Assembly: GCF_030408575.1 (NCBI RefSeq)
Contig: NZ_CP047047.1
Span: 1,227,991-1,291,990, forward strand
Length of the DNA stretch: 64,000 nt
Source of the DNA: Corynebacterium auris
GTDB lineage: Bacteria; Actinomycetota; Actinomycetes; Mycobacteriales; Mycobacteriaceae
Direction: 5' to 3'
In this document: positions 1 through 64,000 of the stretch, in pieces
Layout of the letters: the number at the start of each line of letters is the position of its first letter
Numbering within the stretch: position 1 is the stretch's first letter
Position numbers and translations under genes: made by a program
The notes under the pieces: model-generated
What the model saw: the letters and a program-made list of their open reading frames with translations, nothing else
Told to the model about the DNA's origin: nothing
Database searches by the model: none

Positions 1-64
1 GGCGGAGTACTTCCGCCACGGCGGCATCCTGCAGTACGTGCTGCGCCAGATGGTCAAGAGCTAG
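1..64 (+). CDS. acn: Aconitate hydratase, C-terminal end (partial)
   Basis: Only the last 20 codons are in the window, read in the frame starting at base 2 and ending at TAG 62-64. The peptide ends in ILQYVLRQMVKS, which matches the usual C-terminus of bacterial aconitase A (citrate/isocitrate interconversion in the TCA cycle). The identification is strengthened by the AcnR-type repressor immediately downstream, the conserved corynebacterial arrangement acn-acnR. Confidence 0.85.
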   Translation, partial: AEYFRHGGILQYVLRQMVKS

Positions 65-82
65 CTCTCGAACCATCCCCTA

Positions 83-116
83 GGGCCCTCCGGTATCCGT
101 CCGGCGGGCCCCTTTT
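83..116 (+). terminator. Rho-independent terminator after acn
   Basis: Left arm GGGCCCTCCGG (83-93) pairs with CCGGCGGGCCC (101-111) with one mismatch and a 7-base loop, followed by CTTTT. It lies between the acn stop and the acnR start, so it would end or attenuate acn transcription before acnR. Confidence 0.7.
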
Positions 117-135
117 ACGCCCCGGAAGGAAAGCC

Positions 136-702
136 ATGCCCATAGTCAGCAGCGATGAGTTGACCCGCCGCCGCAGCGAGATCGTCGACGCCGCGCGCGA
201 GTGCTTCGCACAGTACGGCTACGAGGGAGCGACGGTCGCTCGGCTGGAAAGGGCCACCGGCAAAACCCGGGGCGCGATCTTCCACCACTTCGGGGACAAG
301 GAAAGCCTGTTCCTCGCGGTCGCCAGCGAGGACGCGCGGCGCCAGGCGCAGGTGGTCGCGGACAACGGCCTTATCGAGGTCATGCGCACCTTGATCGCCA
401 ACCCCGAAGCGCACAGCTGGTACATGACCCGTGCGGAGACGGTCCGCAGGCTGCGCACGGACCCTTCTTTCGAGGAGCGGTGGCGGGGGCACCAGGAGAT
501 GCTGGACCGGGCAGTCCAGGCCCGCTTGTCGCACAACGCGGACATGCGTGACGACGTCCCCCTCGACGTCATCCAGACCTACCTCGAAACGGTCATGGAC
601 GGCGTGGTGGTCAAGCTCGCCGAGGGGGAGGCCTCCGAGCGCCTCTCCGCCATGCTCGACCTCGTGGAACGCTCAGTGCGCGACCCTTCTCCCGCTCACT
701 AG
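136..702 (+). CDS. acnR: TetR-family repressor of aconitase (AcnR)
   Basis: 188 residues, the same size as C. glutamicum AcnR, which represses acn. The N-terminal helix-turn-helix spans roughly residues 10-55 (IVDAARECFAQYGYEGATV, then TRGAIFHHFGDKESLF), the classic TetR DNA-binding signature; the rest is the helical ligand domain. The ATG at 136 has GGAAGGA (124-130) upstream. Its position directly downstream of acn supports the assignment. Confidence 0.93.
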   Translation: MPIVSSDELTRRRSEIVDAARECFAQYGYEGATVARLERATGKTRGAIFHHFGDKESLFLAVASEDARRQAQVVADNGLIEVMRTLIANPEAHSWYMTRAETVRRLRTDPSFEERWRGHQEMLDRAVQARLSHNADMRDDVPLDVIQTYLETVMDGVVVKLAEGEASERLSAMLDLVERSVRDPSPAH

Positions 703-711
703 ACCGAGCGG

Positions 712-717
712 TATAGG
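712..717 (+). promoter_or_regulatory. -10 hexamer of a probable leaderless transcript
   Basis: TATAGG ends 8 bases before the ATG at 726. This spacing puts the transcription start at or next to the start codon, and there is no Shine-Dalgarno sequence. The same layout occurs at three other genes in the window. Confidence 0.5.
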
Positions 718-725
718 GTTGGGGC

Positions 726-1451
726 ATGGCTAGCTTCCTCCTCGTCTGCCTCCGCAACGGAGAGATCGGGCCGTCTGTGGCGCGGGCCGAGTTCAACGAC
801 GTCCTGCGCTCCACCGGTCTTTCCCGCGACAACATCGATGTGCGCGTTCTCGACAGCACTTCGGCCACCATCGGTGACGTCGACAGCTACCGCGGCGTCA
901 TCGTCGGCGGCAGCTCGCTGACCGTCACCACCCCGCAGTACGACGCCTGGCAGGAACACATCAACGCCGAGCTGCGCGGCCTGCTCACCACCGACACCCC
1001 TGTCTTTTTCATCTGCTTCGGCATGAGCTGGCTTGTCGACGCCCTCGGCGGCAGCGTCGGCCACTCAGCGCCGGAGGCGTCCGGCCCCACCGTGGTTGAG
1101 CTTACCGACGCCGGGCGCTCAGACCCCCTGCTTGCCGGATTCCCCTCGCAATTCGCCGCCCTGACCGGCCACACCGAAAACCCCGAAGTGCTGCCCCCCG
1201 ACCTTTCCGTCCTGGCCACCGGGCCCACCACCCCGGTGCAGCTGGCCCGGTGGGGCGAGCACGTGTGGGCGTGCCAGTTCCACGCGGAGATGGACGCGCC
1301 AGCAATGAAAACACGCATGGACTTCTTCTACGACTACGGCTATTTCCCGCTGACGGACTACGACACGATCATCGCAGCTCTGCCGAGCGTGGACGTCACG
1401 TGGTCAAACGAGCTGCTCAGGCGCTACGTGCAGTACTGCCGACGGCGGTGA
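726..1451 (+). CDS. Class I glutamine amidotransferase (GMP synthase-like)
   Basis: 241 residues forming a stand-alone class I glutamine amidotransferase domain. The nucleophile elbow is ICFGMS (Cys97), and FHAEMD near residue 187 supplies the His-Glu pair of the triad. Such free-standing GuaA-like domains hydrolyse glutamine or gamma-glutamyl compounds, and the acceptor cannot be told from sequence. A homologue follows acnR in C. glutamicum. The start has no ribosome binding site but has a -10 element 8 bases upstream, so the mRNA is probably leaderless. Confidence 0.85.
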   Translation: MASFLLVCLRNGEIGPSVARAEFNDVLRSTGLSRDNIDVRVLDSTSATIGDVDSYRGVIVGGSSLTVTTPQYDAWQEHINAELRGLLTTDTPVFFICFGMSWLVDALGGSVGHSAPEASGPTVVELTDAGRSDPLLAGFPSQFAALTGHTENPEVLPPDLSVLATGPTTPVQLARWGEHVWACQFHAEMDAPAMKTRMDFFYDYGYFPLTDYDTIIAALPSVDVTWSNELLRRYVQYCRRR

Positions 1452-1452
1452 C

Positions 1453-1458
1453 TACACT
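1453..1458 (+). promoter_or_regulatory. -10 hexamer of a probable leaderless transcript
   Basis: TACACT (TANANT type) lies just after the TGA of the preceding gene and 7 bases before the ATG at 1466. No Shine-Dalgarno sequence is present. Confidence 0.5.
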
Positions 1459-1465
1459 GCCCGGT

Positions 1466-1735
1466 ATGCAAGCAATCATTACGACAACCGGGCGCGACCA
1501 GATCGGCATCATCGCCGCCGTATCCGCCGCCGCGGCCGAGCGAAACCTCAACGTCCTCGACGTCACCCAGACCCTCATGGACGACTTTTTCACCATGGTC
1601 ATGCGCGTCAATATTCCCGGTGACCCGGTGGACATGGGTGAGCTGCAGGAGCACCTCGCCCAGGCGGGCGAGCCGCTCGGGGTCGTGGTGCGGATTCAGT
1701 CGGCGGACCTGTTCACCGCCATGAACGAGATTTAG
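1466..1735 (+). CDS. ACT domain protein, UPF0237 family
   Basis: 89 residues consisting of one ACT domain. It opens with IITTTGRDQIGIIAAVS, the beta-alpha unit with the Gly-rich ligand turn, followed by LNVLDVTQT and FFTMVMRV strands. ACT domains bind amino acids or other small effectors. UPF0237 proteins are nearly always encoded directly before a UPF0210 gene, as here with a 9-bp gap, so the two are presumed partners. The ATG at 1466 is chosen because the fold begins there. Confidence 0.9.
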   Translation: MQAIITTTGRDQIGIIAAVSAAAAERNLNVLDVTQTLMDDFFTMVMRVNIPGDPVDMGELQEHLAQAGEPLGVVVRIQSADLFTAMNEI

Positions 1736-1744
1736 GGGACTCTG

Positions 1745-3115
1745 GTGGCCGTAGATTTCAGGATCGCAGCGCGCAACGTCGTCAGCGTCATCCAGATGAT
1801 CGAGGACTACCGCCTCGACATCCGCACCGTCACGATGGGCATCTCCCTCATCGGGTGCACGCGCCCCACCATGGCGGAGACCTCCCGTGCCGTCTACGAC
1901 CGGGTAACCGCCCGCGCCGCCCGCCTCGTCGAGGTGTGCGAGGGCATCGAGCGAGAGCTCGGCATTCCCATCGTGAACAAGCGCATCTCGGTCTCCCCCA
2001 TCTCGCTGGTCGCGGCGGGCGTGGAGGGCGACCCGGTGGACATCGCGAAGGCCCTCGACCGGGCGGCCGCCGAGCTGGGCGTGAATTTTGTCGGCGGGTA
2101 CTCGGCGCTCGTGGAGAAGGGAGCGACGGAGTCGGACACGCGCCTTATCCGCTCCATTCCCGAGGCGCTCACAGCCACGGAGGCCGTGTGCGCTTCCGTG
2201 AATGTGGCCACCTCCCGCGCCGGCGTCAACATGGACGCCGTCCGGACGATGGGCGAGGTGGTCAAAGAGGCAGCCGAGCTCACCAGGGAGAGCTCCTCGA
2301 TCGCCTGCGCCAAGCTCGTCGTGTTCGCCAACGCCGTCGGCGACAACCCCTTCATGGCGGGCGCCTTCCACGGCATCGAGGAGCCCGACACCGTCGTCTC
2401 CGTCGGTGTGTCCGGGCCCGGGGTCGTCGACCACGCGATCGGGTCGCTGGAGGGAGCCACCCTCAACGAGGTCGCCGAGGAAATCAAGAAGGCCGCCTTC
2501 AAGATCACCCGTGCAGGCCAGCTGGTGGGCAACATGGCCGCCGAGCGCCTCGGCGTGCCCTTCGGCATCGTCGACCTCTCGCTCGCGCCCACGGCCGAGG
2601 TCGGCGACTCCGTCGCCCACATCCTCGAGCGCATGGGCCTGGGCCAGGTGGGAACCCACGGCACGACCGCCGCGCTAGCGCTGCTAAACGACGCCGTCAA
2701 GAAAGGCGGCATGATGGCCTGCTCCCGCGTCGGCGGCCTCTCCGGCTCCTTCATCCCCGTCTCCGAGGACCAGGGCATGATCGACGCCGTGCGCGCCGGC
2801 ACCATCTCCATGGACAAGCTCGAAGCCATGACCTCCATCTGCTCAGTCGGCTTCGACATGGTAGCCATCCCCGGCGACACATCTGCCGAGCTCATCGCCG
2901 GCATGATCGCCGACGAAGCAGCCATCGGCGTTATGAACCACAAAACCACCGCCGCCCGCCTCATCCCCGTGCCCGGCACGAAGCCCGGCGACGAGGTCAA
3001 CTTCGGCGGCCTGCTCGGCTACGCGCCCGTCATCCCCGTCAACGGCGTCGACAACGCGGCCTTCATCCACCGCGGCGGATTCATCCCCGCCCCGGTACAC
3101 GGTTTCCGCAACTAA
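1745..3115 (+). CDS. UPF0210/PFL-like protein
   Basis: 456 residues, GTG start. Full length for the UPF0210 (DUF711) family, which has a pyruvate formate-lyase-like fold and no established reaction. It is rich in conserved glycine-containing stretches such as GVSGPGVVD and [14 protein letters not shown] segments. It is co-transcribed with the ACT protein upstream. Its 3' end overlaps the convergent HNH gene by 35 bp (3081-3115). Molecular function unknown. Confidence 0.9.
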
Positions 3116-4205
3116 CCGGGTCCGCGGGCGGGTCGCCGAAGAGCGCCTGCATCGCCCCGGCCGGGTTCGTGTTGGGTATGGCGTAGCCGCGCGGCGAGAT
3201 CCACGTGCAGCGGCCCGCGCGCATCGCAACGCGGCCGCGCTTGTGCACGTGGGGGTCATCGTCGGTGACGCGGTTGTGGTAGCGGCATAACGGTGCCAGG
3301 TTGTCCAGGTTCGTGAAACCTCCGTGCTTCCAGGCTGTGATGTGGTGCATCTCGCACAGGTCCGCGGGCAGGCGGCAGGCGGGAACGGCGCACGTCGGCT
3401 GCACCATGCTGGCCAGGATGCGCTGCTTGGCGTTGGCGAAGCGCTGGGTGCGGAACAAGTCAAGTGCACCCTCGACAGGGTGGAACGCGGCGACCTCCAG
3501 GTCGTGCCCGTATTGGGCCTGCAGGTATTCGGCAAGCGCCACGGAGGTGCCGTCGCTGGCGTGGAGGGTCACGCCGGCGCTGTCGCGCGACGGACGAAGA
3601 TGCGCGTCCACCGGAACCATGAGGATTGGGCGGTAGACGCTTTCCGGCACGGCGCCCTGGCCGCGGATGATGGAGATGAAGGCGCCCAGCATGTGGGTGG
3701 ACGCTGGCACGGCGGGGTCGAGGCCACGGCGCAGTGCGTGCTCGAGGTCGGCGATGACGCGCTCGGGAGCTGTGACCGTCACCCGCCGGTGCCCGCCGCG
3801 CGAGGTGCTGAAGCGCACCCCCGGTTTCGGCGGCGCGGGTTCTTTCGGCGGGACGATCGCCTTTGCTTGGCGACGCAGCGCCTCGCACCTGCCCCGCACC
3901 TCCAGAAGCCGGTGGCGCACCCGCCAGCGCGTGGCGTCGTCGGCAATGTGGGCGGTGACCCGTTCGATGACCGCCAACTTCGAGAGCGTGACGGCGTTTG
4001 CCCTGGCCTTGATAAGCGCCACGCGCTGCAGCCGCGTGCACCGGGTGCGCCCGAAATAGGTGTCGTGGATGCGTTTCCAGTCGTTGACCTGGGCGTTGTT
4101 CATGCCTGCGTCGAGCGCGGCCTGCTTGTCGAAGCCGACCAAAGCGTCTATGACGCGCCCCCGCTCCTGGTCGAGCACCCGCGCAAAATTCTGATTGTCC
4201 CCCAT
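3081..4205 (-). CDS. HNH endonuclease-domain protein with DUF222-like N-terminus
   Basis: 374 residues. The N-terminal half is basic and helical, of the DUF222 type common in many copies in actinobacteria. The C-terminal third holds an HNH nuclease: [18 protein letters not shown], then [12 protein letters not shown], giving the His-Asn-His core and paired Cys zinc ligands. Such proteins are often found in retrohoming or mobile contexts, but the cellular role of stand-alone copies is unknown. It starts 13 bp after the stop of the ABC-F gene, so the two are probably co-transcribed. The 3' end runs into the convergent UPF0210 gene. Confidence 0.85.
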
Positions 4206-4218
4206 TCGGGGGATGATA

Positions 4219-5847
4219 CTACGCCAGCTCGACGATCTCCATGTACTCGTCGTTCCACAGGTCCTCGTCGCCTTCCGGCATGATGATCACGCGCTCCGGT
4301 TCGAGCGCCCGCACGGCGCCCGGGTCGTGGGTGACCAGGACGACCGCACCCGTGTAGGTCTTCAGGGCATCGAGCACCTGCTCGCGCGACTGGGGGTCGA
4401 GGTTGTTCGTGGGCTCGTCGAGAAGCAGCACGTTCGCGCGCGAGGACACGAGGGTGGCAAGCGCCAAGCGGGTCTTCTCGCCACCGGAGAGGGTGCCGGC
4501 GGGTTGTTCGAGCTTGTCGCCGGAAAACATGAAGGCACCCAACAGGCCGCGCAGGTCCTGTTGACCGGCGTCGGGGCAGGCCTCGATGGTGTTCTGCCAC
4601 ACCGTCTTCTCGCCGTCGATGGTGTCGTGCTCTTGGGCGAAGTACCCGATTTTGAGGCCGTGACCGGTCACCAGCCCGCCCTCGCCGTCGGTGCGCTCGA
4701 CGCCGGCGAGCAGCTTGAGCAGCGTGGTCTTGCCTGCGCCGTTGGTGCCCAAAACGACAACGCGCGAGCCCTTGTCGATGGCCAGGTCCACACCCGCGAA
4801 GACCTCCAGGGAGCCATACATCTTGGTCAGGCCCTTGCCGAAGAGCGGGGTTTTGCCGCAGGGAGCGGGCTCGGGGAAGGAGATGGAAGCGACTTTGTCG
4901 GCGACGCGGACCTCGTCGAGCTCGTTCATCATCCGGTCGGCGCGGGCGAGCATCTGCTTCGCCGCGGCCGCCTTGGTGGCCTTCGCCCCCAGCTTGGCGG
5001 CTTGCTTCTGCAGGGCGGAGGCCTTCTTTTCCGCGTTCGCGCGCTCTCGGCGGCGGCGCGCCTCATCGAGGGCGCGGGCGTCCTTGTACTTGGCAAAGCC
5101 CATGTTGTACACGTCGGCCTCCGCGCGCACGGCATCGAGGTACCAGATCTTGTTGCACACCTCGTCGAGAAGCTCGACGTCGTGGGAGATCATGACCAGC
5201 CCGCCCTCGTGGCGTGACAGGAAGCCGCGCAGCCAGTGGATGGAGTCGGCGTCGAGGTGGTTCGTGGGCTCGTCGAGAAGCAGCGTCGTCGTCGACTTTC
5301 CCGCGCCGTCGTTGGCGGCGAACAGGATCTGGGCGAGCTCGACTCGGCGGCGCTGGCCGCCCGAGAGCGTCTTCAGCGGTTGGTCGAGGATGCGCTCGGG
5401 CAGACCTAAGTTGTCGCAGATCTGCGCAGCCTCGGCGTCAGCCTCGTAACCCCCGAGCGCCTGGAAGCGCTCCTCGAGCCGGGAGTACTTCGCAATCGCC
5501 TTGTCCCGCTCGGCGCCGTCGGTGGACTCCATCGCCGCCTGCTGCTTGTCCATGCTGCGGCGGATCTGGTCCAGTCCTCGGGCGGAGAGCACTCGGTCCC
5601 GGGCGGTCTGCTCGATGTCGCCCTCCTTGGAGTCCTGCGGCAGGTAGCCGATCTCGCCGGAGCGCGTCACCGACCCGCCGTAGGGCTCGGTCTCCCCCGC
5701 GAGGATGCGCATCGTCGTGGTCTTCCCCGCCCCATTCCGGCCCACGAGACCGATCCGGTCACCCGGCTGAACCCGAAGATGCTGGCCTGGGGCGTCGAGA
5801 AGCGTGCGGGCGCCGACGCGGACCTCGAAATCGTTGGTGACAATCAC
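4219..5847 (-). CDS. ABC-F family ATPase
   Basis: 542 residues with two ABC domains in one chain and no membrane segments. Walker A motifs are GRNGAGKTT (about residues 37-45) and GTNGAGKTT (about 353-361); signatures are LSGGQRRRVELAQ and LSGGEKTRLALA; Walker B motifs are LLLDEPTNHLD and LLLDEPTNNLD. A charged Arg/Ala/Lys-rich linker joins the halves. ABC-F proteins act on ribosomes (translation factors or ribosome-protection proteins), so this is not a transporter. GTG start, within ATG-poor upstream sequence. Which ABC-F subtype it is cannot be settled by eye. Confidence 0.9.
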   Translation of the reverse strand: MIVTNDFEVRVGARTLLDAPGQHLRVQPGDRIGLVGRNGAGKTTTMRILAGETEPYGGSVTRSGEIGYLPQDSKEGDIEQTARDRVLSARGLDQIRRSMDKQQAAMESTDGAERDKAIAKYSRLEERFQALGGYEADAEAAQICDNLGLPERILDQPLKTLSGGQRRRVELAQILFAANDGAGKSTTTLLLDEPTNHLDADSIHWLRGFLSRHEGGLVMISHDVELLDEVCNKIWYLDAVRAEADVYNMGFAKYKDARALDEARRRRERANAEKKASALQKQAAKLGAKATKAAAAKQMLARADRMMNELDEVRVADKVASISFPEPAPCGKTPLFGKGLTKMYGSLEVFAGVDLAIDKGSRVVVLGTNGAGKTTLLKLLAGVERTDGEGGLVTGHGLKIGYFAQEHDTIDGEKTVWQNTIEACPDAGQQDLRGLLGAFMFSGDKLEQPAGTLSGGEKTRLALATLVSSRANVLLLDEPTNNLDPQSREQVLDALKTYTGAVVLVTHDPGAVRALEPERVIIMPEGDEDLWNDEYMEIVELA

Positions 5848-5961
5848 GGCGTTCTAGTGTACTCGCCGCTCGGTGTGCTTCCTCGGGAGGTTGTGAACGA
5901 AAAGGGGAAGCCTCCGGTAGAGGTGTAGGTATCCACACGAACACCGATCCGAAAGGCTTCC

Positions 5962-6760
5962 ATGACACACCGTAACGCACCTTTGACCCCGGCCGGTAGG
6001 CAGAAGATCGTCGATGTGGTTCTCGTCGACAGTTATTCCCAGCACCGGGTGGCCGAGCGGCTGGAGATTTCGACGGCCCCGCTCAACCGGTGGGTCAAAC
6101 GCGCCCGCAATGGCGAGGCTCTCACCGACCGCTCCAGTCGGCCCCGCACGTGCCCGCACCAGCTGCCGATGCGCCCCCAGCGCCGCATCATCACACTGCG
6201 GTTTACCCGCCAGTGGGGCTCACACCGCATCGGCTACCACCTGGGAATTCCTCGGTCCGCGGTCGGTCGGGTGCTGGCGCGATACACCATGCCGACACTA
6301 GCCTGCATCGATCAGGCCACCGGCCTGCCGGTGCGCAAAGCACCACCAGTACGCTATGAACGCAGCCAACCCGGGGACATGATCCATGTCGACATCAAAA
6401 AGCTTGGCCGCATCCCCGACGGTGGCGGCTGGCGCGTGGACGGGCGTGGCTCTGAACAGAATCGCCGGGCGGGTCGCGCCCGCAACGCACAAAGACAGCC
6501 TGGTGCGCCCGCTGCCCTGGGCACGAATAAGAATGTTTACACCAAGCCGTACCGGCCACAGACCAACGGCAAGGTCGAGCGGTTTAACCGCACCCTGATG
6601 CAGGAATGGGCCTACATCCGCCCCTACAGCAGCGTAAAAAGCCCGACAGCAGGCGTATGCGAAGTTTATCCACGAGTGCAACTACCATCGAGCCCACACC
6701 GCCACCGGCAGCCTTACCCCCGCACAACGCGTTCACAACGTCACGGGGAAGTACAGCTAG
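5962..6760 (+). pseudogene. IS481-family transposase remnant
   Basis: The N-terminal HTH region (KIVDVVLVDSYSQHRVAERL), the first catalytic Asp context (DMIHVDIKKLGRI) and the final Glu context (GKVERFNRTLMQEW) are recognisable. The stretch carrying the second catalytic Asp, which should follow the GGGWRVDGRGSEQ motif, is missing, so there is an internal deletion near 6470-6530. A further frameshift near 6640 moves the conserved C-terminus (FIHECNYHRAHTATGSLTPA) into another frame that ends at TAG 6758-6760. The element cannot be active. I could not define its terminal inverted repeats. Confidence 0.85.
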
Positions 6761-6873
6761 ACCACAAAAGCACGGGCTGGGTCTGGTAGAAATTTAGCGC
6801 CAACTATCCCCGGATTGGTGGACACTTAAGTACCACACCTCGTCAATCTCGAGCATGTGAATGGTTAGACACT

Positions 6874-6881
6874 TATACAAT
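6874..6881 (+). promoter_or_regulatory. Candidate -10 region for the secreted-protein gene
   Basis: TATACAAT is close to the ideal -10 sequence and stands out in this AT-richer 240-bp gap between the IS481 remnant and the gene at 7002. No clear -35 element is seen at normal spacing. Nothing else was found in the gap. Confidence 0.4.
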
Positions 6882-7001
6882 AACCGTGAGCAACCACTAT
6901 AGAGCCGCCCGAATCTGGATGACCCCAGTAGGAGAGATTTCTCCGGCGGGCGAGTTTCGACTTGCTCCAAGCCCCAGCCACCAAACCGAAAGCGAGACAA
7001 G

Positions 7002-7881
7002 ATGAGAAAAGCTCTAGCGCCCGCAGCCACCCTCTGTGTTGCGCTGATAAGCCACGTGCCCCTTGCCACCGCTCAGTCGATCAGCGGACCCGAAACGGCA
7101 CGTGTAGTGTCGCAAGCCTTGGCGCACCAGGGTGTCATGACAACCGAGTTGGAAGGCAGCGATTCCCTTGCCACTTTTTTTCGGCACTGACACTACAGTC
7201 GAAGTCGCAGCCGGTAACAACGAGCCATCCGTTAAAGTGCGGGGCTACGAGGGAGGGGTGGTCGGGTTCTCCATACCACATGCCAACTCGCGCGATTCGT
7301 CGCTAACTGACGGCCGGTTAGTGGTGGACGGGGAGGACGGCACAATGCCAAGCTATGTTCTAAGCTCTAGAGAAACTGGCGGTACCATCGCGGCGGTAAT
7401 TCCCTCCCCCGAGTCGCCGACAGAGCTTTCCTACTCCCCGCTCGCTGGAACACGGATCGAACTCGATAGCTCAACAGGCAATGTGCTGCTATATGACGCT
7501 GGCTCGGCCAGTACCGAAACTGAATTACTAGGCATCGCCCATGCTCCGTGGGCTGTCGACGCAGCGGGACGCCATGTTCCGACTCACTTTGAAGTTCGTC
7601 AAGGAAACCTGATCCAAGTTGTAGATCACACGTCTGCGAACTATCAGTATCCGATCGTCGCAGACCCTTCGTGGGACGAAATTAAATCCATGATGGTAAA
7701 AACTGGAAGAAAGGTATGGGCGGGGACAAAATGGGTGCTGGGGAAAGGTAAAGTATTCGCTAGAAGAACAGCCCCTGGCGCACTGGTGTTGTGCGCAGTG
7801 GGTGGTGGCTGGGCGTGGTACCGGTCCGACGCGGATGGGTGGGTTCGTGTCGGCGACGCAGTCACGGGGTGTGTAGCATGA
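7002..7881 (+). pseudogene. Secreted protein with YPIVADPSW motif, frameshifted in a T7 run
   Basis: ATG 7002 encodes a Sec signal peptide (MRKALAPAATLCVALISHV, cleavage after ATAQ), but this frame stops at TGA 7188-7190. A run of seven T (7175-7181) joins it to a second frame that continues to TGA 7879-7881; with six T the product would be one 292-residue protein. The long C-terminal part holds the YPIVADPSW motif found in many actinobacterial secreted proteins. After it comes a basic linker and a short Gly/Ala/Cys-containing tail (GALVLCAVGGGWAWY, ending TGCVA) that resembles a small secreted toxin or bacteriocin peptide. Alternatives to decay are a sequencing error or slippage at the T run; a TTG at 7168 could also start the second frame. 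The function is inferred only from the architecture. Confidence 0.65.
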
Positions 7882-8081
7882 TGGCCACACTCAGACGAGC
7901 GCTGGCATTCCTCGCATTTTGGGGTGGGTACGCGTTGTTGTGCATTATGCTGACGACCAAAACCACCCGCTCATACGACTACCTGTGGGTTTCCGCGCTG
8001 CTGTTTGCGTTACTCGCCGTCCCGAGCGCCGTGGTTTACCTCGTCGAGCGCTTCTCCTCGCGCGGCTCCGGCGAAAACTAA
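7878..8081 (+). CDS. Small two-helix membrane protein, possible immunity protein
   Basis: 67 residues. Two hydrophobic segments (ALAFLAFWGGYALLCIML and YLWVSALLFALLAVPSAVVYL) are separated by a short polar turn, with a charged C-terminus. The start ATG overlaps the stop of the preceding gene as ATGA (7878-7881), so translation is coupled. Small membrane proteins coupled to a secreted peptide gene are often immunity proteins; that role is an inference. No family was recognised. Confidence 0.7.
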   Translation: MMATLRRALAFLAFWGGYALLCIMLTTKTTRSYDYLWVSALLFALLAVPSAVVYLVERFSSRGSGEN

Positions 8082-8082
8082 G

Positions 8083-8119
8083 AAAGCAGCCGCCGAGCAT
8101 TCACACCGGCGGCTGCTTT
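8083..8119. terminator. Bidirectional terminator
   Basis: AAAGCAGCCGCCG (8083-8095) and CGGCGGCTGCTTT (8107-8119) form a perfect 13-bp stem with an 11-base loop. The terminal A and T runs serve both strands: the small membrane protein gene from the left and the suf operon from the right. Confidence 0.85.
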
Positions 8120-8127
8120 GATGCTGG

Positions 8128-8508
8128 TTAGACCGCGAAGCCGAGCGCGCGCAGCTGCTCGCGGCCCTCCTCGGTGATCATGTGGGGGCCCCACGGCGGC
8201 ATCCACACCCAGTTCAGTTCGAGCGCGTCGACCGAGGTGTTGCCCACGACCGCCTGGGAGGCCTGCTCCTCGATGACGTCGGTGAGTGGGCAGGCGGGCG
8301 AAGTCAGCGTCATGTTGATGACGGCCTTGGTCGTCTCGCCGTCCTGCTCGATCCACGCGTCGTAGACGAGGCCGAGGTCGACGACGTTGATGCCGAGCTC
8401 CGGATCGATCACGTCGCGCAGGAACTCGACGACGTCGCTGGTCAGTTGGATTTGGTCTTCGGTCTGCGTCGGGCGCTCGCGCTGCCCGTCGAATGTGCTC
8501 TGGCTCAT
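8128..8508 (-). CDS. sufT: SufT-like Fe-S assembly protein (DUF59/MIP18 family)
   Basis: 126 residues. The DUF59 core is visible as VVEFLRDVIDPELGINVVDLGLVYD and TLTSPACPLTDVIEEQ, with the conserved Cys, and ends WVWMPPWGPHMITEEGREQL. SufT proteins help mature Fe-S proteins. It is the last gene of the suf operon, 21 bp after sufU and ahead of a strong terminator. Confidence 0.92.
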   Translation of the reverse strand: MSQSTFDGQRERPTQTEDQIQLTSDVVEFLRDVIDPELGINVVDLGLVYDAWIEQDGETTKAVINMTLTSPACPLTDVIEEQASQAVVGNTSVDALELNWVWMPPWGPHMITEEGREQLRALGFAV

Positions 8509-8529
8509 CTGCTTCCTTTCTTCTCGTGT

Positions 8530-8979
8530 CTATCCGCGCGCCTCGAGCGCGTCGGAGGTGGCCGCCTGGAACGCCTTCCACCCGAGGAGCGCGCACTTGA
8601 CGCGCGCCGGGAACTTAGCCACACCCGCAAACGCGACGCCGTCGCCGATTTTCTCCGGGTCGCCCTCGAGCTCGCCGCGGGAGGTCACCATCGAGTCGAA
8701 CTCCGCCAGCTTGTCCATCGCCTCAGCGACGGGCCGGCCAATGATCTCCTCCGCCATCACGCTTGCCGACGCCTGTGAGATCGAGCACCCCGACGCGGCG
8801 TAGGAGACGTCCTCGACCGTCTCTCCGTCCTCCGAGAGGTGCACCCGCAGCGTGATTTCGTCGCCGCAGGACGGGTTGACGTGGTGGACCTCCGCCTCGT
8901 AAGGCTCGCGCAGCCCCGCGTGCTGGGGGTTTTTGTAGTGGTCCAGGATAACCTCCTGGTACATGGATTCAAGGTTCAT
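8530..8979 (-). CDS. sufU: SufU, zinc-dependent sulfurtransferase/scaffold
   Basis: 149 residues. The three conserved Cys and the Asp that bind zinc in SufU are seen in PSCGDEI, ASGCSISQAS and VKCALLGW. The spacer between the second and third Cys is long, as in SufU rather than IscU. SufU accepts persulfide sulfur from SufS and relays it to SufBCD. Its start is only 3 bp after the sufS stop. Confidence 0.95.
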   Translation of the reverse strand: MNLESMYQEVILDHYKNPQHAGLREPYEAEVHHVNPSCGDEITLRVHLSEDGETVEDVSYAASGCSISQASASVMAEEIIGRPVAEAMDKLAEFDSMVTSRGELEGDPEKIGDGVAFAGVAKFPARVKCALLGWKAFQAATSDALEARG

Positions 8980-8982
8980 GCG

Positions 8983-10997
<2,015 letters not shown>

Positions 10998-11040
10998 GGG
11001 TTTTTGTACCGTCTGCTTTCTGTCGGTGGTGGTGGATCGC

Positions 11041-12216
11041 TTAAAGGTTGGACTGCTCGAGCTCGCCGGACACGCGGGCGATCAGCTCGTCGCGGACGGA
11101 CTCAACCGGGATGAGGTTGAGCACCTCGTTGAAGAAGCCGCGGATGATCAGGCGGGTGGCTTCCTCCTCCGGAATGCCGCGTGCGCGGAGGTAGAACAGC
11201 TGCTCCTCGTCGAAGCGCCCGACGGTAGCTGCGTGCCCGGCTCCGGCGATCTCGCCGGTCTCGATCTCCAGGTTGGGGATCGCGTCGGCGCGCGCGGCGT
11301 CGGTGAGCACCATGTTGCGGTTCGTCTCGTAGGTATCCGTACCCTGCGCCTCGGCGCGGATGAGCACGTCGCCGACCCAGCAGGTGTGGGCGTCCGGCTT
11401 GTCCGACCCCTTCTTGCCCTGCAGCGCGCCCTTGTACAGGACATTGGAGCGGCAGTTCGGCACCGAGTGGTCCACGAGCAGGCGGTTCTCGATGTACTGG
11501 CCGTCGTCCGCGAAGTACACGCCGGTCAGCTCGACGTCACCGCCGGGGGCGGTGAACTTGACGCGCGGGGTGATGCGGACAACTTCGCCGCCAAAGGTGG
11601 TCACGGTGTGGCGAAGCGTCGCATCGCGGCCGACGACGACCTGCTGGGCGCCGAGGTGCACGGTGTCGTGGTTCCACTCCGCATCCACCACGGCGTGGAC
11701 GCGGGAGCCGTCGCCGAGAACCCAGTTGACGTTGTCGGCGTGGGTGCCGGAGCCCTCGTAGTTGACCAAGATGGTCGCCGAGGAGTTCGCACCCGTCTCG
11801 ATGAGGACGGTGCCGAAGGTGGTGACGTCGTTGCCGGCGCCGGTGACGGTGATGACGACGGGCTCGGTGAGCTCGGCGTTGGCCGGGACGCTCACGATGG
11901 TGCCGGACTTCGCGGCCGTCCACGCTTGCGCGGCGACGCGGTCGACGGGGGCACCGGCGGCCTTCAGGCGGTCGTCGTCAGGCGCAACCTGCTCGACTGC
12001 GACCTCGCTCGGCCCCTCGACCTTGATCTGCGCATCGGCGACCTCGGGGAAGGTGCCGTTGTGCAGGCCGCGGATGCGGCGCAGCGGCAGGTAGCGCCAC
12101 ACCTCGTCGCGGCCGCCCGGGACGGCGAAGTCCTCGACGTCGAAGGAGGAAAACAGGTCGCCCTTGTTGTTGTGGGGCGTGCCGGAGTTGACGGTTTCTG
12201 CAGCAGCTTGGGTCAT
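11041..12216 (-). CDS. sufD: SufD, scaffold subunit of SufBCD
   Basis: 391 residues of right-handed beta-helix type. The conserved C-terminal part has HAATVGRFDEEQLFYLRARGIPEEEA, where the His and Glu correspond to SufD residues implicated in cluster assembly. The start lies 4 bp downstream of the sufB stop. Confidence 0.95.
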   Translation of the reverse strand: MTQAAAETVNSGTPHNNKGDLFSSFDVEDFAVPGGRDEVWRYLPLRRIRGLHNGTFPEVADAQIKVEGPSEVAVEQVAPDDDRLKAAGAPVDRVAAQAWTAAKSGTIVSVPANAELTEPVVITVTGAGNDVTTFGTVLIETGANSSATILVNYEGSGTHADNVNWVLGDGSRVHAVVDAEWNHDTVHLGAQQVVVGRDATLRHTVTTFGGEVVRITPRVKFTAPGGDVELTGVYFADDGQYIENRLLVDHSVPNCRSNVLYKGALQGKKGSDKPDAHTCWVGDVLIRAEAQGTDTYETNRNMVLTDAARADAIPNLEIETGEIAGAGHAATVGRFDEEQLFYLRARGIPEEEATRLIIRGFFNEVLNLIPVESVRDELIARVSGELEQSNL

Positions 12217-12220
12217 TGTT

Positions 12221-13666
12221 TTAGCCCACCGATCCTTCCATTTGCAGTTCGATAAGACGGTTGAGCTCCAGGGCGTACTCCATCGGGAGCTCCTTGGCGA
12301 TGGGTTCGACGAAGCCGCGCACGATCATCGCCATGGCCTCTTCCTCCTCGATGCCGCGCGACATGAGGTAGAACAGCTGCTCCTCGGAGACCTTGGACAC
12401 CTTCGCCTCGTGGCCGAGCGTGACGTGGTCGTTGCGGATGTCGTTGTAGGGGTAGGTGTCGGAGCGCGAGATGTTGTCCACCAGCAGCGCGTCGCACTCC
12501 ACGTTGGAGGCGGAGTGGTGCGCGTTCGGGTGAACCTGCACGAGGCCTCGGTAGGCGGCGCGGCCGCCGCCGCGGGCGACGGACTTGGACACGATCGTGG
12601 AGGAGGTGTGCGGCGCGAGGTGCGTCATCTTCGCGCCGGTGTCCTGGAACTGTCCCTCGCCGGCGAAGGCGACGGACAGAACCTCGCCGCGTGCGTGCTC
12701 GCCGGTCATCCACACAGCCGGGTACTTCATGGTCACCTTCGAGCCGATGTTGCCGTCGACCCACTCCATGGTCGCGCCTTCCTCGGCCTTGGCGCGCTTG
12801 GTCACCAGGTTGTAGACGTTGTTCGACCAGTTCTGGATGGTGGTGTAGCGGCAGCGCCCGCCCTTCTTCACGATGATCTCCACCACGGCGGAGTGCAGCG
12901 AATCCGACTTGTAGATCGGCGCGGTGCAGCCCTCGACGTAGTGCACGTAGGCGTCCTCGTCCACGATGATGAGGGTGCGCTCGAACTGGCCCATGTTCTC
13001 CGTGTTGATGCGGAAGTAGGCCTGCAGCGGGATGTCCACGTGGACCCCCGGCGGCACGTAGATGAAGGAGCCGCCGGACCAGACCGCGGAGTTCAGAGCG
13101 GAGAACTTGTTGTCGCCCGCCGGGATGACGGAGCCGAAGTACTCCTTGAAGATGTCCTCGTGCTCACGCAGGGCGGTGTCAGTATCGACGAAGATGACGC
13201 CCTTGGCCTCGAGGTCCTCGCGGATCTGGTGGTAGACGACCTCGGACTCGTACTGCGCGGCAACGCCCGCAACGAGGCGCTGCTTCTCGGCCTCCGGGAT
13301 ACCAAGCTTGTCGTAGGTGTTTTTGATGTCCTCGGGCAGGTCCTCCCAGGAGGTGGCCTGCTGCTCGGTCGAGCGCACGTAGTACTTGATGTTGTCGAAG
13401 TCGATGTCCGACAGGTCGGCGCCCCAGGTCGGCAGGGGCTTCTTCTCGAAGATGTCGAGGGCCTTCAGACGCTGCTGCAGCATCCACTCGGGCTCCTCCT
13501 TGATGGCCGAGATGTCGCGGACGACGTCGGCGTTCAGGCCGCGCCGCGCGGCCGCGCCGGCGGCGTCGGAATCGTGCCAGCCGTAGTTGTAGGCACCAAT
13601 GGACTCGATGATCTCATCGTCGTTCATCGGCCGTTCCAGGCCGGGTGCGGGAGTTGTCTCAGTCAC
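12221..13666 (-). CDS. sufB: SufB, Fe-S cluster scaffold
   Basis: 481 residues, full length. Contains [13 protein letters not shown] with the conserved Cys, [17 protein letters not shown], and C-terminal [19 protein letters not shown]. It is the core scaffold on which the nascent cluster is built. GTG start at 13666 with AGGAG about 10 bases upstream. It overlaps sufR by 8 bp, so the repressor and the operon it controls are one transcript. Confidence 0.96.
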
Positions 13667-14357
13667 GTTCTCCGCTCCTTTCGGGTAAAGCCCCGGCCCG
13701 GTTCACGGGGGCCAGGGGAATGTTTGTTGTGCAGATACCGTTGCCGTCGGCGATCAGCGCCAACGGCTGGACATGCCTGCCGACGAGCCGCGAGATCGCC
13801 TCGTGCTCCGCCTCGCACAGCTCGGGGTGCTCCGCAGCCACCGAGGCTACCGGGCAGTGGTGCTGGCAGATCTGTACGCCGCCGCCCGCCGTGGTCACGG
13901 TCGCCGCGTAGCCGTGGGCGTCGAGGGCGGCCGCTAATCGACGCGCCACCTCCTCGACCGCCTCGCCCTCGCGTGCGCCGACCTCGCTCAGGATCTTGTC
14001 GATCCTGCTGCGGGCGAAGCCGCGCACCGCCTCGGGCCCGCCGATCTCGCGGATCAGCTCGACGGCCTCAACGGCGAGCGAGTCGTAGCTGCTGCCGAAG
14101 AGCTCGCGCCCCTCGCCAGTCAGCTGGTAGTGCTTCGCGGGACGGCCGCGGGAGGCACCCTCCCCCGCCACCGCGCGCGGTTCGCAGGTCTCGGCGTAGT
14201 TTTCGTCGACCAGTTTGTCCAGGTGGCGCCTCACACCCGCCGCGGAGAGCCCGAGGGACTCCCCGATCTCGGACGCGGTGACAGGGCCGAGCTTGAGCAG
14301 CAGCGACATGACTTCGCGCCGGGTGTCGCCGCTGATCGAGCGGGGCTGCTCCGTCAT
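13659..14357 (-). CDS. sufR: SufR, Fe-S-sensing repressor of the suf operon
   Basis: 232 residues from the ATG at 14357. This start is chosen because GAGGTGAGGAG directly precedes it; an upstream in-frame start at 14429 would add 24 poorly structured residues and cover the putative operator. A winged HTH spans about residues 12-80 ([21 protein letters not shown]). The three cysteines C164, C168 and C181 have the C-x3-C-x12-C spacing known for the cluster ligands of mycobacterial SufR. First gene of the suf operon, hence autoregulated. Confidence 0.93.
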
Positions 14358-14401
14358 CTCCTCACCTCTTCGTCTCTCGTCCCTCGTTGACTCGGCGGAA
14401 G

Positions 14402-14448
14402 GTGGTGCACACCACTTTTCCGCCACCACCTTTTTCCAACACTAGTGT
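14402..14448 (-). promoter_or_regulatory. suf promoter region with two dyads (candidate SufR operators)
   Basis: ACACTAGTGT (14439-14448) is a perfect 10-bp palindrome that on the minus strand overlaps a TAGTGT -10-like hexamer. GTGGTG-CA-CACCAC (14402-14415) is a second dyad between it and the sufR start. Either could be the operator for SufR. The assignment rests on position and symmetry only. Confidence 0.45.
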
Positions 14449-14499
14449 CACTTTATTCATTCCGCCCCTAAGGGTCACCTCACTTGAACTGGCGCGGGT

Positions 14500-14505
14500 T
14501 AGAAT
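14500..14505 (+). promoter_or_regulatory. -10 hexamer of a probable leaderless mptB transcript
   Basis: TAGAAT ends 8 bases before the GTG at 14514, with no Shine-Dalgarno sequence before that GTG. This decides the mptB start in favour of 14514 over the TTG at 14484. Confidence 0.5.
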
Positions 14506-14513
14506 CTTTTGCC

Positions 14514-16166
14514 GTGCCCCGTCCCCTTACCCCAGCGCTGTCCAGGCTGCCCAGGCTACCCAGGCTACCCAGCCCGGGCAGCGTCATGCCGCGACTCGGC
14601 CGGCCCGGGTCGCGCTCGGCGCAGTTGCACGCGGAGCAGGACAAGCGCTTCGTTACCGCGTCGATAAGCGAGCTCAACCGCTTCGCCCTGCTGCGCTGGC
14701 TGGGCCTGGTAGGGACCCTGCTGATCGGCCTCGGCGGGCTTGGCGGCGGGGCCCTGCCGGTGGTGGACAACCCCTACGGGGCGTTCCCGGCGGGCGCATT
14801 TATGGCGCGAATGCTGCAGGCTTCCTCCGCCCTGGTGCTCATCGGTGTCGGCTTCCTGGTGGCGGCCTGGGTTTTCATGGGGCCCTTCGTCGGCGCGGGC
14901 TCGGCCCCGCCGCGCGTGCGCACGAGCGTGCTGTTGCGCACCTGCGCGGCGTGGGTCCTGCCGCTTCTGTTCACAGCACCGCTGTTCACGCAGGACATCT
15001 ACTCGTACCTGGCGCACGGCTCGATCGCCCGACAGGGCCTCGACCCCTACGCCGCCGGGCCTGTGGACATCCTGGGCACGGAAGACCCCCTCGCCCGCTC
15101 CGTCCCCTTCGTCTGGGCCGATTCGCCGAGCCCCTACGGGCCGGTCGCCCTCGGGGTGGCTGCGGCGATCTCCTGGCTTACGCACGACTCGATCCTGTAC
15201 GGCGTGCTGGCCCACCGCGCCGTCTCGCTGCTCGGCATCGCGGCGGCCGCCTGGGGCGTCATCGCGCTGTCGCGCCGCTGCGGCGTGGCCAGCTCGGCGG
15301 CCGTGTGGCTCGGGATACTCAACCCGTTGACCATCCTCCACCTCGTCGGCGGGATCCACAACGAGGCGCTCCTGCTCGGCTTCGTCCTCGTGGGAGTGGA
15401 GGTGGGCCTGCGCGGCGTCGACGCCCTGCGGACGAGGCCCGCCCGGGCCGCAGGGCTCGTGTGCGCTTCGGGCTTTTTCATCGCGTGCGGCGGGATGGTG
15501 AAGATCACCGGGTTCATCGGTCTGGGGTTCGTGGGAATGGCCCTCGCGCGGGCGTGGAGCGCGCGCCTCGGCCCGTGGGGCCTCGCTGCCGCCGCCGCCG
15601 CGCAAACCGCGCTTCTCGCGGCATCCGTGCTCGCCGTGACGTGGATCACCGGCATTGGGTTCGGGTGGATCACCGGCCAGGGCGGCGCGCTGGAGATCCG
15701 CAGCTGGCTCTCGTTGACCACCGACATCGGGGTCATCGCCGGGTTCATCGGCATGCTGTTGGACCTCGGCGACCACACCGAGGCCATGATGGCCGTGGCG
15801 AGGGTCGCCGGGCTCATCGTCGCCGCCGTCTTCATGGTCCGCATGCTGTGGGCCACCTACCGAGGCACGATCCACCCGGTCGGCGCTCTCGGCGTGTCCA
15901 CCCTGGTGCTCGTCATCCTCTTTCCCGTGGTCCACCCCTGGTATCCGCTCTGGGCGATCGTGCCGCTGGCGGCGTGGGCCAACCGCCTGTCCTTCCGCGT
16001 CGGCGTGGGGGTCTACTCCGCGGTGTTCAGCTTCCTCGTGCTGCCGCGCGGGCTGGGTCTGCCGCCGGGCACCGTGTTCACTATCTACGCCTCGGCCGCA
16101 GTCTACTTCGCAATGCTCGTGGCGCTGGCGTGGCTGTGGTACCGGCGTAGCGGCGCGAGGGTCTAG
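14514..16166 (+). CDS. mptB: MptB-type alpha-(1->6)-mannopyranosyltransferase
   Basis: About 550 residues, polytopic GT-C glycosyltransferase with a dozen or so hydrophobic segments from residue 60 onward. The extracytoplasmic motif FTQDIYSYLAHGSIARQGLDP and DSPSPYGPVA are characteristic of the MptA/MptB family, which uses polyprenyl-phosphomannose to start the alpha-1,6 mannan core of lipomannan in the corynebacterial envelope. The cytosolic N-terminus holds a short RLPRLPRLPSPG repeat. The gene diverges from sufR, in the same position as in C. glutamicum. Confidence 0.88.
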   Translation: MPRPLTPALSRLPRLPRLPSPGSVMPRLGRPGSRSAQLHAEQDKRFVTASISELNRFALLRWLGLVGTLLIGLGGLGGGALPVVDNPYGAFPAGAFMARMLQASSALVLIGVGFLVAAWVFMGPFVGAGSAPPRVRTSVLLRTCAAWVLPLLFTAPLFTQDIYSYLAHGSIARQGLDPYAAGPVDILGTEDPLARSVPFVWADSPSPYGPVALGVAAAISWLTHDSILYGVLAHRAVSLLGIAAAAWGVIALSRRCGVASSAAVWLGILNPLTILHLVGGIHNEALLLGFVLVGVEVGLRGVDALRTRPARAAGLVCASGFFIACGGMVKITGFIGLGFVGMALARAWSARLGPWGLAAAAAAQTALLAASVLAVTWITGIGFGWITGQGGALEIRSWLSLTTDIGVIAGFIGMLLDLGDHTEAMMAVARVAGLIVAAVFMVRMLWATYRGTIHPVGALGVSTLVLVILFPVVHPWYPLWAIVPLAAWANRLSFRVGVGVYSAVFSFLVLPRGLGLPPGTVFTIYASAAVYFAMLVALAWLWYRRSGARV

Positions 16167-16169
16167 ACT
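16164..16169 (+). promoter_or_regulatory. -10 hexamer of a probable leaderless ABC-exporter transcript
   Basis: TAGACT overlaps the TAG stop of mptB and ends 8 bases before the ATG at 16178, which lacks a Shine-Dalgarno sequence. It would give the transporter pair its own transcript. Confidence 0.45.
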
Positions 16170-16177
16170 AAGCCCCC

Positions 16178-17128
16178 ATGGGTACAACTTTCGGAGGATA
16201 CGCGGCGCCGGATGCCCTCGTCGTCGAGGACGTCACCAAGGCGTTCGGCTCCACGACGGCCGTGGCCGGGATGAGCTTCACCGCCGCGCGCGGCGAGGTG
16301 CTCGCCCTGCTCGGGCCAAACGGGGCGGGCAAGACGACAACGGTGGAGATGTGTGAGGGCTTCATCACACCGACCGCCGGATCCATCCGCGTCCTCGGCC
16401 TCGACCCCGTGACCCACCCGGAAAAGGTCCGCGCGCGCACCGGGATCATGCTGCAGGGAGGCGGCTCCTACTCGGGGATCACGGTGCGCGAGATGCTCGA
16501 ACTGAGCGCCTCCTACAACCGGGACCCGCTCGACGTGGACTGGCTGGTCGGCCTGCTCGGCCTGGGCGGCGTGCAAAAGACCACGTACCGGCGCCTCTCC
16601 GGCGGCCAGAAGCAGCGCCTCTCGCTCGCCCTGGCGATGATCGGGCGCCCAGAGCTGATCTTCCTCGACGAACCCACCGCGGGCATGGACGCGCAGTCGC
16701 GTCTGGCCGTGTGGGACATGATCGCCGCAATGCGTCGCGACGGCGTCAGCGTTCTGCTCACCACACACCTCATGGACGAGGCCGAAGCGCTGGCGGACAA
16801 GGTTGTCATCGTCGATCGGGGCCGCGTCGTCGCCGAAGGCTCTCCCGCCGAGCTGACACGCCACGAGCGCTCCCCGCTCGTGAGCGTCGAGACCGCCGCG
16901 GCCTTTGACCTGCCCCGGCTCAACGACGCGCTGTCCCCCCACGGCCTCCGCGCCGAATCCAGCCGACCGCTGCGCTACCAGGTCGTCGGCGACGCCAGCC
17001 CGGAGGTCATCGCCGCGGTGGCGGCCGAGGCCGCGGCCCAGGGCGTGCAGATCCGCGAGCTGGGGGTCACCCACCGCAACCTCGAGGACGTTTTCCTCGA
17101 CATCACAGGACGCGAACTCAGGAGCTAG
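16178..17128 (+). CDS. ABC transporter ATP-binding protein (DrrA-like)
   Basis: 316 residues. Walker A GPNGAGKTTT, Q-loop MLQGGGSYSG, signature RLSGGQKQRLSL and Walker B LIFLDEPTAGMD, with H-loop LTTHLMDEAEALAD. The C-terminal about 80 residues form the extension common in DrrA/CcmA-type exporters. The permease gene follows after 5 bp. The substrate is not evident; the position beside haem A synthesis genes is conserved in corynebacteria and does not by itself prove a haem-related role. Confidence 0.88.
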   Translation: MGTTFGGYAAPDALVVEDVTKAFGSTTAVAGMSFTAARGEVLALLGPNGAGKTTTVEMCEGFITPTAGSIRVLGLDPVTHPEKVRARTGIMLQGGGSYSGITVREMLELSASYNRDPLDVDWLVGLLGLGGVQKTTYRRLSGGQKQRLSLALAMIGRPELIFLDEPTAGMDAQSRLAVWDMIAAMRRDGVSVLLTTHLMDEAEALADKVVIVDRGRVVAEGSPAELTRHERSPLVSVETAAAFDLPRLNDALSPHGLRAESSRPLRYQVVGDASPEVIAAVAAEAAAQGVQIRELGVTHRNLEDVFLDITGRELRS

Positions 17129-17133
17129 AAACG

Positions 17134-17895
17134 TTGCACATCCCCGCCGGCACCTTCACCCCACACCCGCAGCGCGCCTCCGTGTGGCGCATGGCCCGCG
17201 CCCAGGGCGCCATCGAGGCGAAACTGCTGCTGCGCCACGGCGAGCAGCTCCTGCTGAACATCCTCATCCCCGCCGCCCTGCTCGTCGCCGCCGCTACCCT
17301 TCCCGTCTTCGGGGAGGACGCGAACCTCGATCACATCGTCCCGATGGTGTTCGCGGTCGCGGCCAGCAGCTCGGGGTTCACAGGCCAAGCTATCGCCCTG
17401 GCCTTCGATCGCCGCTACGGCGCGCTCAAGCGCACCGGCGCGTCCGGCGTCCCGGCGTGGACCATCGTCGCCGGCAAGATCCTCGGGGTGCTCGCCACCG
17501 TCGCGGTGCAGATTGCCGTCCTCGGCGCCATCGCCTTCGCCCTGGGTTGGCGCGTGAGTGCCGCCGGCGCCGCGGCCGGGTTTCTCGCGCTGCTCCTCGG
17601 GGTCGCCGCCTTTACCGCCCTCGGTCTGCTCATGGGCGGCACGCTGAGCTCCGAGCTCGTCCTGGCGCTGGCTAATCTGCTCTGGCTCGTACTGATGGGG
17701 CTGCTTGGCTGGGTGGCCTACTCCGGCGACATCACCGCCGCCGGGTGGTGGAACCTCGTTCCCACGGTGGCGCTGGCCGGCGCGATGGCGCAGGCTCTCG
17801 AGCTCTCCTTCGCTCCCGCGGCGTGGGCGTGCCTCGCCCTGTGGGCCGCCGGGGGCAGCGCGGGGGCGGCCCGGTGGTTCCGTTTCGATGGTTAG
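17134..17895 (+). CDS. ABC transporter permease (ABC-2 type)
   Basis: 253 residues with six predicted hydrophobic segments, e.g. LLNILIPAALLVAAATL, ILGVLATVAVQIAVLGAIAF and ANLLWLVLMGLLGWV. TTG start at 17134 with AGGAG overlapping the end of the ATPase gene. It forms a two-component exporter with the preceding ATPase. Confidence 0.85.
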   Translation: MHIPAGTFTPHPQRASVWRMARAQGAIEAKLLLRHGEQLLLNILIPAALLVAAATLPVFGEDANLDHIVPMVFAVAASSSGFTGQAIALAFDRRYGALKRTGASGVPAWTIVAGKILGVLATVAVQIAVLGAIAFALGWRVSAAGAAAGFLALLLGVAAFTALGLLMGGTLSSELVLALANLLWLVLMGLLGWVAYSGDITAAGWWNLVPTVALAGAMAQALELSFAPAAWACLALWAAGGSAGAARWFRFDG

Positions 17896-17961
17896 ATTCT
17901 CCCCCTGGTCAGTTATGCTGACATTCGTCCGAAAGTTGTATTGGAAGGCAGCAGTTCACCT

Positions 17962-18930
17962 GTGAGTACCACACACGAGACGCACGTGACCACGACTGAC
18001 GGCGCCCCCTCGCGCCTGCGCGCGGCATGGGACCAGCCGAGCATCCGGCTCCAACGCATCTTCGCGCTCCTCCTCCTTTTGGGGCAGGGCGGTATCACCG
18101 TCACCGGCTCCCTCGTGCGCGTCACCGGGTCGGGCTTGGGCTGCGACACCTGGCCGCTGTGCCACGAGGGCTCCCTCGTTCCCGTCCCCGGCGCCGCGCC
18201 GTGGATCCACCAGGCCATCGAGTTCGGCAACCGCCTGCTCACGTTCGTTCTCTCTGCCGCCGCCATCGCCGTGCTCGTTGCCGTGATCCGGGCGGGCAGG
18301 CGCCGGGAGATCGTGGGGCTCGCGATCGCCTCGCTCGCCGGGATCGGCGTCCAGGCCGTGATCGGCGGTATTTCCGTCCTCGTCAACCTGCACTGGTGGG
18401 CTGTGGCGATCCACTTCTTGCCCTCAATGATCCTCGTCTGGATCGCCGCGCTGCTCTACATGCGCATCGCGGAAAGCGACGACGCCGCGCCGCAGCAACG
18501 CTACTCGCCCACCGCACGCACGCTCACCGTCCTCGCCGCCGTGGCGCTCTCGCTCGTCCTCATCACGGGCACGATGGTGACCGGCTCGGGCCCGCACTCC
18601 GGCGACGCCGGGGTGGGCATGGAGGGCCGCCTCGACCTGGACACGCGCATGCTCGCCTACGTCCACGCCGGCGCGATGTACGTCTACCTCTTCACCACCC
18701 TCGTCACCGTGTACCTACTGCGCCGCGAGCACGCCCCGAAGGACGCCTTCCGCACCTCGCTCGTCCTCGTCGGCGCCCTGTTGGTGCAGTGGGCGGTGGG
18801 CGTCACGCAGTTCTACCTGGGCGTGCCGCGCTGGACTGTGCCCATCCACATTGCCATGTCCTCGGTGGTGGTCGCGTTCTGCGCCTTCCTCTACGCCCAC
18901 GGGCGGCGGCGGATGCCCACCCTGATCTAG
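17962..18930 (+). CDS. ctaA: Haem A synthase
   Basis: About 322 residues with eight hydrophobic segments. Conserved elements: VTGSGLGCDTWPLCHEG with the loop Cys pair, and the haem-ligand His motifs (IHQAIEFGNRLLTF, HWWAVAIHFLPS, YVHAGAMYVYLF, PIHIAMSSVVV). It oxidises the haem O methyl group to make haem A for cytochrome aa3. GTG 17962 is preferred (GGAAGG 14-19 bases upstream); TTG 17941 is an alternative. TATGCT at 17914-17919 with TTAGAT 16 bases further upstream is a possible promoter. The quinone oxidoreductase gene that lies between ctaA and ctaB in C. glutamicum is absent. Confidence 0.92.
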   Translation: MSTTHETHVTTTDGAPSRLRAAWDQPSIRLQRIFALLLLLGQGGITVTGSLVRVTGSGLGCDTWPLCHEGSLVPVPGAAPWIHQAIEFGNRLLTFVLSAAAIAVLVAVIRAGRRREIVGLAIASLAGIGVQAVIGGISVLVNLHWWAVAIHFLPSMILVWIAALLYMRIAESDDAAPQQRYSPTARTLTVLAAVALSLVLITGTMVTGSGPHSGDAGVGMEGRLDLDTRMLAYVHAGAMYVYLFTTLVTVYLLRREHAPKDAFRTSLVLVGALLVQWAVGVTQFYLGVPRWTVPIHIAMSSVVVAFCAFLYAHGRRRMPTLI

Positions 18931-18938
18931 GCAGAAGA

Positions 18939-18975
18939 AAAGGCGTCGATAAGCACCGTGCTTATCGACGCCTTT
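18939..18975. terminator. Bidirectional terminator between ctaA and ctaB
   Basis: AAAGGCGTCGATAAGCAC (18939-18956) is exactly complementary to 18958-18975. Arms begin in AAAA and end in TTT, so the stem terminates ctaA on the plus strand and ctaB on the minus strand. Confidence 0.9.
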
Positions 18976-18984
18976 ATCGCGCGC

Positions 18985-19899
18985 CTAGAAAATCATCTGG
19001 GCGAAGGTCTCCCAGCCGAGGATCGCGTCGACCGAGAGGACGAGAAAGAGCACTGCCAGGTAGTTGTTGGAGAGGATGAACAGCTTGAGCGGCTTGACCT
19101 GGGCGCCGCGCTTGACCTGGTTGTGCAGCTGGGTGGCGCGCACGAGGAATGCGGCCCCGGCGAGAAGCGCGGCGAGAAGGTAGGGCCACGACGTCGCCGG
19201 AACAAGCGCGAGCGAGGTGACCACGGTGATCCAGGAGTAGATGAGGATCTGGCGGGTCGTCTCGGCGGCGGAGGCGACGACCGGCAGCATGGGCACCTCC
19301 GCCCGGGCGTAGTCCTCGCGGTACTTCAGAGCCAGCGCCCAGGTGTGGGGCGGGGTCCAGAAGAAGATGATGAGGAACATGACGATGGCCTGCCACCAGC
19401 GGTCCGGGCTGCCGTCGTCGACGTTGTCGCGGATGACGGCCCAGCCGACGAGCACCGGCATGCAGCCGGCGGCGCCGCCCCAGATGACGTTCTGCCACGT
19501 GCGCCGCTTCAGCCACTTCGTGTAGACGAAGATGTAGAACCAGTTGGTCAGCAGGATGAAAAAGGCCGCCAGCCACGAGTTGCACAGCAAACCGAGCCAC
19601 AAGACGCTGGCCACGAGCAAGACCCAGGCGAAGATCGCGGCGCGCTGCTTGGTCACCTTCGCGCGCACGAGCGGGCGCGCCCGGGTCCGCCCCATCTTCT
19701 GGTCGATGTCGTAATCGGCGACCATGTTGAAGGTGTTGGCCGCACCAGCCCCCATCCACCCGCCGAGCAGGGTGGCCAGGATCAACCACACATGGACGTT
19801 CCCGCGGTCAGCCTGCAGCATCGCCGGGATCGCCGCGATGAGTAGGAGCTCAATGACCCTCGGTTTCGTCAATGCGAAGTAGGCCTTGATGGTCTCCAA
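18985..19899 (-). CDS. ctaB: Protohaem IX farnesyltransferase (haem O synthase)
   Basis: 304 residues, UbiA-type prenyltransferase with about nine membrane segments. The Asp-rich motif [20 protein letters not shown] and the second loop [18 protein letters not shown] bind the prenyl diphosphate via magnesium. It farnesylates haem B to haem O, the substrate of CtaA. TTG start with AGGAG 7-11 bases upstream. It diverges from tkt across a 288-bp gap in which no gene was found. Confidence 0.94.
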
Positions 19900-20187
19900 G
19901 AAATTCTCCTCCAGACAAGCATGCGGCCACTGCCTGCGTCGTGCGCGGGCGCGTACAAGAAGTTACACAACGGGTAGTCGTCGGGCGCGGCGTGAAAGTT
20001 CCACGCCGCCTCAACCCTTTGGATGATGGTAGCGCCCCGCGGGCGGCCGGAACCAATTGCACCCGCCGCCCGCTTGAGCGCCGGTCCATGGAACGCGGGT
20101 GAGACCGAAGCATTAGGCTTGTCAGGTACGCGCGCCGCAGAGCCGCCCCGAACGCCCAGCCGCCCTGAAAAGTGAGGAAATTCGACT

Positions 20188-22296
20188 GTGTCTACCCTCC
20201 CCCCCGAACTCGAGGCCATGACCGTCCGCAACTACCCGGACGACTGGACCGACACCGACACCCGCGCCGTGGACACCGTCCGCGTTCTGGCCGCCGACGC
20301 CGTGGAAAACTGCGGCTCCGGCCACCCCGGCACCGCGATGTCCCTGGCGCCGCTGGCGTACACGCTGTACCAGCGCGTCATGAACATCGATCCCGCCGAC
20401 CCGCACTGGATCGGCCGCGACCGGTTCGTGCTGTCGAACGGCCACTCCTCCCTGACCCAGTACATCCAGCTTTACCTGGGCGGGTTCGGGCTCGAGATCG
20501 AGGACCTCAAGGCGCTGCGCACGTGGGGCTCGAAAACCCCGGGGCACCCGGAGTACAACCACACCGCCCACATCGAAATCACCACGGGACCGCTTGGCCA
20601 GGGCCTCGCCTCGGCCGTCGGCATGGCGATGGCGGCGCGCCGCGAGCGCGGCCTCTACGACCCGCAGGCCCCCGCCGGCGAGTCGCCCTTCGACCACTTC
20701 ATTTACGTCATCGCCGGCGACGGCTGCCTGCAGGAGGGCGTCACCGCCGAAGCCTCCTCGCTGGCCGGCACCCAGCAGCTGGGCAACCTCATCCTCTTTT
20801 GGGACGACAACCGCATCTCCATCGAGGACGACACCAAGATCGCCTTCACGGAAGACGTCATGGCGCGCTACGAGGCCTACGGCTGGCAGACGCTGACCGT
20901 CGACTCCGGCGAGGACGTCGCCGCCATCGAGGCCGCCGTCGCGCAAGCCCAGGCCGACACCGCGCGCCCGAGCATCATCCGGGTCAAGACGGTGATCGGC
21001 TACCCGGCGCCGAACCTGCAGAACACCGGCGCCATCCACGGCGCCGCCCTCGGCGCCGACGAGGTTGCCCTGGTGAAGAAGGCCCTCGGCTTCGACCCCG
21101 AGGTTTCGTTCCCCGTCGAGGAGGACGTCATCGCCCACACCCGTGCTCTCGTCGCGCGCTCCGCGGACAAGCGCGCCGCCTGGGACGAGAAATTCGCCGC
21201 GTGGGCGGAGGCGAACCCGGAGAACAAGGCGCTGCTGGACCGCCTCACCGCCCGCCGCCTGCCCGAGGGATGGGACGCCGAGCTGCCCACCTGGGAGCCG
21301 GACGCGAAGGGGATCGCCACCCGCAAGGCCTCCGAGGCCGCGATCCAGGCCGCCGCGGCCGCCCTGCCCGAGCTGTGGGGCGGCTCCGCCGACCTCGCCG
21401 GCTCCAACAACACGTTGATCAAGGGCGCGGCCTCCTTCGGGCCTGCGGCCATCACCACCGAGAAGTTCACCGCCGAGCCCTACGGGCGCAACCTCCACTT
21501 CGGCATCCGCGAGCACGCCATGGGCGCCATCATGAACGGCATCGCCCTGCACGGCGGCACCCGCGTCTACGGCGGCACCTTCCTCATCTTCTCCGAGTAC
21601 CTCTACCCCGCCATCCGGGTCGCCGCCCTGTCCGGCATCGACGGCTACTACGTGTTCACCCACGACTCCGTCGGCCTGGGCGAGGACGGCCCCACCCACC
21701 AGCCGGTGGAGACCCTCGCCGCCCTGCGCGCCATCCCCGACCTCGCCGTGATCCGTCCGGCGGACGCCAACGAGACTTCGGCGGCGTGGCGCGCGGCGCT
21801 GGAGGGGCGCGAGCAGCCGAAGGCGCTCGCGCTGTCGCGCCAGAACCTGCCGGTGCTCGAGGGCACGAGGGAGAAGGCCTTCGACGGCGTCGCCCGCGGT
21901 GCCTACGTCCTCGTCGGGTCCTCGAAGCAGACCCCCGACGTCATCCTCATGGCCTCGGGCTCCGAGGTGCAGTACGCGGTCGAGGCCGCCGCCCGACTCG
22001 AGAACGAGGGCACCGCGGCGCGCGTGGTCTCTGTCCCCTCCATCGACTGGTTCCTCGAGCAGGAGGACGACTACATCGAGTCCGTCCTGCCGAGCGCGGT
22101 CAAGGCGCGCGTCTCCGTCGAGGCTGGCGTGTCTATGCCCTGGCACCGCTTCACCGGCGACCACGGCCGTAACGTCTCCCTCGAGCACTTCGGTGCCTCC
22201 GCCCCCGGTGCGGAACTGTTCGAGCGCTTCGGTTTCACCGCCGAGCACGTCCTCGCGGCGGCCCACGCCTCCCTCGACTCCGTCCGCAACGCTTAA
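20188..22296 (+). CDS. tkt: Transketolase
   Basis: 702 residues, full length. Thiamine diphosphate site GDGCLQEGVTAEASS, active-site SNGHSS near residue 77, and the pyrimidine-domain motif HDSVGLGEDGPTHQPVE. GTG start with AGGA about 8 bases upstream. TAGGCT at 20114-20119 is a possible -10. First gene of the operon tkt-tal-zwf-opcA-pgl, the corynebacterial pentose phosphate operon. Confidence 0.97.
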   Translation: MSTLPPELEAMTVRNYPDDWTDTDTRAVDTVRVLAADAVENCGSGHPGTAMSLAPLAYTLYQRVMNIDPADPHWIGRDRFVLSNGHSSLTQYIQLYLGGFGLEIEDLKALRTWGSKTPGHPEYNHTAHIEITTGPLGQGLASAVGMAMAARRERGLYDPQAPAGESPFDHFIYVIAGDGCLQEGVTAEASSLAGTQQLGNLILFWDDNRISIEDDTKIAFTEDVMARYEAYGWQTLTVDSGEDVAAIEAAVAQAQADTARPSIIRVKTVIGYPAPNLQNTGAIHGAALGADEVALVKKALGFDPEVSFPVEEDVIAHTRALVARSADKRAAWDEKFAAWAEANPENKALLDRLTARRLPEGWDAELPTWEPDAKGIATRKASEAAIQAAAAALPELWGGSADLAGSNNTLIKGAASFGPAAITTEKFTAEPYGRNLHFGIREHAMGAIMNGIALHGGTRVYGGTFLIFSEYLYPAIRVAALSGIDGYYVFTHDSVGLGEDGPTHQPVETLAALRAIPDLAVIRPADANETSAAWRAALEGREQPKALALSRQNLPVLEGTREKAFDGVARGAYVLVGSSKQTPDVILMASGSEVQYAVEAAARLENEGTAARVVSVPSIDWFLEQEDDYIESVLPSAVKARVSVEAGVSMPWHRFTGDHGRNVSLEHFGASAPGAELFERFGFTAEHVLAAAHASLDSVRNA

Positions 22297-22311
22297 GAAA
22301 GGCCACGACCC

Positions 22312-23397
22312 ATGACCTCCATCGACGAACTGGCGGAGATCGGCACCGCCACCTGGCTCGACGACCTCTCGCGCGACCGCATCACCAGCGGCAACCTCGC
22401 CGAAATCCGCGCCGCTCGCTCCATCGTCGGGGTGACCACCAACCCCGCGATCTTTGCCAAGGCCATGTCCGCGGGCACGGCGTACGACGCCCAACTGGCC
22501 GAGCTCAAAGCCGCCGGCGCCGGGGTCGACGAAGCCGTCTATGCCATGAGCATCAAGGACGTCCAGGACGCCTGCGACCTCTTCGCCGGGGTCTTCGAGC
22601 GCACAGGCGGGCGCGACGGGCGCGTCTCCATCGAGGTCGACCCCCGCTTCGCCGCCGACGAGGAACGCACCGTAGACCATGCGCGCAGCCTGTGGCGCCT
22701 CGTTGACCGCGAGAACGTGATGATCAAGATCCCGGCGACCGACGAGTCCCTGCCCGCCATCACCGCGGCCCTGGCCGAGGGCATCTCCGTCAACGTCACC
22801 CTGATCTTCTCCGTCGAACGCCACGCCCAGGTCATCGAGGCCTACAAGGAGGGCATCCGGCGCGCCGCAAAGGCCGGCCACGACGTCTCCGCCATCCATT
22901 CGGTCGCCTCCTTCTTCGTCTCCCGCATGGACACGGAGGTGGACAAGCGCCTCGAGACCATCGGCACCGACGAGGCCCTGGCGCTGCGCGGCAAGGCGGG
23001 GATTGCCAACGCCCGGCTCGCCTACCAGCTCTTCCGCGAAGAGTTCAGCGACGTAAGCGGCCTGCCGGAGGGCACCAACCTGCAGCGCCCGCTGTGGGCG
23101 TCGACAGGCGTGAAAAACCCCGCGTATCCCGCCACGATGTACGTCACCGAGCTCGCCGGTCCGCATACCGTCAACACCATGCCGGAGGCGACGCTTGACG
23201 CCGTCCACGAGCTCGGCGGCCTTCACGGCGACACACTAAGCGGCACCGCCGACGAGGCCCGCGAGGTGTTCCGGCAGCTGGCGGACGTGGGCATCGACAT
23301 CGCCGACGTTGTCCGCGTCCTCGAACGCGAGGGCGTGGAAAAGTTCGTCGACGCCTGGCAGGAACTCCTCGATTCGATGCAGGCCAACCTGCGCTAG
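22312..23397 (+). CDS. tal: Transaldolase
   Basis: 361 residues, long actinobacterial type. The Schiff-base lysine is in NVMIKIPATDES; GVTTNPAIF and SVASFFVSRMDTEVD are also conserved. It exchanges dihydroxyacetone units in the non-oxidative pentose phosphate branch. It starts 15 bp after tkt with a GAAAGG site. Confidence 0.97.
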   Translation: MTSIDELAEIGTATWLDDLSRDRITSGNLAEIRAARSIVGVTTNPAIFAKAMSAGTAYDAQLAELKAAGAGVDEAVYAMSIKDVQDACDLFAGVFERTGGRDGRVSIEVDPRFAADEERTVDHARSLWRLVDRENVMIKIPATDESLPAITAALAEGISVNVTLIFSVERHAQVIEAYKEGIRRAAKAGHDVSAIHSVASFFVSRMDTEVDKRLETIGTDEALALRGKAGIANARLAYQLFREEFSDVSGLPEGTNLQRPLWASTGVKNPAYPATMYVTELAGPHTVNTMPEATLDAVHELGGLHGDTLSGTADEAREVFRQLADVGIDIADVVRVLEREGVEKFVDAWQELLDSMQANLR

Positions 23398-23427
23398 CTC
23401 TACCCCCCCACCCGGAAAGGTGACCAC

Positions 23428-24975
23428 GTGGCCCAGCCCGATACACACGAGAACACCCCCATCAACCCGCTGCGCCTCAACGACGACACCCGCCTGCCCC
23501 GCATCGCGGGACCGTCCGGCCTGGTGATTTTCGGCGTCACGGGGGACCTCGCGCGTAAAAAGCTTCTGCCCGCCCTCTACGACCTGGCCAACCGCGGCCT
23601 GCTACCGGCCGGGTTTACGCTCATCGGCTTTGGCCGTCGCGAGTGGAGCAAGGCTGACTTCGAGGGTTACGTCCGTGAAGCCGTCGAAAAGAGCGCGCGA
23701 ACGCGCTTCAACGACAACGTGTGGGAGCGGCTCGCCGAGGGCATGCACTTCGTGCGGGGCGCCTTCGACGACGACGCCGCCTTCGATTCCCTCGCCCAGC
23801 TCACGCGGGAGATGGACGCCACGCGCGGCACCGCCGGAAACTGGGCCTACTACCTTTCCGTGCCCCCCGAGTACTTCTCTGCGGTGGTGAACCAGCTCGA
23901 CCGCACGGGGATGGCGACGCCGGGCGAGGACGAGTGGCGTCGCGTGGTCATCGAGAAGCCCTTTGGCCACGACGCTGCCTCCGCCCGCGAGCTCAACGAG
24001 GTGGTCAACCAGGTGTTCCCGGAGTCCTCCGTCTTCCGCATCGACCATTACCTGGGCAAAGAGACGGTGCAGAACATCCTCGCGCTGCGTTTTGCCAACC
24101 AGATGTTCGAGCCGATCTGGAACGCCAATTACATCGACCACGTCCAGATCACCATGGCCGAGGACATCGGCCTCGGCGGGCGCGCCGGCTACTACGACGG
24201 CATCGGAGCCGCCCGCGACGTCATCCAAAACCACCTGATCCAGCTGCTCGCGCTCGTGGCCATGGAGGAGCCGGCCTCCTTCTCCCCGCGCCAGCTCAAA
24301 GCGGAGAAGATCAAGGTGCTGCGGGCGACCTACCCCGTCGGCCCCTTCGACGAAACTACCGCGCGCGGGCAGTACACAGCCGGGTGGCAGGGCTCGAAAA
24401 AGGTCGTGGGCCTGCGCGAAGAGGAGGGCTTCGACCCCGCCTCCACCACCGAGACCTTCGCCGCCTGCACCCTGCAGATCAACTCCCGCCGCTGGGCGGG
24501 TGTGCCCTTTTACCTGCGCAGCGGCAAACGCCTCGGGCGCCGCGTCACGGAGATCGCCCTCGTGCTCAAGCGCCCGCCCTACCAGCCTTTCCAGGCCAGG
24601 CAAACCCAGTCGATGACGAACAACGCCGTTGTCCTGCGCATCCAGCCCGACGAGGGCGTTCTCATGCGGTTCGGCTCCAAGGTGCCGGGGTCCACGCTCG
24701 AGGTGCGCGACGTGAACATGAACTTCTCCTACTCGGAGGCTTTCACCGAGAAATCCCCGGAAGCGTACGAACGCCTCATCCTCGACGCCCTCCTCGACGA
24801 GTCCAGCCTATTTCCCACCAACGAGGAAGTGGAGTACAGCTGGGAGATCCTCGACCCGATCCTCAGCCACTGGGCCGCGGAGGGGCAGCCGGAGGAATAC
24901 GAAGCCGGGACGTGGGGACCGCCGTCCGCCGACCGCATGCTCGCCGCCGACGGCCGCGTCTGGCGCCGGCCGTAG
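23428..24975 (+). CDS. zwf: Glucose-6-phosphate dehydrogenase
   Basis: 515 residues. NADP site GVTGDLARKKLLPALYDL and the catalytic RIDHYLGKETVQN. First enzyme of the oxidative branch, making 6-phosphogluconolactone and NADPH. GTG start with GGAAAGG. In corynebacteria it works with OpcA, encoded 12 bp downstream. Confidence 0.97.
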   Translation: MAQPDTHENTPINPLRLNDDTRLPRIAGPSGLVIFGVTGDLARKKLLPALYDLANRGLLPAGFTLIGFGRREWSKADFEGYVREAVEKSARTRFNDNVWERLAEGMHFVRGAFDDDAAFDSLAQLTREMDATRGTAGNWAYYLSVPPEYFSAVVNQLDRTGMATPGEDEWRRVVIEKPFGHDAASARELNEVVNQVFPESSVFRIDHYLGKETVQNILALRFANQMFEPIWNANYIDHVQITMAEDIGLGGRAGYYDGIGAARDVIQNHLIQLLALVAMEEPASFSPRQLKAEKIKVLRATYPVGPFDETTARGQYTAGWQGSKKVVGLREEEGFDPASTTETFAACTLQINSRRWAGVPFYLRSGKRLGRRVTEIALVLKRPPYQPFQARQTQSMTNNAVVLRIQPDEGVLMRFGSKVPGSTLEVRDVNMNFSYSEAFTEKSPEAYERLILDALLDESSLFPTNEEVEYSWEILDPILSHWAAEGQPEEYEAGTWGPPSADRMLAADGRVWRRP

Positions 24976-24987
24976 AAGGGACACACC

Positions 24988-25920
24988 GTGCACATCACTT
25001 TGACCAACACCTCGACGGCGGAGATCGCCGCCTCGCTCGTTCACGGGCAGGAGCTGTACTCGCTTGCCACCGGGCGCGTGCTCACCCTCCTCGTGGAGGC
25101 TTCCGCCGACGACGACCTCGATTCCATCCTGCTCTCTGTGCGCGAGGCCACCCGGGTTCACCCCGCCCGCGTACTCGTGGTCATCCGGGGCAGCGCGACG
25201 GCCCCCACCTGCCTCGACGCCGAGGTGGTGCTCACCGCCGAGGAGGGCGCCTCGGAGATGGTGGTCATGCACCTGCACGGCGACCTAGTGGGCCACCTCG
25301 ACGCGGTGGTCACCCCGCTGCTTCTGCCCGACACGCCCATCGTGGCGTGGTGGCCCACCTCCGCCCCAACGCGCCCGGCGTCCTCCCCGCTCGGTGCGTT
25401 TGCGCAGCGGCGCATCACCAACACCCGCCGCGAGGCCTCCGGCAATACGCTGCTCAAACTGGCCAGTGGCTACACCCCGGGGGATTCGGACATGATCTGG
25501 TCGCGGATCACGCTGTGGCGCGGCATCGTCGCCTCGGCGCTCGACCGCAACCCCACCGCGTCCATCACCGCGGTGCGCATTGTCGGCGCGGCGGACAACC
25601 CAAGCGTGGACATCGCCGCGGGCTGGCTCGCAAGCTGCCTCGACGTCGAGGTCGTGCGCCTTCCCGCCGAGGAACCCTCCGCGATTATCCGCAACGTACC
25701 CATCACCGAGCTGCAGATCACGCGCGAGGACGGCATCATTGCAGTCACAGTCGTCGACGAGCGCAGCGTGCGCATCTCCTCTCCCGGCTTGCCCGACTCC
25801 TACGTGGCCATGACTGCGCGCACCGACGCGGAGTGCCTGGCCGAGGAGCTTCGCCACCTTGACCCCGACACCGCCTACGCCCGCTCACTCGGCGGGCTCG
25901 TCCACGTCACCGCGCCCTAA
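24988..25920 (+). CDS. opcA: Glucose-6-phosphate dehydrogenase assembly protein OpcA
   Basis: 310 residues, GTG start with GAAGGG upstream. OpcA-family features are TPIVAWWPTSAPTRPASSPL and NTLLKLASGYTPGDSDMIWSRITLWRG. OpcA is needed for full G6PDH activity and binds Zwf. Its operon position between zwf and pgl is conserved. Confidence 0.95.
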   Translation: MHITLTNTSTAEIAASLVHGQELYSLATGRVLTLLVEASADDDLDSILLSVREATRVHPARVLVVIRGSATAPTCLDAEVVLTAEEGASEMVVMHLHGDLVGHLDAVVTPLLLPDTPIVAWWPTSAPTRPASSPLGAFAQRRITNTRREASGNTLLKLASGYTPGDSDMIWSRITLWRGIVASALDRNPTASITAVRIVGAADNPSVDIAAGWLASCLDVEVVRLPAEEPSAIIRNVPITELQITREDGIIAVTVVDERSVRISSPGLPDSYVAMTARTDAECLAEELRHLDPDTAYARSLGGLVHVTAP

Positions 25921-25930
25921 AGGAGCCCCC

Positions 25931-26662
25931 ATGGTCACCGTTTGCCGCCACGCGGATCTCGCATCGCTTATCGACGCCACCGCCACCCGCCTCACCGATC
26001 TCCTTCGCGACATCCACTCCCGCCCAGACGGCGGCGTAAGCGGCGACGGCGTCGCCCGGCTCGTCCTCACGGGTGGCGGCGCAGGTATCGGCCTGCTGAA
26101 AGAACTGACCACCCGCGACATCGACTGGTCCCGCGTCCACGTCTTCTTCGGCGACGAGCGCAACGTCTCCCCGACCCACCCGGACTCCAACGAGGGCCAG
26201 GCCCGCGAGGCGCTCCTTGACCGCGCCGCTATCCCCGAGACCCACATCCACGGCTACGGGCTGGACGGATCCGCAATGGGCCCCGCCGTTTCGCGCTACG
26301 AGCGGGTCCTCGCCGAGTACGCGCCGCGGGGCTTCGACCTGCACCTGCTCGGCATGGGCGGGGAAGGCCACATCAACTCCCTCTTCCCCCACTCCGCCGC
26401 CGTCCGTGAACGCGACGCGCTCGTGGTGGCCGTCACGGATTCCCCGAAGCCCCCGCCGCAGCGCGCCAGCCTCACCCTTCCTGCCGTCCGGCGCGCTGAG
26501 CGCGTGTGGCTGCTCGTCGCCGGTTCGGAAAAGGCCGAAGCGGCCGGGCACGTCGCTGCCGGCGCCGACCCGCTCGACTGGCCCGCCGCGGGCGCCGCCG
26601 GGCGCGCGGAGACCGTGCTGCACGTCGCCGCGGACGCCGCCGGTTGTCTACCCAGGCAGTAG
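25931..26662 (+). CDS. pgl: 6-Phosphogluconolactonase
   Basis: 243 residues from ATG 25931, which has AGGAG 6-10 bases upstream. NagB/DevB fold with LTGGGAGIGLLKEL, VHVFFGDERNVSPTHPDSN and LLGMGGEGHINSLFP. It hydrolyses the lactone formed by Zwf. Last gene of the operon; the genomic island begins right after it. Confidence 0.95.
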   Translation: MVTVCRHADLASLIDATATRLTDLLRDIHSRPDGGVSGDGVARLVLTGGGAGIGLLKELTTRDIDWSRVHVFFGDERNVSPTHPDSNEGQAREALLDRAAIPETHIHGYGLDGSAMGPAVSRYERVLAEYAPRGFDLHLLGMGGEGHINSLFPHSAAVRERDALVVAVTDSPKPPPQRASLTLPAVRRAERVWLLVAGSEKAEAAGHVAAGADPLDWPAAGAAGRAETVLHVAADAAGCLPRQ

Positions 26663-27252
26663 CGCTGCGAACTCGACAAGGGCCCGGGCCGCCTTGGGTC
26701 GTTGTCGAATGCGTTCGGTGTTGTGCCGCACGATGCGCTCGTCGATGGCTTGGTTGGGCTGCTGGAAGGGGGTTTTTCGTGACCTCCTTGGCGGGACACC
26801 GCGCCGGGATGAGGGCACCTTGATTGCATCCGCCCGGGTTCAGGCGTGCAAGCCGCAATCGCTTTAGCCAAAGAACCGGCGGTCAACGGTCAACACTGTC
26901 GGCGATCGAGCAGTCGAACAGATCCATCAGTACCCACCCTGAACTCGGTGGCGTTGGCTGCCGTTTCCGTGTAGTTGGTAGGGGCAATCCGCGTAGTTGG
27001 TAGGGGTTTTTCGGATAGGTGGTAGGGATCCGCTTTTTCGGTCGGGGGACACCCCCAATGCTTCTACGCCGCAAGCGGGCGCAATCAGTATCGGCGTCTG
27101 CCGTCACTAGATAGGCAGATGTATTGCGGAACTCTTAGGCGATAGAAGACGTGTGAGATGCAACGACGTCACCGCCCGGGAGCGGTGCCGTCGGATACGA
27201 TGAGATGACTGGCTTTGTGATCTTGTAGTCATGTCGAAGAGGAGGTCCAGAC
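26663..27252. other. 590-bp left border of the island, IS debris
   Basis: No intact gene was found. Short open frames on both strands have no recognisable family. The middle holds the three-repeat end of an IS21-type element (26959-27026). The region from there to about 27130 is probably the residue of that element; 26663-26958 is unassigned. Confidence 0.6.
26959..27026 (+). repeat. Terminal repeats of a lost IS21-family element
   Basis: GGTAGG occurs at 26977, 26999 and 27021, exactly 22 bp apart, in the context TTGGTAGGGG or GTGGTAGGG. A terminal TG lies at 26959, 17 bases before the first TGGTAG. The genuine IS21-type end at 28642 has the same layout (TG, 17 bases to TGGTAG, repeats at 22-bp intervals). 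The sequence differs from that element, so it is a different IS21 relative of which only one end remains. Confidence 0.6.
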
Positions 27253-28245
27253 GTGCAGGTCGAGAGCTTCAGCACGGACGACGTGGCCTTCTACCGCCGG
27301 ATCGAGTACTGGCAGGACGTTGTCACCGGGTCCTTCGCCCGCTGTGCAGTCCGCGTGAGCAACACCGACGAGACGTTCTACGGACGCATGGTCACCGGCC
27401 ACCTCGGACCGGTGACCTTCTCGCTCGCGGAGTACCAGGCCAGCAGCGGCTACGAGATCACTCGCACTTCCCGGCACGTCCGCCAAGAGGAGACTGACGA
27501 CTTCCTTCTCCAGCTGCACCTCGGCGGAGGGAAAATCGGGCTCACCCAGAACGACAGGGAGTCGACGATCGAGCGCCCGGGAGACTTTAGCGTACTCGAC
27601 GATTCCATCCCGTCGACCCTGTACTGCCCACCGGATTCCTCAGCTCGCGCCGTCACCGCGTCCATGCCCCGAAGCCTCCTCGTCGAGAAGGTACCGCATC
27701 TGCGCGACATCACCGCCCTCCACATCGATGGACAAACCGGCACAGGACAGCTCTTGTCGTCCATAGTGGTCGGCATCGCCTCCAACCTAGAGACTGGATA
27801 GCTCAGCGCCACGTCCTCCGCCCGTCTATCCAGCGCCTTCATCGATGTGCTCTCGGTCGCGCTTCTGGAAGCGCAAGGCAGCACAGAACGGCCGCCGGAA
27901 ACATATACAGCCGGGCTTCTGGAGTCGATCTACCGGTTCGTCGAGAAGAACCTCTCCCGTTCAGACCTGACCGTGCAACTCGTCGCCGATGCGCATCACA
28001 TCTCCCTGCGCTACCTCCACCGCCTGTTCGAGAAAGAGGACGCCTCGCTGGGCGAATGGATACGCAACCGCCGGCTTGACAGCGCGAGCCGGCAACTGAT
28101 CGATCCCGCCTATCGGCACATACCCGTAAGCAAGATCGGCGCGAACTGGGGCTTCCCCGACCCCAGCGCCTTCTCCCGAGCATTCCGCGCGCGTTTCGAA
28201 ATGCCACCCCGCGACTACCGGACAACCTTCCTCTCAGAGGATTGA
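27253..28245 (+). pseudogene. AraC-family transcriptional regulator with an in-frame amber codon
   Basis: One reading frame of 331 codons interrupted only by TAG at 27799-27801 (codon 183). The first part is the AraC-binding-like sensor domain (RIEYWQDVV, GHLGPVTFSLAEYQ, DDFLLQLHLGG, RPGDFSVLDDS). The second part is a complete AraC/XylS double HTH (LVADAHHISLRYLHRLFEKE, then SKIGANWGFPDPSAFSRAFRARF). GTG start with GGAGG 8-12 bases upstream. Such proteins often activate the adjacent cluster. The C-terminal half could perhaps be made alone from an internal start near 27847, giving a DNA-binding domain without its sensor. Confidence 0.88.
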
Positions 28246-28542
28246 TCCATCAGGCCCGTGCCATTCCTTTCGAGAGGAATCACACCTATCCGGTCCTCAA
28301 CATCACATGCTCATGAAGCACGATGATTGCAACGAGGTCGGTCGTGAACTGATCATGATCGCCCGATAAGGACCGGTGCCTGCATGCTCAATGAGCGCAG
28401 TACTCCTGATGTCAAGTCCCTGGCACATGATGACAAGCCGAAGGCTCCCCGCCGTTCGTAGAGTAAGGAACAAGCGGCACAAGGACCGCGGCAGACCCTG
28501 CCCGATCCCGCCGCGAGACCTCTGACACGGCAGGAGCACACC
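28246..28542. other. 297-bp presumed promoter region of the biosynthetic cluster
   Basis: No gene was found. There is a short imperfect hairpin (ATTCCTTT/AGAGGAAT) just after the regulator gene near 28260-28285 and a TAGAGT hexamer at 28459-28464, but no convincing -35/-10 pair. GGCAGGAG just before the papB start is a good ribosome binding site. Confidence 0.5.
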
Positions 28543-28735
28543 ATGGACACCAAAGCGACAGACCCGGACGTCATTCTCGGCGACCGACGCGATGAACTGG
28601 ACGCGCTCGACGCGCAGCTCCTGGACATCCTGCGTCGTCGCTGTTGCGACCGGCTATTTGGTAGCAGCGTCGTGACTTTCCGGTAGCGCTTCAGTGAGTA
28701 TCCGGTAGCAGCTCACAGCGCTCAAGGTGATACTT

Positions 28736-28774
28736 CCAGTACGAGCCGCACCACTCGGGTGCGGCTCGTACTGG
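28736..28774. promoter_or_regulatory. Strong hairpin in the istA leader
   Basis: CCAGTACGAGCCGCACC (28736-28752) pairs perfectly with 28758-28774, leaving a 5-base loop. It stands 13 bases before the istA start and covers the approach to its ribosome binding site (GGAAGGAG). It could block read-through or restrict translation of the transposase. Confidence 0.55.
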
Positions 28775-28835
28775 AAGGAGTCCGCTTATGACGGATTACC
28801 GTGCGGTGATGACGCTGCTGATTCGGCAGCGTTCT

Positions 28836-30276
28836 GAGGGTGTCAGGAAGTTTGTGTGTGAGGCTCTGATCCAGAAGGAGTTTCACTGATAATGACTACC
28901 GTGTCACCGAAGAAAGGCCATGACCCGAGCAGGGTCAACGAGATCAGCGCGAAGCTGATGGAAAACCCGGAAATCGCCGCACTGATCGGCGAGCTATCAA
29001 CCTCCGTCGACGATGCCAGCGACCTGGTCAAAGGTCTATTGCAAGCCTCGATCAACGCGGGTCTGCAGGCGGAGATGGACGCCCATTTGGGGTACGGGCA
29101 CTCAGATCGCGCGGCCAAAGCCCAGGTAAGCCCCTCAAACGGTGGCAATCACCGCAACGGGTCGTACACCAAAACTGTGGGCACCGGCTACGGCCCGGTG
29201 GACATCACAGTGCCTCGGGATAGAGCGGGCACGTTTCACCCGGTCATGGTGCCGAAAGGGGCACGCCGGCTGACAGAGCTCGATGACATGATCGTCTCGC
29301 TCTACGCCGGCGGAATGACGGTACGCGATATCCAGCACCACCTGGCATCGACCCTGGGGGTGGACATCAGCCCGGATACCATCAGTACCATCACCGATGC
29401 GGTCCTCGATGAGGTGATGGTGTGGCAAAACCGTCAGCTCGATGAGTTCTACCCGGTCATTTTCCTCGACGCGCTGCGGGTGAAAATCCGCGATGGTCAC
29501 CGGGTGGTCAATAAAGCCTGCTACATGGCTGTTGGCATCGACATCGACGGGACCAAACACATCCTGGGACTATGGATCGCCGACAATGAAGGGGCTGCAT
29601 TCTGGGCATCCGTGTGCGCGGACCTGGCGAACCGTGGAGTCAATGACGTGTTCATCGTCTGCTGCGACGGGCTCAAAGGCCTGCCTGAGGCCGTGGAAGC
29701 GACCTGGCCGAACTCGATGGTACAAACCTGCATCGTGCACCTGATCCGGGCCGCCAACAGGTGGGTGTCCTATAAGGACCGCAAATCTGTATCCAGCGCG
29801 CTGCGGCAGGTCTACACCGCACCGAACGAGGACGCCGCTTGCGCCGCCCTCGATGCCTTCGAAGCCTCGGAACTGGGGCGGAAGTACCCCCAGTCGGTGA
29901 AGGTCTGGCGTGATGCGTGGGAGAGGTTTATACCGTTTCTGCAGTTCCCGCCTGCAGCTCGCCGGGTGCTCTACACCACCAATGCCATCGAGTCGCTTAA
30001 CGCTGAGCTGCGGAAAGCGACCCGCAACCGTGGCCAATTCCCCACGGATGCTGCGGCGTTGAAGACGCTGTGGTTGATGGTCTGCAACATCGAGGACAAA
30101 CGCGCCGCCCAACGCGCGAAAAAAGCGAAGCGGGCAATCGACTGCAACGGCTATATTGAAGGGGCGAAAACCTCAGGGTGGAAACAAGCCATCAACCAAC
30201 TATCCGTGGCCTACCCAGACCGGTTCGCCAACTACTTGTAAACCAAGCCCCCGCACACAAACAAACGGACACTCTC
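28836..30276 (+). mobile_element. IS256-family insertion sequence, apparently complete
   Basis: 1441 bp. The imperfect terminal repeats begin GAGGGTGTC at 28836 and, on the other strand, GAGAGTGTC at 30276, and share the inner block GTTTGTGTG. The 9-bp direct repeat CAGCGTTCT flanks it (28827-28835 and 30277-30285). It carries one intact transposase gene. It inserted into codon 16-17 of istA of the older IS21-type element. Confidence 0.92.
28892..30241 (+). CDS. IS256-family (mutator-type) transposase
   Basis: 449 residues, no visible damage. The DDE triad is found in VIFLDALRVKIRDG, FIVCCDGLKGLPEA and TTNAIESLNAELRK; the family signature around CIVHLIRAANRWVSYKDRK is present. ATG 28892 has AGAAGGAG 12 bases upstream. 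Length and motifs are those of functional IS256 transposases. Confidence 0.95.
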   Translation: MTTVSPKKGHDPSRVNEISAKLMENPEIAALIGELSTSVDDASDLVKGLLQASINAGLQAEMDAHLGYGHSDRAAKAQVSPSNGGNHRNGSYTKTVGTGYGPVDITVPRDRAGTFHPVMVPKGARRLTELDDMIVSLYAGGMTVRDIQHHLASTLGVDISPDTISTITDAVLDEVMVWQNRQLDEFYPVIFLDALRVKIRDGHRVVNKACYMAVGIDIDGTKHILGLWIADNEGAAFWASVCADLANRGVNDVFIVCCDGLKGLPEAVEATWPNSMVQTCIVHLIRAANRWVSYKDRKSVSSALRQVYTAPNEDAACAALDAFEASELGRKYPQSVKVWRDAWERFIPFLQFPPAARRVLYTTNAIESLNAELRKATRNRGQFPTDAAALKTLWLMVCNIEDKRAAQRAKKAKRAIDCNGYIEGAKTSGWKQAINQLSVAYPDRFANYL

Positions 30277-30352
30277 CAGCGTTCTTACCGCCAGATTGAA
30301 CACCAGCTCGGATGCTCGCACCGCGCGGTTTCACGAGCGAACCAAATCCTCA

Positions 30353-30760
30353 GTTGGTAAAACCTACCTCGCCCAAGCACTCATCACCGCAGCATGCCGC
30401 AACGACTACTCCGCACGGTTCTACCGCACCGACATGCTCGCCGCCGAACTGGCAGTCCTCCGCCCCGATAACCCCACACGGCTGAAGTTCATCCAGCAAC
30501 TCCACGACGTCGATGTCCTAGTCCTGGATGACTTTCTCACCGCACCTGTTGATGCCGCGACCGCGCACCAGCTACTCAATATCCTCGCCGGGCGGGAACG
30601 CAAAGTCTCAACCGTTGTGACCTCACAGTTCACCCCACACGAGTGGTACAAGTCCATCCCCGACGCCGTGATCTCCGAGTCAATCCTCAACCGACTCGTC
30701 TCCGGCGCCGAAATCATCACACTCGAAGGACCAAACATGCGCCTGACCACCAACGCATAA
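30353..30760 (+). pseudogene. istB: istB remnant (IS21 ATP-binding helper), 5'-truncated
   Basis: The frame begins inside the Walker A motif (VGKTYLAQALITAAC) and continues through Walker B (DVDVLVLDDFLTAPVD) and sensor 1 (STVVTSQFTPHEWY) to the stop at 30758-30760. The N-terminal part, including the first Gly residues of the P-loop, is lost by the deletion that joined it to istA. Confidence 0.85.
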
Positions 30761-31101
30761 CAACCGGCAACGCCTGAGTGAGATACCGCTACCGGGTACT
30801 CACTCAGGCGCTACCAGATGCTCACCACACCGCTACCATTTCGGTCTTCTGAACAGTCGCATCGAGTGCTGCGTGAGTATCGCACAGCTCAAACGAGAGC
30901 ATGACATCCCCATGATGCAGCCAGGCCGGGTGGATGTCGTCCACCAGAGAGCCGAAGCCTTCGGCCAGGAGCACGGCATCAGCACGGAGTTCCTGCGCAG
31001 CCTCTACGAGGTGATCATCACCGAGACCTGCCGCGTCGAAGACCTCATCATCGATGAGGCTCCCGCGCCCAGCGACAGCGCTGCGTCGAGGTAGCACCCC
31101 G

Positions 31102-33183
31102 ATGAAAACCCTCCTGATCGACAACTTCGACTCGTTCACCTACAACCTCCGCGATCTCGCCCACCGCGTGTTCGGAACTGAACCAGTCGTCATCACCAAC
31201 GACGCCAACTGGGCCGACATCTCCCTCGACGACTTCGACGGCATCATCGTCTCACCCGGCCCGGGCCGCCCCCAACGGTCCGGGGACCTGGGAATCTCGC
31301 AGCAAGCTTTCGACCAGAACCGGTTGCCCGTGCTGGGCGTATGCCTCGGCCATCAGGCACTCTCATTCGCCTCGGGCGCGACCGTCGATCTGGCGCCCGA
31401 GCCCATGCACGGCAGGGTCACGAGCGTGCACCACTACGACACCGACCTCTTCCAAGGCGTGCCCCAAGGGTTCCGAGCGGTGTGCTACCACTCCCTGGCA
31501 GTCACCGACCTGCCCGCCGACGTCGAACCGACCGCGTGGACCCCGGACGGCGTAGTCATGGCGGTCCGGCACAAGACCCGACCGTACTGGGGCATCCAAT
31601 TCCACCCCGAGTCGGCGCTGACCGAGTGGGGCGAAGCGATGCTGATGAACTTCCAGACTCTCGTGCACACGCACCCACGAACCCCCACGACCGATCACCT
31701 CGCCCTCGTCCGGCATCCCCAGCACCACCGGCGTCTGCGCGTGGAATGGCAGCGAATCAACGGCGAACCCGACGCGCAACGCCTGTTCGAAAGCCTCTAC
31801 TCTGCTCGTGAGACCAGCTTCTGGCTCGATAGCTCGACCATGGATCCGGTCTCCAAACGCCTGACCATCATGGGCGATGCCACCGGACCGCTCGCCGAGA
31901 CCCTGCAGTACGACGTCACCGCCAGACAGTGGCGCGTTCGCGGCAACGACGGTGAACGAACCATCAACCAGGACTTCTATACCTACCTGCGAGCCCAGCT
32001 ACACCAGCGCGCAGTCCCTGCCGTCGAAGAACTTCCCTTCGACTTCAACCTCGGCTACGTCGGCGCTCTCGGCTACGAGCTCAAAGACGAGACCGTCGGA
32101 ACACCCGCCCATCGCTCACCCCACCCGGATGCGGCACTGATCTTCGCCGACCGCGCCATCGTCATCGACCATCGCGAGTGCTACACCTACCTGCTCACCC
32201 TCGTCGACGACAGCCAACCAACCACGCGGACGGCCGCCGCTGACTGGCTGTCACAGACATCTGCCACTGCCCGTGAAGCCGTCGCTAATGCTGACGACCG
32301 CCAGTCGGAGGCCGCGAACGTCCCGATCCTGAGGGAGCCGACCGCGCTCGAGTTCGAGCTCGACCAGAACCGTGCCTCCTACCTGGCGAGCATCCAGACG
32401 TGCCTGGAAAAGATCCGCGACGGCGAATCCTATGAGATCTGCCTGACGAACATGGCCGAAGCCGGACCGATCGCCGATGCGTATGCCGCCTACCGCGCGC
32501 TACGGCAGACGAGCCCGGTACCGTTCGGCGCCTTCCTGCGACTCGGGGACCTCGCCATCCTCAGCGCCTCACCCGAACGATTCCTCCGCGTCGGCGTCGA
32601 CCACCAGGTCGAAGCGAAACCCATCAAAGGCACCCGCCCCCGGGGAACCACCCCGGGTGATGACCAGGAACTGCGCAAAGACGTATCCACCAACGGGAAA
32701 GACCGCGCCGAAAACCTGATGATCGTCGACCTGCTCCGCAACGACCTCAACCGCGTCTGCACAGTCGGCAGCGTCCGCGCCGACGACATCTTCACCGTCG
32801 AGACCTTCTCCCACGTCCACCAACTCGTCAGCACCATCACCGGCACTCTGCGGCCGGAGCTAACCGCCGTGGACTGCGTGCAGGCCACCTTCCCCGGCGG
32901 CTCCATGAGCGGCGCACCCAAGATCCGCACGATGGAGATCATCAGCAGCCTCGAACACCGAGCACGCGGCTTCTACTCCGGAGCCATCGGCTGGTTCTCC
33001 CTCAGCGGCGCAGCCGACCTGAGCATCACCATCCGCACCCTCGTCTCCGATCACACCTCCACCACGTTCGGCGTCGGCGGAGCGATCGTCGCCCAATCGG
33101 ACCCCCTTGACGAATTCGAGGAAACCCTCGTGAAAGCCTGCGCCCTGCTCACCGCCCTCGAATCGAAAGTCACCAACGCATGA
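31102..33183 (+). CDS. papA: PapA-type 4-amino-4-deoxychorismate synthase (amidotransferase-synthase fusion)
   Basis: 693 residues. Residues 1-190 are a class I glutamine amidotransferase (nucleophile Cys81 in GVCLGHQ; YWGIQFHPES). Residues from about 240 to 690 are a chorismate-binding domain ending in SGAPKIRTMEII and FYSGAIGW. The motif PIKGTRPRG has Lys509, the nucleophile of aminodeoxychorismate synthases; anthranilate synthases have Ala there. It aminates chorismate to aminodeoxychorismate. ATG 31102 follows GAGG, 7 bp after the papB stop. With no PabC-type lyase nearby and papB/papC flanking, the product goes to p-aminophenylalanine rather than folate. Confidence 0.92.
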   Translation: MKTLLIDNFDSFTYNLRDLAHRVFGTEPVVITNDANWADISLDDFDGIIVSPGPGRPQRSGDLGISQQAFDQNRLPVLGVCLGHQALSFASGATVDLAPEPMHGRVTSVHHYDTDLFQGVPQGFRAVCYHSLAVTDLPADVEPTAWTPDGVVMAVRHKTRPYWGIQFHPESALTEWGEAMLMNFQTLVHTHPRTPTTDHLALVRHPQHHRRLRVEWQRINGEPDAQRLFESLYSARETSFWLDSSTMDPVSKRLTIMGDATGPLAETLQYDVTARQWRVRGNDGERTINQDFYTYLRAQLHQRAVPAVEELPFDFNLGYVGALGYELKDETVGTPAHRSPHPDAALIFADRAIVIDHRECYTYLLTLVDDSQPTTRTAAADWLSQTSATAREAVANADDRQSEAANVPILREPTALEFELDQNRASYLASIQTCLEKIRDGESYEICLTNMAEAGPIADAYAAYRALRQTSPVPFGAFLRLGDLAILSASPERFLRVGVDHQVEAKPIKGTRPRGTTPGDDQELRKDVSTNGKDRAENLMIVDLLRNDLNRVCTVGSVRADDIFTVETFSHVHQLVSTITGTLRPELTAVDCVQATFPGGSMSGAPKIRTMEIISSLEHRARGFYSGAIGWFSLSGAADLSITIRTLVSDHTSTTFGVGGAIVAQSDPLDEFEETLVKACALLTALESKVTNA

Positions 33184-34193
33184 GCACGACACCCACCCAG
33201 CCCTCATCGCGGTCGAAACAAGCCGTCATCGTCGGTTTCGGGCCCGTCGGCCAGATGATCGCGAGCATCCTCGCCCCACACGGCTGGCACATTCACGCCC
33301 TCGACACGCGACCGCGTGTCAGTTTCGACGGCGCCCAAGCCCTCAGCACTCTGGAGCAGTATCTCGAGGTCGACGCCCGCCAGCCGACTCCGGCCACCGC
33401 TGCGGCACTAACATCCTGCTCGCTGGTCGTCCTCGCTGTGCCCGAGGAGTCCGCCCTCGAGACACTGGAAGCACTCGCCCCGCTCCTGCCCGCTGACGCA
33501 CTCATCGTCGAGACGCTCTCCCGCAAGGACCGCCTCCGTGCCCACCTGGCAGCGGCGGTACCGGAGCACGCGATGCTGAGCATCAACCCGCTGTTCCATC
33601 CCGGGCTCGGACCCCGCGGCAATCGCATAGCCGTCGTCGACCCCGTCACGCATCCCACAGTCACCGACGTCGTGTCCTGCATCGAGGACGCCGGCGCCCG
33701 GGTGGTCTTTCTGAGTGCGCGCGAGCACGACAACGAGCTCGTCGCCGTTCAAGCCCTCACGCACAGTGCGCTCCTGGCGTTCGCGGCCAGCCTGCCGCAC
33801 ATCGTCGCCGACGTCGACCGCTGCCTGGAGTTCGCGCCCCCACCGACCCGCCTGCTGATGGCCCTGGCCGCACGCGTGGCATCGGGCTCACCCGAGACCT
33901 ACTGGGACATCCAAGGCGCAGCCCTCGGCCAGCCGCCGGCGCGCGACATTCTGGCCAACGCACTGGCTCGACTCGACGACGACCTCGCACAGGACTCGCC
34001 GGCATCGTTCGCCCAGTCCCTGGCGGAGAACCAGTCCTGGTTCAACACCCGCCTCGCCTCGCTCACCGACCTCGCTCAGACCGCCCTCGGCCACACCATC
34101 GACACGACCGCGCCGCGGCCGGCGGCCTCCGATGACCAGACCCCGGCCACACCATCTTCGAAGGAGAATCCCGATGTCCACGACGACCACTAA
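33180..34193 (+). CDS. papC: PapC-type 4-amino-4-deoxyprephenate dehydrogenase
   Basis: 337 residues of the prephenate dehydrogenase family. NAD site VIVGFGPVGQMIASILAPHG (residues about 16-35); the catalytic-site region INPLFHPGLGPRG and the C-terminal helical domain (ALTHSALLAFAASLP) are present. It would oxidatively decarboxylate aminodeoxyprephenate to p-aminophenylpyruvate. The start overlaps the papA stop as ATGA. No dedicated aminotransferase follows, so the last amination may use a housekeeping enzyme. The last residues are Pro/Asp rich and overlap the next gene by 20 bp. Confidence 0.88.
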   Translation: MSTTPTQPSSRSKQAVIVGFGPVGQMIASILAPHGWHIHALDTRPRVSFDGAQALSTLEQYLEVDARQPTPATAAALTSCSLVVLAVPEESALETLEALAPLLPADALIVETLSRKDRLRAHLAAAVPEHAMLSINPLFHPGLGPRGNRIAVVDPVTHPTVTDVVSCIEDAGARVVFLSAREHDNELVAVQALTHSALLAFAASLPHIVADVDRCLEFAPPPTRLLMALAARVASGSPETYWDIQGAALGQPPARDILANALARLDDDLAQDSPASFAQSLAENQSWFNTRLASLTDLAQTALGHTIDTTAPRPAASDDQTPATPSSKENPDVHDDH

Positions 34194-35409
34194 CCGGAAG
34201 AACGTCTACGAACGACGCTCCGCCTGGACGACCGACATGTACGACCAGGCAGCCCAGGCGGGAATCACAAACCACAGCGTGCGCGAGCGCACGTCAGACG
34301 GCGTCATCCTCGACGACGGCAAGACCTACACCGAGTTCGTCTCCTGCTCCTACCTCGGACTCGAATCCCACCCACGCCTGGTCCACGCTGCCCAGAACTC
34401 CATCCGGAAGGTCGGAGTACACCTATCGGCCTCGCGCAACAGCATGCACACCACCGACCTCGACGACCTCGAGGAAGCGCTGACGACGATGTACGGCGGA
34501 TCCCGTGCCATCGTGTTCAACTCCGTCAGCAGCGTGCACCTGGGCGTACTGCCGCTGCTGGGCACCGGGTTGCTTCCGAGCTACCCGATCGCCAGCAGCG
34601 GCCCGGAGTTCCTCTTCGACCGCACCGCGCACGCGTCGATGCAGAGCCTGCGCGGCATCCTCGACCAGATCGGGCCGACCAACCGCTTCGACAGCACGGA
34701 TCTGAGCACTCTGGAACCCTTGCTGGTGGAAGCGAAGAACGCTTCCCGCAGCCCAATCATTCTCGTTGACGGCGTGGGATCGATGGGAGGCCTCATCGAC
34801 GTTGCCACCCTGGCACGCCTGGCCGCGGAACACGGTGGTTACGTCTACATCGACGACGCGCACGGCATCTCGATCAACGGGCGCCTCGGAACGGGATACG
34901 CCTACACCGCCCTGTCCGGGAACATCATCGGCGAAGTCCTCCTCGTCGGGTCACTCTCCAAGGCCTTCGGCGGCTCCGGCGGATTCGCCCTCGTCGACAC
35001 CGACGCCGACGCCACGGTCATCCGCCGCGAGGCCAACCCCCTCGTATTCGGACACGCCAACATGGCACCCCACACCGCCGTCAACGCCGAATCCGCGCGT
35101 ATGCACCTGGACGGGTCGGTCGAGAAGCTCCAGGCCACCCTGTGGGACAACGTCGCCCACTTCGACAACGCCACCGGCCACCAGGGCGTCAACGCCGGCT
35201 CACGGTCTCCGATCCGGGGCGTCACCTTCGACAGCGAACAGGCCACCCTCGAGGCCGGCATCGCGTTGAAGGACGCCGGCGTTCTCTGCTTCCCCGTGTT
35301 CTACCCGATCGTCGCCCACGGCACCGGGCTGCTGAGATTCGCGCTGTCGGCACGGCACACCCCGGCCCAGATCGACCACCTCGCCGCCCTTGTCACCGAC
35401 ACCCCCTAA
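34174..35409 (+). CDS. Alpha-oxoamine synthase-like PLP enzyme
   Basis: 411 residues from ATG 34174, with AAGGAG 8-13 bases upstream. Fold type I aminotransferase of the AOS branch (8-amino-7-oxononanoate synthase, KBL, CqsA relatives): YLGLESHPRL, HTTDLDDLEEAL, VDGVGSMGG, YIDDAHGIS and the PLP lysine Lys263 in GSLSKAFGGSGG. AOS enzymes condense an amino acid with an acyl thioester and lose CO2, giving an alpha-aminoketone. Here PAPA or its derivative is a plausible partner; that is inference. A role as plain aminotransferase cannot be excluded. Confidence 0.8.
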   Translation: MSTTTTNRKNVYERRSAWTTDMYDQAAQAGITNHSVRERTSDGVILDDGKTYTEFVSCSYLGLESHPRLVHAAQNSIRKVGVHLSASRNSMHTTDLDDLEEALTTMYGGSRAIVFNSVSSVHLGVLPLLGTGLLPSYPIASSGPEFLFDRTAHASMQSLRGILDQIGPTNRFDSTDLSTLEPLLVEAKNASRSPIILVDGVGSMGGLIDVATLARLAAEHGGYVYIDDAHGISINGRLGTGYAYTALSGNIIGEVLLVGSLSKAFGGSGGFALVDTDADATVIRREANPLVFGHANMAPHTAVNAESARMHLDGSVEKLQATLWDNVAHFDNATGHQGVNAGSRSPIRGVTFDSEQATLEAGIALKDAGVLCFPVFYPIVAHGTGLLRFALSARHTPAQIDHLAALVTDTP

Positions 35410-35427
35410 CTCACCAGGAGAGCCCCC

Positions 35428-37740
35428 ATGACCACACAGACATTCGACGCCATCGTCGTCGGAAACGGAGCCATCGGCAGCTCCCTCGCCGTCGAACTCG
35501 CCGACCGCGGCCTCACCGTCGCGCTGATCGGCCCCGAGAACCGGCAGTACGCGGCATCGACCGCCGCCGGTGCCATGCTCGGCTGCTTCGGTGAGGTCAC
35601 CGCCGACCTCATCAGCGACGATCCAGGACGGACGAAGTTCGCCCTCGACCTGAAAGCCAAAGAGCTCTGGCCCGACTGGGTCGAGAAGATCTCCGACCAC
35701 TCACCCCTGGATGGCACCGACCTGTTCACCGCCTCGGGCACCACGGTCATCCTCAACACCGTCGGTACCCGCGAGATCGACACCGAGAACTTCTCCGCCA
35801 TCCAGAAGACCCTGCAGGAGAACAAGGAGCCCTTCGACACCGTCGACGTCGACGACATCGGCTGGGTCGACGCCGACCCGAACTCCCGTCCGCTCGAAGC
35901 GATCCACATCCCCAGCGAGCACGCCGTCGACTCCGGCCGTCTCCTGGCACGCCTCGAAGGCGCCGCCGCCGCCCGCGGCTGCACCCTCATCCACGAACGG
36001 GCCGTGAGCCTGCGCGAAGATCAAGGCTGCATCCGCGCCGTGGTCCTAGACAACGGGGACGTGATCGAAGCTGGCCAGGTCGTGCTCGCCGCCGGTGTGG
36101 GCTCCCAGGCGCTCATCGACTTCGTCCCCGGGCTCGGCGCCACCATCCCGCGCCTAGTCGCCGGCTACGGGGTCTCCGCAGTGATGACCACCCATGACGG
36201 CACCCAGCCCCAATCCGTGATCCGGACCCCGAACCGCGCGTTCGCTTGCGGCCTCCATGTCGTCCCGCGAGGCCTGGGGCAGGTCTACGTCGGCGCGACC
36301 AACATCATTAACCCGTCCGTAATGACCGAACCCGTCCTGCGCGATCTGGAGTTCGTCCTCGGATGCGCACACCGTCAGATCCGACGGAACCTCTGGTCGA
36401 GCAGTGTGCGGCGCATCAACGTTGGCAACCGGCCTGTCTCCCTCGACGGGTTCCCCCTGCTGGGCGAGACCCCGGTCCAGGGTCTGTGGATGACCACCGG
36501 CACCTACCGCGACGGCCTGTTCCTGTCGCCGCTGATCGCCCAGGAATTCGCCGACCGCCTCACCGGTGGCAGCGGCGAAGCGGACCTGTCGCTGTTCACC
36601 CCCGAACGTGCCCCGGTCCGGCGGGCCGGCGGCCGGCCCCGCATCATCGACACCACCGTCCAGCACATGCTCGCCACCGGCTACGAGCACCATTGGACGA
36701 TCCCCACCGACTGGCAGGAATACCTCGAAGCCGACCTCCAGCCGATCTACCAGAACTGGGCCGATCAGATCGACGACGACTTCACGCCACCGCCCGAACT
36801 GGTCGCCTCCTCACGCCTGCACCCGCAAATGGTGCAGTGGCTGCGCGACTACTACGACGCCACCCGCGAGAAGTTCGGCGCACCGGATCGGGCACCGGCC
36901 CCCACCCGGGCAGAACTCACCCGGAACGCGACGCGGCAGCTGCACACGGCGAACGTTCCCACCCCCGCCGCCGACGCCCAGGTGCTGGCCGAGCACACCT
37001 TCGGCACCACCGACGACACAACGGCACCGGATACGGCCGAACGCGAGCAGTTCCTTAACCTCGTGGCGAGGCGCAGCAACCGGGAGCCCCTGGAGTACCT
37101 GACCGGGCGCGTCCACGTTCTCGGACTCGATCTCACCGTCCGCCCGGGCGTGTTCATCCCCCGAGTGCACTCCGAGGCCATGGTGACCGCCGCGATCGAG
37201 AACCTCTCCACGCCCACGCCGACGGTCGTCGATCTGTGCACCGGCACCGGAGCCATCGCCCTGGCGGTCGCGACCCGGCTGCCCCAGGCACGCGTGATCG
37301 GAGCCGACGTGGCCGAATCCGCCGTGGCATGCGCCCAAGAGAACGCCGACCGTCTGGAGAGCGTCGATGCCGGACGGGTCGAGTTCCTCCAGGCCGACAT
37401 AGGCAACGAGAGCTTCGCCGATGACCTGACCGGCACGACGGATCTCGTCACCGCGAACCCGCCCTATGTGCCCACGGACCTGCACATACCCAGCGAATGG
37501 GCGGTCTACCAGCCCAAGACGGCGCTGTACTCGGGCGCGGACGGCCTCGACCTCACCCGTCTCGTGGCACGCACCGCGCACCGGCTCCTGCGACCGGGAG
37601 GCACGTTCGCCCTCGAGCACTACGACGCAGCCCTCGACGAGATCCTCACGATCCTCACCGACGTCGGCTTCGGGCAGATCACCAGTCACCGGGACCATGA
37701 CAAACTTCCGCGATTCATCCTCGCGGTCAAGGAGAGTTGA
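35428..37740 (+). CDS. Fusion of a FAD-dependent amine oxidase and an NPPY-type N-methyltransferase
   Basis: 770 residues in one uninterrupted frame. Residues 1-400 are a DAO/glycine oxidase-like flavoprotein: GNGAIG at about 12-17, STAAGAMLG, VLAAGVGSQAL, and C-terminal GNRPVSLDGFPLLGETP. After a linker of about 100 residues, residues 500-770 resemble PrmC/HemK: EPLEYLTGRVHVLG, SAM motif I DLCTGTGAIALA (from Asp602) and NPPY at 677-680. NPPY enzymes methylate planar nitrogens such as Gln amides or adenine amines, so the aromatic amine of PAPA is a chemically fitting target. ATG 35428 with CAGGAG upstream. Natural fusion is supported by the lack of any stop or internal ribosome binding site I could find. 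Confidence 0.82.
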   Translation: MTTQTFDAIVVGNGAIGSSLAVELADRGLTVALIGPENRQYAASTAAGAMLGCFGEVTADLISDDPGRTKFALDLKAKELWPDWVEKISDHSPLDGTDLFTASGTTVILNTVGTREIDTENFSAIQKTLQENKEPFDTVDVDDIGWVDADPNSRPLEAIHIPSEHAVDSGRLLARLEGAAAARGCTLIHERAVSLREDQGCIRAVVLDNGDVIEAGQVVLAAGVGSQALIDFVPGLGATIPRLVAGYGVSAVMTTHDGTQPQSVIRTPNRAFACGLHVVPRGLGQVYVGATNIINPSVMTEPVLRDLEFVLGCAHRQIRRNLWSSSVRRINVGNRPVSLDGFPLLGETPVQGLWMTTGTYRDGLFLSPLIAQEFADRLTGGSGEADLSLFTPERAPVRRAGGRPRIIDTTVQHMLATGYEHHWTIPTDWQEYLEADLQPIYQNWADQIDDDFTPPPELVASSRLHPQMVQWLRDYYDATREKFGAPDRAPAPTRAELTRNATRQLHTANVPTPAADAQVLAEHTFGTTDDTTAPDTAEREQFLNLVARRSNREPLEYLTGRVHVLGLDLTVRPGVFIPRVHSEAMVTAAIENLSTPTPTVVDLCTGTGAIALAVATRLPQARVIGADVAESAVACAQENADRLESVDAGRVEFLQADIGNESFADDLTGTTDLVTANPPYVPTDLHIPSEWAVYQPKTALYSGADGLDLTRLVARTAHRLLRPGGTFALEHYDAALDEILTILTDVGFGQITSHRDHDKLPRFILAVKES

Positions 37741-40700
37741 TGGACGCACTCAACAGCCGACGAGGATTCGTCCAGGGCGGCGTCGCCGTCGCGGCCACCG
37801 CCGCCCTGCTCGAACCCGGCACCTTCGCACCCCGCGCGCACGCCGGCGGGGCGGGCACCACCGTCAGCACGGCCACGAACATCACGCTGAGCACGCATCC
37901 CGGCAGCGACGTCACGATCATCGACGTCGGCAATGTGCTGTGGCGCTTGCCCGCCGGAGGCGGGCAAGCGTGCCGCCTCACCGACGATGTCGAAGACGCC
38001 ACCTGGCCGAGCCTGACCCCGAACGGGCGCACCGTCGTGTTCCAGTCATTCCGGCACGGCACCTACGATCTGTGCGCCCTCGACCTGCACACCGGCGCCG
38101 TCACCCGTCTGACCGCGGGTACCGAGGACGACCAGGACCCGCACGTCTCGCCCCACGGCAAGGACATCGTGTTCATCTCCGACGCCGGAGGCACCAGTGC
38201 CGTGTGTCGTATCGGCGTGCGAGGCGGAGACCGGCATGTCCTCATCGGGACCGACGACCAACGGTCCTACCACTCACCGCGGTGGCATCCCGACGGCAAG
38301 CACATCGTCTATGTCGCCGACGACACTCACATCGAACAGCTCCACATCACGACCGGCAGCACGAAAACACTGCGCACGGTCGAGGAGGGCCCTACCATCC
38401 GGGGACTGTCGTACTCGCCATCGGGCAAGTTGATCTACGTCGTCTCGCACACCCCGCAGGCGTGGCTCGAACACGACGGGCAACGCCTCACTGACCCCGA
38501 GGACGAAGAGCCCGCACCGCTGCCGGCGGCGTGGCTATCGGACACGGAGTTCATGTATTCCACCAGCGGGGAGATCCGCCGGCGCACGCTCAATGGAACA
38601 AGCACGTCTGCCGTGCCGTTCGAGGTCGCTCTGTCGGCGGCGGCCGCCCCTGCGGCGATCAAGCCGCGCCTGGATCTGGAGGCGCATGGTCCCGCACTCG
38701 GGCTGACCGGGGCGGCGCTGTCCCCGGACGGTGACCGGATCTGTTTCCGCGCGCTCAACGCCTTATGGCTGACCGATGCCTCCGGCGACACCAGCGTGGT
38801 CGTAGACGACGGCTACTTCAACGCCGATCCCACCTGGGAACCCGACGGGGCCGCGATCATCTACACCAGCGACCGCAAAGGAATCGTCAACTTGTGGCGC
38901 CACGTCCTTGCCGACGGCACGGACACGCAGCTGACATTCGAGAAGAACGGTGCGCTCCTACCATCGGTGTCACCGGACGGCGCGTCGGTGGTGTTCCACG
39001 ATGAAGCCGGCGGCACGCATCGGCTCGAGCTCGCCTCCGGCACGGTCACCGAACTGCTGACCGGGCACGAGACACCGGGAAAGGCGACGTGGTCGCCTGA
39101 CTCTCAGAAGATCGCGATGGCCGTGCACCAGCTGGCCTCGCCACGCTCGGACAGCGGCCTCAACGAGATGCTCGTCCTCGACCTCGCCAGCGGTGAGACG
39201 TTCACCCAACCATTCTCACCGGGTCTGTCGATCGCGACACGCAACCACGACGGCCCCGTCTGGGCTGCCGATGGCACCGCTCTCTACGCGGTCTGCGAAA
39301 GCAGGCTGCACCGCGTCCCAGTCGACCAGTCCGGACGGACCACTGCCGAGGCCACCGTCGCCTCCGACGCGATCGCCGACGGGGTCACCAGCTCCGCATC
39401 GGGAGAGGTCGCGTTCCTGTCTTTGGGCACGTTCCATCTGCTCACCGCCTCTGCCGACGTACGGCCGTCCCTCGATTACACCCGGCAGGCACGACCCGAG
39501 CGGTTCACGCTGCGCGCCGGACGACTCTGGAACGGGGTGGACGAGGACTACCAGCGCAACGTCGACGTCACGATTGAGGACGGCACGATCACCAATATCC
39601 GGCCTGCCGACGAGTCCCGGATGGCAGATCTCGACGCCTCGCCGTACACGCTGATCCCGGGGTTGATCGACATGCACAACCACTGGCACATGCGAGGCCG
39701 GGCCTGGGGAAACCGGCAAGGCCGCCTCTGGCTGGCCTACGGGGTGACCACCAGCCGCTCGGCCGGCGACCTCGCCTACGAAGCACGCGAGACACGCGAA
39801 GCCACCCACGCCGGCACCGGCATCGGTCCGCGGTTCCTCAACAACGGCGAGCCTCTCGACGGCAACCGGTACTCGTTCGGGTTCATGCGGTGCGTGACTT
39901 CGGCTGAGCAGGTCGACCGGGAGATCGAACGCATCCTCGCCCTCGGCTACAGCTGCGTGAAGTCCTACCAGCGCCTCCCCGTCACCCTCGAGCGCCGACT
40001 CGTCGACGGGCTCGCCGCCCATGGGATTCCCGTGATCTCCCACTACGTCTACCCCGCAGTCGCCTCGGGTCTGCACGGCATGGAGCACACCGGCGGCGGG
40101 AACCGGCTCGGCTATTCCCGCACCCTCAGCGCCGCGAAAGGACTCACCGCGGCCGACACCGTGTCCCTGCTCTCGGGCGGAGACTTCTGGGTGTCATCGA
40201 CTCTGCTGTTCGCAGCGGAAGTCCACGCCGACTCCCGCGACCTCGTTGACGATGAACGCACCCGGGTGCTCTACCCCTGGTGGGACTACCGCCGCCTCCA
40301 GGACAAGGCCGATCAAGCTGCCACGGACCCCGACCCCATCAACCTGGCATGGACCCGCGGCGACGTGGACCTGTTGCGGTCGGTGAACGAAGCCGGCGGC
40401 CTCGTGGTGCTCGGTACCGATGCCCCCTTGGACGACCTCGGCGTCAGCATTCACACCAATCTCCGGGCCCTCGTCCGCCACGGCTTCACCCCGGTGGACG
40501 CACTGCGCACCGGAATGGTCAACGCGGCCAAAGCCCTCGGAGCCAGCGAACTCCTCGGACAACTCACCGTCGGGGCACATGCCGACATGCTCATCATTGA
40601 CGGCGACCCCCTGGCCGATATCGCCGATACCGCCAGGATTCGCGACGTGTTCGTCGACGGCCACCGGCACCGAATCTCGGACCTGCTCGACCCCTACCGC

Positions 40701-40772
40701 GACCCGTCGGACGCCACCGGCAGCGTCGCACTGACCATGACCGCACACACGTGCTGCAGAAGGAGAAAGTAA
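37740..40772 (+). CDS. Tat-exported beta-propeller amidohydrolase
   Basis: 1010 residues from ATG 37740, which overlaps the previous stop (TGATG) and has AAGGAG just upstream. The N-terminus NSRRGFVQGG followed by a hydrophobic stretch and AHA is a twin-arginine signal. Residues about 60-600 are TolB/WD40-like repeats (ATWPSLTPNGRTVVFQS, YHSPRWHPDGKHIVYV, DPTWEPDGAAIIYTSD). The C-terminal 380 residues are an imidazolonepropionase-like amidohydrolase: LIPGLIDMHNHWHMRG, SHYVYPA, GTDAPLDDLG and GAHADMLIIDGDPL. This folded exoenzyme probably hydrolyses an amide, lactam or similar bond outside the membrane, for example to mature or activate the exported product. Confidence 0.82.
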   Translation: MDALNSRRGFVQGGVAVAATAALLEPGTFAPRAHAGGAGTTVSTATNITLSTHPGSDVTIIDVGNVLWRLPAGGGQACRLTDDVEDATWPSLTPNGRTVVFQSFRHGTYDLCALDLHTGAVTRLTAGTEDDQDPHVSPHGKDIVFISDAGGTSAVCRIGVRGGDRHVLIGTDDQRSYHSPRWHPDGKHIVYVADDTHIEQLHITTGSTKTLRTVEEGPTIRGLSYSPSGKLIYVVSHTPQAWLEHDGQRLTDPEDEEPAPLPAAWLSDTEFMYSTSGEIRRRTLNGTSTSAVPFEVALSAAAAPAAIKPRLDLEAHGPALGLTGAALSPDGDRICFRALNALWLTDASGDTSVVVDDGYFNADPTWEPDGAAIIYTSDRKGIVNLWRHVLADGTDTQLTFEKNGALLPSVSPDGASVVFHDEAGGTHRLELASGTVTELLTGHETPGKATWSPDSQKIAMAVHQLASPRSDSGLNEMLVLDLASGETFTQPFSPGLSIATRNHDGPVWAADGTALYAVCESRLHRVPVDQSGRTTAEATVASDAIADGVTSSASGEVAFLSLGTFHLLTASADVRPSLDYTRQARPERFTLRAGRLWNGVDEDYQRNVDVTIEDGTITNIRPADESRMADLDASPYTLIPGLIDMHNHWHMRGRAWGNRQGRLWLAYGVTTSRSAGDLAYEARETREATHAGTGIGPRFLNNGEPLDGNRYSFGFMRCVTSAEQVDREIERILALGYSCVKSYQRLPVTLERRLVDGLAAHGIPVISHYVYPAVASGLHGMEHTGGGNRLGYSRTLSAAKGLTAADTVSLLSGGDFWVSSTLLFAAEVHADSRDLVDDERTRVLYPWWDYRRLQDKADQAATDPDPINLAWTRGDVDLLRSVNEAGGLVVLGTDAPLDDLGVSIHTNLRALVRHGFTPVDALRTGMVNAAKALGASELLGQLTVGAHADMLIIDGDPLADIADTARIRDVFVDGHRHRISDLLDPYRDPSDATGSVALTMTAHTCCRRRK

Positions 40773-41335
40773 TGTTCCACCTCGATCAGCCCATCACTAC
40801 CTCCCGCCTGATCATCAGACCATTCACACCCGCAGACGAAGACGACATGTTCGACTTCGAATCCCGCGACGACGTCGCGAGGTACCTCTTCAACGAGCCC
40901 CGCACGCGCGCGGACAACGCCGACGAACTGGCCAAGCGGGTGACCCAGACCAAACTCGAAAACGACGGGGACACCCTCCTGCTGGCCGTCGACTATAACG
41001 GCACCGTCATCGGCTACGTGCTGCTGACGCTGCTGAGCCGGGACAACTCCCAGGGCGAGTTCGGATATGTCTTCCACCCCGAATACCAGGGCAAAGGACT
41101 CGCCTCGGAAGCGGCCGTCGAAATGCTCCGACTGGGATTCGAGACCCTGAACCTGCACCGCATCATCGGGCGATGCGACCCGAGAAACGACGCCTCCGCC
41201 CGGCTCATGGAACGACTCGGGCTGCGCAAGGAAGCTCACTTCCGCGAGCTGGAGATCTTCAAGGGCGAATGGGGTGACGAGTTCACCTTCGCCATGCTCA
41301 AGAAGGAATGGGACCAAAGAAAGCACACCGGATGA
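40772..41335 (+). CDS. GNAT acetyltransferase, RimJ/RimL type
   Basis: 187 residues. Starts TTSRLIIRPFTPADEDDMF, acetyl-CoA pyrophosphate loop HPEYQGKGLASEA, and the C-terminal NDASARLMERLGLRKEA. Start overlaps the preceding stop by one base (TAATG) with AGAAGGAG upstream. In a biosynthetic cluster it may acylate the amine of the product or of an intermediate, for tailoring or self-protection; that is inferred from context. Confidence 0.85.
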   Translation: MFHLDQPITTSRLIIRPFTPADEDDMFDFESRDDVARYLFNEPRTRADNADELAKRVTQTKLENDGDTLLLAVDYNGTVIGYVLLTLLSRDNSQGEFGYVFHPEYQGKGLASEAAVEMLRLGFETLNLHRIIGRCDPRNDASARLMERLGLRKEAHFRELEIFKGEWGDEFTFAMLKKEWDQRKHTG

Positions 41336-42780
41336 CTCACGACAACGGCAACACCCGACCCGGAACCTTCGACGCCGGCACCCCCGCTCCCGCGGATACC
41401 CGCACCCAGCGAGGCCGATGGATCGTCCTCACCGCCGTTTCCCTCGGCCTCCTGCTGGCCACGATTGACACCTCGATCCTCTACATCGCCGTCCCCGTGC
41501 TCGAGGACGCTCTGGGGGCGAGCACCAGCGAGTCCCTGTGGATCATCAACATGTACCCGCTGGTCATGACCGGCCTGCTCCTGGGCACCGGCACCCTCGG
41601 AGACCGCTACGGCCACAAACGAGTGTTCCTCCTCGGGATCGCCCTGTTCGGGCTGGCCTCGCTCATCGCGGCGTTCTCACCGACACCGGGCATCCTCATC
41701 TTCTCCCGCGCCCTGCTCGCCATCGGCGCAGCCCTCATGCTCCCGGCAACCCTGGCGATCATCCGCATCACCTTTGACGACGAACGCGAACGCAACATCG
41801 CCATCGCAGTCTGGTCGAGCGTGTCGATCGGTGGAATCGCTTTCGGGCCCCTCGTCGGCGGGCTCCTGCTCGAGTGGTTCTGGTGGGGGTCGGTGTTCCT
41901 GATCAACGTGCCGATCGTGATCGTGACGTTCATCCTCACCGCGATCTTCGCCCCGAAAGCCGCCGAAGAATCAGCCGTCCCGTGGGACCTGGTCTCCTCC
42001 ATCTGGGCGCTCATGGGCCTGACAGGGCTCGTCGCCGCGATCAAGGAAATCGCCTCCACCTCGCCGTCCGCGACGATCACCGGGATCTCGCTGGTCGCCG
42101 CCCTGGTCGGCTTCGCGCTGTTCGTGACCCGACAGCGCCGACTGGACACGCCGCTGCTGGACTTCACGATCTTCCGCAACGCCGCCGTGTCCGCCGGTGT
42201 CCTCGCCGCCGGGCTAAGCACCTTCGTCTTTGCCGGCATCGGGGCAGTGACCTCGCTCTATTTCCAGGCCACCGCCGGGTACACGCCCCTCCAGGCCGGG
42301 CTGCTCGTAGGCTGCATCGCCGTCGGCGCGACGATCACCTCCCTGGCCAGCGGTTCGCTCCTGACCCGCATCGGGCCACGAGCGCTGCTGCTGGTCGCGG
42401 CCGTCCTGGCCGGTCTCGGATACGGCCTGGCCACACTCACCCTCAACGCCCACATCACCTGGCTGGGACTGAGCCTGTTCGTCGCCGGCACAGGCATCGG
42501 CGTGCTGATCACCGTCGCGTCCTCGACGATCATCACCAACGTCGCCCCCGAACGCGCAGGCATGGCCTCCGCCGTCGAGGAAGTCTCCTACGAATTCGGC
42601 AGCCTCCTCTCGGTGACCGTGCTCGGCAGCATCTACACCACCATCACCGCGCTCTCGACATCCGGCACCGACGGTTACCGCGCCGTGCTCCTGATCGTCA
42701 TCGGAGCGTGCGCCGCCGCCCTGGCTGGACTGGCCGTGCTCCTGCGCAAGACGCCCACGCTGAACGCCGCACCCCACTAA
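41332..42780 (+). CDS. MFS exporter, DHA2 (14-helix) type
   Basis: 482 residues with about 14 hydrophobic segments. Motif A is seen as LGDRYGHKRVF and motif C-like sequence in the fifth helix (GIAFGPLVGGLLLEWFWWGSVFLINVPI), as in EmrB/QacA drug exporters. The ATG overlaps the GNAT stop (ATGA), so it is part of the cluster operon. Probable export of, and resistance to, the cluster product. Confidence 0.9.
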   Translation: MTHDNGNTRPGTFDAGTPAPADTRTQRGRWIVLTAVSLGLLLATIDTSILYIAVPVLEDALGASTSESLWIINMYPLVMTGLLLGTGTLGDRYGHKRVFLLGIALFGLASLIAAFSPTPGILIFSRALLAIGAALMLPATLAIIRITFDDERERNIAIAVWSSVSIGGIAFGPLVGGLLLEWFWWGSVFLINVPIVIVTFILTAIFAPKAAEESAVPWDLVSSIWALMGLTGLVAAIKEIASTSPSATITGISLVAALVGFALFVTRQRRLDTPLLDFTIFRNAAVSAGVLAAGLSTFVFAGIGAVTSLYFQATAGYTPLQAGLLVGCIAVGATITSLASGSLLTRIGPRALLLVAAVLAGLGYGLATLTLNAHITWLGLSLFVAGTGIGVLITVASSTIITNVAPERAGMASAVEEVSYEFGSLLSVTVLGSIYTTITALSTSGTDGYRAVLLIVIGACAAALAGLAVLLRKTPTLNAAPH

Positions 42781-42861
42781 GCGATCACGAGCGGTGAGGA
42801 GCACCACACTCGGGGCTCCCCACCCCCCGACCGCGATACCGCCTGAGAAGAAGGACAAACC

Positions 42862-44049
42862 ATGACGCTACGACTTTTCACGTCGGAAGCGGTGACCGAC
42901 GGCCGCCCCGACAAGATTTGCGACCAGATCAGCGACAACATCCTTGACACACTCATCACTCAAGACGCCCACTCCCGCACCGCCGTGGAAACGCTCGTCA
43001 CTACCGGTTTGGTCCATGTCGCCCGGGAAATCCGCACCAGCGGATACGCCGACATCGCCGCCATCGCCCGCCGCGTCATCAACGGCATCGGCTACACCTC
43101 CAGCGAGATGGGTTTCGACGGCGACCCCTGTGGCGTGACCGTGTCGATCGGGGAACAGTCTCCCGAGATCGGCGACGGCGTCAGCAGCTCCGAAGAATCC
43201 CGCAACGGCACGGCCTCCCCTCTCCACGACCAGCAGGGTGCAGGAGACCATGGCCTCATGTTCGGCTACGCCACGAACGAGACCCCCGAACTGATGCCTC
43301 TAGCGATCCGGACTGCCCACCGATTGGCCGAGCGTCTCACGACAGCGCCAAAGTCAGGCCAGTTGCCGTTCCGGCGACCTGACGGCAAGACCCAGGTCAC
43401 GCTCGGCTACGACAGGGCTACGCCCCGCGCCGTCGACACCGTCGTCGTCTCCACCCAACATCACCCCGACATGACGCAGGACCAGCTTCGTGACGCTCTC
43501 GACGATGCCGTCATCCGCCCCGTCGTCGAGGAGACCGGGCTGGACCTCTCGGGCATGAAATTGCTTGTGAATCCCTCCGGCAGCTTCGTCATGGGTGACC
43601 CGAAGGCCGACGCAGGGTTGACCGGACGCAAGATCATCATCGACACCTACGGGGGCGCAGCACGGCACGGCGGCGGCGCCTTCAGCGGGAAGGACCCGTC
43701 CAAGGTCGACCGGTCCGCAGCATACGCGATGCGATGGGTGGCGAAGAACATCGTCGCCGCAGACCTCGCCGAACGCGCCGAGGTCCAGGTCGCCTACGCC
43801 ATCGGCAAAGCCAACCCCGTCGGCCTCTACGTCGAAATGTTCGGGACCGGCACCGTCGAGGACCAGGCGATCGCGCGTGCTGTCCGGGAGGTCTTCGACC
43901 TACGCCCCGGAGCCATCATCCGCGATCTTGAGTTGCTGCGCCCGATCTACGCCCAGACCGCCGCCTACGGGCACTTCGGCCGGGAGCTTCCCGAGTTCAC
44001 CTGGGAGCGCACCGACCGCGCCGACGACCTGCGCATCGCCGTCCTGTAG
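42862..44049 (+). CDS. S-adenosylmethionine synthetase paralogue with altered active site
   Basis: 395 residues, full-length MetK fold: [62 protein letters not shown]. The N-terminal motif normally GHPDKI reads DGRPDKI, with Arg15 (CGC) where the catalytic His (CAC or CAT) should be. Other substrate-binding motifs look intact. It would supply SAM to the methyltransferase of the cluster, but the substitution may abolish or change its activity. The 5' region after the MFS gene is about 80 bp; GAGAAGAAGGA precedes the ATG. The housekeeping metK of this window (62783 onwards) keeps the His. Confidence 0.9.
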
Positions 44050-44074
44050 GCGAACGACCACCGAAGGAGATGTC

Positions 44075-44160
44075 ATGAAGCGATTCGACGGACGCACCGT
44101 CGTCATCACCGGCGCGAGGGAGGCATCGGCACCGCCACCGCCCGCCGCCTGCGCTCACGC
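44075..44160 (+). pseudogene. Truncated short-chain dehydrogenase (SDR) gene
   Basis: ATG 44075 with GAAGGAG upstream encodes MKRFDGRTVVITGAR; a one-base loss near 44120 then shifts the Rossmann motif GGIGTATARRLR into another frame. SDR similarity ends at about 44160, where IS-derived sequence begins. Only the NAD(P)-binding start remains. It was probably the last tailoring gene of the cluster. Confidence 0.75.
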
Positions 44161-44173
44161 TTGCTGCTAGCAC

Positions 44174-44345
44174 TATGGCTCAGCGCTGCGGCGGATCTTG
44201 GCCCGAAGACCCGTTTCGCGCATGAGGTGGAAGACGGGCTCGGGGTTGACCACTCGGCCCTGTTTCCGCAAGTCACCGCAGGATTCGCCGGTGGCCGTAG
44301 AGATGCTTGTCGCACTCGACGCTTTCCTGGATTGCTTCTTTAAGG
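44174..44345 (-). pseudogene. IS3-family orfB fragment
   Basis: Read on the minus strand, in two frames, it gives DKHLYGHRRILR and GRVVNPEPVFHLMRETGLRAKIRR. This matches the conserved segment before the integrase core in IS3 OrfB (YGYRRIT...VNHKRVxRLMRExGLxAKIRR). There is an in-frame stop and a frameshift. It marks the right border of the island. Confidence 0.7.
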
Positions 44346-44752
44346 GCAGCGTCCTAGTCCGGTTCGTGGAGCCGTTTCTCGTGGTAGGAGCATGTCGACT
44401 GGGGGCGTGCCCGCCGCGTCCACGCGGTCCTCCGGGCGGTGCCGCGACATGGGGATGACGCTCGCCTGGCTATCTAGGCGCGTCCATGATTCTTCACGTC
44501 CCGCAACATTCTTGGGTACGCGTTTTCCGCTTCCCGGCGGCGCAGCGCCCCCCTCCGTGAGCACCTTCGGTTTTCACGCGTCATCTCCACTTCTGCGCCC
44601 CGCGCGAGAGTCCGACCCTGCTCGCACTGATGCCGAATGAGAGAACCGTGCTCACAACGAAAAATGCTCCCCACTAGCCGGTACCCGATTCCTCAGTCCA
44701 GCGAATGGGGAGCGTTTCACCCTACGGGCCCACAGCCTTCACGCTGTGAGTC
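44346..44752. other. 400-bp right border, no gene
   Basis: No coding region was recognised. Probably IS-derived and island-edge sequence. It ends with the secG terminator and a small perfect hairpin (CACAGC 44731-44736 with GCTGTG 44743-44748) just beyond the secG stop. Confidence 0.5.
44658..44713 (-). terminator. Candidate terminator downstream of secG
   Basis: On the minus strand GCTCCCCA (44713-44706) pairs with TGGGGAGC (44673-44666), followed by ATTTTT. The loop is long (32 bases). It would end the whole gap-pgk-tpiA-secG transcription unit. Confidence 0.55.
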
Positions 44753-44989
44753 CTACAGGGCGAAGGACTGCGCGACGTTCAGGCCGATGATGCAGGTGAC
44801 CCAGATCAGTGCGATAACGACGGTGTAGCGGTCCAGGTTCTTCTCCACAATCGTCGAACCGGACAAGTTGGACTGCACTCCGCCACCGAAGAGGCTCGAC
44901 AGGCCGCCGCCCTTGCCCTTGTGCAGGAGGACAAAGATGGACATCAGAATCGACGCGATGACCAGGACGATCTCAAGGGCCAGAACCAT
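44753..44989 (-). CDS. secG: Preprotein translocase subunit SecG
   Basis: 78 residues with two membrane segments (EIVLVIASILMSIFVLL and VVIALIWVTCIIGL) flanking the conserved loop KGKGGGLSSLFGG. SecG is the small accessory subunit of the SecYEG channel. ATG 44989 is chosen because family proteins start at MVLALE-like sequence. In C. glutamicum ppc lies between tpi and secG; here the gap is only 71 bp. Confidence 0.95.
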   Translation of the reverse strand: MVLALEIVLVIASILMSIFVLLHKGKGGGLSSLFGGGVQSNLSGSTIVEKNLDRYTVVIALIWVTCIIGLNVAQSFAL

Positions 44990-45060
44990 GCGGTGCTTCT
45001 CTCCACTTTCCTCGGGGATGTAACCGTGCTTATCGTACACTACCGCCCGCACCGGGCGGG

Positions 45061-45843
45061 TTAGCGCACCACGTTCGCCGCTGCCGCGGCCAACCGGGCA
45101 AACTCCTGGCCATCGAGGGAGGCGCCGCCGACCAGGCCGCCGTCGATGTCGGGCTGCGACACGATCTCGCCGATCGTGTCGGTCTTCACCGATCCGCCGT
45201 AGAGCACACGAACGCCGGCCGCGACCTCCTCTCCCGCCACATCGGCGATAACGCCGCGGATGGCGTGGCACACTTCCTGCGCGTCCTCGGCGGAGGCCAC
45301 CTTTCCGGTGCCGATCGCCCAGACGGGTTCGTAGGCGACGACACTGCGCGACAACTCGTCGGCGTCGAGGCCCGCGAGCGAGTCACGGGTCTGCTCCACG
45401 ACGTACTCGACGTGTCGGCCCGCGTCGCGCACCTCCACGGGCTCACCGACACAGACGATGGGGTTGATACCGTGGGCCAGAGCCTTCTTCGCCTTCGCGG
45501 CGACGAGCTCGTTGTCCTCGGAGTGGTGCTGGCGCCGCTCCGAATGGCCGACGACCACCCAGGTGCAGCCCAGCTTCTCCAGCATCGCGGCGGAGATGTC
45601 TCCGGTGTAGGCGCCGTTGTCGTGTGGCGAGACATCCTGGGCACCGAAGGTGAACTGCAGCTTGTCGCCCTCGACGAGAGTCTGCACCGATCGCAGGTCC
45701 GTGAACGGCACGAGCAGGGCGATATCGACGCTTTCGTATCCCTCCTTCGGGAAGGCGAAGGCGAGGCGCTGTGCCGTGGCGATGGCCTCCAGGTGGTCGT
45801 GGTTCATCTTCCAATTGCCCGCGATCAGCGGCGTGCGTGCCAT
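45061..45843 (-). CDS. tpiA: Triosephosphate isomerase
   Basis: 260 residues. GNWKMNHDH with the catalytic Lys, [13 protein letters not shown] with the catalytic His, [14 protein letters not shown] with the catalytic Glu, and phosphate loop LYGGSV and GGLVGGASL. Glycolytic; 17 bp downstream of pgk. Confidence 0.97.
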
Positions 45844-45860
45844 GGGACTTCCTTTCTTGC

Positions 45861-47078
45861 CTAGTTGCTCACGACGGAGATACCCGGCAGTTCCTTACCC
45901 TCGATGAGTTCGAGGGAAGCACCGCCGCCGGTCGAGATGTGGCTGAAGCCGTCTTCGTCAAGGCCGAGAATGCGCACCGACGCGGCTGAATCGCCGCCCC
46001 CGACAACGGTAAACGAGTCGTTGTCACGCGTCGCGGCGATCATCGCCTCGGCGACAGCCTTCGTTCCGTCCGCGAAGGCGGGGAACTCAAATACGCCCAT
46101 CGGGCCGTTCCAGAAAACCGTGCGGGAGTCGGCGATTGCCTCGGCGTAGAGCTTCGCGGTCTCCGGGCCAATATCCAGAGCCATCCACCCCTCAGGAATG
46201 TCGTCGAGCCCAACCACCTTCTTCTCGGCGTTTTTGTCGAACTCCGGCGCCGCGGCCACGTCCACCGGGAGCACGAGCTTATCGCCGTAGCGCTCCATGA
46301 GGCCCGAGCACGTATCCACCATGTCCTCCTGGAGCAGGGAGTTCTGTACATTGTGGCCGCGCGCCGCGAGGAAGGTGTAGCACATCCCGCCACCGATGAT
46401 GACCTTGTCCGCCTTCTCCGCCAGCGCCTCGATGACGCCGAGTTTGTCAGAGACCTTCGAGCCGCCAAGCACCACGACGTAGGGGTGCGCGGGTTCGTCC
46501 TTGACGCTGCCGAGGGCCTCCACCTCCTTCTCCACGAGGAAGCCGGCGTAGGCGGGCAGTTGCTGCGCGACGTCGTAGACGGAGGCCTGCTTGCGGTGGA
46601 CCACGCCGAAGCCGTCGGAGACGAAGGCGCCGTCGTCGGCAGCGAGGGCGGCGAGCTCGCGGGCGAACTCGGCGCGCTCGGCGTCGTCCTTGGAGGTCTC
46701 GCGGGCGTCGAAACGCACGTTCTCGAGCAGGAGGATCTCCCCCTCCGTCAGGCCGTTGGCGCGTTCGTGGGCGTCCTCGCCGCTAACGTCGCCGGCGAGG
46801 GCGACGAACTGGCCGAGGCGATCGGAGAGTGCCTCGGCCACCGGCCGCAGGGAGAACTCGGGCTTTACCTCGCCCTTCGGCCTGCCAAGGTGGGCCATGA
46901 CGATGACCTTGGCGCCTGCGTCGAGAAGGGCCTTCAGCGTCGGCAGCGAGGCGTCGATGCGCCCCGCGTCGGTGATGGTGCCCTCCTCGTCGAGGGGGAC
47001 GTTGAAGTCCGAACGCACCAGAATGTGGCGGCCGTCAACGCCTTCGTCGAGAAGGTGCTGGAGGGTCTTCAGGGCCAT
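45861..47078 (-). CDS. pgk: Phosphoglycerate kinase
   Basis: 405 residues. N-terminal RSDFNVPLD and HLGRPKG, and C-terminal nucleotide loop [11 protein letters not shown] followed by [15 protein letters not shown]. It makes ATP from 1,3-bisphosphoglycerate. Middle gene of gap-pgk-tpiA. Confidence 0.97.
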
Positions 47079-47138
47079 ATGAAACTCCTTGACAGGTGGG
47101 CTAGTGAAACGGTGTCGAGTGTACGGGCGCTCGGTGGA

Positions 47139-48260
<1,122 letters not shown>

Positions 48261-49235
48261 CTACTCCCCGCCGGCGAGGTTGCCGTTAGTGTCGGCGACT
48301 CCGAGTTCCTCGGCGCGCTTGTCCGCGAGCGAGAGCAGACGGCGGATGCGTCCGGCGACGGCGTCTTTGGTCATGGGCGGCTCTGCCAGGCGCCCGAGCT
48401 CCTCCAGGGACGCGTGGCGGTGCTCCGCGCGCAGGTATCCGGCCTCGGCGAGGTGCTCCGGGACGTCGTCGCCGAGGATCTCCATCGCCCGTTCGACGCG
48501 CACGGCCGCCGCCGCGGCGGCCTGGGCGGAGCGGCGCGTGTTCGCGTCGTCGAAGGTGGCCAGGCGCCTGCCAGTGCTGGCCTGCACCTGCTTGCTGCGG
48601 CGCTTCTCATCCCACTGGAGGCGGGCGCGCGGCGCCCCCATCCGGCTGAGCAGGACGCCGATGGCTTCGCTGTCGCGCACGTAAACCCGCTCCACGCCGC
48701 GGGTCTCCTTAAGTTTCGCCGCCACGGACAGGCGCCGGGCGAGCCCGACAAGCGCCATCGCAGCTTCCTGGCACGGGCTGGTGACCTCGAGCGCCGCGCT
48801 GCGCCCCGGCTCGGTGAGCGTGCCGCGCGCTAAAAACGCACCCCGCCAGGCGGCTTCGACCTCGAGAATCGATCCGGAAATAATCTGCCGGGGCATGCCC
48901 ACCACCGGGTGCCCCGAGGCGGTGACCAGGCGCAGCCGACGCACAGCCTCCGCGGCTCCCTCCTCCACGCGCACCTGGTAGGCCTTCTCACGCCCGGCGG
49001 AGCCGTGCCGGACGGCGCCCACGCGCAGCCCCTCGACCCCGAGCGCACCAAGCGACTCGGCGAGGCGCTGCGCCACGGCGAGCTCGGCGAAATCCGCCAC
49101 CAGGACGGGGCCGAGCGGGGTCGTCTCGTACTCCCCCGCGAAGCGCACGAGCGCGGCCGCCTCCGCTGCCACGGCGTCGAGGGAGGATCCGGTGGCGTGC
49201 AGCAGTTCGTCTTTCACGTTCGCGGTCAGTGACAC
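48261..49235 (-). CDS. whiA: WhiA, sporulation/cell-division regulator
   Basis: About 324 residues from GTG 49235. That start gives the usual N-terminus SLTANVKDELL; starts at 49244 and 49271 are possible. The N-terminal part is a LAGLIDADG-derived fold (RGTLTEPGRSAALEV) and the C-terminal part an HTH (HASLEELGRLAEPPMTKDAVAGRIRRLLSL, shown in part). WhiA binds DNA and links growth to division in actinobacteria and firmicutes. Encoded in the conserved uvrC-rapZ-yvcK-whiA group, 108 bp before gap. Confidence 0.93.
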   Translation of the reverse strand: MSLTANVKDELLHATGSSLDAVAAEAAALVRFAGEYETTPLGPVLVADFAELAVAQRLAESLGALGVEGLRVGAVRHGSAGREKAYQVRVEEGAAEAVRRLRLVTASGHPVVGMPRQIISGSILEVEAAWRGAFLARGTLTEPGRSAALEVTSPCQEAAMALVGLARRLSVAAKLKETRGVERVYVRDSEAIGVLLSRMGAPRARLQWDEKRRSKQVQASTGRRLATFDDANTRRSAQAAAAAAVRVERAMEILGDDVPEHLAEAGYLRAEHRHASLEELGRLAEPPMTKDAVAGRIRRLLSLADKRAEELGVADTNGNLAGGE

Positions 49236-49286
49236 CCGCAACACCGCCTTCTGTGGCCCTTCACGTCCCAATGCAACGCGCCCAGT

Positions 49287-50249
49287 TTAGCGCCCGCGGT
49301 AGAGGTCGAGGAGCGCAACCGCCAGCTTGGCGGGGTCGTGCCTGTTCACAACGCCGTCGACGGCCTCTGCGTGGACGTCGCGGTAGGCCACGGTGGCTCC
49401 GACGGCCTCGGCCGTGCGCCGCAGGTGGAGGCGCTCGCCCTCCGTCGGGCTGATGTGGTTATCGGCGAGGAAGCAGTCCACCTTCAGCGACGGCGCGTGT
49501 TGCGAGAAGACGTGGATGTGGCGCTCGGTGGTAAAGCCCTGCGTCTCGCCGGCCTCCGGGGTGAGGTTGAGCAGCACGACGACCTTGGCGTCGGTGTCGT
49601 TGAGCGCCTCCACGACGTCCGGGACGAGCAGGTGCGGAATGACCGAGGAAAACCAGGAACCCGGGCCGATGGTGACGATGTCGGCGCTGTGGATCGCCTC
49701 GATCACGAGCGGGTTGACCGGCGGTTTCGCGGGCAAAAGGCGCACGCGGCGTACCGTCCCGGGCGTGGTGGCCACGGCGACCTGGCCGCGGACGGAGCGG
49801 ATGACCCGCGGGTCGTCGTCAAGCCCGGCGACTTCCGCCTCGATGTCGAGCGGCTCGTTGCACACCGGCAGCACCCGCCCCGCAGAACGGGTCCACCCGG
49901 TGAGGGTGTCGAGGGCGGCCTGGATGCTACCGAGGCGCTCCGTCAGCCCCGCGATAACCAGGTTGCCCAGCGCATGGCCGGCCATCGCCCCGTTGCCGCC
50001 GAAGCGGTGCTGGAGGGTGTCGCGCCACAGCCTGCCCGGCTCGTCGTCACAGGCGAGTGCCGCGCACGCCATGCGCAGGTCGCCCGGCGGGATAATGCCC
50101 ATCTCGCGGCGCAGGCGTCCGGAGGAGCCGCCGTCGTCGGCGACGGTGACCACGGCGTTGATGGCTTCGGCGTGGGCCTCGCGCGCGGCAAGGAGGGTCT
50201 GGTAGAGGCCGTGGCCGCCGCCAAGGCAGGTAAACGTAAGTGAACTCAT
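49287..50249 (-). CDS. yvcK: YvcK/CofD-like gluconeogenesis factor
   Basis: 320 residues. Nucleotide loop CLGGGHGLYQTL, then VVTVADDGGSSGRLR, and GPGSWFSSVIPHLLV. YvcK proteins bind UDP-sugars and influence carbon flow and cell-wall growth. It lies 27 bp after rapZ and 51 bp before whiA, the usual neighbourhood. Confidence 0.93.
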   Translation of the reverse strand: MSSLTFTCLGGGHGLYQTLLAAREAHAEAINAVVTVADDGGSSGRLRREMGIIPPGDLRMACAALACDDEPGRLWRDTLQHRFGGNGAMAGHALGNLVIAGLTERLGSIQAALDTLTGWTRSAGRVLPVCNEPLDIEAEVAGLDDDPRVIRSVRGQVAVATTPGTVRRVRLLPAKPPVNPLVIEAIHSADIVTIGPGSWFSSVIPHLLVPDVVEALNDTDAKVVVLLNLTPEAGETQGFTTERHIHVFSQHAPSLKVDCFLADNHISPTEGERLHLRRTAEAVGATVAYRDVHAEAVDGVVNRHDPAKLAVALLDLYRGR

Positions 50250-50276
50250 GGTGTGGCTGTCAGAAATTGAGGTGGA

Positions 50277-51146
50277 TCAGGAACGCTCGAGGTCGCGGTG
50301 CAGCACGCTGACCTCAACGGTGTCGGTCTCGCGCAGCTTGGCGGCGATGGCCTCCGACACCGCCACCGAGCGGTGGTGCCCGCCGGTGCACCCGATGCCG
50401 ACGGTGATGAAGTCCTTGCCCTCGTGCCGGTAGCCGCCCAGCATGGACACCAAAAGCGCCACCACGTTGTCGACAAACTCGGGCGCGCCCGGCTGGGACA
50501 GGACGTAGTCCGCGACGGGGGCGTCGACGCCGCGGAAGTCGCGCAACTCCTCGACCCAGTACGGGTTGGGCAAAAAGCGGACATCGAGGACGATGTCGGC
50601 GTCGCGCGGGGAGCCGTGCTTAAACCCGAAGGACTCCACCGTCACGTGCTGCTTGCCACCGCCGAGCTCGCCTACCGACGCCTCCACGGCGCGCCGCAGG
50701 TCGTGGACGGAGAGGTTGGAGGTGTCGATGATCACGTCGGCCGCCGCTCGCACCTGTGCGAGTTCCTCGCGCTCGCGCCGGATCCCGGCCTGGAGCGTCT
50801 CGTCCCCCTGGAGCGGGTGGGTGCGCCGCACACTGTCGAAGCGGCTAATGAGGACGTCGTCACGCGCCTCGAGGAAAAGAACGAAGGGGTCGGAGCCCGC
50901 CGCCCGGATCTCGTTGACCGTGCCCATCAGGGAGCCGTTGAACATGCGGGCGCGCACGTCCGTGACCACGGCGAGGCGCGCCACCGGGGAATTCTCGCCC
51001 CCGGCGAGCTCGATGAGCTCAAGGATCATCTGCGGCGGTAGGTTCTGTGCGACGAAGAAGCCCTTGTCCTCGAAGACCTTCGCGGCCGTGGACAGGCCCC
51101 CGCCGGACATACCTGTGATAATGACGGGGCGAATGACGGACACCAT
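50277..51146 (-). CDS. rapZ: RapZ family nucleotide-binding protein
   Basis: 289 residues from ATG 51146, with the fold starting at [14 protein letters not shown]. The P-loop reads [12 protein letters not shown], with Leu where Walker A has Lys. The C-terminal domain has [24 protein letters not shown] and [18 protein letters not shown], strongly conserved in RapZ. In E. coli RapZ controls glucosamine-6-phosphate synthesis through a small RNA; the actinobacterial role is unclear. Starts further upstream are open but lack homology. Confidence 0.92.
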
Positions 51147-51180
51147 GCGGACAATCCTAACCAATCGCCCGCGGCCCGCA

Positions 51181-53238
51181 TCACTGGTTGTGCAGGTGCT
51201 CATAAATCGCCTCCGCCAGCTTCGGGCCAATTCCCTTGACCTGCTGGATGTCCTCGGTGCTCGCCTGCCGGATCTTCTTCACGCTGCCGAAGTGCTTGAC
51301 TAGATCCGTGCGCCTGGCCTGGCCGAGCCCGGGCACCCCGTCGAGCGCCGAGGCCCGCATGCGCTTGGAGCGCTGCTGCCGGTGGTAGGTGATGGCGAAG
51401 CGGTGCGCCTCGTCCCTGACCTGCTGCAGCAGGTACATGCCCTCGGAGTTGCGGGGCAGGATCACCGGCTCGTCGTCGCCGGGCACCCAGACCTCCTCCA
51501 GGCGCTTGGCCAGTCCGATCAGCGCCACGTCCACGATCCCGAGCTCGTCGAAGACGGCCTGCGCCGCGTTGACCTGGGGCTTGCCGCCGTCGACAATGAA
51601 GAGCTGCGGCGGGTAGGCGAAGCGCCTGGTGCCGGTGGTCTCCACGTCGGCGGCGTCGTCGTCGAAGACGTCCTCGTCGGGTGTGGCCAACTTGTCCTCG
51701 TGGTAGCGCCGGAAGCGGCGGCGGGTCACCTCGGCGATCGAGCCGACGTCATCGGAGCGCCCCTCGCCGGCGGCCTCGCGGATGCGGTAGCGCCGGTAGT
51801 CACTCTTCTTGGGCAAGCCGTCCTCGAATACCACGAGCGAGGCGACAACGTCCGTGCCCTGGATGTGGGAGATATCCGTGCACTCGATGCGCAACGGCGC
51901 CTCCTCGAGGCCGAGCGCATCCTGGATGTCCTGCAGCGCCTGCGAGCGCGCCGTGAGGTCGCCGACCCGCTTCAGTTTGTGCTGGTGCAGCGCCTCCGCG
52001 GCGTTGCGGTGGACTGTCTCCATGAGCGCCGCCTTGTCCCCGCGCTGCGGCACGCGGATCTCGACGGGCCCCCCGCGCAGCTCCGCGAGCAGCTCGGTGA
52101 CCTCCTCCGGCTCGTCGGGCATGACCGCGACGAGAATCTCCCGCGGCACCGGGACCGGCGGGCGGGCCGCGGCGTGGGACTCCTGGTCCACCCCGCGGCG
52201 GCGGATCTTGCTCTCCAGCAGCGCGCGGTCCTCCTCCTCTTCCAGCCGCACCCGCTCGACGGCGTCGGAGTAGTACTGCACGAGGAAGTTCTGCATCAGC
52301 GTCGGAAGAGCCGGGTCGTCCTGGCCCTCCTCGAGGCGCTCGCCGCTGCCCGGCTCGTCGCCGGTCTTCTCCACGACCCAGCCGCGCTGGGCGCGGGTGC
52401 GCCCGTCGCGGATATTGAAGATCTGCACGGCGGCCTCGAGCTCGTCGGTGTCGAAGGCGATGACGTCAGCGTCGGTGCCCTTGGTGAGCACCACCGTCTG
52501 GCGCTCCATGACCTTGTTCACCGCCCCGAGGTCGTCGCGAAGCCTCGCAGCCTTCTCGAACTCGAGGTTCTCCGCCGCCTCGTTCATCCGGCGGGTCAGT
52601 TCGCGCACCACCGCGTCGGTGCGCCCCGACATGAAGGCGAGGAAGCCCCGGACCGTCTCGTCGTATTCGGTCTCATCGACGCGGCCGACGCACGGCGCCG
52701 AGCACTTGTCTATGTAGCCGAGCAGGCACGGCCGACCCAGCGCCTCATGGCGTTTGTAGACGCCGTTCGAGCAGGTGCGGATGGGGAAAACTCGGGTGAG
52801 CAGGTCCAGCGTCTCGCGCACCGCCCAGGCGTGGGAAAAGGGGCCGAAGTAACGCACCCCCTTGCGCCGCGGGCCGCGGTAGAAAAACGCGCGGGGGAAG
52901 CGCTCCCCGACGCTGACCGCGAGCATGGGGTACGTCTTGTCGTCGCGGTACATGACGTTGAACCACGGGTCGAAGCGCTTGATCCAGGTGTACTCAAGCT
53001 GGAGGGCCTCGACCTCGGAGGAGACAACCGTCCATTCCACCGACCCGGCGGTGAACACCATCTGCCGCGTCCGCGGGTGCAGCTGCTGCGGCGGCTGGAA
53101 GTAGTTCCCCAGGCGCGCGCGCAGGTTCTTCGCCTTGCCCACGTAGATGACCCGGCCGTTCGGGTCGCGGAACTTGTACACACCCGGCTCCGTCGGAATC
53201 GTTCCCGGGGCGGGGCGGTAGCTTGCGGGATTGGGCAC
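51181..53238 (-). CDS. uvrC: Excinuclease ABC subunit C
   Basis: 685 residues, full length, GTG start. N-terminal GIY-YIG nuclease ([20 protein letters not shown]), UVR domain ([15 protein letters not shown]), RNase H-like second nuclease ([33 protein letters not shown]) and C-terminal HhH ([34 protein letters not shown]). It makes both incisions in nucleotide excision repair with UvrAB. Confidence 0.96.
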
Positions 53239-53245
53239 GGGCGGG

Positions 53246-53785
53246 TTACTCCTCCGGCATGTAGGCGGCTTCGAGGCGGCGGAACTTCGTCACAGCGTCG
53301 AGGGCTGCGGCCCCGTCGCCCGCCTGGATCGCCCACAGCGGAACGTACTCGAACTCCGGCAGCTCGAGCCTTGCCATCCGCGCCCCCCGCGGGAAGGACA
53401 AACCGTAGATAACCAACCAGGGATAAAAGCGGGTGCCGATGATGTTGCGCACCTCCACACCGTCCTCGTTGGCGCGCACTCGCGGGCGGGTGAGCGCGAA
53501 CCAGGACAGGACGCTGATAATCAAGCCCACGCCCGGGAATGCGAACTTGTCAATCTGCGTGATGGTCAGGCCCGTGAACTCCACGTCGAGCACCGCGGCC
53601 ATGAAAATGTGCACGGCCATAACCACGATCACCCACACGACAGCGACCTTGCGCAGGTACGACGAGGTGATCTCGAGCTCCCACGGCTTCGTCGTGACCA
53701 CCGCGTGTGGGTCGGCGGCGTTCAGGTACTCCAGCTCGCCGTCGCTCAGCCTGTTACCCTCGCTCACGTCCTCTTCTCTCCCCAT
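53246..53785 (-). CDS. PH-domain membrane protein
   Basis: 179 residues from ATG 53785; GTG at 53764 with AGAGGA before it is an alternative. Two membrane helices ([19 protein letters not shown] and [18 protein letters not shown]) precede a bacterial PH-like domain ([25 protein letters not shown]). It lies between ribH and uvrC, 7 bp before uvrC, as in other corynebacteria. Function unknown. Confidence 0.8.
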
Positions 53786-53849
53786 CACCGCCGCGCCCGG
53801 AATGCGCGGCCTCGTTCGTGCCTGATCCTAGTCCTTGCCGCGCCGTTGA

Positions 53850-54335
53850 CTAAACCCGCGGCGTGAGCGCACGCACGCGCTTCAGCTCGACGGCGGCCCC
53901 GAGCGCGGCCTCCACGGCCTCAGCCCCCTTGTCCTCCTTCGCCCCCTCCCCGCCGGCGCGGTCGAGGGCCTGGTCCTCCTCGTCGACAGTGAGCACGCCG
54001 TTGCCGACGGGCGTGGACTCGTCGAGCGCAATGCGGGTCAACCCCGCGGTCACGGAGTCGCACACGTACGTGAAGTGTGCCGTCTCCCCGCGGATGACGC
54101 AGCCGAGGGCGACGACGGCATCGTAGCGCCGGGCGCACTCCTGCACCACGACGGGCAGCTCGAGCGCGCCCGCGACGAGGTACTCGTCCACCTTCGCGCC
54201 GAGTTCCCGGGCCCGCGCCACGGCCCGGGAGTTCAGCTGGGAGACAATGCGCTCGTTCCAGCGGGTGGACACGACGGCGAGGGTCAAACCCTCCGCCTTG
54301 ATTGCGTAGCCCTGGGGCGCTGCGTGGGTGGCCAT
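53850..54335 (-). CDS. ribH: 6,7-Dimethyl-8-ribityllumazine synthase
   Basis: 161 residues. [29 protein letters not shown] and [18 protein letters not shown] form the substrate site. It makes lumazine from the two products of RibAB and RibD. The C-terminal Lys/Glu-rich tail is typical. 11 bp after ribAB. Confidence 0.96.
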
Positions 54336-54346
54336 CGGCGTGCTCC

Positions 54347-55603
54347 TTAACGTAGGGGGTGGTCGGCGCTGTCCTGCCAGTGTTCCACAGAGGGCAGGTC
54401 GTGGCCCATCCGGTCGCGCTTGGTCCGCAGGTAGCGGATGTTGTCGTGGGAGGGGGCGACCTCGATGCGAGTGCGCCCGCTGACCTCTGGGCCGAAGCCC
54501 GTCAGCGCGAGCACTTTGTCGGGGTTGTTGGACAGGACCTCGAAGGACTCGACTCCCAGGTCGGCGAGGATCTGCCCCGCCACGGAGTACTCGCGGGCGT
54601 CGATGGGCAGACCCTGCTCCAGGTTGGCGTCGACGGTGTCCAGCCCCTCGTCCTGCAGCCGATAGGCCTCGAGCTTGGCCAGCAGGCCGATGCCACGGCC
54701 CTCATGGCCGCGCACGTAGACGATGACACCGGCCCCCGCTTCCTGGACGCGCCGCATGGACTCGTGCAGCTGGGGGCCGCAGTCGCAGCGGCGCGAGCCG
54801 AAGACGTCTCCGGTCAGGCACTCCGAGTGCACGCGCACGAGCAGCTCCCGTGCCCCGGCGATGTCGCCCTTGACCAGGGCAATGTGCTCGGTGCCGTCCA
54901 CCACGTTGCGGTATCCGTAGGCGTCGAAGTCGCCGAACTCCGTGGGCAGGTGGGTGACCACGGTGCGTTCGACGAAGCGCTCCCGGTGGCGTCGATACGC
55001 GATGAGCTGCTCGATGGAAATCATCTTCAGCCCGTGGGCGTGAGCGAAGGCGCGCAGCTCCGGGCCGCGCGCCATCTCCGTCGGGTCCTGCTCCGAGACG
55101 ATCTCGCACAGCGCGCCCACGGGCGCCCGCCCGGCCAGCCGCGCGAGGTCCACGGAGGCTTCCGTGTGCCCGTCGCGGGTGAGCACGCCGCCGCGGCGTG
55201 CGCGCAGCGGGACGACGTGCCCGGGGCGGGTGAAGTCCGCTGGCCCGCGCGACGGGTCGGCGAGGCGGGTGATCGTCTCGCAGCGCGAGCGCGCGGAGAT
55301 GCCCGTGGTTCCCGTGGCGGCGTCGACGGTGACGGTGTAGGCGGTGCCGCGGGCGTCCTCGTTGCGGGCCACCATGGGCGGCAGCTGCAGCGCGTCCGCG
55401 CGCTCGTCCTCCATGGCCACGCAGATGTAGCCGGAGGTGTAGCGCACCATGAAGGCGACAAGCTCGGGGGTGGCCAGATCCGCGGCGAAAATGAGATCGC
55501 CCTCGTTCTCTCGGTCCTCGTTGTCGACGACGACGACGGCCTCGCCGCGCGCAACCGCCGCGATTGCGTCTTCAACCGGGTCTAGGGAGATCGGATCCGT
55601 CAT
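54347..55603 (-). CDS. ribAB: Bifunctional DHBP synthase / GTP cyclohydrolase II
   Basis: 418 residues. The RibB half (1-205) has [15 protein letters not shown] and [21 protein letters not shown] in parts. The RibA half has the zinc site [15 protein letters not shown] and [13 protein letters not shown], then catalytic [12 protein letters not shown]. Both enzymes feed riboflavin synthesis: dihydroxybutanone phosphate and the pyrimidine precursor. Confidence 0.96.
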
Positions 55604-55614
55604 GGGTGCTTAGC

Positions 55615-56220
55615 TTAGTCCCCGACCATTTTCTCAACGTATTTGGCCACGATGTCCACCTCGAGGTTCACCGGGTCGCCCTCGGCGAGCTCGCCCGCCG
55701 TCGTCTCCGCGAGCGTCGTCGGAATCAGCGAGACCTCGAACCACCCCTCGCCTTCCTGTGGCCCCACCGCAGAAACCGTGAGCGAGGTGCCGTTGACGGC
55801 GATAGAGCCCTTCTCCACCACGTAGCGCGCGCACGATTCCGGCAGGCTGAAGCGCAGCACCTCCCAGTGCTGCGAGGCCGTGCGGCGTACTAGCCGGGCC
55901 ACCGCGTCGACGTGGCCCTGCACGATGTGCCCGCCGAGGCGGCCCCCTGCGGCGAGCGCGCGCTCGAGGTTCACGCGCGAGCCGGGCCCGTAGGTGCCCA
56001 GCCGGGAGCGCCGCAGCGTCTCCCGAATCACGTCGGCGGTAAACGAACCCTCCGCCGGGTCCAGGTCCACCACGGTCAGGCACACCCCGTCGACGCTGAT
56101 GGAGTCGCCCGGGCGTGCGTCCTGCGTGACCAGGGGGGCGGCGACCGCCAGCCGCACGGCGTCGCCGAGCTCCTCGACGGCCGTGACGTGCCCGATCTCC
56201 TCGACCAATCCAGTAAACAT
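55615..56220 (-). CDS. ribE: Riboflavin synthase alpha chain
   Basis: 201 residues formed of two lumazine-binding repeats: MFTGLVEEIGHV with ISVDGVCLTVVD, then GGHIVQGHVDAVARL with IAVNGTSLTVSAV. It dismutates two lumazines into riboflavin. It abuts ribD with no intergenic base. Confidence 0.96.
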   Translation of the reverse strand: MFTGLVEEIGHVTAVEELGDAVRLAVAAPLVTQDARPGDSISVDGVCLTVVDLDPAEGSFTADVIRETLRRSRLGTYGPGSRVNLERALAAGGRLGGHIVQGHVDAVARLVRRTASQHWEVLRFSLPESCARYVVEKGSIAVNGTSLTVSAVGPQEGEGWFEVSLIPTTLAETTAGELAEGDPVNLEVDIVAKYVEKMVGD

Positions 56221-57192
56221 TTACCTCTCCATTTCCATCAGTACATCCTGGCCTAGCCTGTGCAGCCCGCTGAGCTGAAAACGGGGGGCCGCAGCCAGGG
56301 TCGGCGCCAGAGCACGCGTGACGACGCCCCGCCCGCCGCCCAGGACCATCGGAGCCAGGTACGCCTGCACCCTGTCAACGACACCGAGCGCGAACACGCT
56401 GGTGAGCAGCCCGGCCCCGCCCTCGACGAGCACGTCGCGCGCGCCGGTGGCCCACAGTGTATCGAGCGCCTCCTCAGGCGTGGCGTACTGCTCGAAGCCG
56501 AGGCGGGTGAGGTTTCCCTCCGGCACCTCGCGCGCGCCCACCACGACCCGCCGCGGCTGGCGCGGCATGAGCGTGCCGTCTGGGTGGCGGGCCGTGAGCG
56601 AGGGGTTATCCGCGAGCGCGGTTCCGGTGCCGATGAGGATGGCGTCGCGCCCGGCGCGGTCCGCGTGGACGTGCTGGCGGGCCTCGTCGCCGGTAATCCA
56701 CTGGCTGGAGCCGTCCGGCGCGGCGGTGAAGCCGTCGGCTGTGGCGGCGAACTTGGCGGTCACGGACACGCGCCCGTGGCGCACGCTGGCCAGCCAGGGC
56801 TGCAGCGCCTCCACCCGCGTGGGCACGTACTCCGCGGCAATGCCGTGTTCGCGCAAGTACTCGGCACCGCCCGCGGCCTGCGGGTTCGGGTCGGCGGTGA
56901 GGTAGATCACGCGCGAAACCCCGGCGGCAACCAGCGCCTCGGAGCACGGCCCGGTGCGGCCGGTGTGGTTGCAGGGTTCGAGGGTGACCACCAGGGTCGC
57001 CCCGCGCGCCTTATCCCCCGCCCGCCGCAGGGCGTGGATTTCGGCGTGGGGGCCGCCCGCAGGGGAGGTGGCCCCGGTGGATATCAACTCACCACCAGGG
57101 CCGAACAGCGCGCAGCCGACCGGTGGGTTGGGCGAGGTCGTGCCGCGTACCGAGTCGCCGGCCCGCAACGCCTGCTCAACATCCGGGAACAC
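56221..57192 (-). CDS. ribD: Bifunctional riboflavin deaminase/reductase
   Basis: 323 residues. The N-terminal cytidine-deaminase fold has zinc ligands in GPHAEIHALR and LEPCNHTGRTGPCSEAL. The C-terminal reductase has SVTAKFAATADGF, LIGTGTALADNPSLTAR and LVEGGAGLLTSVF. Second and third steps of the pyrimidine branch. It starts 2 bp after the rpe direction stop (57195), tight operon. Confidence 0.95.
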   Translation of the reverse strand: MFPDVEQALRAGDSVRGTTSPNPPVGCALFGPGGELISTGATSPAGGPHAEIHALRRAGDKARGATLVVTLEPCNHTGRTGPCSEALVAAGVSRVIYLTADPNPQAAGGAEYLREHGIAAEYVPTRVEALQPWLASVRHGRVSVTAKFAATADGFTAAPDGSSQWITGDEARQHVHADRAGRDAILIGTGTALADNPSLTARHPDGTLMPRQPRRVVVGAREVPEGNLTRLGFEQYATPEEALDTLWATGARDVLVEGGAGLLTSVFALGVVDRVQAYLAPMVLGGGRGVVTRALAPTLAAAPRFQLSGLHRLGQDVLMEMER

Positions 57193-57194
57193 GG

Positions 57195-57857
57195 CTACTC
57201 AGCCCGTGCCTCGGCGGCGAGGCGGCGCAGCTCCTCCACTGCCTGCGCCGGGTTGTCCGCCCCGAAGACGGCGGAGCCGGCCACGAAGGCGTCCACCCCC
57301 GCCTCGGCGGCCTGGGCGATCGTGGCCGCGCCGATGCCGCCGTCGATGCCGATGAGGGTGTCGAGCCCCTCCGCGTCGATGTGCTGGCGCAGCCTCAGCA
57401 CCTTGCTCAGCACCTCCGGCATGAACTTCTGCCCGCCAAACCCCGGCTCGACGCTCATGACCATGACTTCGGCGAAGTTCTCCAGCCCGTCGAGGTAGGG
57501 CTCGATGGGGGTGCCCGGCTTCAGGGCGAAGCCCGCCTGCACTCCGAGCTCGCTGATCTGCCGTGCGGCCGAGAGGTGGTCGCGCGTGGCCTCAACGTGA
57601 AAAACCAGGCGGTCTCCGCCGGCGGCGGCGTAGGTGGCGAACCACCGCTCCGGCTCCTCGATCATCAGGTGCATGTCCAGGAACTGGTCGGTCACGCCGT
57701 CGACGGCCCGCGTCACGTCCGGCCCGAAGGAGAGGTTGGGCACGAAGTGGCCGTCCATGATGTCCACGTGAATGAGATCGGCGCCGGCGACCTTGCGCAC
57801 GTCCTCGCCCAAAGCGGCGTAGTTAGCGGCGAGAATCGAGGGGGCGATGTAGATCAT
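57195..57857 (-). CDS. rpe: Ribulose-phosphate 3-epimerase
   Basis: 220 residues from ATG 57857; the upstream extension has no homology. IAPSILAANYAALGED, HVDIMDGHFVPNLSFGP with the metal-site His and Asp, and GGQKFMPEVL then GIDGGIG. It converts ribulose-5-phosphate to xylulose-5-phosphate and thus also serves RibB substrate supply. Confidence 0.96.
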   Translation of the reverse strand: MIYIAPSILAANYAALGEDVRKVAGADLIHVDIMDGHFVPNLSFGPDVTRAVDGVTDQFLDMHLMIEEPERWFATYAAAGGDRLVFHVEATRDHLSAARQISELGVQAGFALKPGTPIEPYLDGLENFAEVMVMSVEPGFGGQKFMPEVLSKVLRLRQHIDAEGLDTLIGIDGGIGAATIAQAAEAGVDAFVAGSAVFGADNPAQAVEELRRLAAEARAE

Positions 57858-57862
57858 GGGTA

Positions 57863-59278
57863 CTACCCTAGCTTTCGCAGGACGGAGAAAAACATGGCGT
57901 CGGTGCCGTGGCGGTGCGGCCACATCTGCACGCTCGGACCCGCGCCGACGTTAGCCATCGGCTCGACGAAACCACGGGCGTCGAGCTCCTCGAGCCCGCC
58001 CGCGGCCAGGGCGCGATCCACCACCTCCCTCGTCTCGCGGCGGTCGGGCGAGCAGGTGGAGTACACCACCACCCCCCCGGGCCTGACCAGCTGGGTGGCG
58101 GAGGTGAGAAGCTCGAACTGCAGGCCTGTCAGGTCCGCGATATCGTCCTCTGTCTTGGTCCAGCGGGCCTCGGGGCGCCTCCGCAGGGCGCCGAGGCCGG
58201 AACAGGGGGCGTCGACAAGCACCCTGTCGTAGCCCTGTTCGAGGCCCGGGTTCCTCCCGTCGGCGACGTGGACACGCACGGGCAGGCCCGCGACGGCCTT
58301 GCGGATGAGCTCCGCGCGGTGCCCGCTGACCTCGACCGCGTCGACGCTCGCGCCGTCGATCTGCGCGAGCGCGCCCAACAGCGCCGCCTTGCCGCCCGGG
58401 CCGGCGCACAGATCGAGCCAGCGCCCCGCGTCCGCCTCGACGGGGACGGTGGCGGTGGCCCGGGCGATCAGCTGCGAGCCCTCGTCCTGGACGGCGGCGA
58501 GACGCTCCCGCACCGGCTCTAGCTGGCCGGGGTCCCCCTCGGGCAGGTACACGGCGTAGGGGGAGTATTTGCCCTCCTCTCCGCCGGTGGCGAGGGCGAG
58601 CTCCTCGGCCGAGATCTCGCCGGGCCGGGCGACGAGGTGCACGATCGGGCGCTCGCTGTCGGCCTCGAGCGCAGCCGCCAGCTCCTTGTCCGGCAGCACC
58701 TGCGCGAAGGAGCGCGCGATCCACTCCGGGTGTGCGGTGCGGAAAGCGAGCCCGGCTAGCTCTCCGTCCGGGGTGAGCTTGTCCAGCCACGCCTCGGCCG
58801 GGGTCCGCGAGATCGTGCGCAGCACCCCGTTGGCAAAGCCCTTCGCCTTAGCCTGGCCCGCCGCCTCGACCAAGCGCACGGAGGTGTCCACGGCGGCGTG
58901 GCTGCCGACGCGCATGTACAGCAGCTGATACGTACCGATGCGCAGCGCCGCAAGCACCTCGGGCGCGATTTCGCCGAGAGGCCACGAGGAGCATTCGCCG
59001 ATGACGGTGTCCACAACGCCCAGCGTGCGCAGCGCGCCGTAGGTGAGCTCGGTGGCGAAGGCGGCGTCGCGCCCGGTCACCTTCCGCTCCCGCAGCAGGG
59101 CGGGCAGGGTGAGGTTGGCATACGCCTCGTCCACGGCGACGCGGCGCACCACCTCCCAGGCCGCCTCGCGGGCTTTATCGCCTATCGACGCCCTCACGGC
59201 CGAACGGGTCTCCTTCACCACCCGCCCGCCCTTCGGCTGCCTGCGCCCCGCGGCGCGGGAACGAAAACCTCCGCTCAC
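57863..59278 (-). CDS. rsmB: 16S rRNA m5C967 methyltransferase (RsmB/Fmu)
   Basis: 471 residues, GTG start. An N-terminal NusB-like RNA-binding domain (about 25-165) precedes the methyltransferase: [34 protein letters not shown] and [10 protein letters not shown], with the two catalytic Cys of m5C RNA methyltransferases. The start overlaps the fmt stop (GTGA). Confidence 0.93.
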
Positions 59279-60213
59279 TCGAACCTCACTCCCTGCTCAT
59301 CTCCGTCCGTGTTCAGATTCAGCCCGCGGGCCCACGCCGCGGCCTCCATCATCTTCTTGCCCGGCGGCTGGATCTCGCCGAGCCGCACCTCGGTGGTCGC
59401 CGTGCCCACGTAGACGGCGTTCTTCTCGCGCCGCACCTCGCCTGGCGCAAGCTGCGCGCCCTCCGCGACCTCGACGGGGCCCAGCTTCAGGCGTGTGCCG
59501 CCCCACGTCGTCCACGCCCCCGGCGCGGGGGTGTGGGCGCGGATCCGGCGGTCGATCGTCTCGGCCGGGCTGTCCCACGCCACCCGGGCGTCACCCTGGG
59601 TGATCTTCGGGGCGTAGGTCCCGTCGGCGGTCTGCGGCGAAGGCTGCGCCGTACCCCTCTCAAGGGCGGTCATGGTCTGCACAAGGAGGTCGCCGCCGCG
59701 GTGCGAAAGGCGGCCGAGGAGGTCCGCCGCGGTATCGCGCGGCCCGACCCTTTCGGTGACGGTGCCGAGCACGTCGCCGGTGTCCAGGCCGGCGTCGATG
59801 CGGAAGGTGGTCGCCCCTGTTACGGCGTCGCCGTGCGCTATGGCGGCCTGCACCGGGGCGGCGCCGCGCCACGCGGGCAACAGAGAAAAGTGCAGGTTCA
59901 CCCATCCGTGCGTGGGAATAGCCAGCATGTCCTCCGGCACCAGGTTGCCGTAGGCGACCACGGGGATCGCCTCGGGGGCCAGCTCGCGCAGGCGCTGCCG
60001 GATGGAGTCGTCGCCCCGCAACATTTCGGGGGTGAGCACCTCTATGCCGTGCTCTTCGGCGAGCGCTCTCACCGGCGAGGGGCGCAGGCTGCGTCCTCGG
60101 CCGCGGCGCGCGTCGGGGCGGGTCAGCACCGCGAGGACCTCGTGGTCGGAGCCGATCAATTTCTCCAGGGACACCACCGCGGGTTCGGGCGTGCCGGCGA
60201 ATACCAGTCGCAT
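59275..60213 (-). CDS. fmt: Methionyl-tRNA formyltransferase
   Basis: 312 residues. [16 protein letters not shown], folate-site [20 protein letters not shown], and [15 protein letters not shown]. It formylates initiator Met-tRNA; the next gene upstream, def, removes the formyl group from finished proteins. It abuts def with no gap. Confidence 0.96.
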
Positions 60214-60714
60214 CTACTTCTCCTTGAACCAGTCCGCGTTGCGGATCATCGACATTGCTTCCGCGCGCACCGCCGGATCCATGCGGCGCATGAACATGAT
60301 CCCGTCGAGGTGGTCGGTTTCGTGCTGAATGCAGCGCGCGAGCAGCCCCGTTGCGCGCAGGGAAACCGGGCGCCCTTCCGCATCGCGCCCGGCCGCCACG
60401 ACGTCGTTGTAGCGCGTCACGGGCCCCGCCACACCGGGGACGGACAGACAGCCCTCACGCCCGGTCTGCTCGCTGGCGCCGAGGGGCCGCCACACCGGGT
60501 TGACCAGGTGGCCCCGCAGGCCCTGGCAATCGAAGACAAACACGCGCCGGCTCACACCGACCTGGTTCGCGGCGAGGCCGACGCCGCCCGCACGGTCCAT
60601 CGTCTCGAGCATGTCCGCGACGAGCCTGCGCACAGGCTCCCCGAAGTCCTCCACCGCATCGGCCACGGCGCCCAGCACCGGGTCGCCGAACAACCTGATC
60701 TCGCGCACTGCCAT
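60214..60714 (-). CDS. def: Peptide deformylase
   Basis: 166 residues with all three motifs: GVGLAANQVGV, EGCLSVPG (metal Cys) and QHETDHLDG (metal His pair and catalytic Glu). Removes N-formyl groups from nascent proteins. Adjacent to fmt. Confidence 0.96.
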   Translation of the reverse strand: MAVREIRLFGDPVLGAVADAVEDFGEPVRRLVADMLETMDRAGGVGLAANQVGVSRRVFVFDCQGLRGHLVNPVWRPLGASEQTGREGCLSVPGVAGPVTRYNDVVAAGRDAEGRPVSLRATGLLARCIQHETDHLDGIMFMRRMDPAVRAEAMSMIRNADWFKEK

Positions 60715-60742
60715 GGTGATCGAGTCTACGTGAGCGTGTCTT

Positions 60743-62767
60743 TCAGCCGATATTGATGGGGTCGACCTGCACGCGCAACGGCAGATCCTGCTTTCTGGTC
60801 ACCCGGCTCACCGCACCGGCCCGCAGCGCCCGCCCCAGCTCGGCGCGCCCTGCGAGGGGGCTGCGCACCAACATGCGCTGCGCGGGGCCGAACTCCGCCT
60901 CGTTCCACTGCCCGGGCAGGCCCGCACCGGCGGGCAGGTCCACCGGGCCGAGCTTTTCGGTGTGGGCGGGCAGCTCGGTGTGCGCGAAGAAGTCGTCGAG
61001 GGCGGCACGCGGGGCGTCGATCAGCGCGACGTGCACCGCGGGCGGGAACCGGGCCTCGCGGCGCTGCTCCAGCTCGAGCGCAGCGAAGCCGGCGGCGTCC
61101 CAGCGGATCAGGTGCTGGACGGCCGGGAGGGTGGGCTCGGCCACCACCACGACCTCCCCGCCGGCCTCGCGGGGCTCGACGAGTGTGGCCGCGACCATCC
61201 AGGCGGCAAAGGCGTCCTCCACCGCGCGCAAGTCGGGGCGGCGCAGCAGAGCCCAGGTATCCAGAAGCGCCGCCGCCCCGTAGCCCCCGCCCTCGACGGC
61301 GGGCTCGGCCCCGGGGGTGGCCACGACGAGCGCCGGCTCGCGCGGTACTGAATCCAGGATCCGCTCGCCCCAGGAGGTGCGCACGCGGGTGCGGGGGAAC
61401 GCCCGGCCGAGCTCCTCCGCGGTGCGCTCGGTGCCCACCACCACCGCGCGCAGCGCGCGGGAGCCGCACTCGGGGCAGACGTGCGCCGTGTCGACGCGCC
61501 CGCACCAGCGGCACGCCGGCGCCGCGGCGGTCGAGATGTCGGCGGGCAGACCCAGCGGCCCGTTGCACCAGCGACAGCGCGCGGGCGCCCGGCACCGCCC
61601 GCAGGCCAGGGAGCGGATGTACCCGGTGCGCGGGACCTGAAAGAGCACGGGGGCGCCGCGCTCGAGGGCCCGCGCCGCAGCCTGGAAGGCCACGGACGGC
61701 AGGCGCGCCTCGCGGGCCCGGGGATCGCGCTCGAGCGCGGCGTCGCTGTCGCCGGCCGCCCTGATGTGCGGCCCGCGCTGACGCAGGACCTCTCGCGGCG
61801 CCACCAGTTCGTGCATCCAGCCGGATTCGACGAGCAGCTGGGTCTCGGCCGTGCGCGCGTAGCCGCCGATAATTAGCGAGACCCCCTCGATCGCGGAGCG
61901 GCTGGTCAGCACCTCCCGCGCGTGGACGTAGGGGGCGCGGGGGTCCACGAGAGACTCCTCCCCGTCGTGCATAAGCACCATTAACCGCAGATCCTGCACC
62001 GGCGCGAAAGCCGCCGAGCGTGTCCCTACCACCAGCCTGCCCTGCCCGTGCAGCACGGACAGGTAGCGCGAGTAGCGGGCCTGCGGGCCCTGCGCCGCGG
62101 TCAACGTGGTCACCTGGCGCGGCCCGACGAGCTCGCGCAGGGCCGCCTCGCACTTATCGACGTCCCGCTGGTCCGGCACCACAACCAGAACGCCTCCCCC
62201 GTCGACGACGACCTTCGCCGCGAGAGCCGCGACCGCCTCCTCCCACTTTTCCCCCGGGGCGACCTGCCACGCCGCGCGCGCCAGCTTGCCGTCCACGACG
62301 GCGTCGACGAAGGACTGCCCGTAGCCGTAGGCCGTCCACGCGGACAGGTCGGGCTCGCCGGCCTCGCCCAGCTCCTCCCAGGGGGTCGTGGTGTCCGTCT
62401 CCTCCGCCTTCGCGTGCCGGGCGGGGATGGCGGAGCGGTAGATGTCGCTGCGGATCCCGGCGTAGCGCTCGGCGAGGGCGTCGATAAGCCTGCGTGTGCG
62501 CGCTGGCGCGACGACCTCGGGCGAGATCACGCGCTCGATGTAGCGCAGCTCGCCGTCGTGCTCGGAGGTGGCGTGGCGCGACAGGACGATCGCGTCGACG
62601 AGCCGGCCTGCGAAGCGGATGCGCACGCGCACCCCCGGCTGGGCCGCCGCGGAGTCCGCCTCGGTGACCAGGTAGTCGAAGGGGCGGTCGAGGTGCGCCA
62701 GGCCAAGCAGGGGCAAAAGGCGCGCAACGGGCGCCTGCGCCGCAGGTGAAGAGGGCGTTCGTGGCAT
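60743..62767 (-). CDS. priA: PriA-like primosomal protein, helicase motifs lost
   Basis: 674 residues. N-terminal DNA-binding domain (LGLAHLDRPFDYLV), and zinc-binding Cys clusters CGRCRAPARCRWC and CRWCGRVDTAHVCPECG in the second half. No Walker A GxGKS/T is present: the corresponding position reads DGGGVLVVVPDQ, and the DEEH box is replaced by HDGEES. This is the usual state of actinobacterial PriA, thought to act in replication restart without helicase activity. Confidence 0.92.
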   Translation of the reverse strand: MPRTPSSPAAQAPVARLLPLLGLAHLDRPFDYLVTEADSAAAQPGVRVRIRFAGRLVDAIVLSRHATSEHDGELRYIERVISPEVVAPARTRRLIDALAERYAGIRSDIYRSAIPARHAKAEETDTTTPWEELGEAGEPDLSAWTAYGYGQSFVDAVVDGKLARAAWQVAPGEKWEEAVAALAAKVVVDGGGVLVVVPDQRDVDKCEAALRELVGPRQVTTLTAAQGPQARYSRYLSVLHGQGRLVVGTRSAAFAPVQDLRLMVLMHDGEESLVDPRAPYVHAREVLTSRSAIEGVSLIIGGYARTAETQLLVESGWMHELVAPREVLRQRGPHIRAAGDSDAALERDPRAREARLPSVAFQAAARALERGAPVLFQVPRTGYIRSLACGRCRAPARCRWCNGPLGLPADISTAAAPACRWCGRVDTAHVCPECGSRALRAVVVGTERTAEELGRAFPRTRVRTSWGERILDSVPREPALVVATPGAEPAVEGGGYGAAALLDTWALLRRPDLRAVEDAFAAWMVAATLVEPREAGGEVVVVAEPTLPAVQHLIRWDAAGFAALELEQRREARFPPAVHVALIDAPRAALDDFFAHTELPAHTEKLGPVDLPAGAGLPGQWNEAEFGPAQRMLVRSPLAGRAELGRALRAGAVSRVTRKQDLPLRVQVDPINIG

Positions 62768-62782
62768 GTCCCGGCGGCGGGC

Positions 62783-64000
<1,218 letters not shown>

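Follow-up and report, generated by a model that had tools for sequence, protein, structure and literature searches.

The PapABC enzymes of the pristinamycin, chloramphenicol and obafluorin pathways lead from chorismate to p-aminophenylalanine (PAPA), which then enters non-ribosomal peptide synthetase (NRPS) steps. In self-protection of the puromycin type, a compound is acetylated, exported and deacetylated. A pathway that joins PAPA to an alpha-oxoamine synthase (AOS) is already in print, since the papABCDEF genes of Pseudomonas fluorescens SBW25 make the pyrazine DMBAP (excerpts of PMC9700740 and PMC9814548); the excerpted account lists PAPA synthesis, a C-acetyltransferase, spontaneous condensation and a dihydropyrazine oxidase (PMC9700740). 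Orf1 of the streptothricin-like antibiotic BD-12 is described as using glycine and acting on aliphatic amines, with C281, R342 and E426 essential and a C-terminal extension that adds about 100 residues to the length of ThiO (PMC10156733).

Compared with these systems, the locus analysed here is, by a modest lean in favour of this reading, a horizontally spread cluster for a small secreted amidine derived from PAPA. It lies in a 64,000-nucleotide stretch of Corynebacterium auris DNA (the window), where 18 kb are inserted between pgl and tpiA. The spacing between these two genes was 0.4-0.6 kb in all eight corynebacterial relatives that were read, these eight being drawn from the 12 other genomes of the genus that gave a pgl match. 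The gene families, gene order, catalytic residues, interruption and relatives described below were read from the sequence, and the features were as follows.

26663..45060, no strand: insertion between pgl (25859-26662, +) and tpiA (45061-45843, -), from DNA matches, flank families and pgl-tpiA spacing
27253..28245, +: AraC-type regulator, with an in-frame stop in this C. auris strain; it shares about 90% identity with the Kocuria regulator that precedes papB
28498..28641, +: 5' part of papB (4-amino-4-deoxychorismate mutase type), from DNA matches
28642..30855, +: nested insertion sequence (IS) splitting papB, with a flanking duplication of about 5 bp
30856..31094, +: 3' part of papB, from sequence comparison with relatives
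31102..33183, +: papA, 4-amino-4-deoxychorismate (ADC) synthase, a GATase fused to a PabB-like domain, from profile matches
33180..34193, +: papC, prephenate-dehydrogenase-like, predicted 4-amino-4-deoxyprephenate dehydrogenase, from profile similarity and synteny
34177..35409, +: AOS of BioF/Kbl type, from profile matches; the reading frame is open from 34132
35428..36876, +: FAD half of a fusion, Orf1-type N-formimidoyl/iminoacetyl synthase domain, from profile and structure-database matches and alignment
36883..37740, +: methyltransferase half of the fusion, HemK/PrmC type with PrmC_N and an NPPY motif, from profile matches and alignment
37737..40772, +: TolB-like propeller plus metal-dependent amidohydrolase, predicted to be Tat-exported (twin-arginine start SRRGF), from profile matches and alignment
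40751..41335, +: GNAT acetyltransferase of RimJ/RimL type, from profile matches
41308..42780, +: predicted DHA2-like MFS exporter (PF07690 over its cut-off, TIGR00711 under)
42862..44049, +: second MetK (SAM synthetase), from profile matches

The genes from papA to metK (31102-44049) form a real operon of eight consecutive plus-strand genes with overlapping or nearly touching junctions, as the initial annotation had described on the basis of the letters alone; reading-frame coordinates and profile matches agree. By these coordinates, papA and papC overlap by 4 bp, papC overlaps the AOS gene, 18 bp separate the latter from the fusion gene, and overlaps of 4, 22 and 28 bp join the fusion to the amidohydrolase, the amidohydrolase to the GNAT and the GNAT to the exporter gene, which is followed by a gap of about 80 bp before metK. 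In PapA both PF00117 and the chorismate-binding PF00425 scored over their cut-offs, in line with an ADC synthase. The papC frame is open and its Pfam scores fell just under the gathering cut-offs, so that its assignment relies on NCBIfam similarity and synteny. The pristinamycin, chloramphenicol and obafluorin clusters share the route from chorismate to PAPA with this locus but go on to NRPS steps, whereas no NRPS or PKS model was matched among the window genes scanned (a subset of its reading frames), which agrees with the earlier statement that such genes are missing here.

The FAD half of the fusion matched PDB entry 7xqa, N-formimidoyl fortimicin A synthase (E 1.8e-125, 45% identity), and was 45% identical to Orf1 of BD-12 over 461 residues; it aligned with the Orf1-type chain up to residue 492 of 512 and includes the C-terminal extension. 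An amino-acid oxidase or sarcosine-oxidase assignment had been considered and was dropped after the 7xqa match. C281 (the NOS cysteine), H284, Y294, T298, R342 and R368 of Orf1 were kept in all 22 proteins compared (the window protein and 21 others), and H419 and E426 in 21 of them; the window protein has the NOS cysteine, the glycine-binding R342 and E426. The one ThiO control lacked positions 279-281 and 419/426, and with them C281 and E426, and kept R342. The FAD half is a relative of the Orf1-type N-formimidoyl/iminoacetyl synthases. The initial annotation had called the gene an FAD oxidase/methyltransferase fusion; the fusion of an FAD/DAO domain to a HemK/PrmC domain was confirmed, whereas oxidation by an FAD oxidase is probably the wrong chemistry because the domain is Orf1-like and keeps the special cysteine.

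Eight residues of the Orf1 acceptor site (R306, S310, E312, E313, T423, E434, W435 and M438) correspond to M, V, R, D, T, D, W and Y in the window, with only T423 and W435 kept. Therefore the acceptor should differ from that of BD-12 and is not readable from the sequence; by this comparison, the changed residues would set the acceptor and not the chemistry. Orf1 and Fsm14 (fortimicin/dactimicin) resemble the FAD half in the 45% identity and the kept catalytic and NOS residues, but the window domain is fused to a HemK-type methyltransferase, has a changed acceptor site and belongs to a PAPA cluster without aminoglycoside genes. The methyltransferase half is additional to the chromosomal PrmC. 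No text on PapM as its relative was found in the literature, and no pristinamycin-type cluster was recognised among the loci read.

The AOS scored over the cut-off of NF005697, and the AOSs of PAPA clusters formed one clade (7 rows, support 98/99). It belongs to the family of the PAPA-specific C-acetyltransferase of the DMBAP pathway, SBW25 being known here by description and not by sequence. In both clusters PAPA synthesis leads into a step of the amino-acid C-acetyltransferase type (excerpt of PMC9700740), whereas the excerpted DMBAP accounts (PMC9700740, PMC9814548) mention no methyltransferase, amidohydrolase, GNAT or MetK, all four of which are present in the window. The initial annotation, which found the product class unlike the known PAPA pathways, missed that PAPA plus an AOS is published for DMBAP; the literature searches listed no description of PAPA, an AOS and a formimidoyl synthase-methyltransferase combined. 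In the DMBAP pathway, as excerpted, an oxidase follows this AOS step, which is an alternative role for the FAD half (PMC9700740). On this precedent two aminoketones could condense to a dihydropyrazine that the FAD half oxidises, with the methyltransferase acting on the anilines. We regard such a DMBAP-like pyrazine as quite unlikely: the FAD half falls in the Orf1 family and keeps both the NOS cysteine and the glycine-binding arginine, although the dihydropyrazine oxidase is known here only by description, and locus L067 has papBAC, FAD and methyltransferase genes without an AOS in its 20 kb. Among the matches listed in the plasmid and genome searches, none was an SBW25-type PapDEF cluster.

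In the amidine pathway that we favour, PapA, PapB and PapC would convert chorismate to PAPA. The AOS would then condense PAPA and an acyl-CoA, releasing CO2 and forming an alpha-aminoketone. The FAD half would oxidise glycine and, via an N-O-S adduct on a cysteine, hand the fragment to an amine, giving an N-formimidoyl (or iminoacetyl) group; the HemK-type half would methylate a neighbouring nitrogen with SAM from the dedicated MetK, which is additional to another MetK in the genome. We infer every substrate, the order of the steps, the acceptor nitrogen and the protect/deprotect role. The aryl amine is the favoured acceptor, which would yield an N-aryl-N'-methylformamidine; L067 points to it, as do L054 and L086, in which an FAD gene stands beside ADC-synthase and AMP-ligase genes with no papB or papC matches and no AOS. 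At four acceptor-site positions these two loci have the same letters as the window (V310, R312, D313 and D434).

It is established organic chemistry that alpha-aminoketones close with formamidines to imidazoles. If the alpha-amine of the aminoketone were formimidoylated, the amidine could close on the neighbouring ketone, and the HemK-type half would then N-methylate the resulting 4-(4-aminobenzyl)-imidazole, with the AOS and the formimidoyl synthase as the ring-forming pair. The AOS gene adjoins the FAD gene in the window, in Kocuria and in the Streptomyces loci L018 and L019, and L048 and L049 carry both; the excerpted action of Orf1 on aliphatic amines (PMC10156733) also fits. The absence of an AOS from L067, L054 and L086 argues against this closure, which we consider unlikely. 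Equally doubtful is the new enzymatic imidazole route that it would represent, in which the amino acid gives one C-N unit and the ketone carbon, glycine gives C2 and the second nitrogen as formamidine, and the fused domain methylates the ring; if true, N-methylated 4-(aminobenzyl)imidazoles would be the products of the cluster family. Against the amidine reading itself, locus L046 has papBAC, AOS, methyltransferase and amidohydrolase genes but lacks an FAD gene within its 20 kb, so that some members do without the FAD step.

For the last steps of the amidine pathway, the scheme would be that of puromycin: intracellular acetylation of a remaining amine by the GNAT, export of the product by the MFS protein, and removal of the acyl group by the Tat-exported amidohydrolase once outside. 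H647, H649, K742, H769, H784 and D895 of the amidohydrolase were invariant in all six sequences, a pattern (HxH, Lys, His, His, Asp) which we take to be that of the metal ligands of metal-dependent amidohydrolases, and cleavage of the product by this enzyme, as proposed earlier, is plausible. The operon resembles the puromycin type in that it encodes a single acetyltransferase, a single exporter and a single secreted hydrolase, but its hydrolase is a propeller plus amidohydrolase, and not all relatives pair it with the GNAT. Both occur in the window, two other corynebacteria, Kocuria, L018, L019 and L046. Neither is present in L048, the amidohydrolase is missing from L049, and in L050/L051 it occurs although pap genes and a GNAT are absent, which weakens the pairing. 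The two enzymes may protect and deprotect the product.

The initial annotation had listed a papB-type gene in the operon. In the window, the 2.2-kb nested IS (an IS256-family transposase at 28892-30241 and an IS21-type IstB remnant at 30296-30760) separates its two parts, so that the window has no intact PapB and PapC pair; a search for IS-end patterns gave no matches. The AraC-type regulator, which that annotation did not mention, has one in-frame stop. Since both genes are broken, the window copy is probably dead and the pathway probably silent in this C. auris strain. papB was uninterrupted in the Corynebacterium genomes G404 and G606, in Kocuria and in L019. An AOS at least 98% identical occurred in only 3 of 242 Corynebacterium genomes, and two of the three copies are IS-interrupted (papB in the window, the AOS in G606). 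These breaks, and a MetK2 frame that stops about 15 residues before its end in G404, would suit a functionless decayed remnant, an island passing through corynebacteria and being lost. This concerns the strain and not the pathway, is compatible with the amidine explanation, and is very unlikely as an account of the cluster: G404 retains full-length open frames for nine of the ten genes, and the Streptomyces relatives keep the genes at 38-64% identity. The pathway is therefore maintained elsewhere.

Operon relatives were found in the two other Corynebacterium genomes, Kocuria and two named Streptomyces, and the same gene order in Kocuria and both Streptomyces, as was anticipated for a conserved pathway. 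In Kocuria the FAD-methyltransferase fusion is encoded at L017:6796-9108. The earlier suggestion of an aminoketone step and N-methylation in a PAPA-based pathway is supported, and the pathway is conserved beyond the island. The window and G404 share 97-98% DNA identity across 27057-28641 and 30856-44159; no pgl or tpiA flank was found in the G404 stretches read, with no flank genes in L122, L123 and L031. If the amidine reading is true, the cluster would be mobile between Corynebacterium, Kocuria and Streptomyces, and recent enzyme chemistry would be tied to a new product class: NOS-bridge formimidoyl transfer, described to our knowledge so far for aminoglycoside-type antibiotics, would reach PAPA-derived amines, fused to a methyltransferase. 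The product would be testable through a glycine-derived carbon on the aniline or in an imidazole. The window copy is the wrong one to study, uninterrupted copies being available in another Corynebacterium and in Streptomyces.

In Streptomyces, papA places were ranked by likeness to the window papA, and 44 of the 48 top-ranked were read (G777, G1003, G984, G998 and all lower places were skipped), with companion genes scored at E 1e-5 in 20-kb stretches; L019 and L054 lie outside this sample. Matches to both papB and papC were present at 18 of the 44, accompanied by an AOS at four, a methyltransferase at five, an FAD gene at four, a GNAT at three and an amidohydrolase at two. The other 26 had one FAD gene (L086) and neither an AOS nor a methyltransferase. 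No pap genes of the window type were found beside the FAD relatives on plasmids H1-H3 and H13. In addition, L004 carries an anthranilate-synthase-family gene with weak similarity to papA.

The initial annotation had described eight tightly spaced genes, papA to MetK, and these were found closely packed at 31102-44049 on the + strand. It had also counted papB among the cluster genes, which proved to be interrupted rather than intact. Because window positions 27057-28641 and 30856-44159 form one contiguous stretch in two other Corynebacterium genomes carrying the cluster (G404 and G606), the segment between them represents an insertion within papB:

28642-30855: insertion in papB, carrying an IS256-family transposase and an IstB remnant

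A duplication of about 5 bp marks the junction, and the element contains a perfect inverted repeat (28733-28777; 20 nt, 5-nt loop). The AraC-type regulator upstream of the cluster has an in-frame stop in the window copy. An IS256-like element splits the alpha-oxoamine synthase (AOS) gene in G606; in G404, 9 of 10 genes are open and full length, and the MetK2 frame ends about 15 residues early.

The insertion in the window is flanked by pgl and tpiA. These genes are convergent and 0.4-0.6 kb apart in all eight corynebacterial relatives compared (out of 12 that gave a pgl match), versus 18.4 kb in the window. The G606 cassette occupies the same site; the stretches read in G404 yielded neither flank gene, which places the cassette elsewhere. 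An AOS of at least 98% identity occurred in 3 of 242 Corynebacterium genomes, C. auris and the split G606 copy included.

Scanning genome contigs with the AOS yielded four loci: one in Kocuria atrinae, where identity reached 92% at most, two in Streptomyces at 58%, and a distant one at 28%. In Kocuria the genes run in the same order, starting with an AraC-type regulator and ending with MetK, and protein identity is 75-92%; in this draft the papC, AOS and MFS matches each fall in two frames and the contig ends within MetK. The two Streptomyces loci (L018, L019) keep the order papB-papA-papC-AOS-fusion-amidohydrolase-GNAT at 38-64% identity and lack the second MetK. At E 1e-50 or better, the AOS was detected in 8 of 392 Streptomyces genomes, six times at 51-59% identity. 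Four of these six adjoin papB, papA and papC (the L018 genome, L046, L048 and L049); the others, L050 and L051 (51-52%), have no pap genes beside the AOS, which lies instead with type III PKS-like genes and a member of the same propeller-amidohydrolase family. In the AOS tree the PAPA-cluster proteins form one clade (seven rows, support 98/99), and L050 and L051 fall outside it. L049:2846-18621 holds two papA-type genes.

When solved structures were searched with the FAD half of the fusion, N-formimidoyl fortimicin A synthase entries ranked first (7xqa, E 1.8e-125). The 7xqa alignment includes a FACGLH stretch that fits, at offset 21, the C281/H284 numbering in the available part of PMC10156733; title, numbering and residues suggest that 7xqa is Orf1 itself. 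According to that text, Orf1 transfers a glycine-derived group to an amine via a C281 N-O-S adduct, transfer requiring C281 and E426 and glycine oxidation requiring R342. Among the window FAD half and 21 relatives (n=22), C281, H284, Y294, T298, R342 and R368 are kept in 22/22, H419 and E426 in 21/22 (exception L005) and F316 in 13/22; the single ThiO control has gaps at 279-281 and 419/426. The acceptor-site residues differ between the window protein and Orf1. Among 397 genomes of the order and 396 of the phylum, no full-length fusion match was found outside the island and its relatives; eight others in the order (E 1e-60) and one in the phylum (E 1e-100) match the FAD part only. On a linear plasmid of Streptomyces finlayi (L003:9751-24605), an Orf1-type FAD gene (53%) lies within an NRPS cluster also holding RidA, a truncated haemoglobin and a flavoprotein.

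The methyltransferase half reaches 200.7 with the PrmC model, whose cut-off is 199.1, and also shows PrmC_N and NPPY. Since the genome carries another PrmC above the cut-off (961421-962098) and another MetK, the cluster versions are extra copies, which would fit SAM-dependent tailoring. The housekeeping metK (window 62804-63770) shares 72% DNA identity with MetK2 of G404 and G606.

The amidohydrolase C-terminal domain weakly matches arginine carboxypeptidase Cc2672, prolidases, and molinate and phenylurea hydrolases, and its metal-ligand pattern is invariant (6/6 aligned). A Cys-Cys pair near its C-terminus (window 40750-40769) also aligns in 6/6, L051 having CLC with a gap. The gene content suggests that GNAT and amidohydrolase may form a protect/deprotect pair; among relatives the two genes are not always together.

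We consider it slightly better than an even chance that PapABC makes PAPA, the AOS converts it to an aminoketone and the fusion adds a formimidoyl and then a methyl group, with GNAT and amidohydrolase protecting and deprotecting and the MFS protein exporting. The PAPA and AOS combination is already known from DMBAP, as the accessible portions of PMC9700740 and PMC9814548 describe; beyond that work, a literature search with subscription journals mostly outside it returned no paper linking PAPA to an oxoamine synthase or to formimidoyl transfer.

As to the acceptor nitrogen, the FAD and methyltransferase pair accompanies papB, papA and papC at L067 even without an AOS, none lying within 20 kb. 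In two distant genomes (L054:8880-15119, L086:6034-10969) an Orf1-type FAD gene adjoins MFS, AMP-ligase and 4-amino-4-deoxychorismate-synthase genes. As a para-amino aromatic is common to these three contexts, an aryl amine is the favoured candidate acceptor. This argument is weakened by aminosugar-type genes at L054 (epimerase, DegT aminotransferase), where the enzyme could use a sugar amine. That the product is an imidazole seems improbable to us. L046 lacks the FAD gene in its 20-kb stretch, and L067:4418-13998 additionally encodes an ATP-grasp amino acid ligase and a class II DAHP synthase.

Members of this broad AOS family, 35-38% identical, were also seen at L063:5937-8275, L065:833-3171, L066:5799-8140 and L064:7004-8245. 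On E. coli and Klebsiella plasmids the AOS and an MFS transporter form a two-gene module, possibly a minimal aminoketone system, which lies once on a 6.7-kb mobilizable plasmid and once adjoins an aromatic amino acid transporter. The Enterobacter AOS adjoins asnB in place of the MFS gene.
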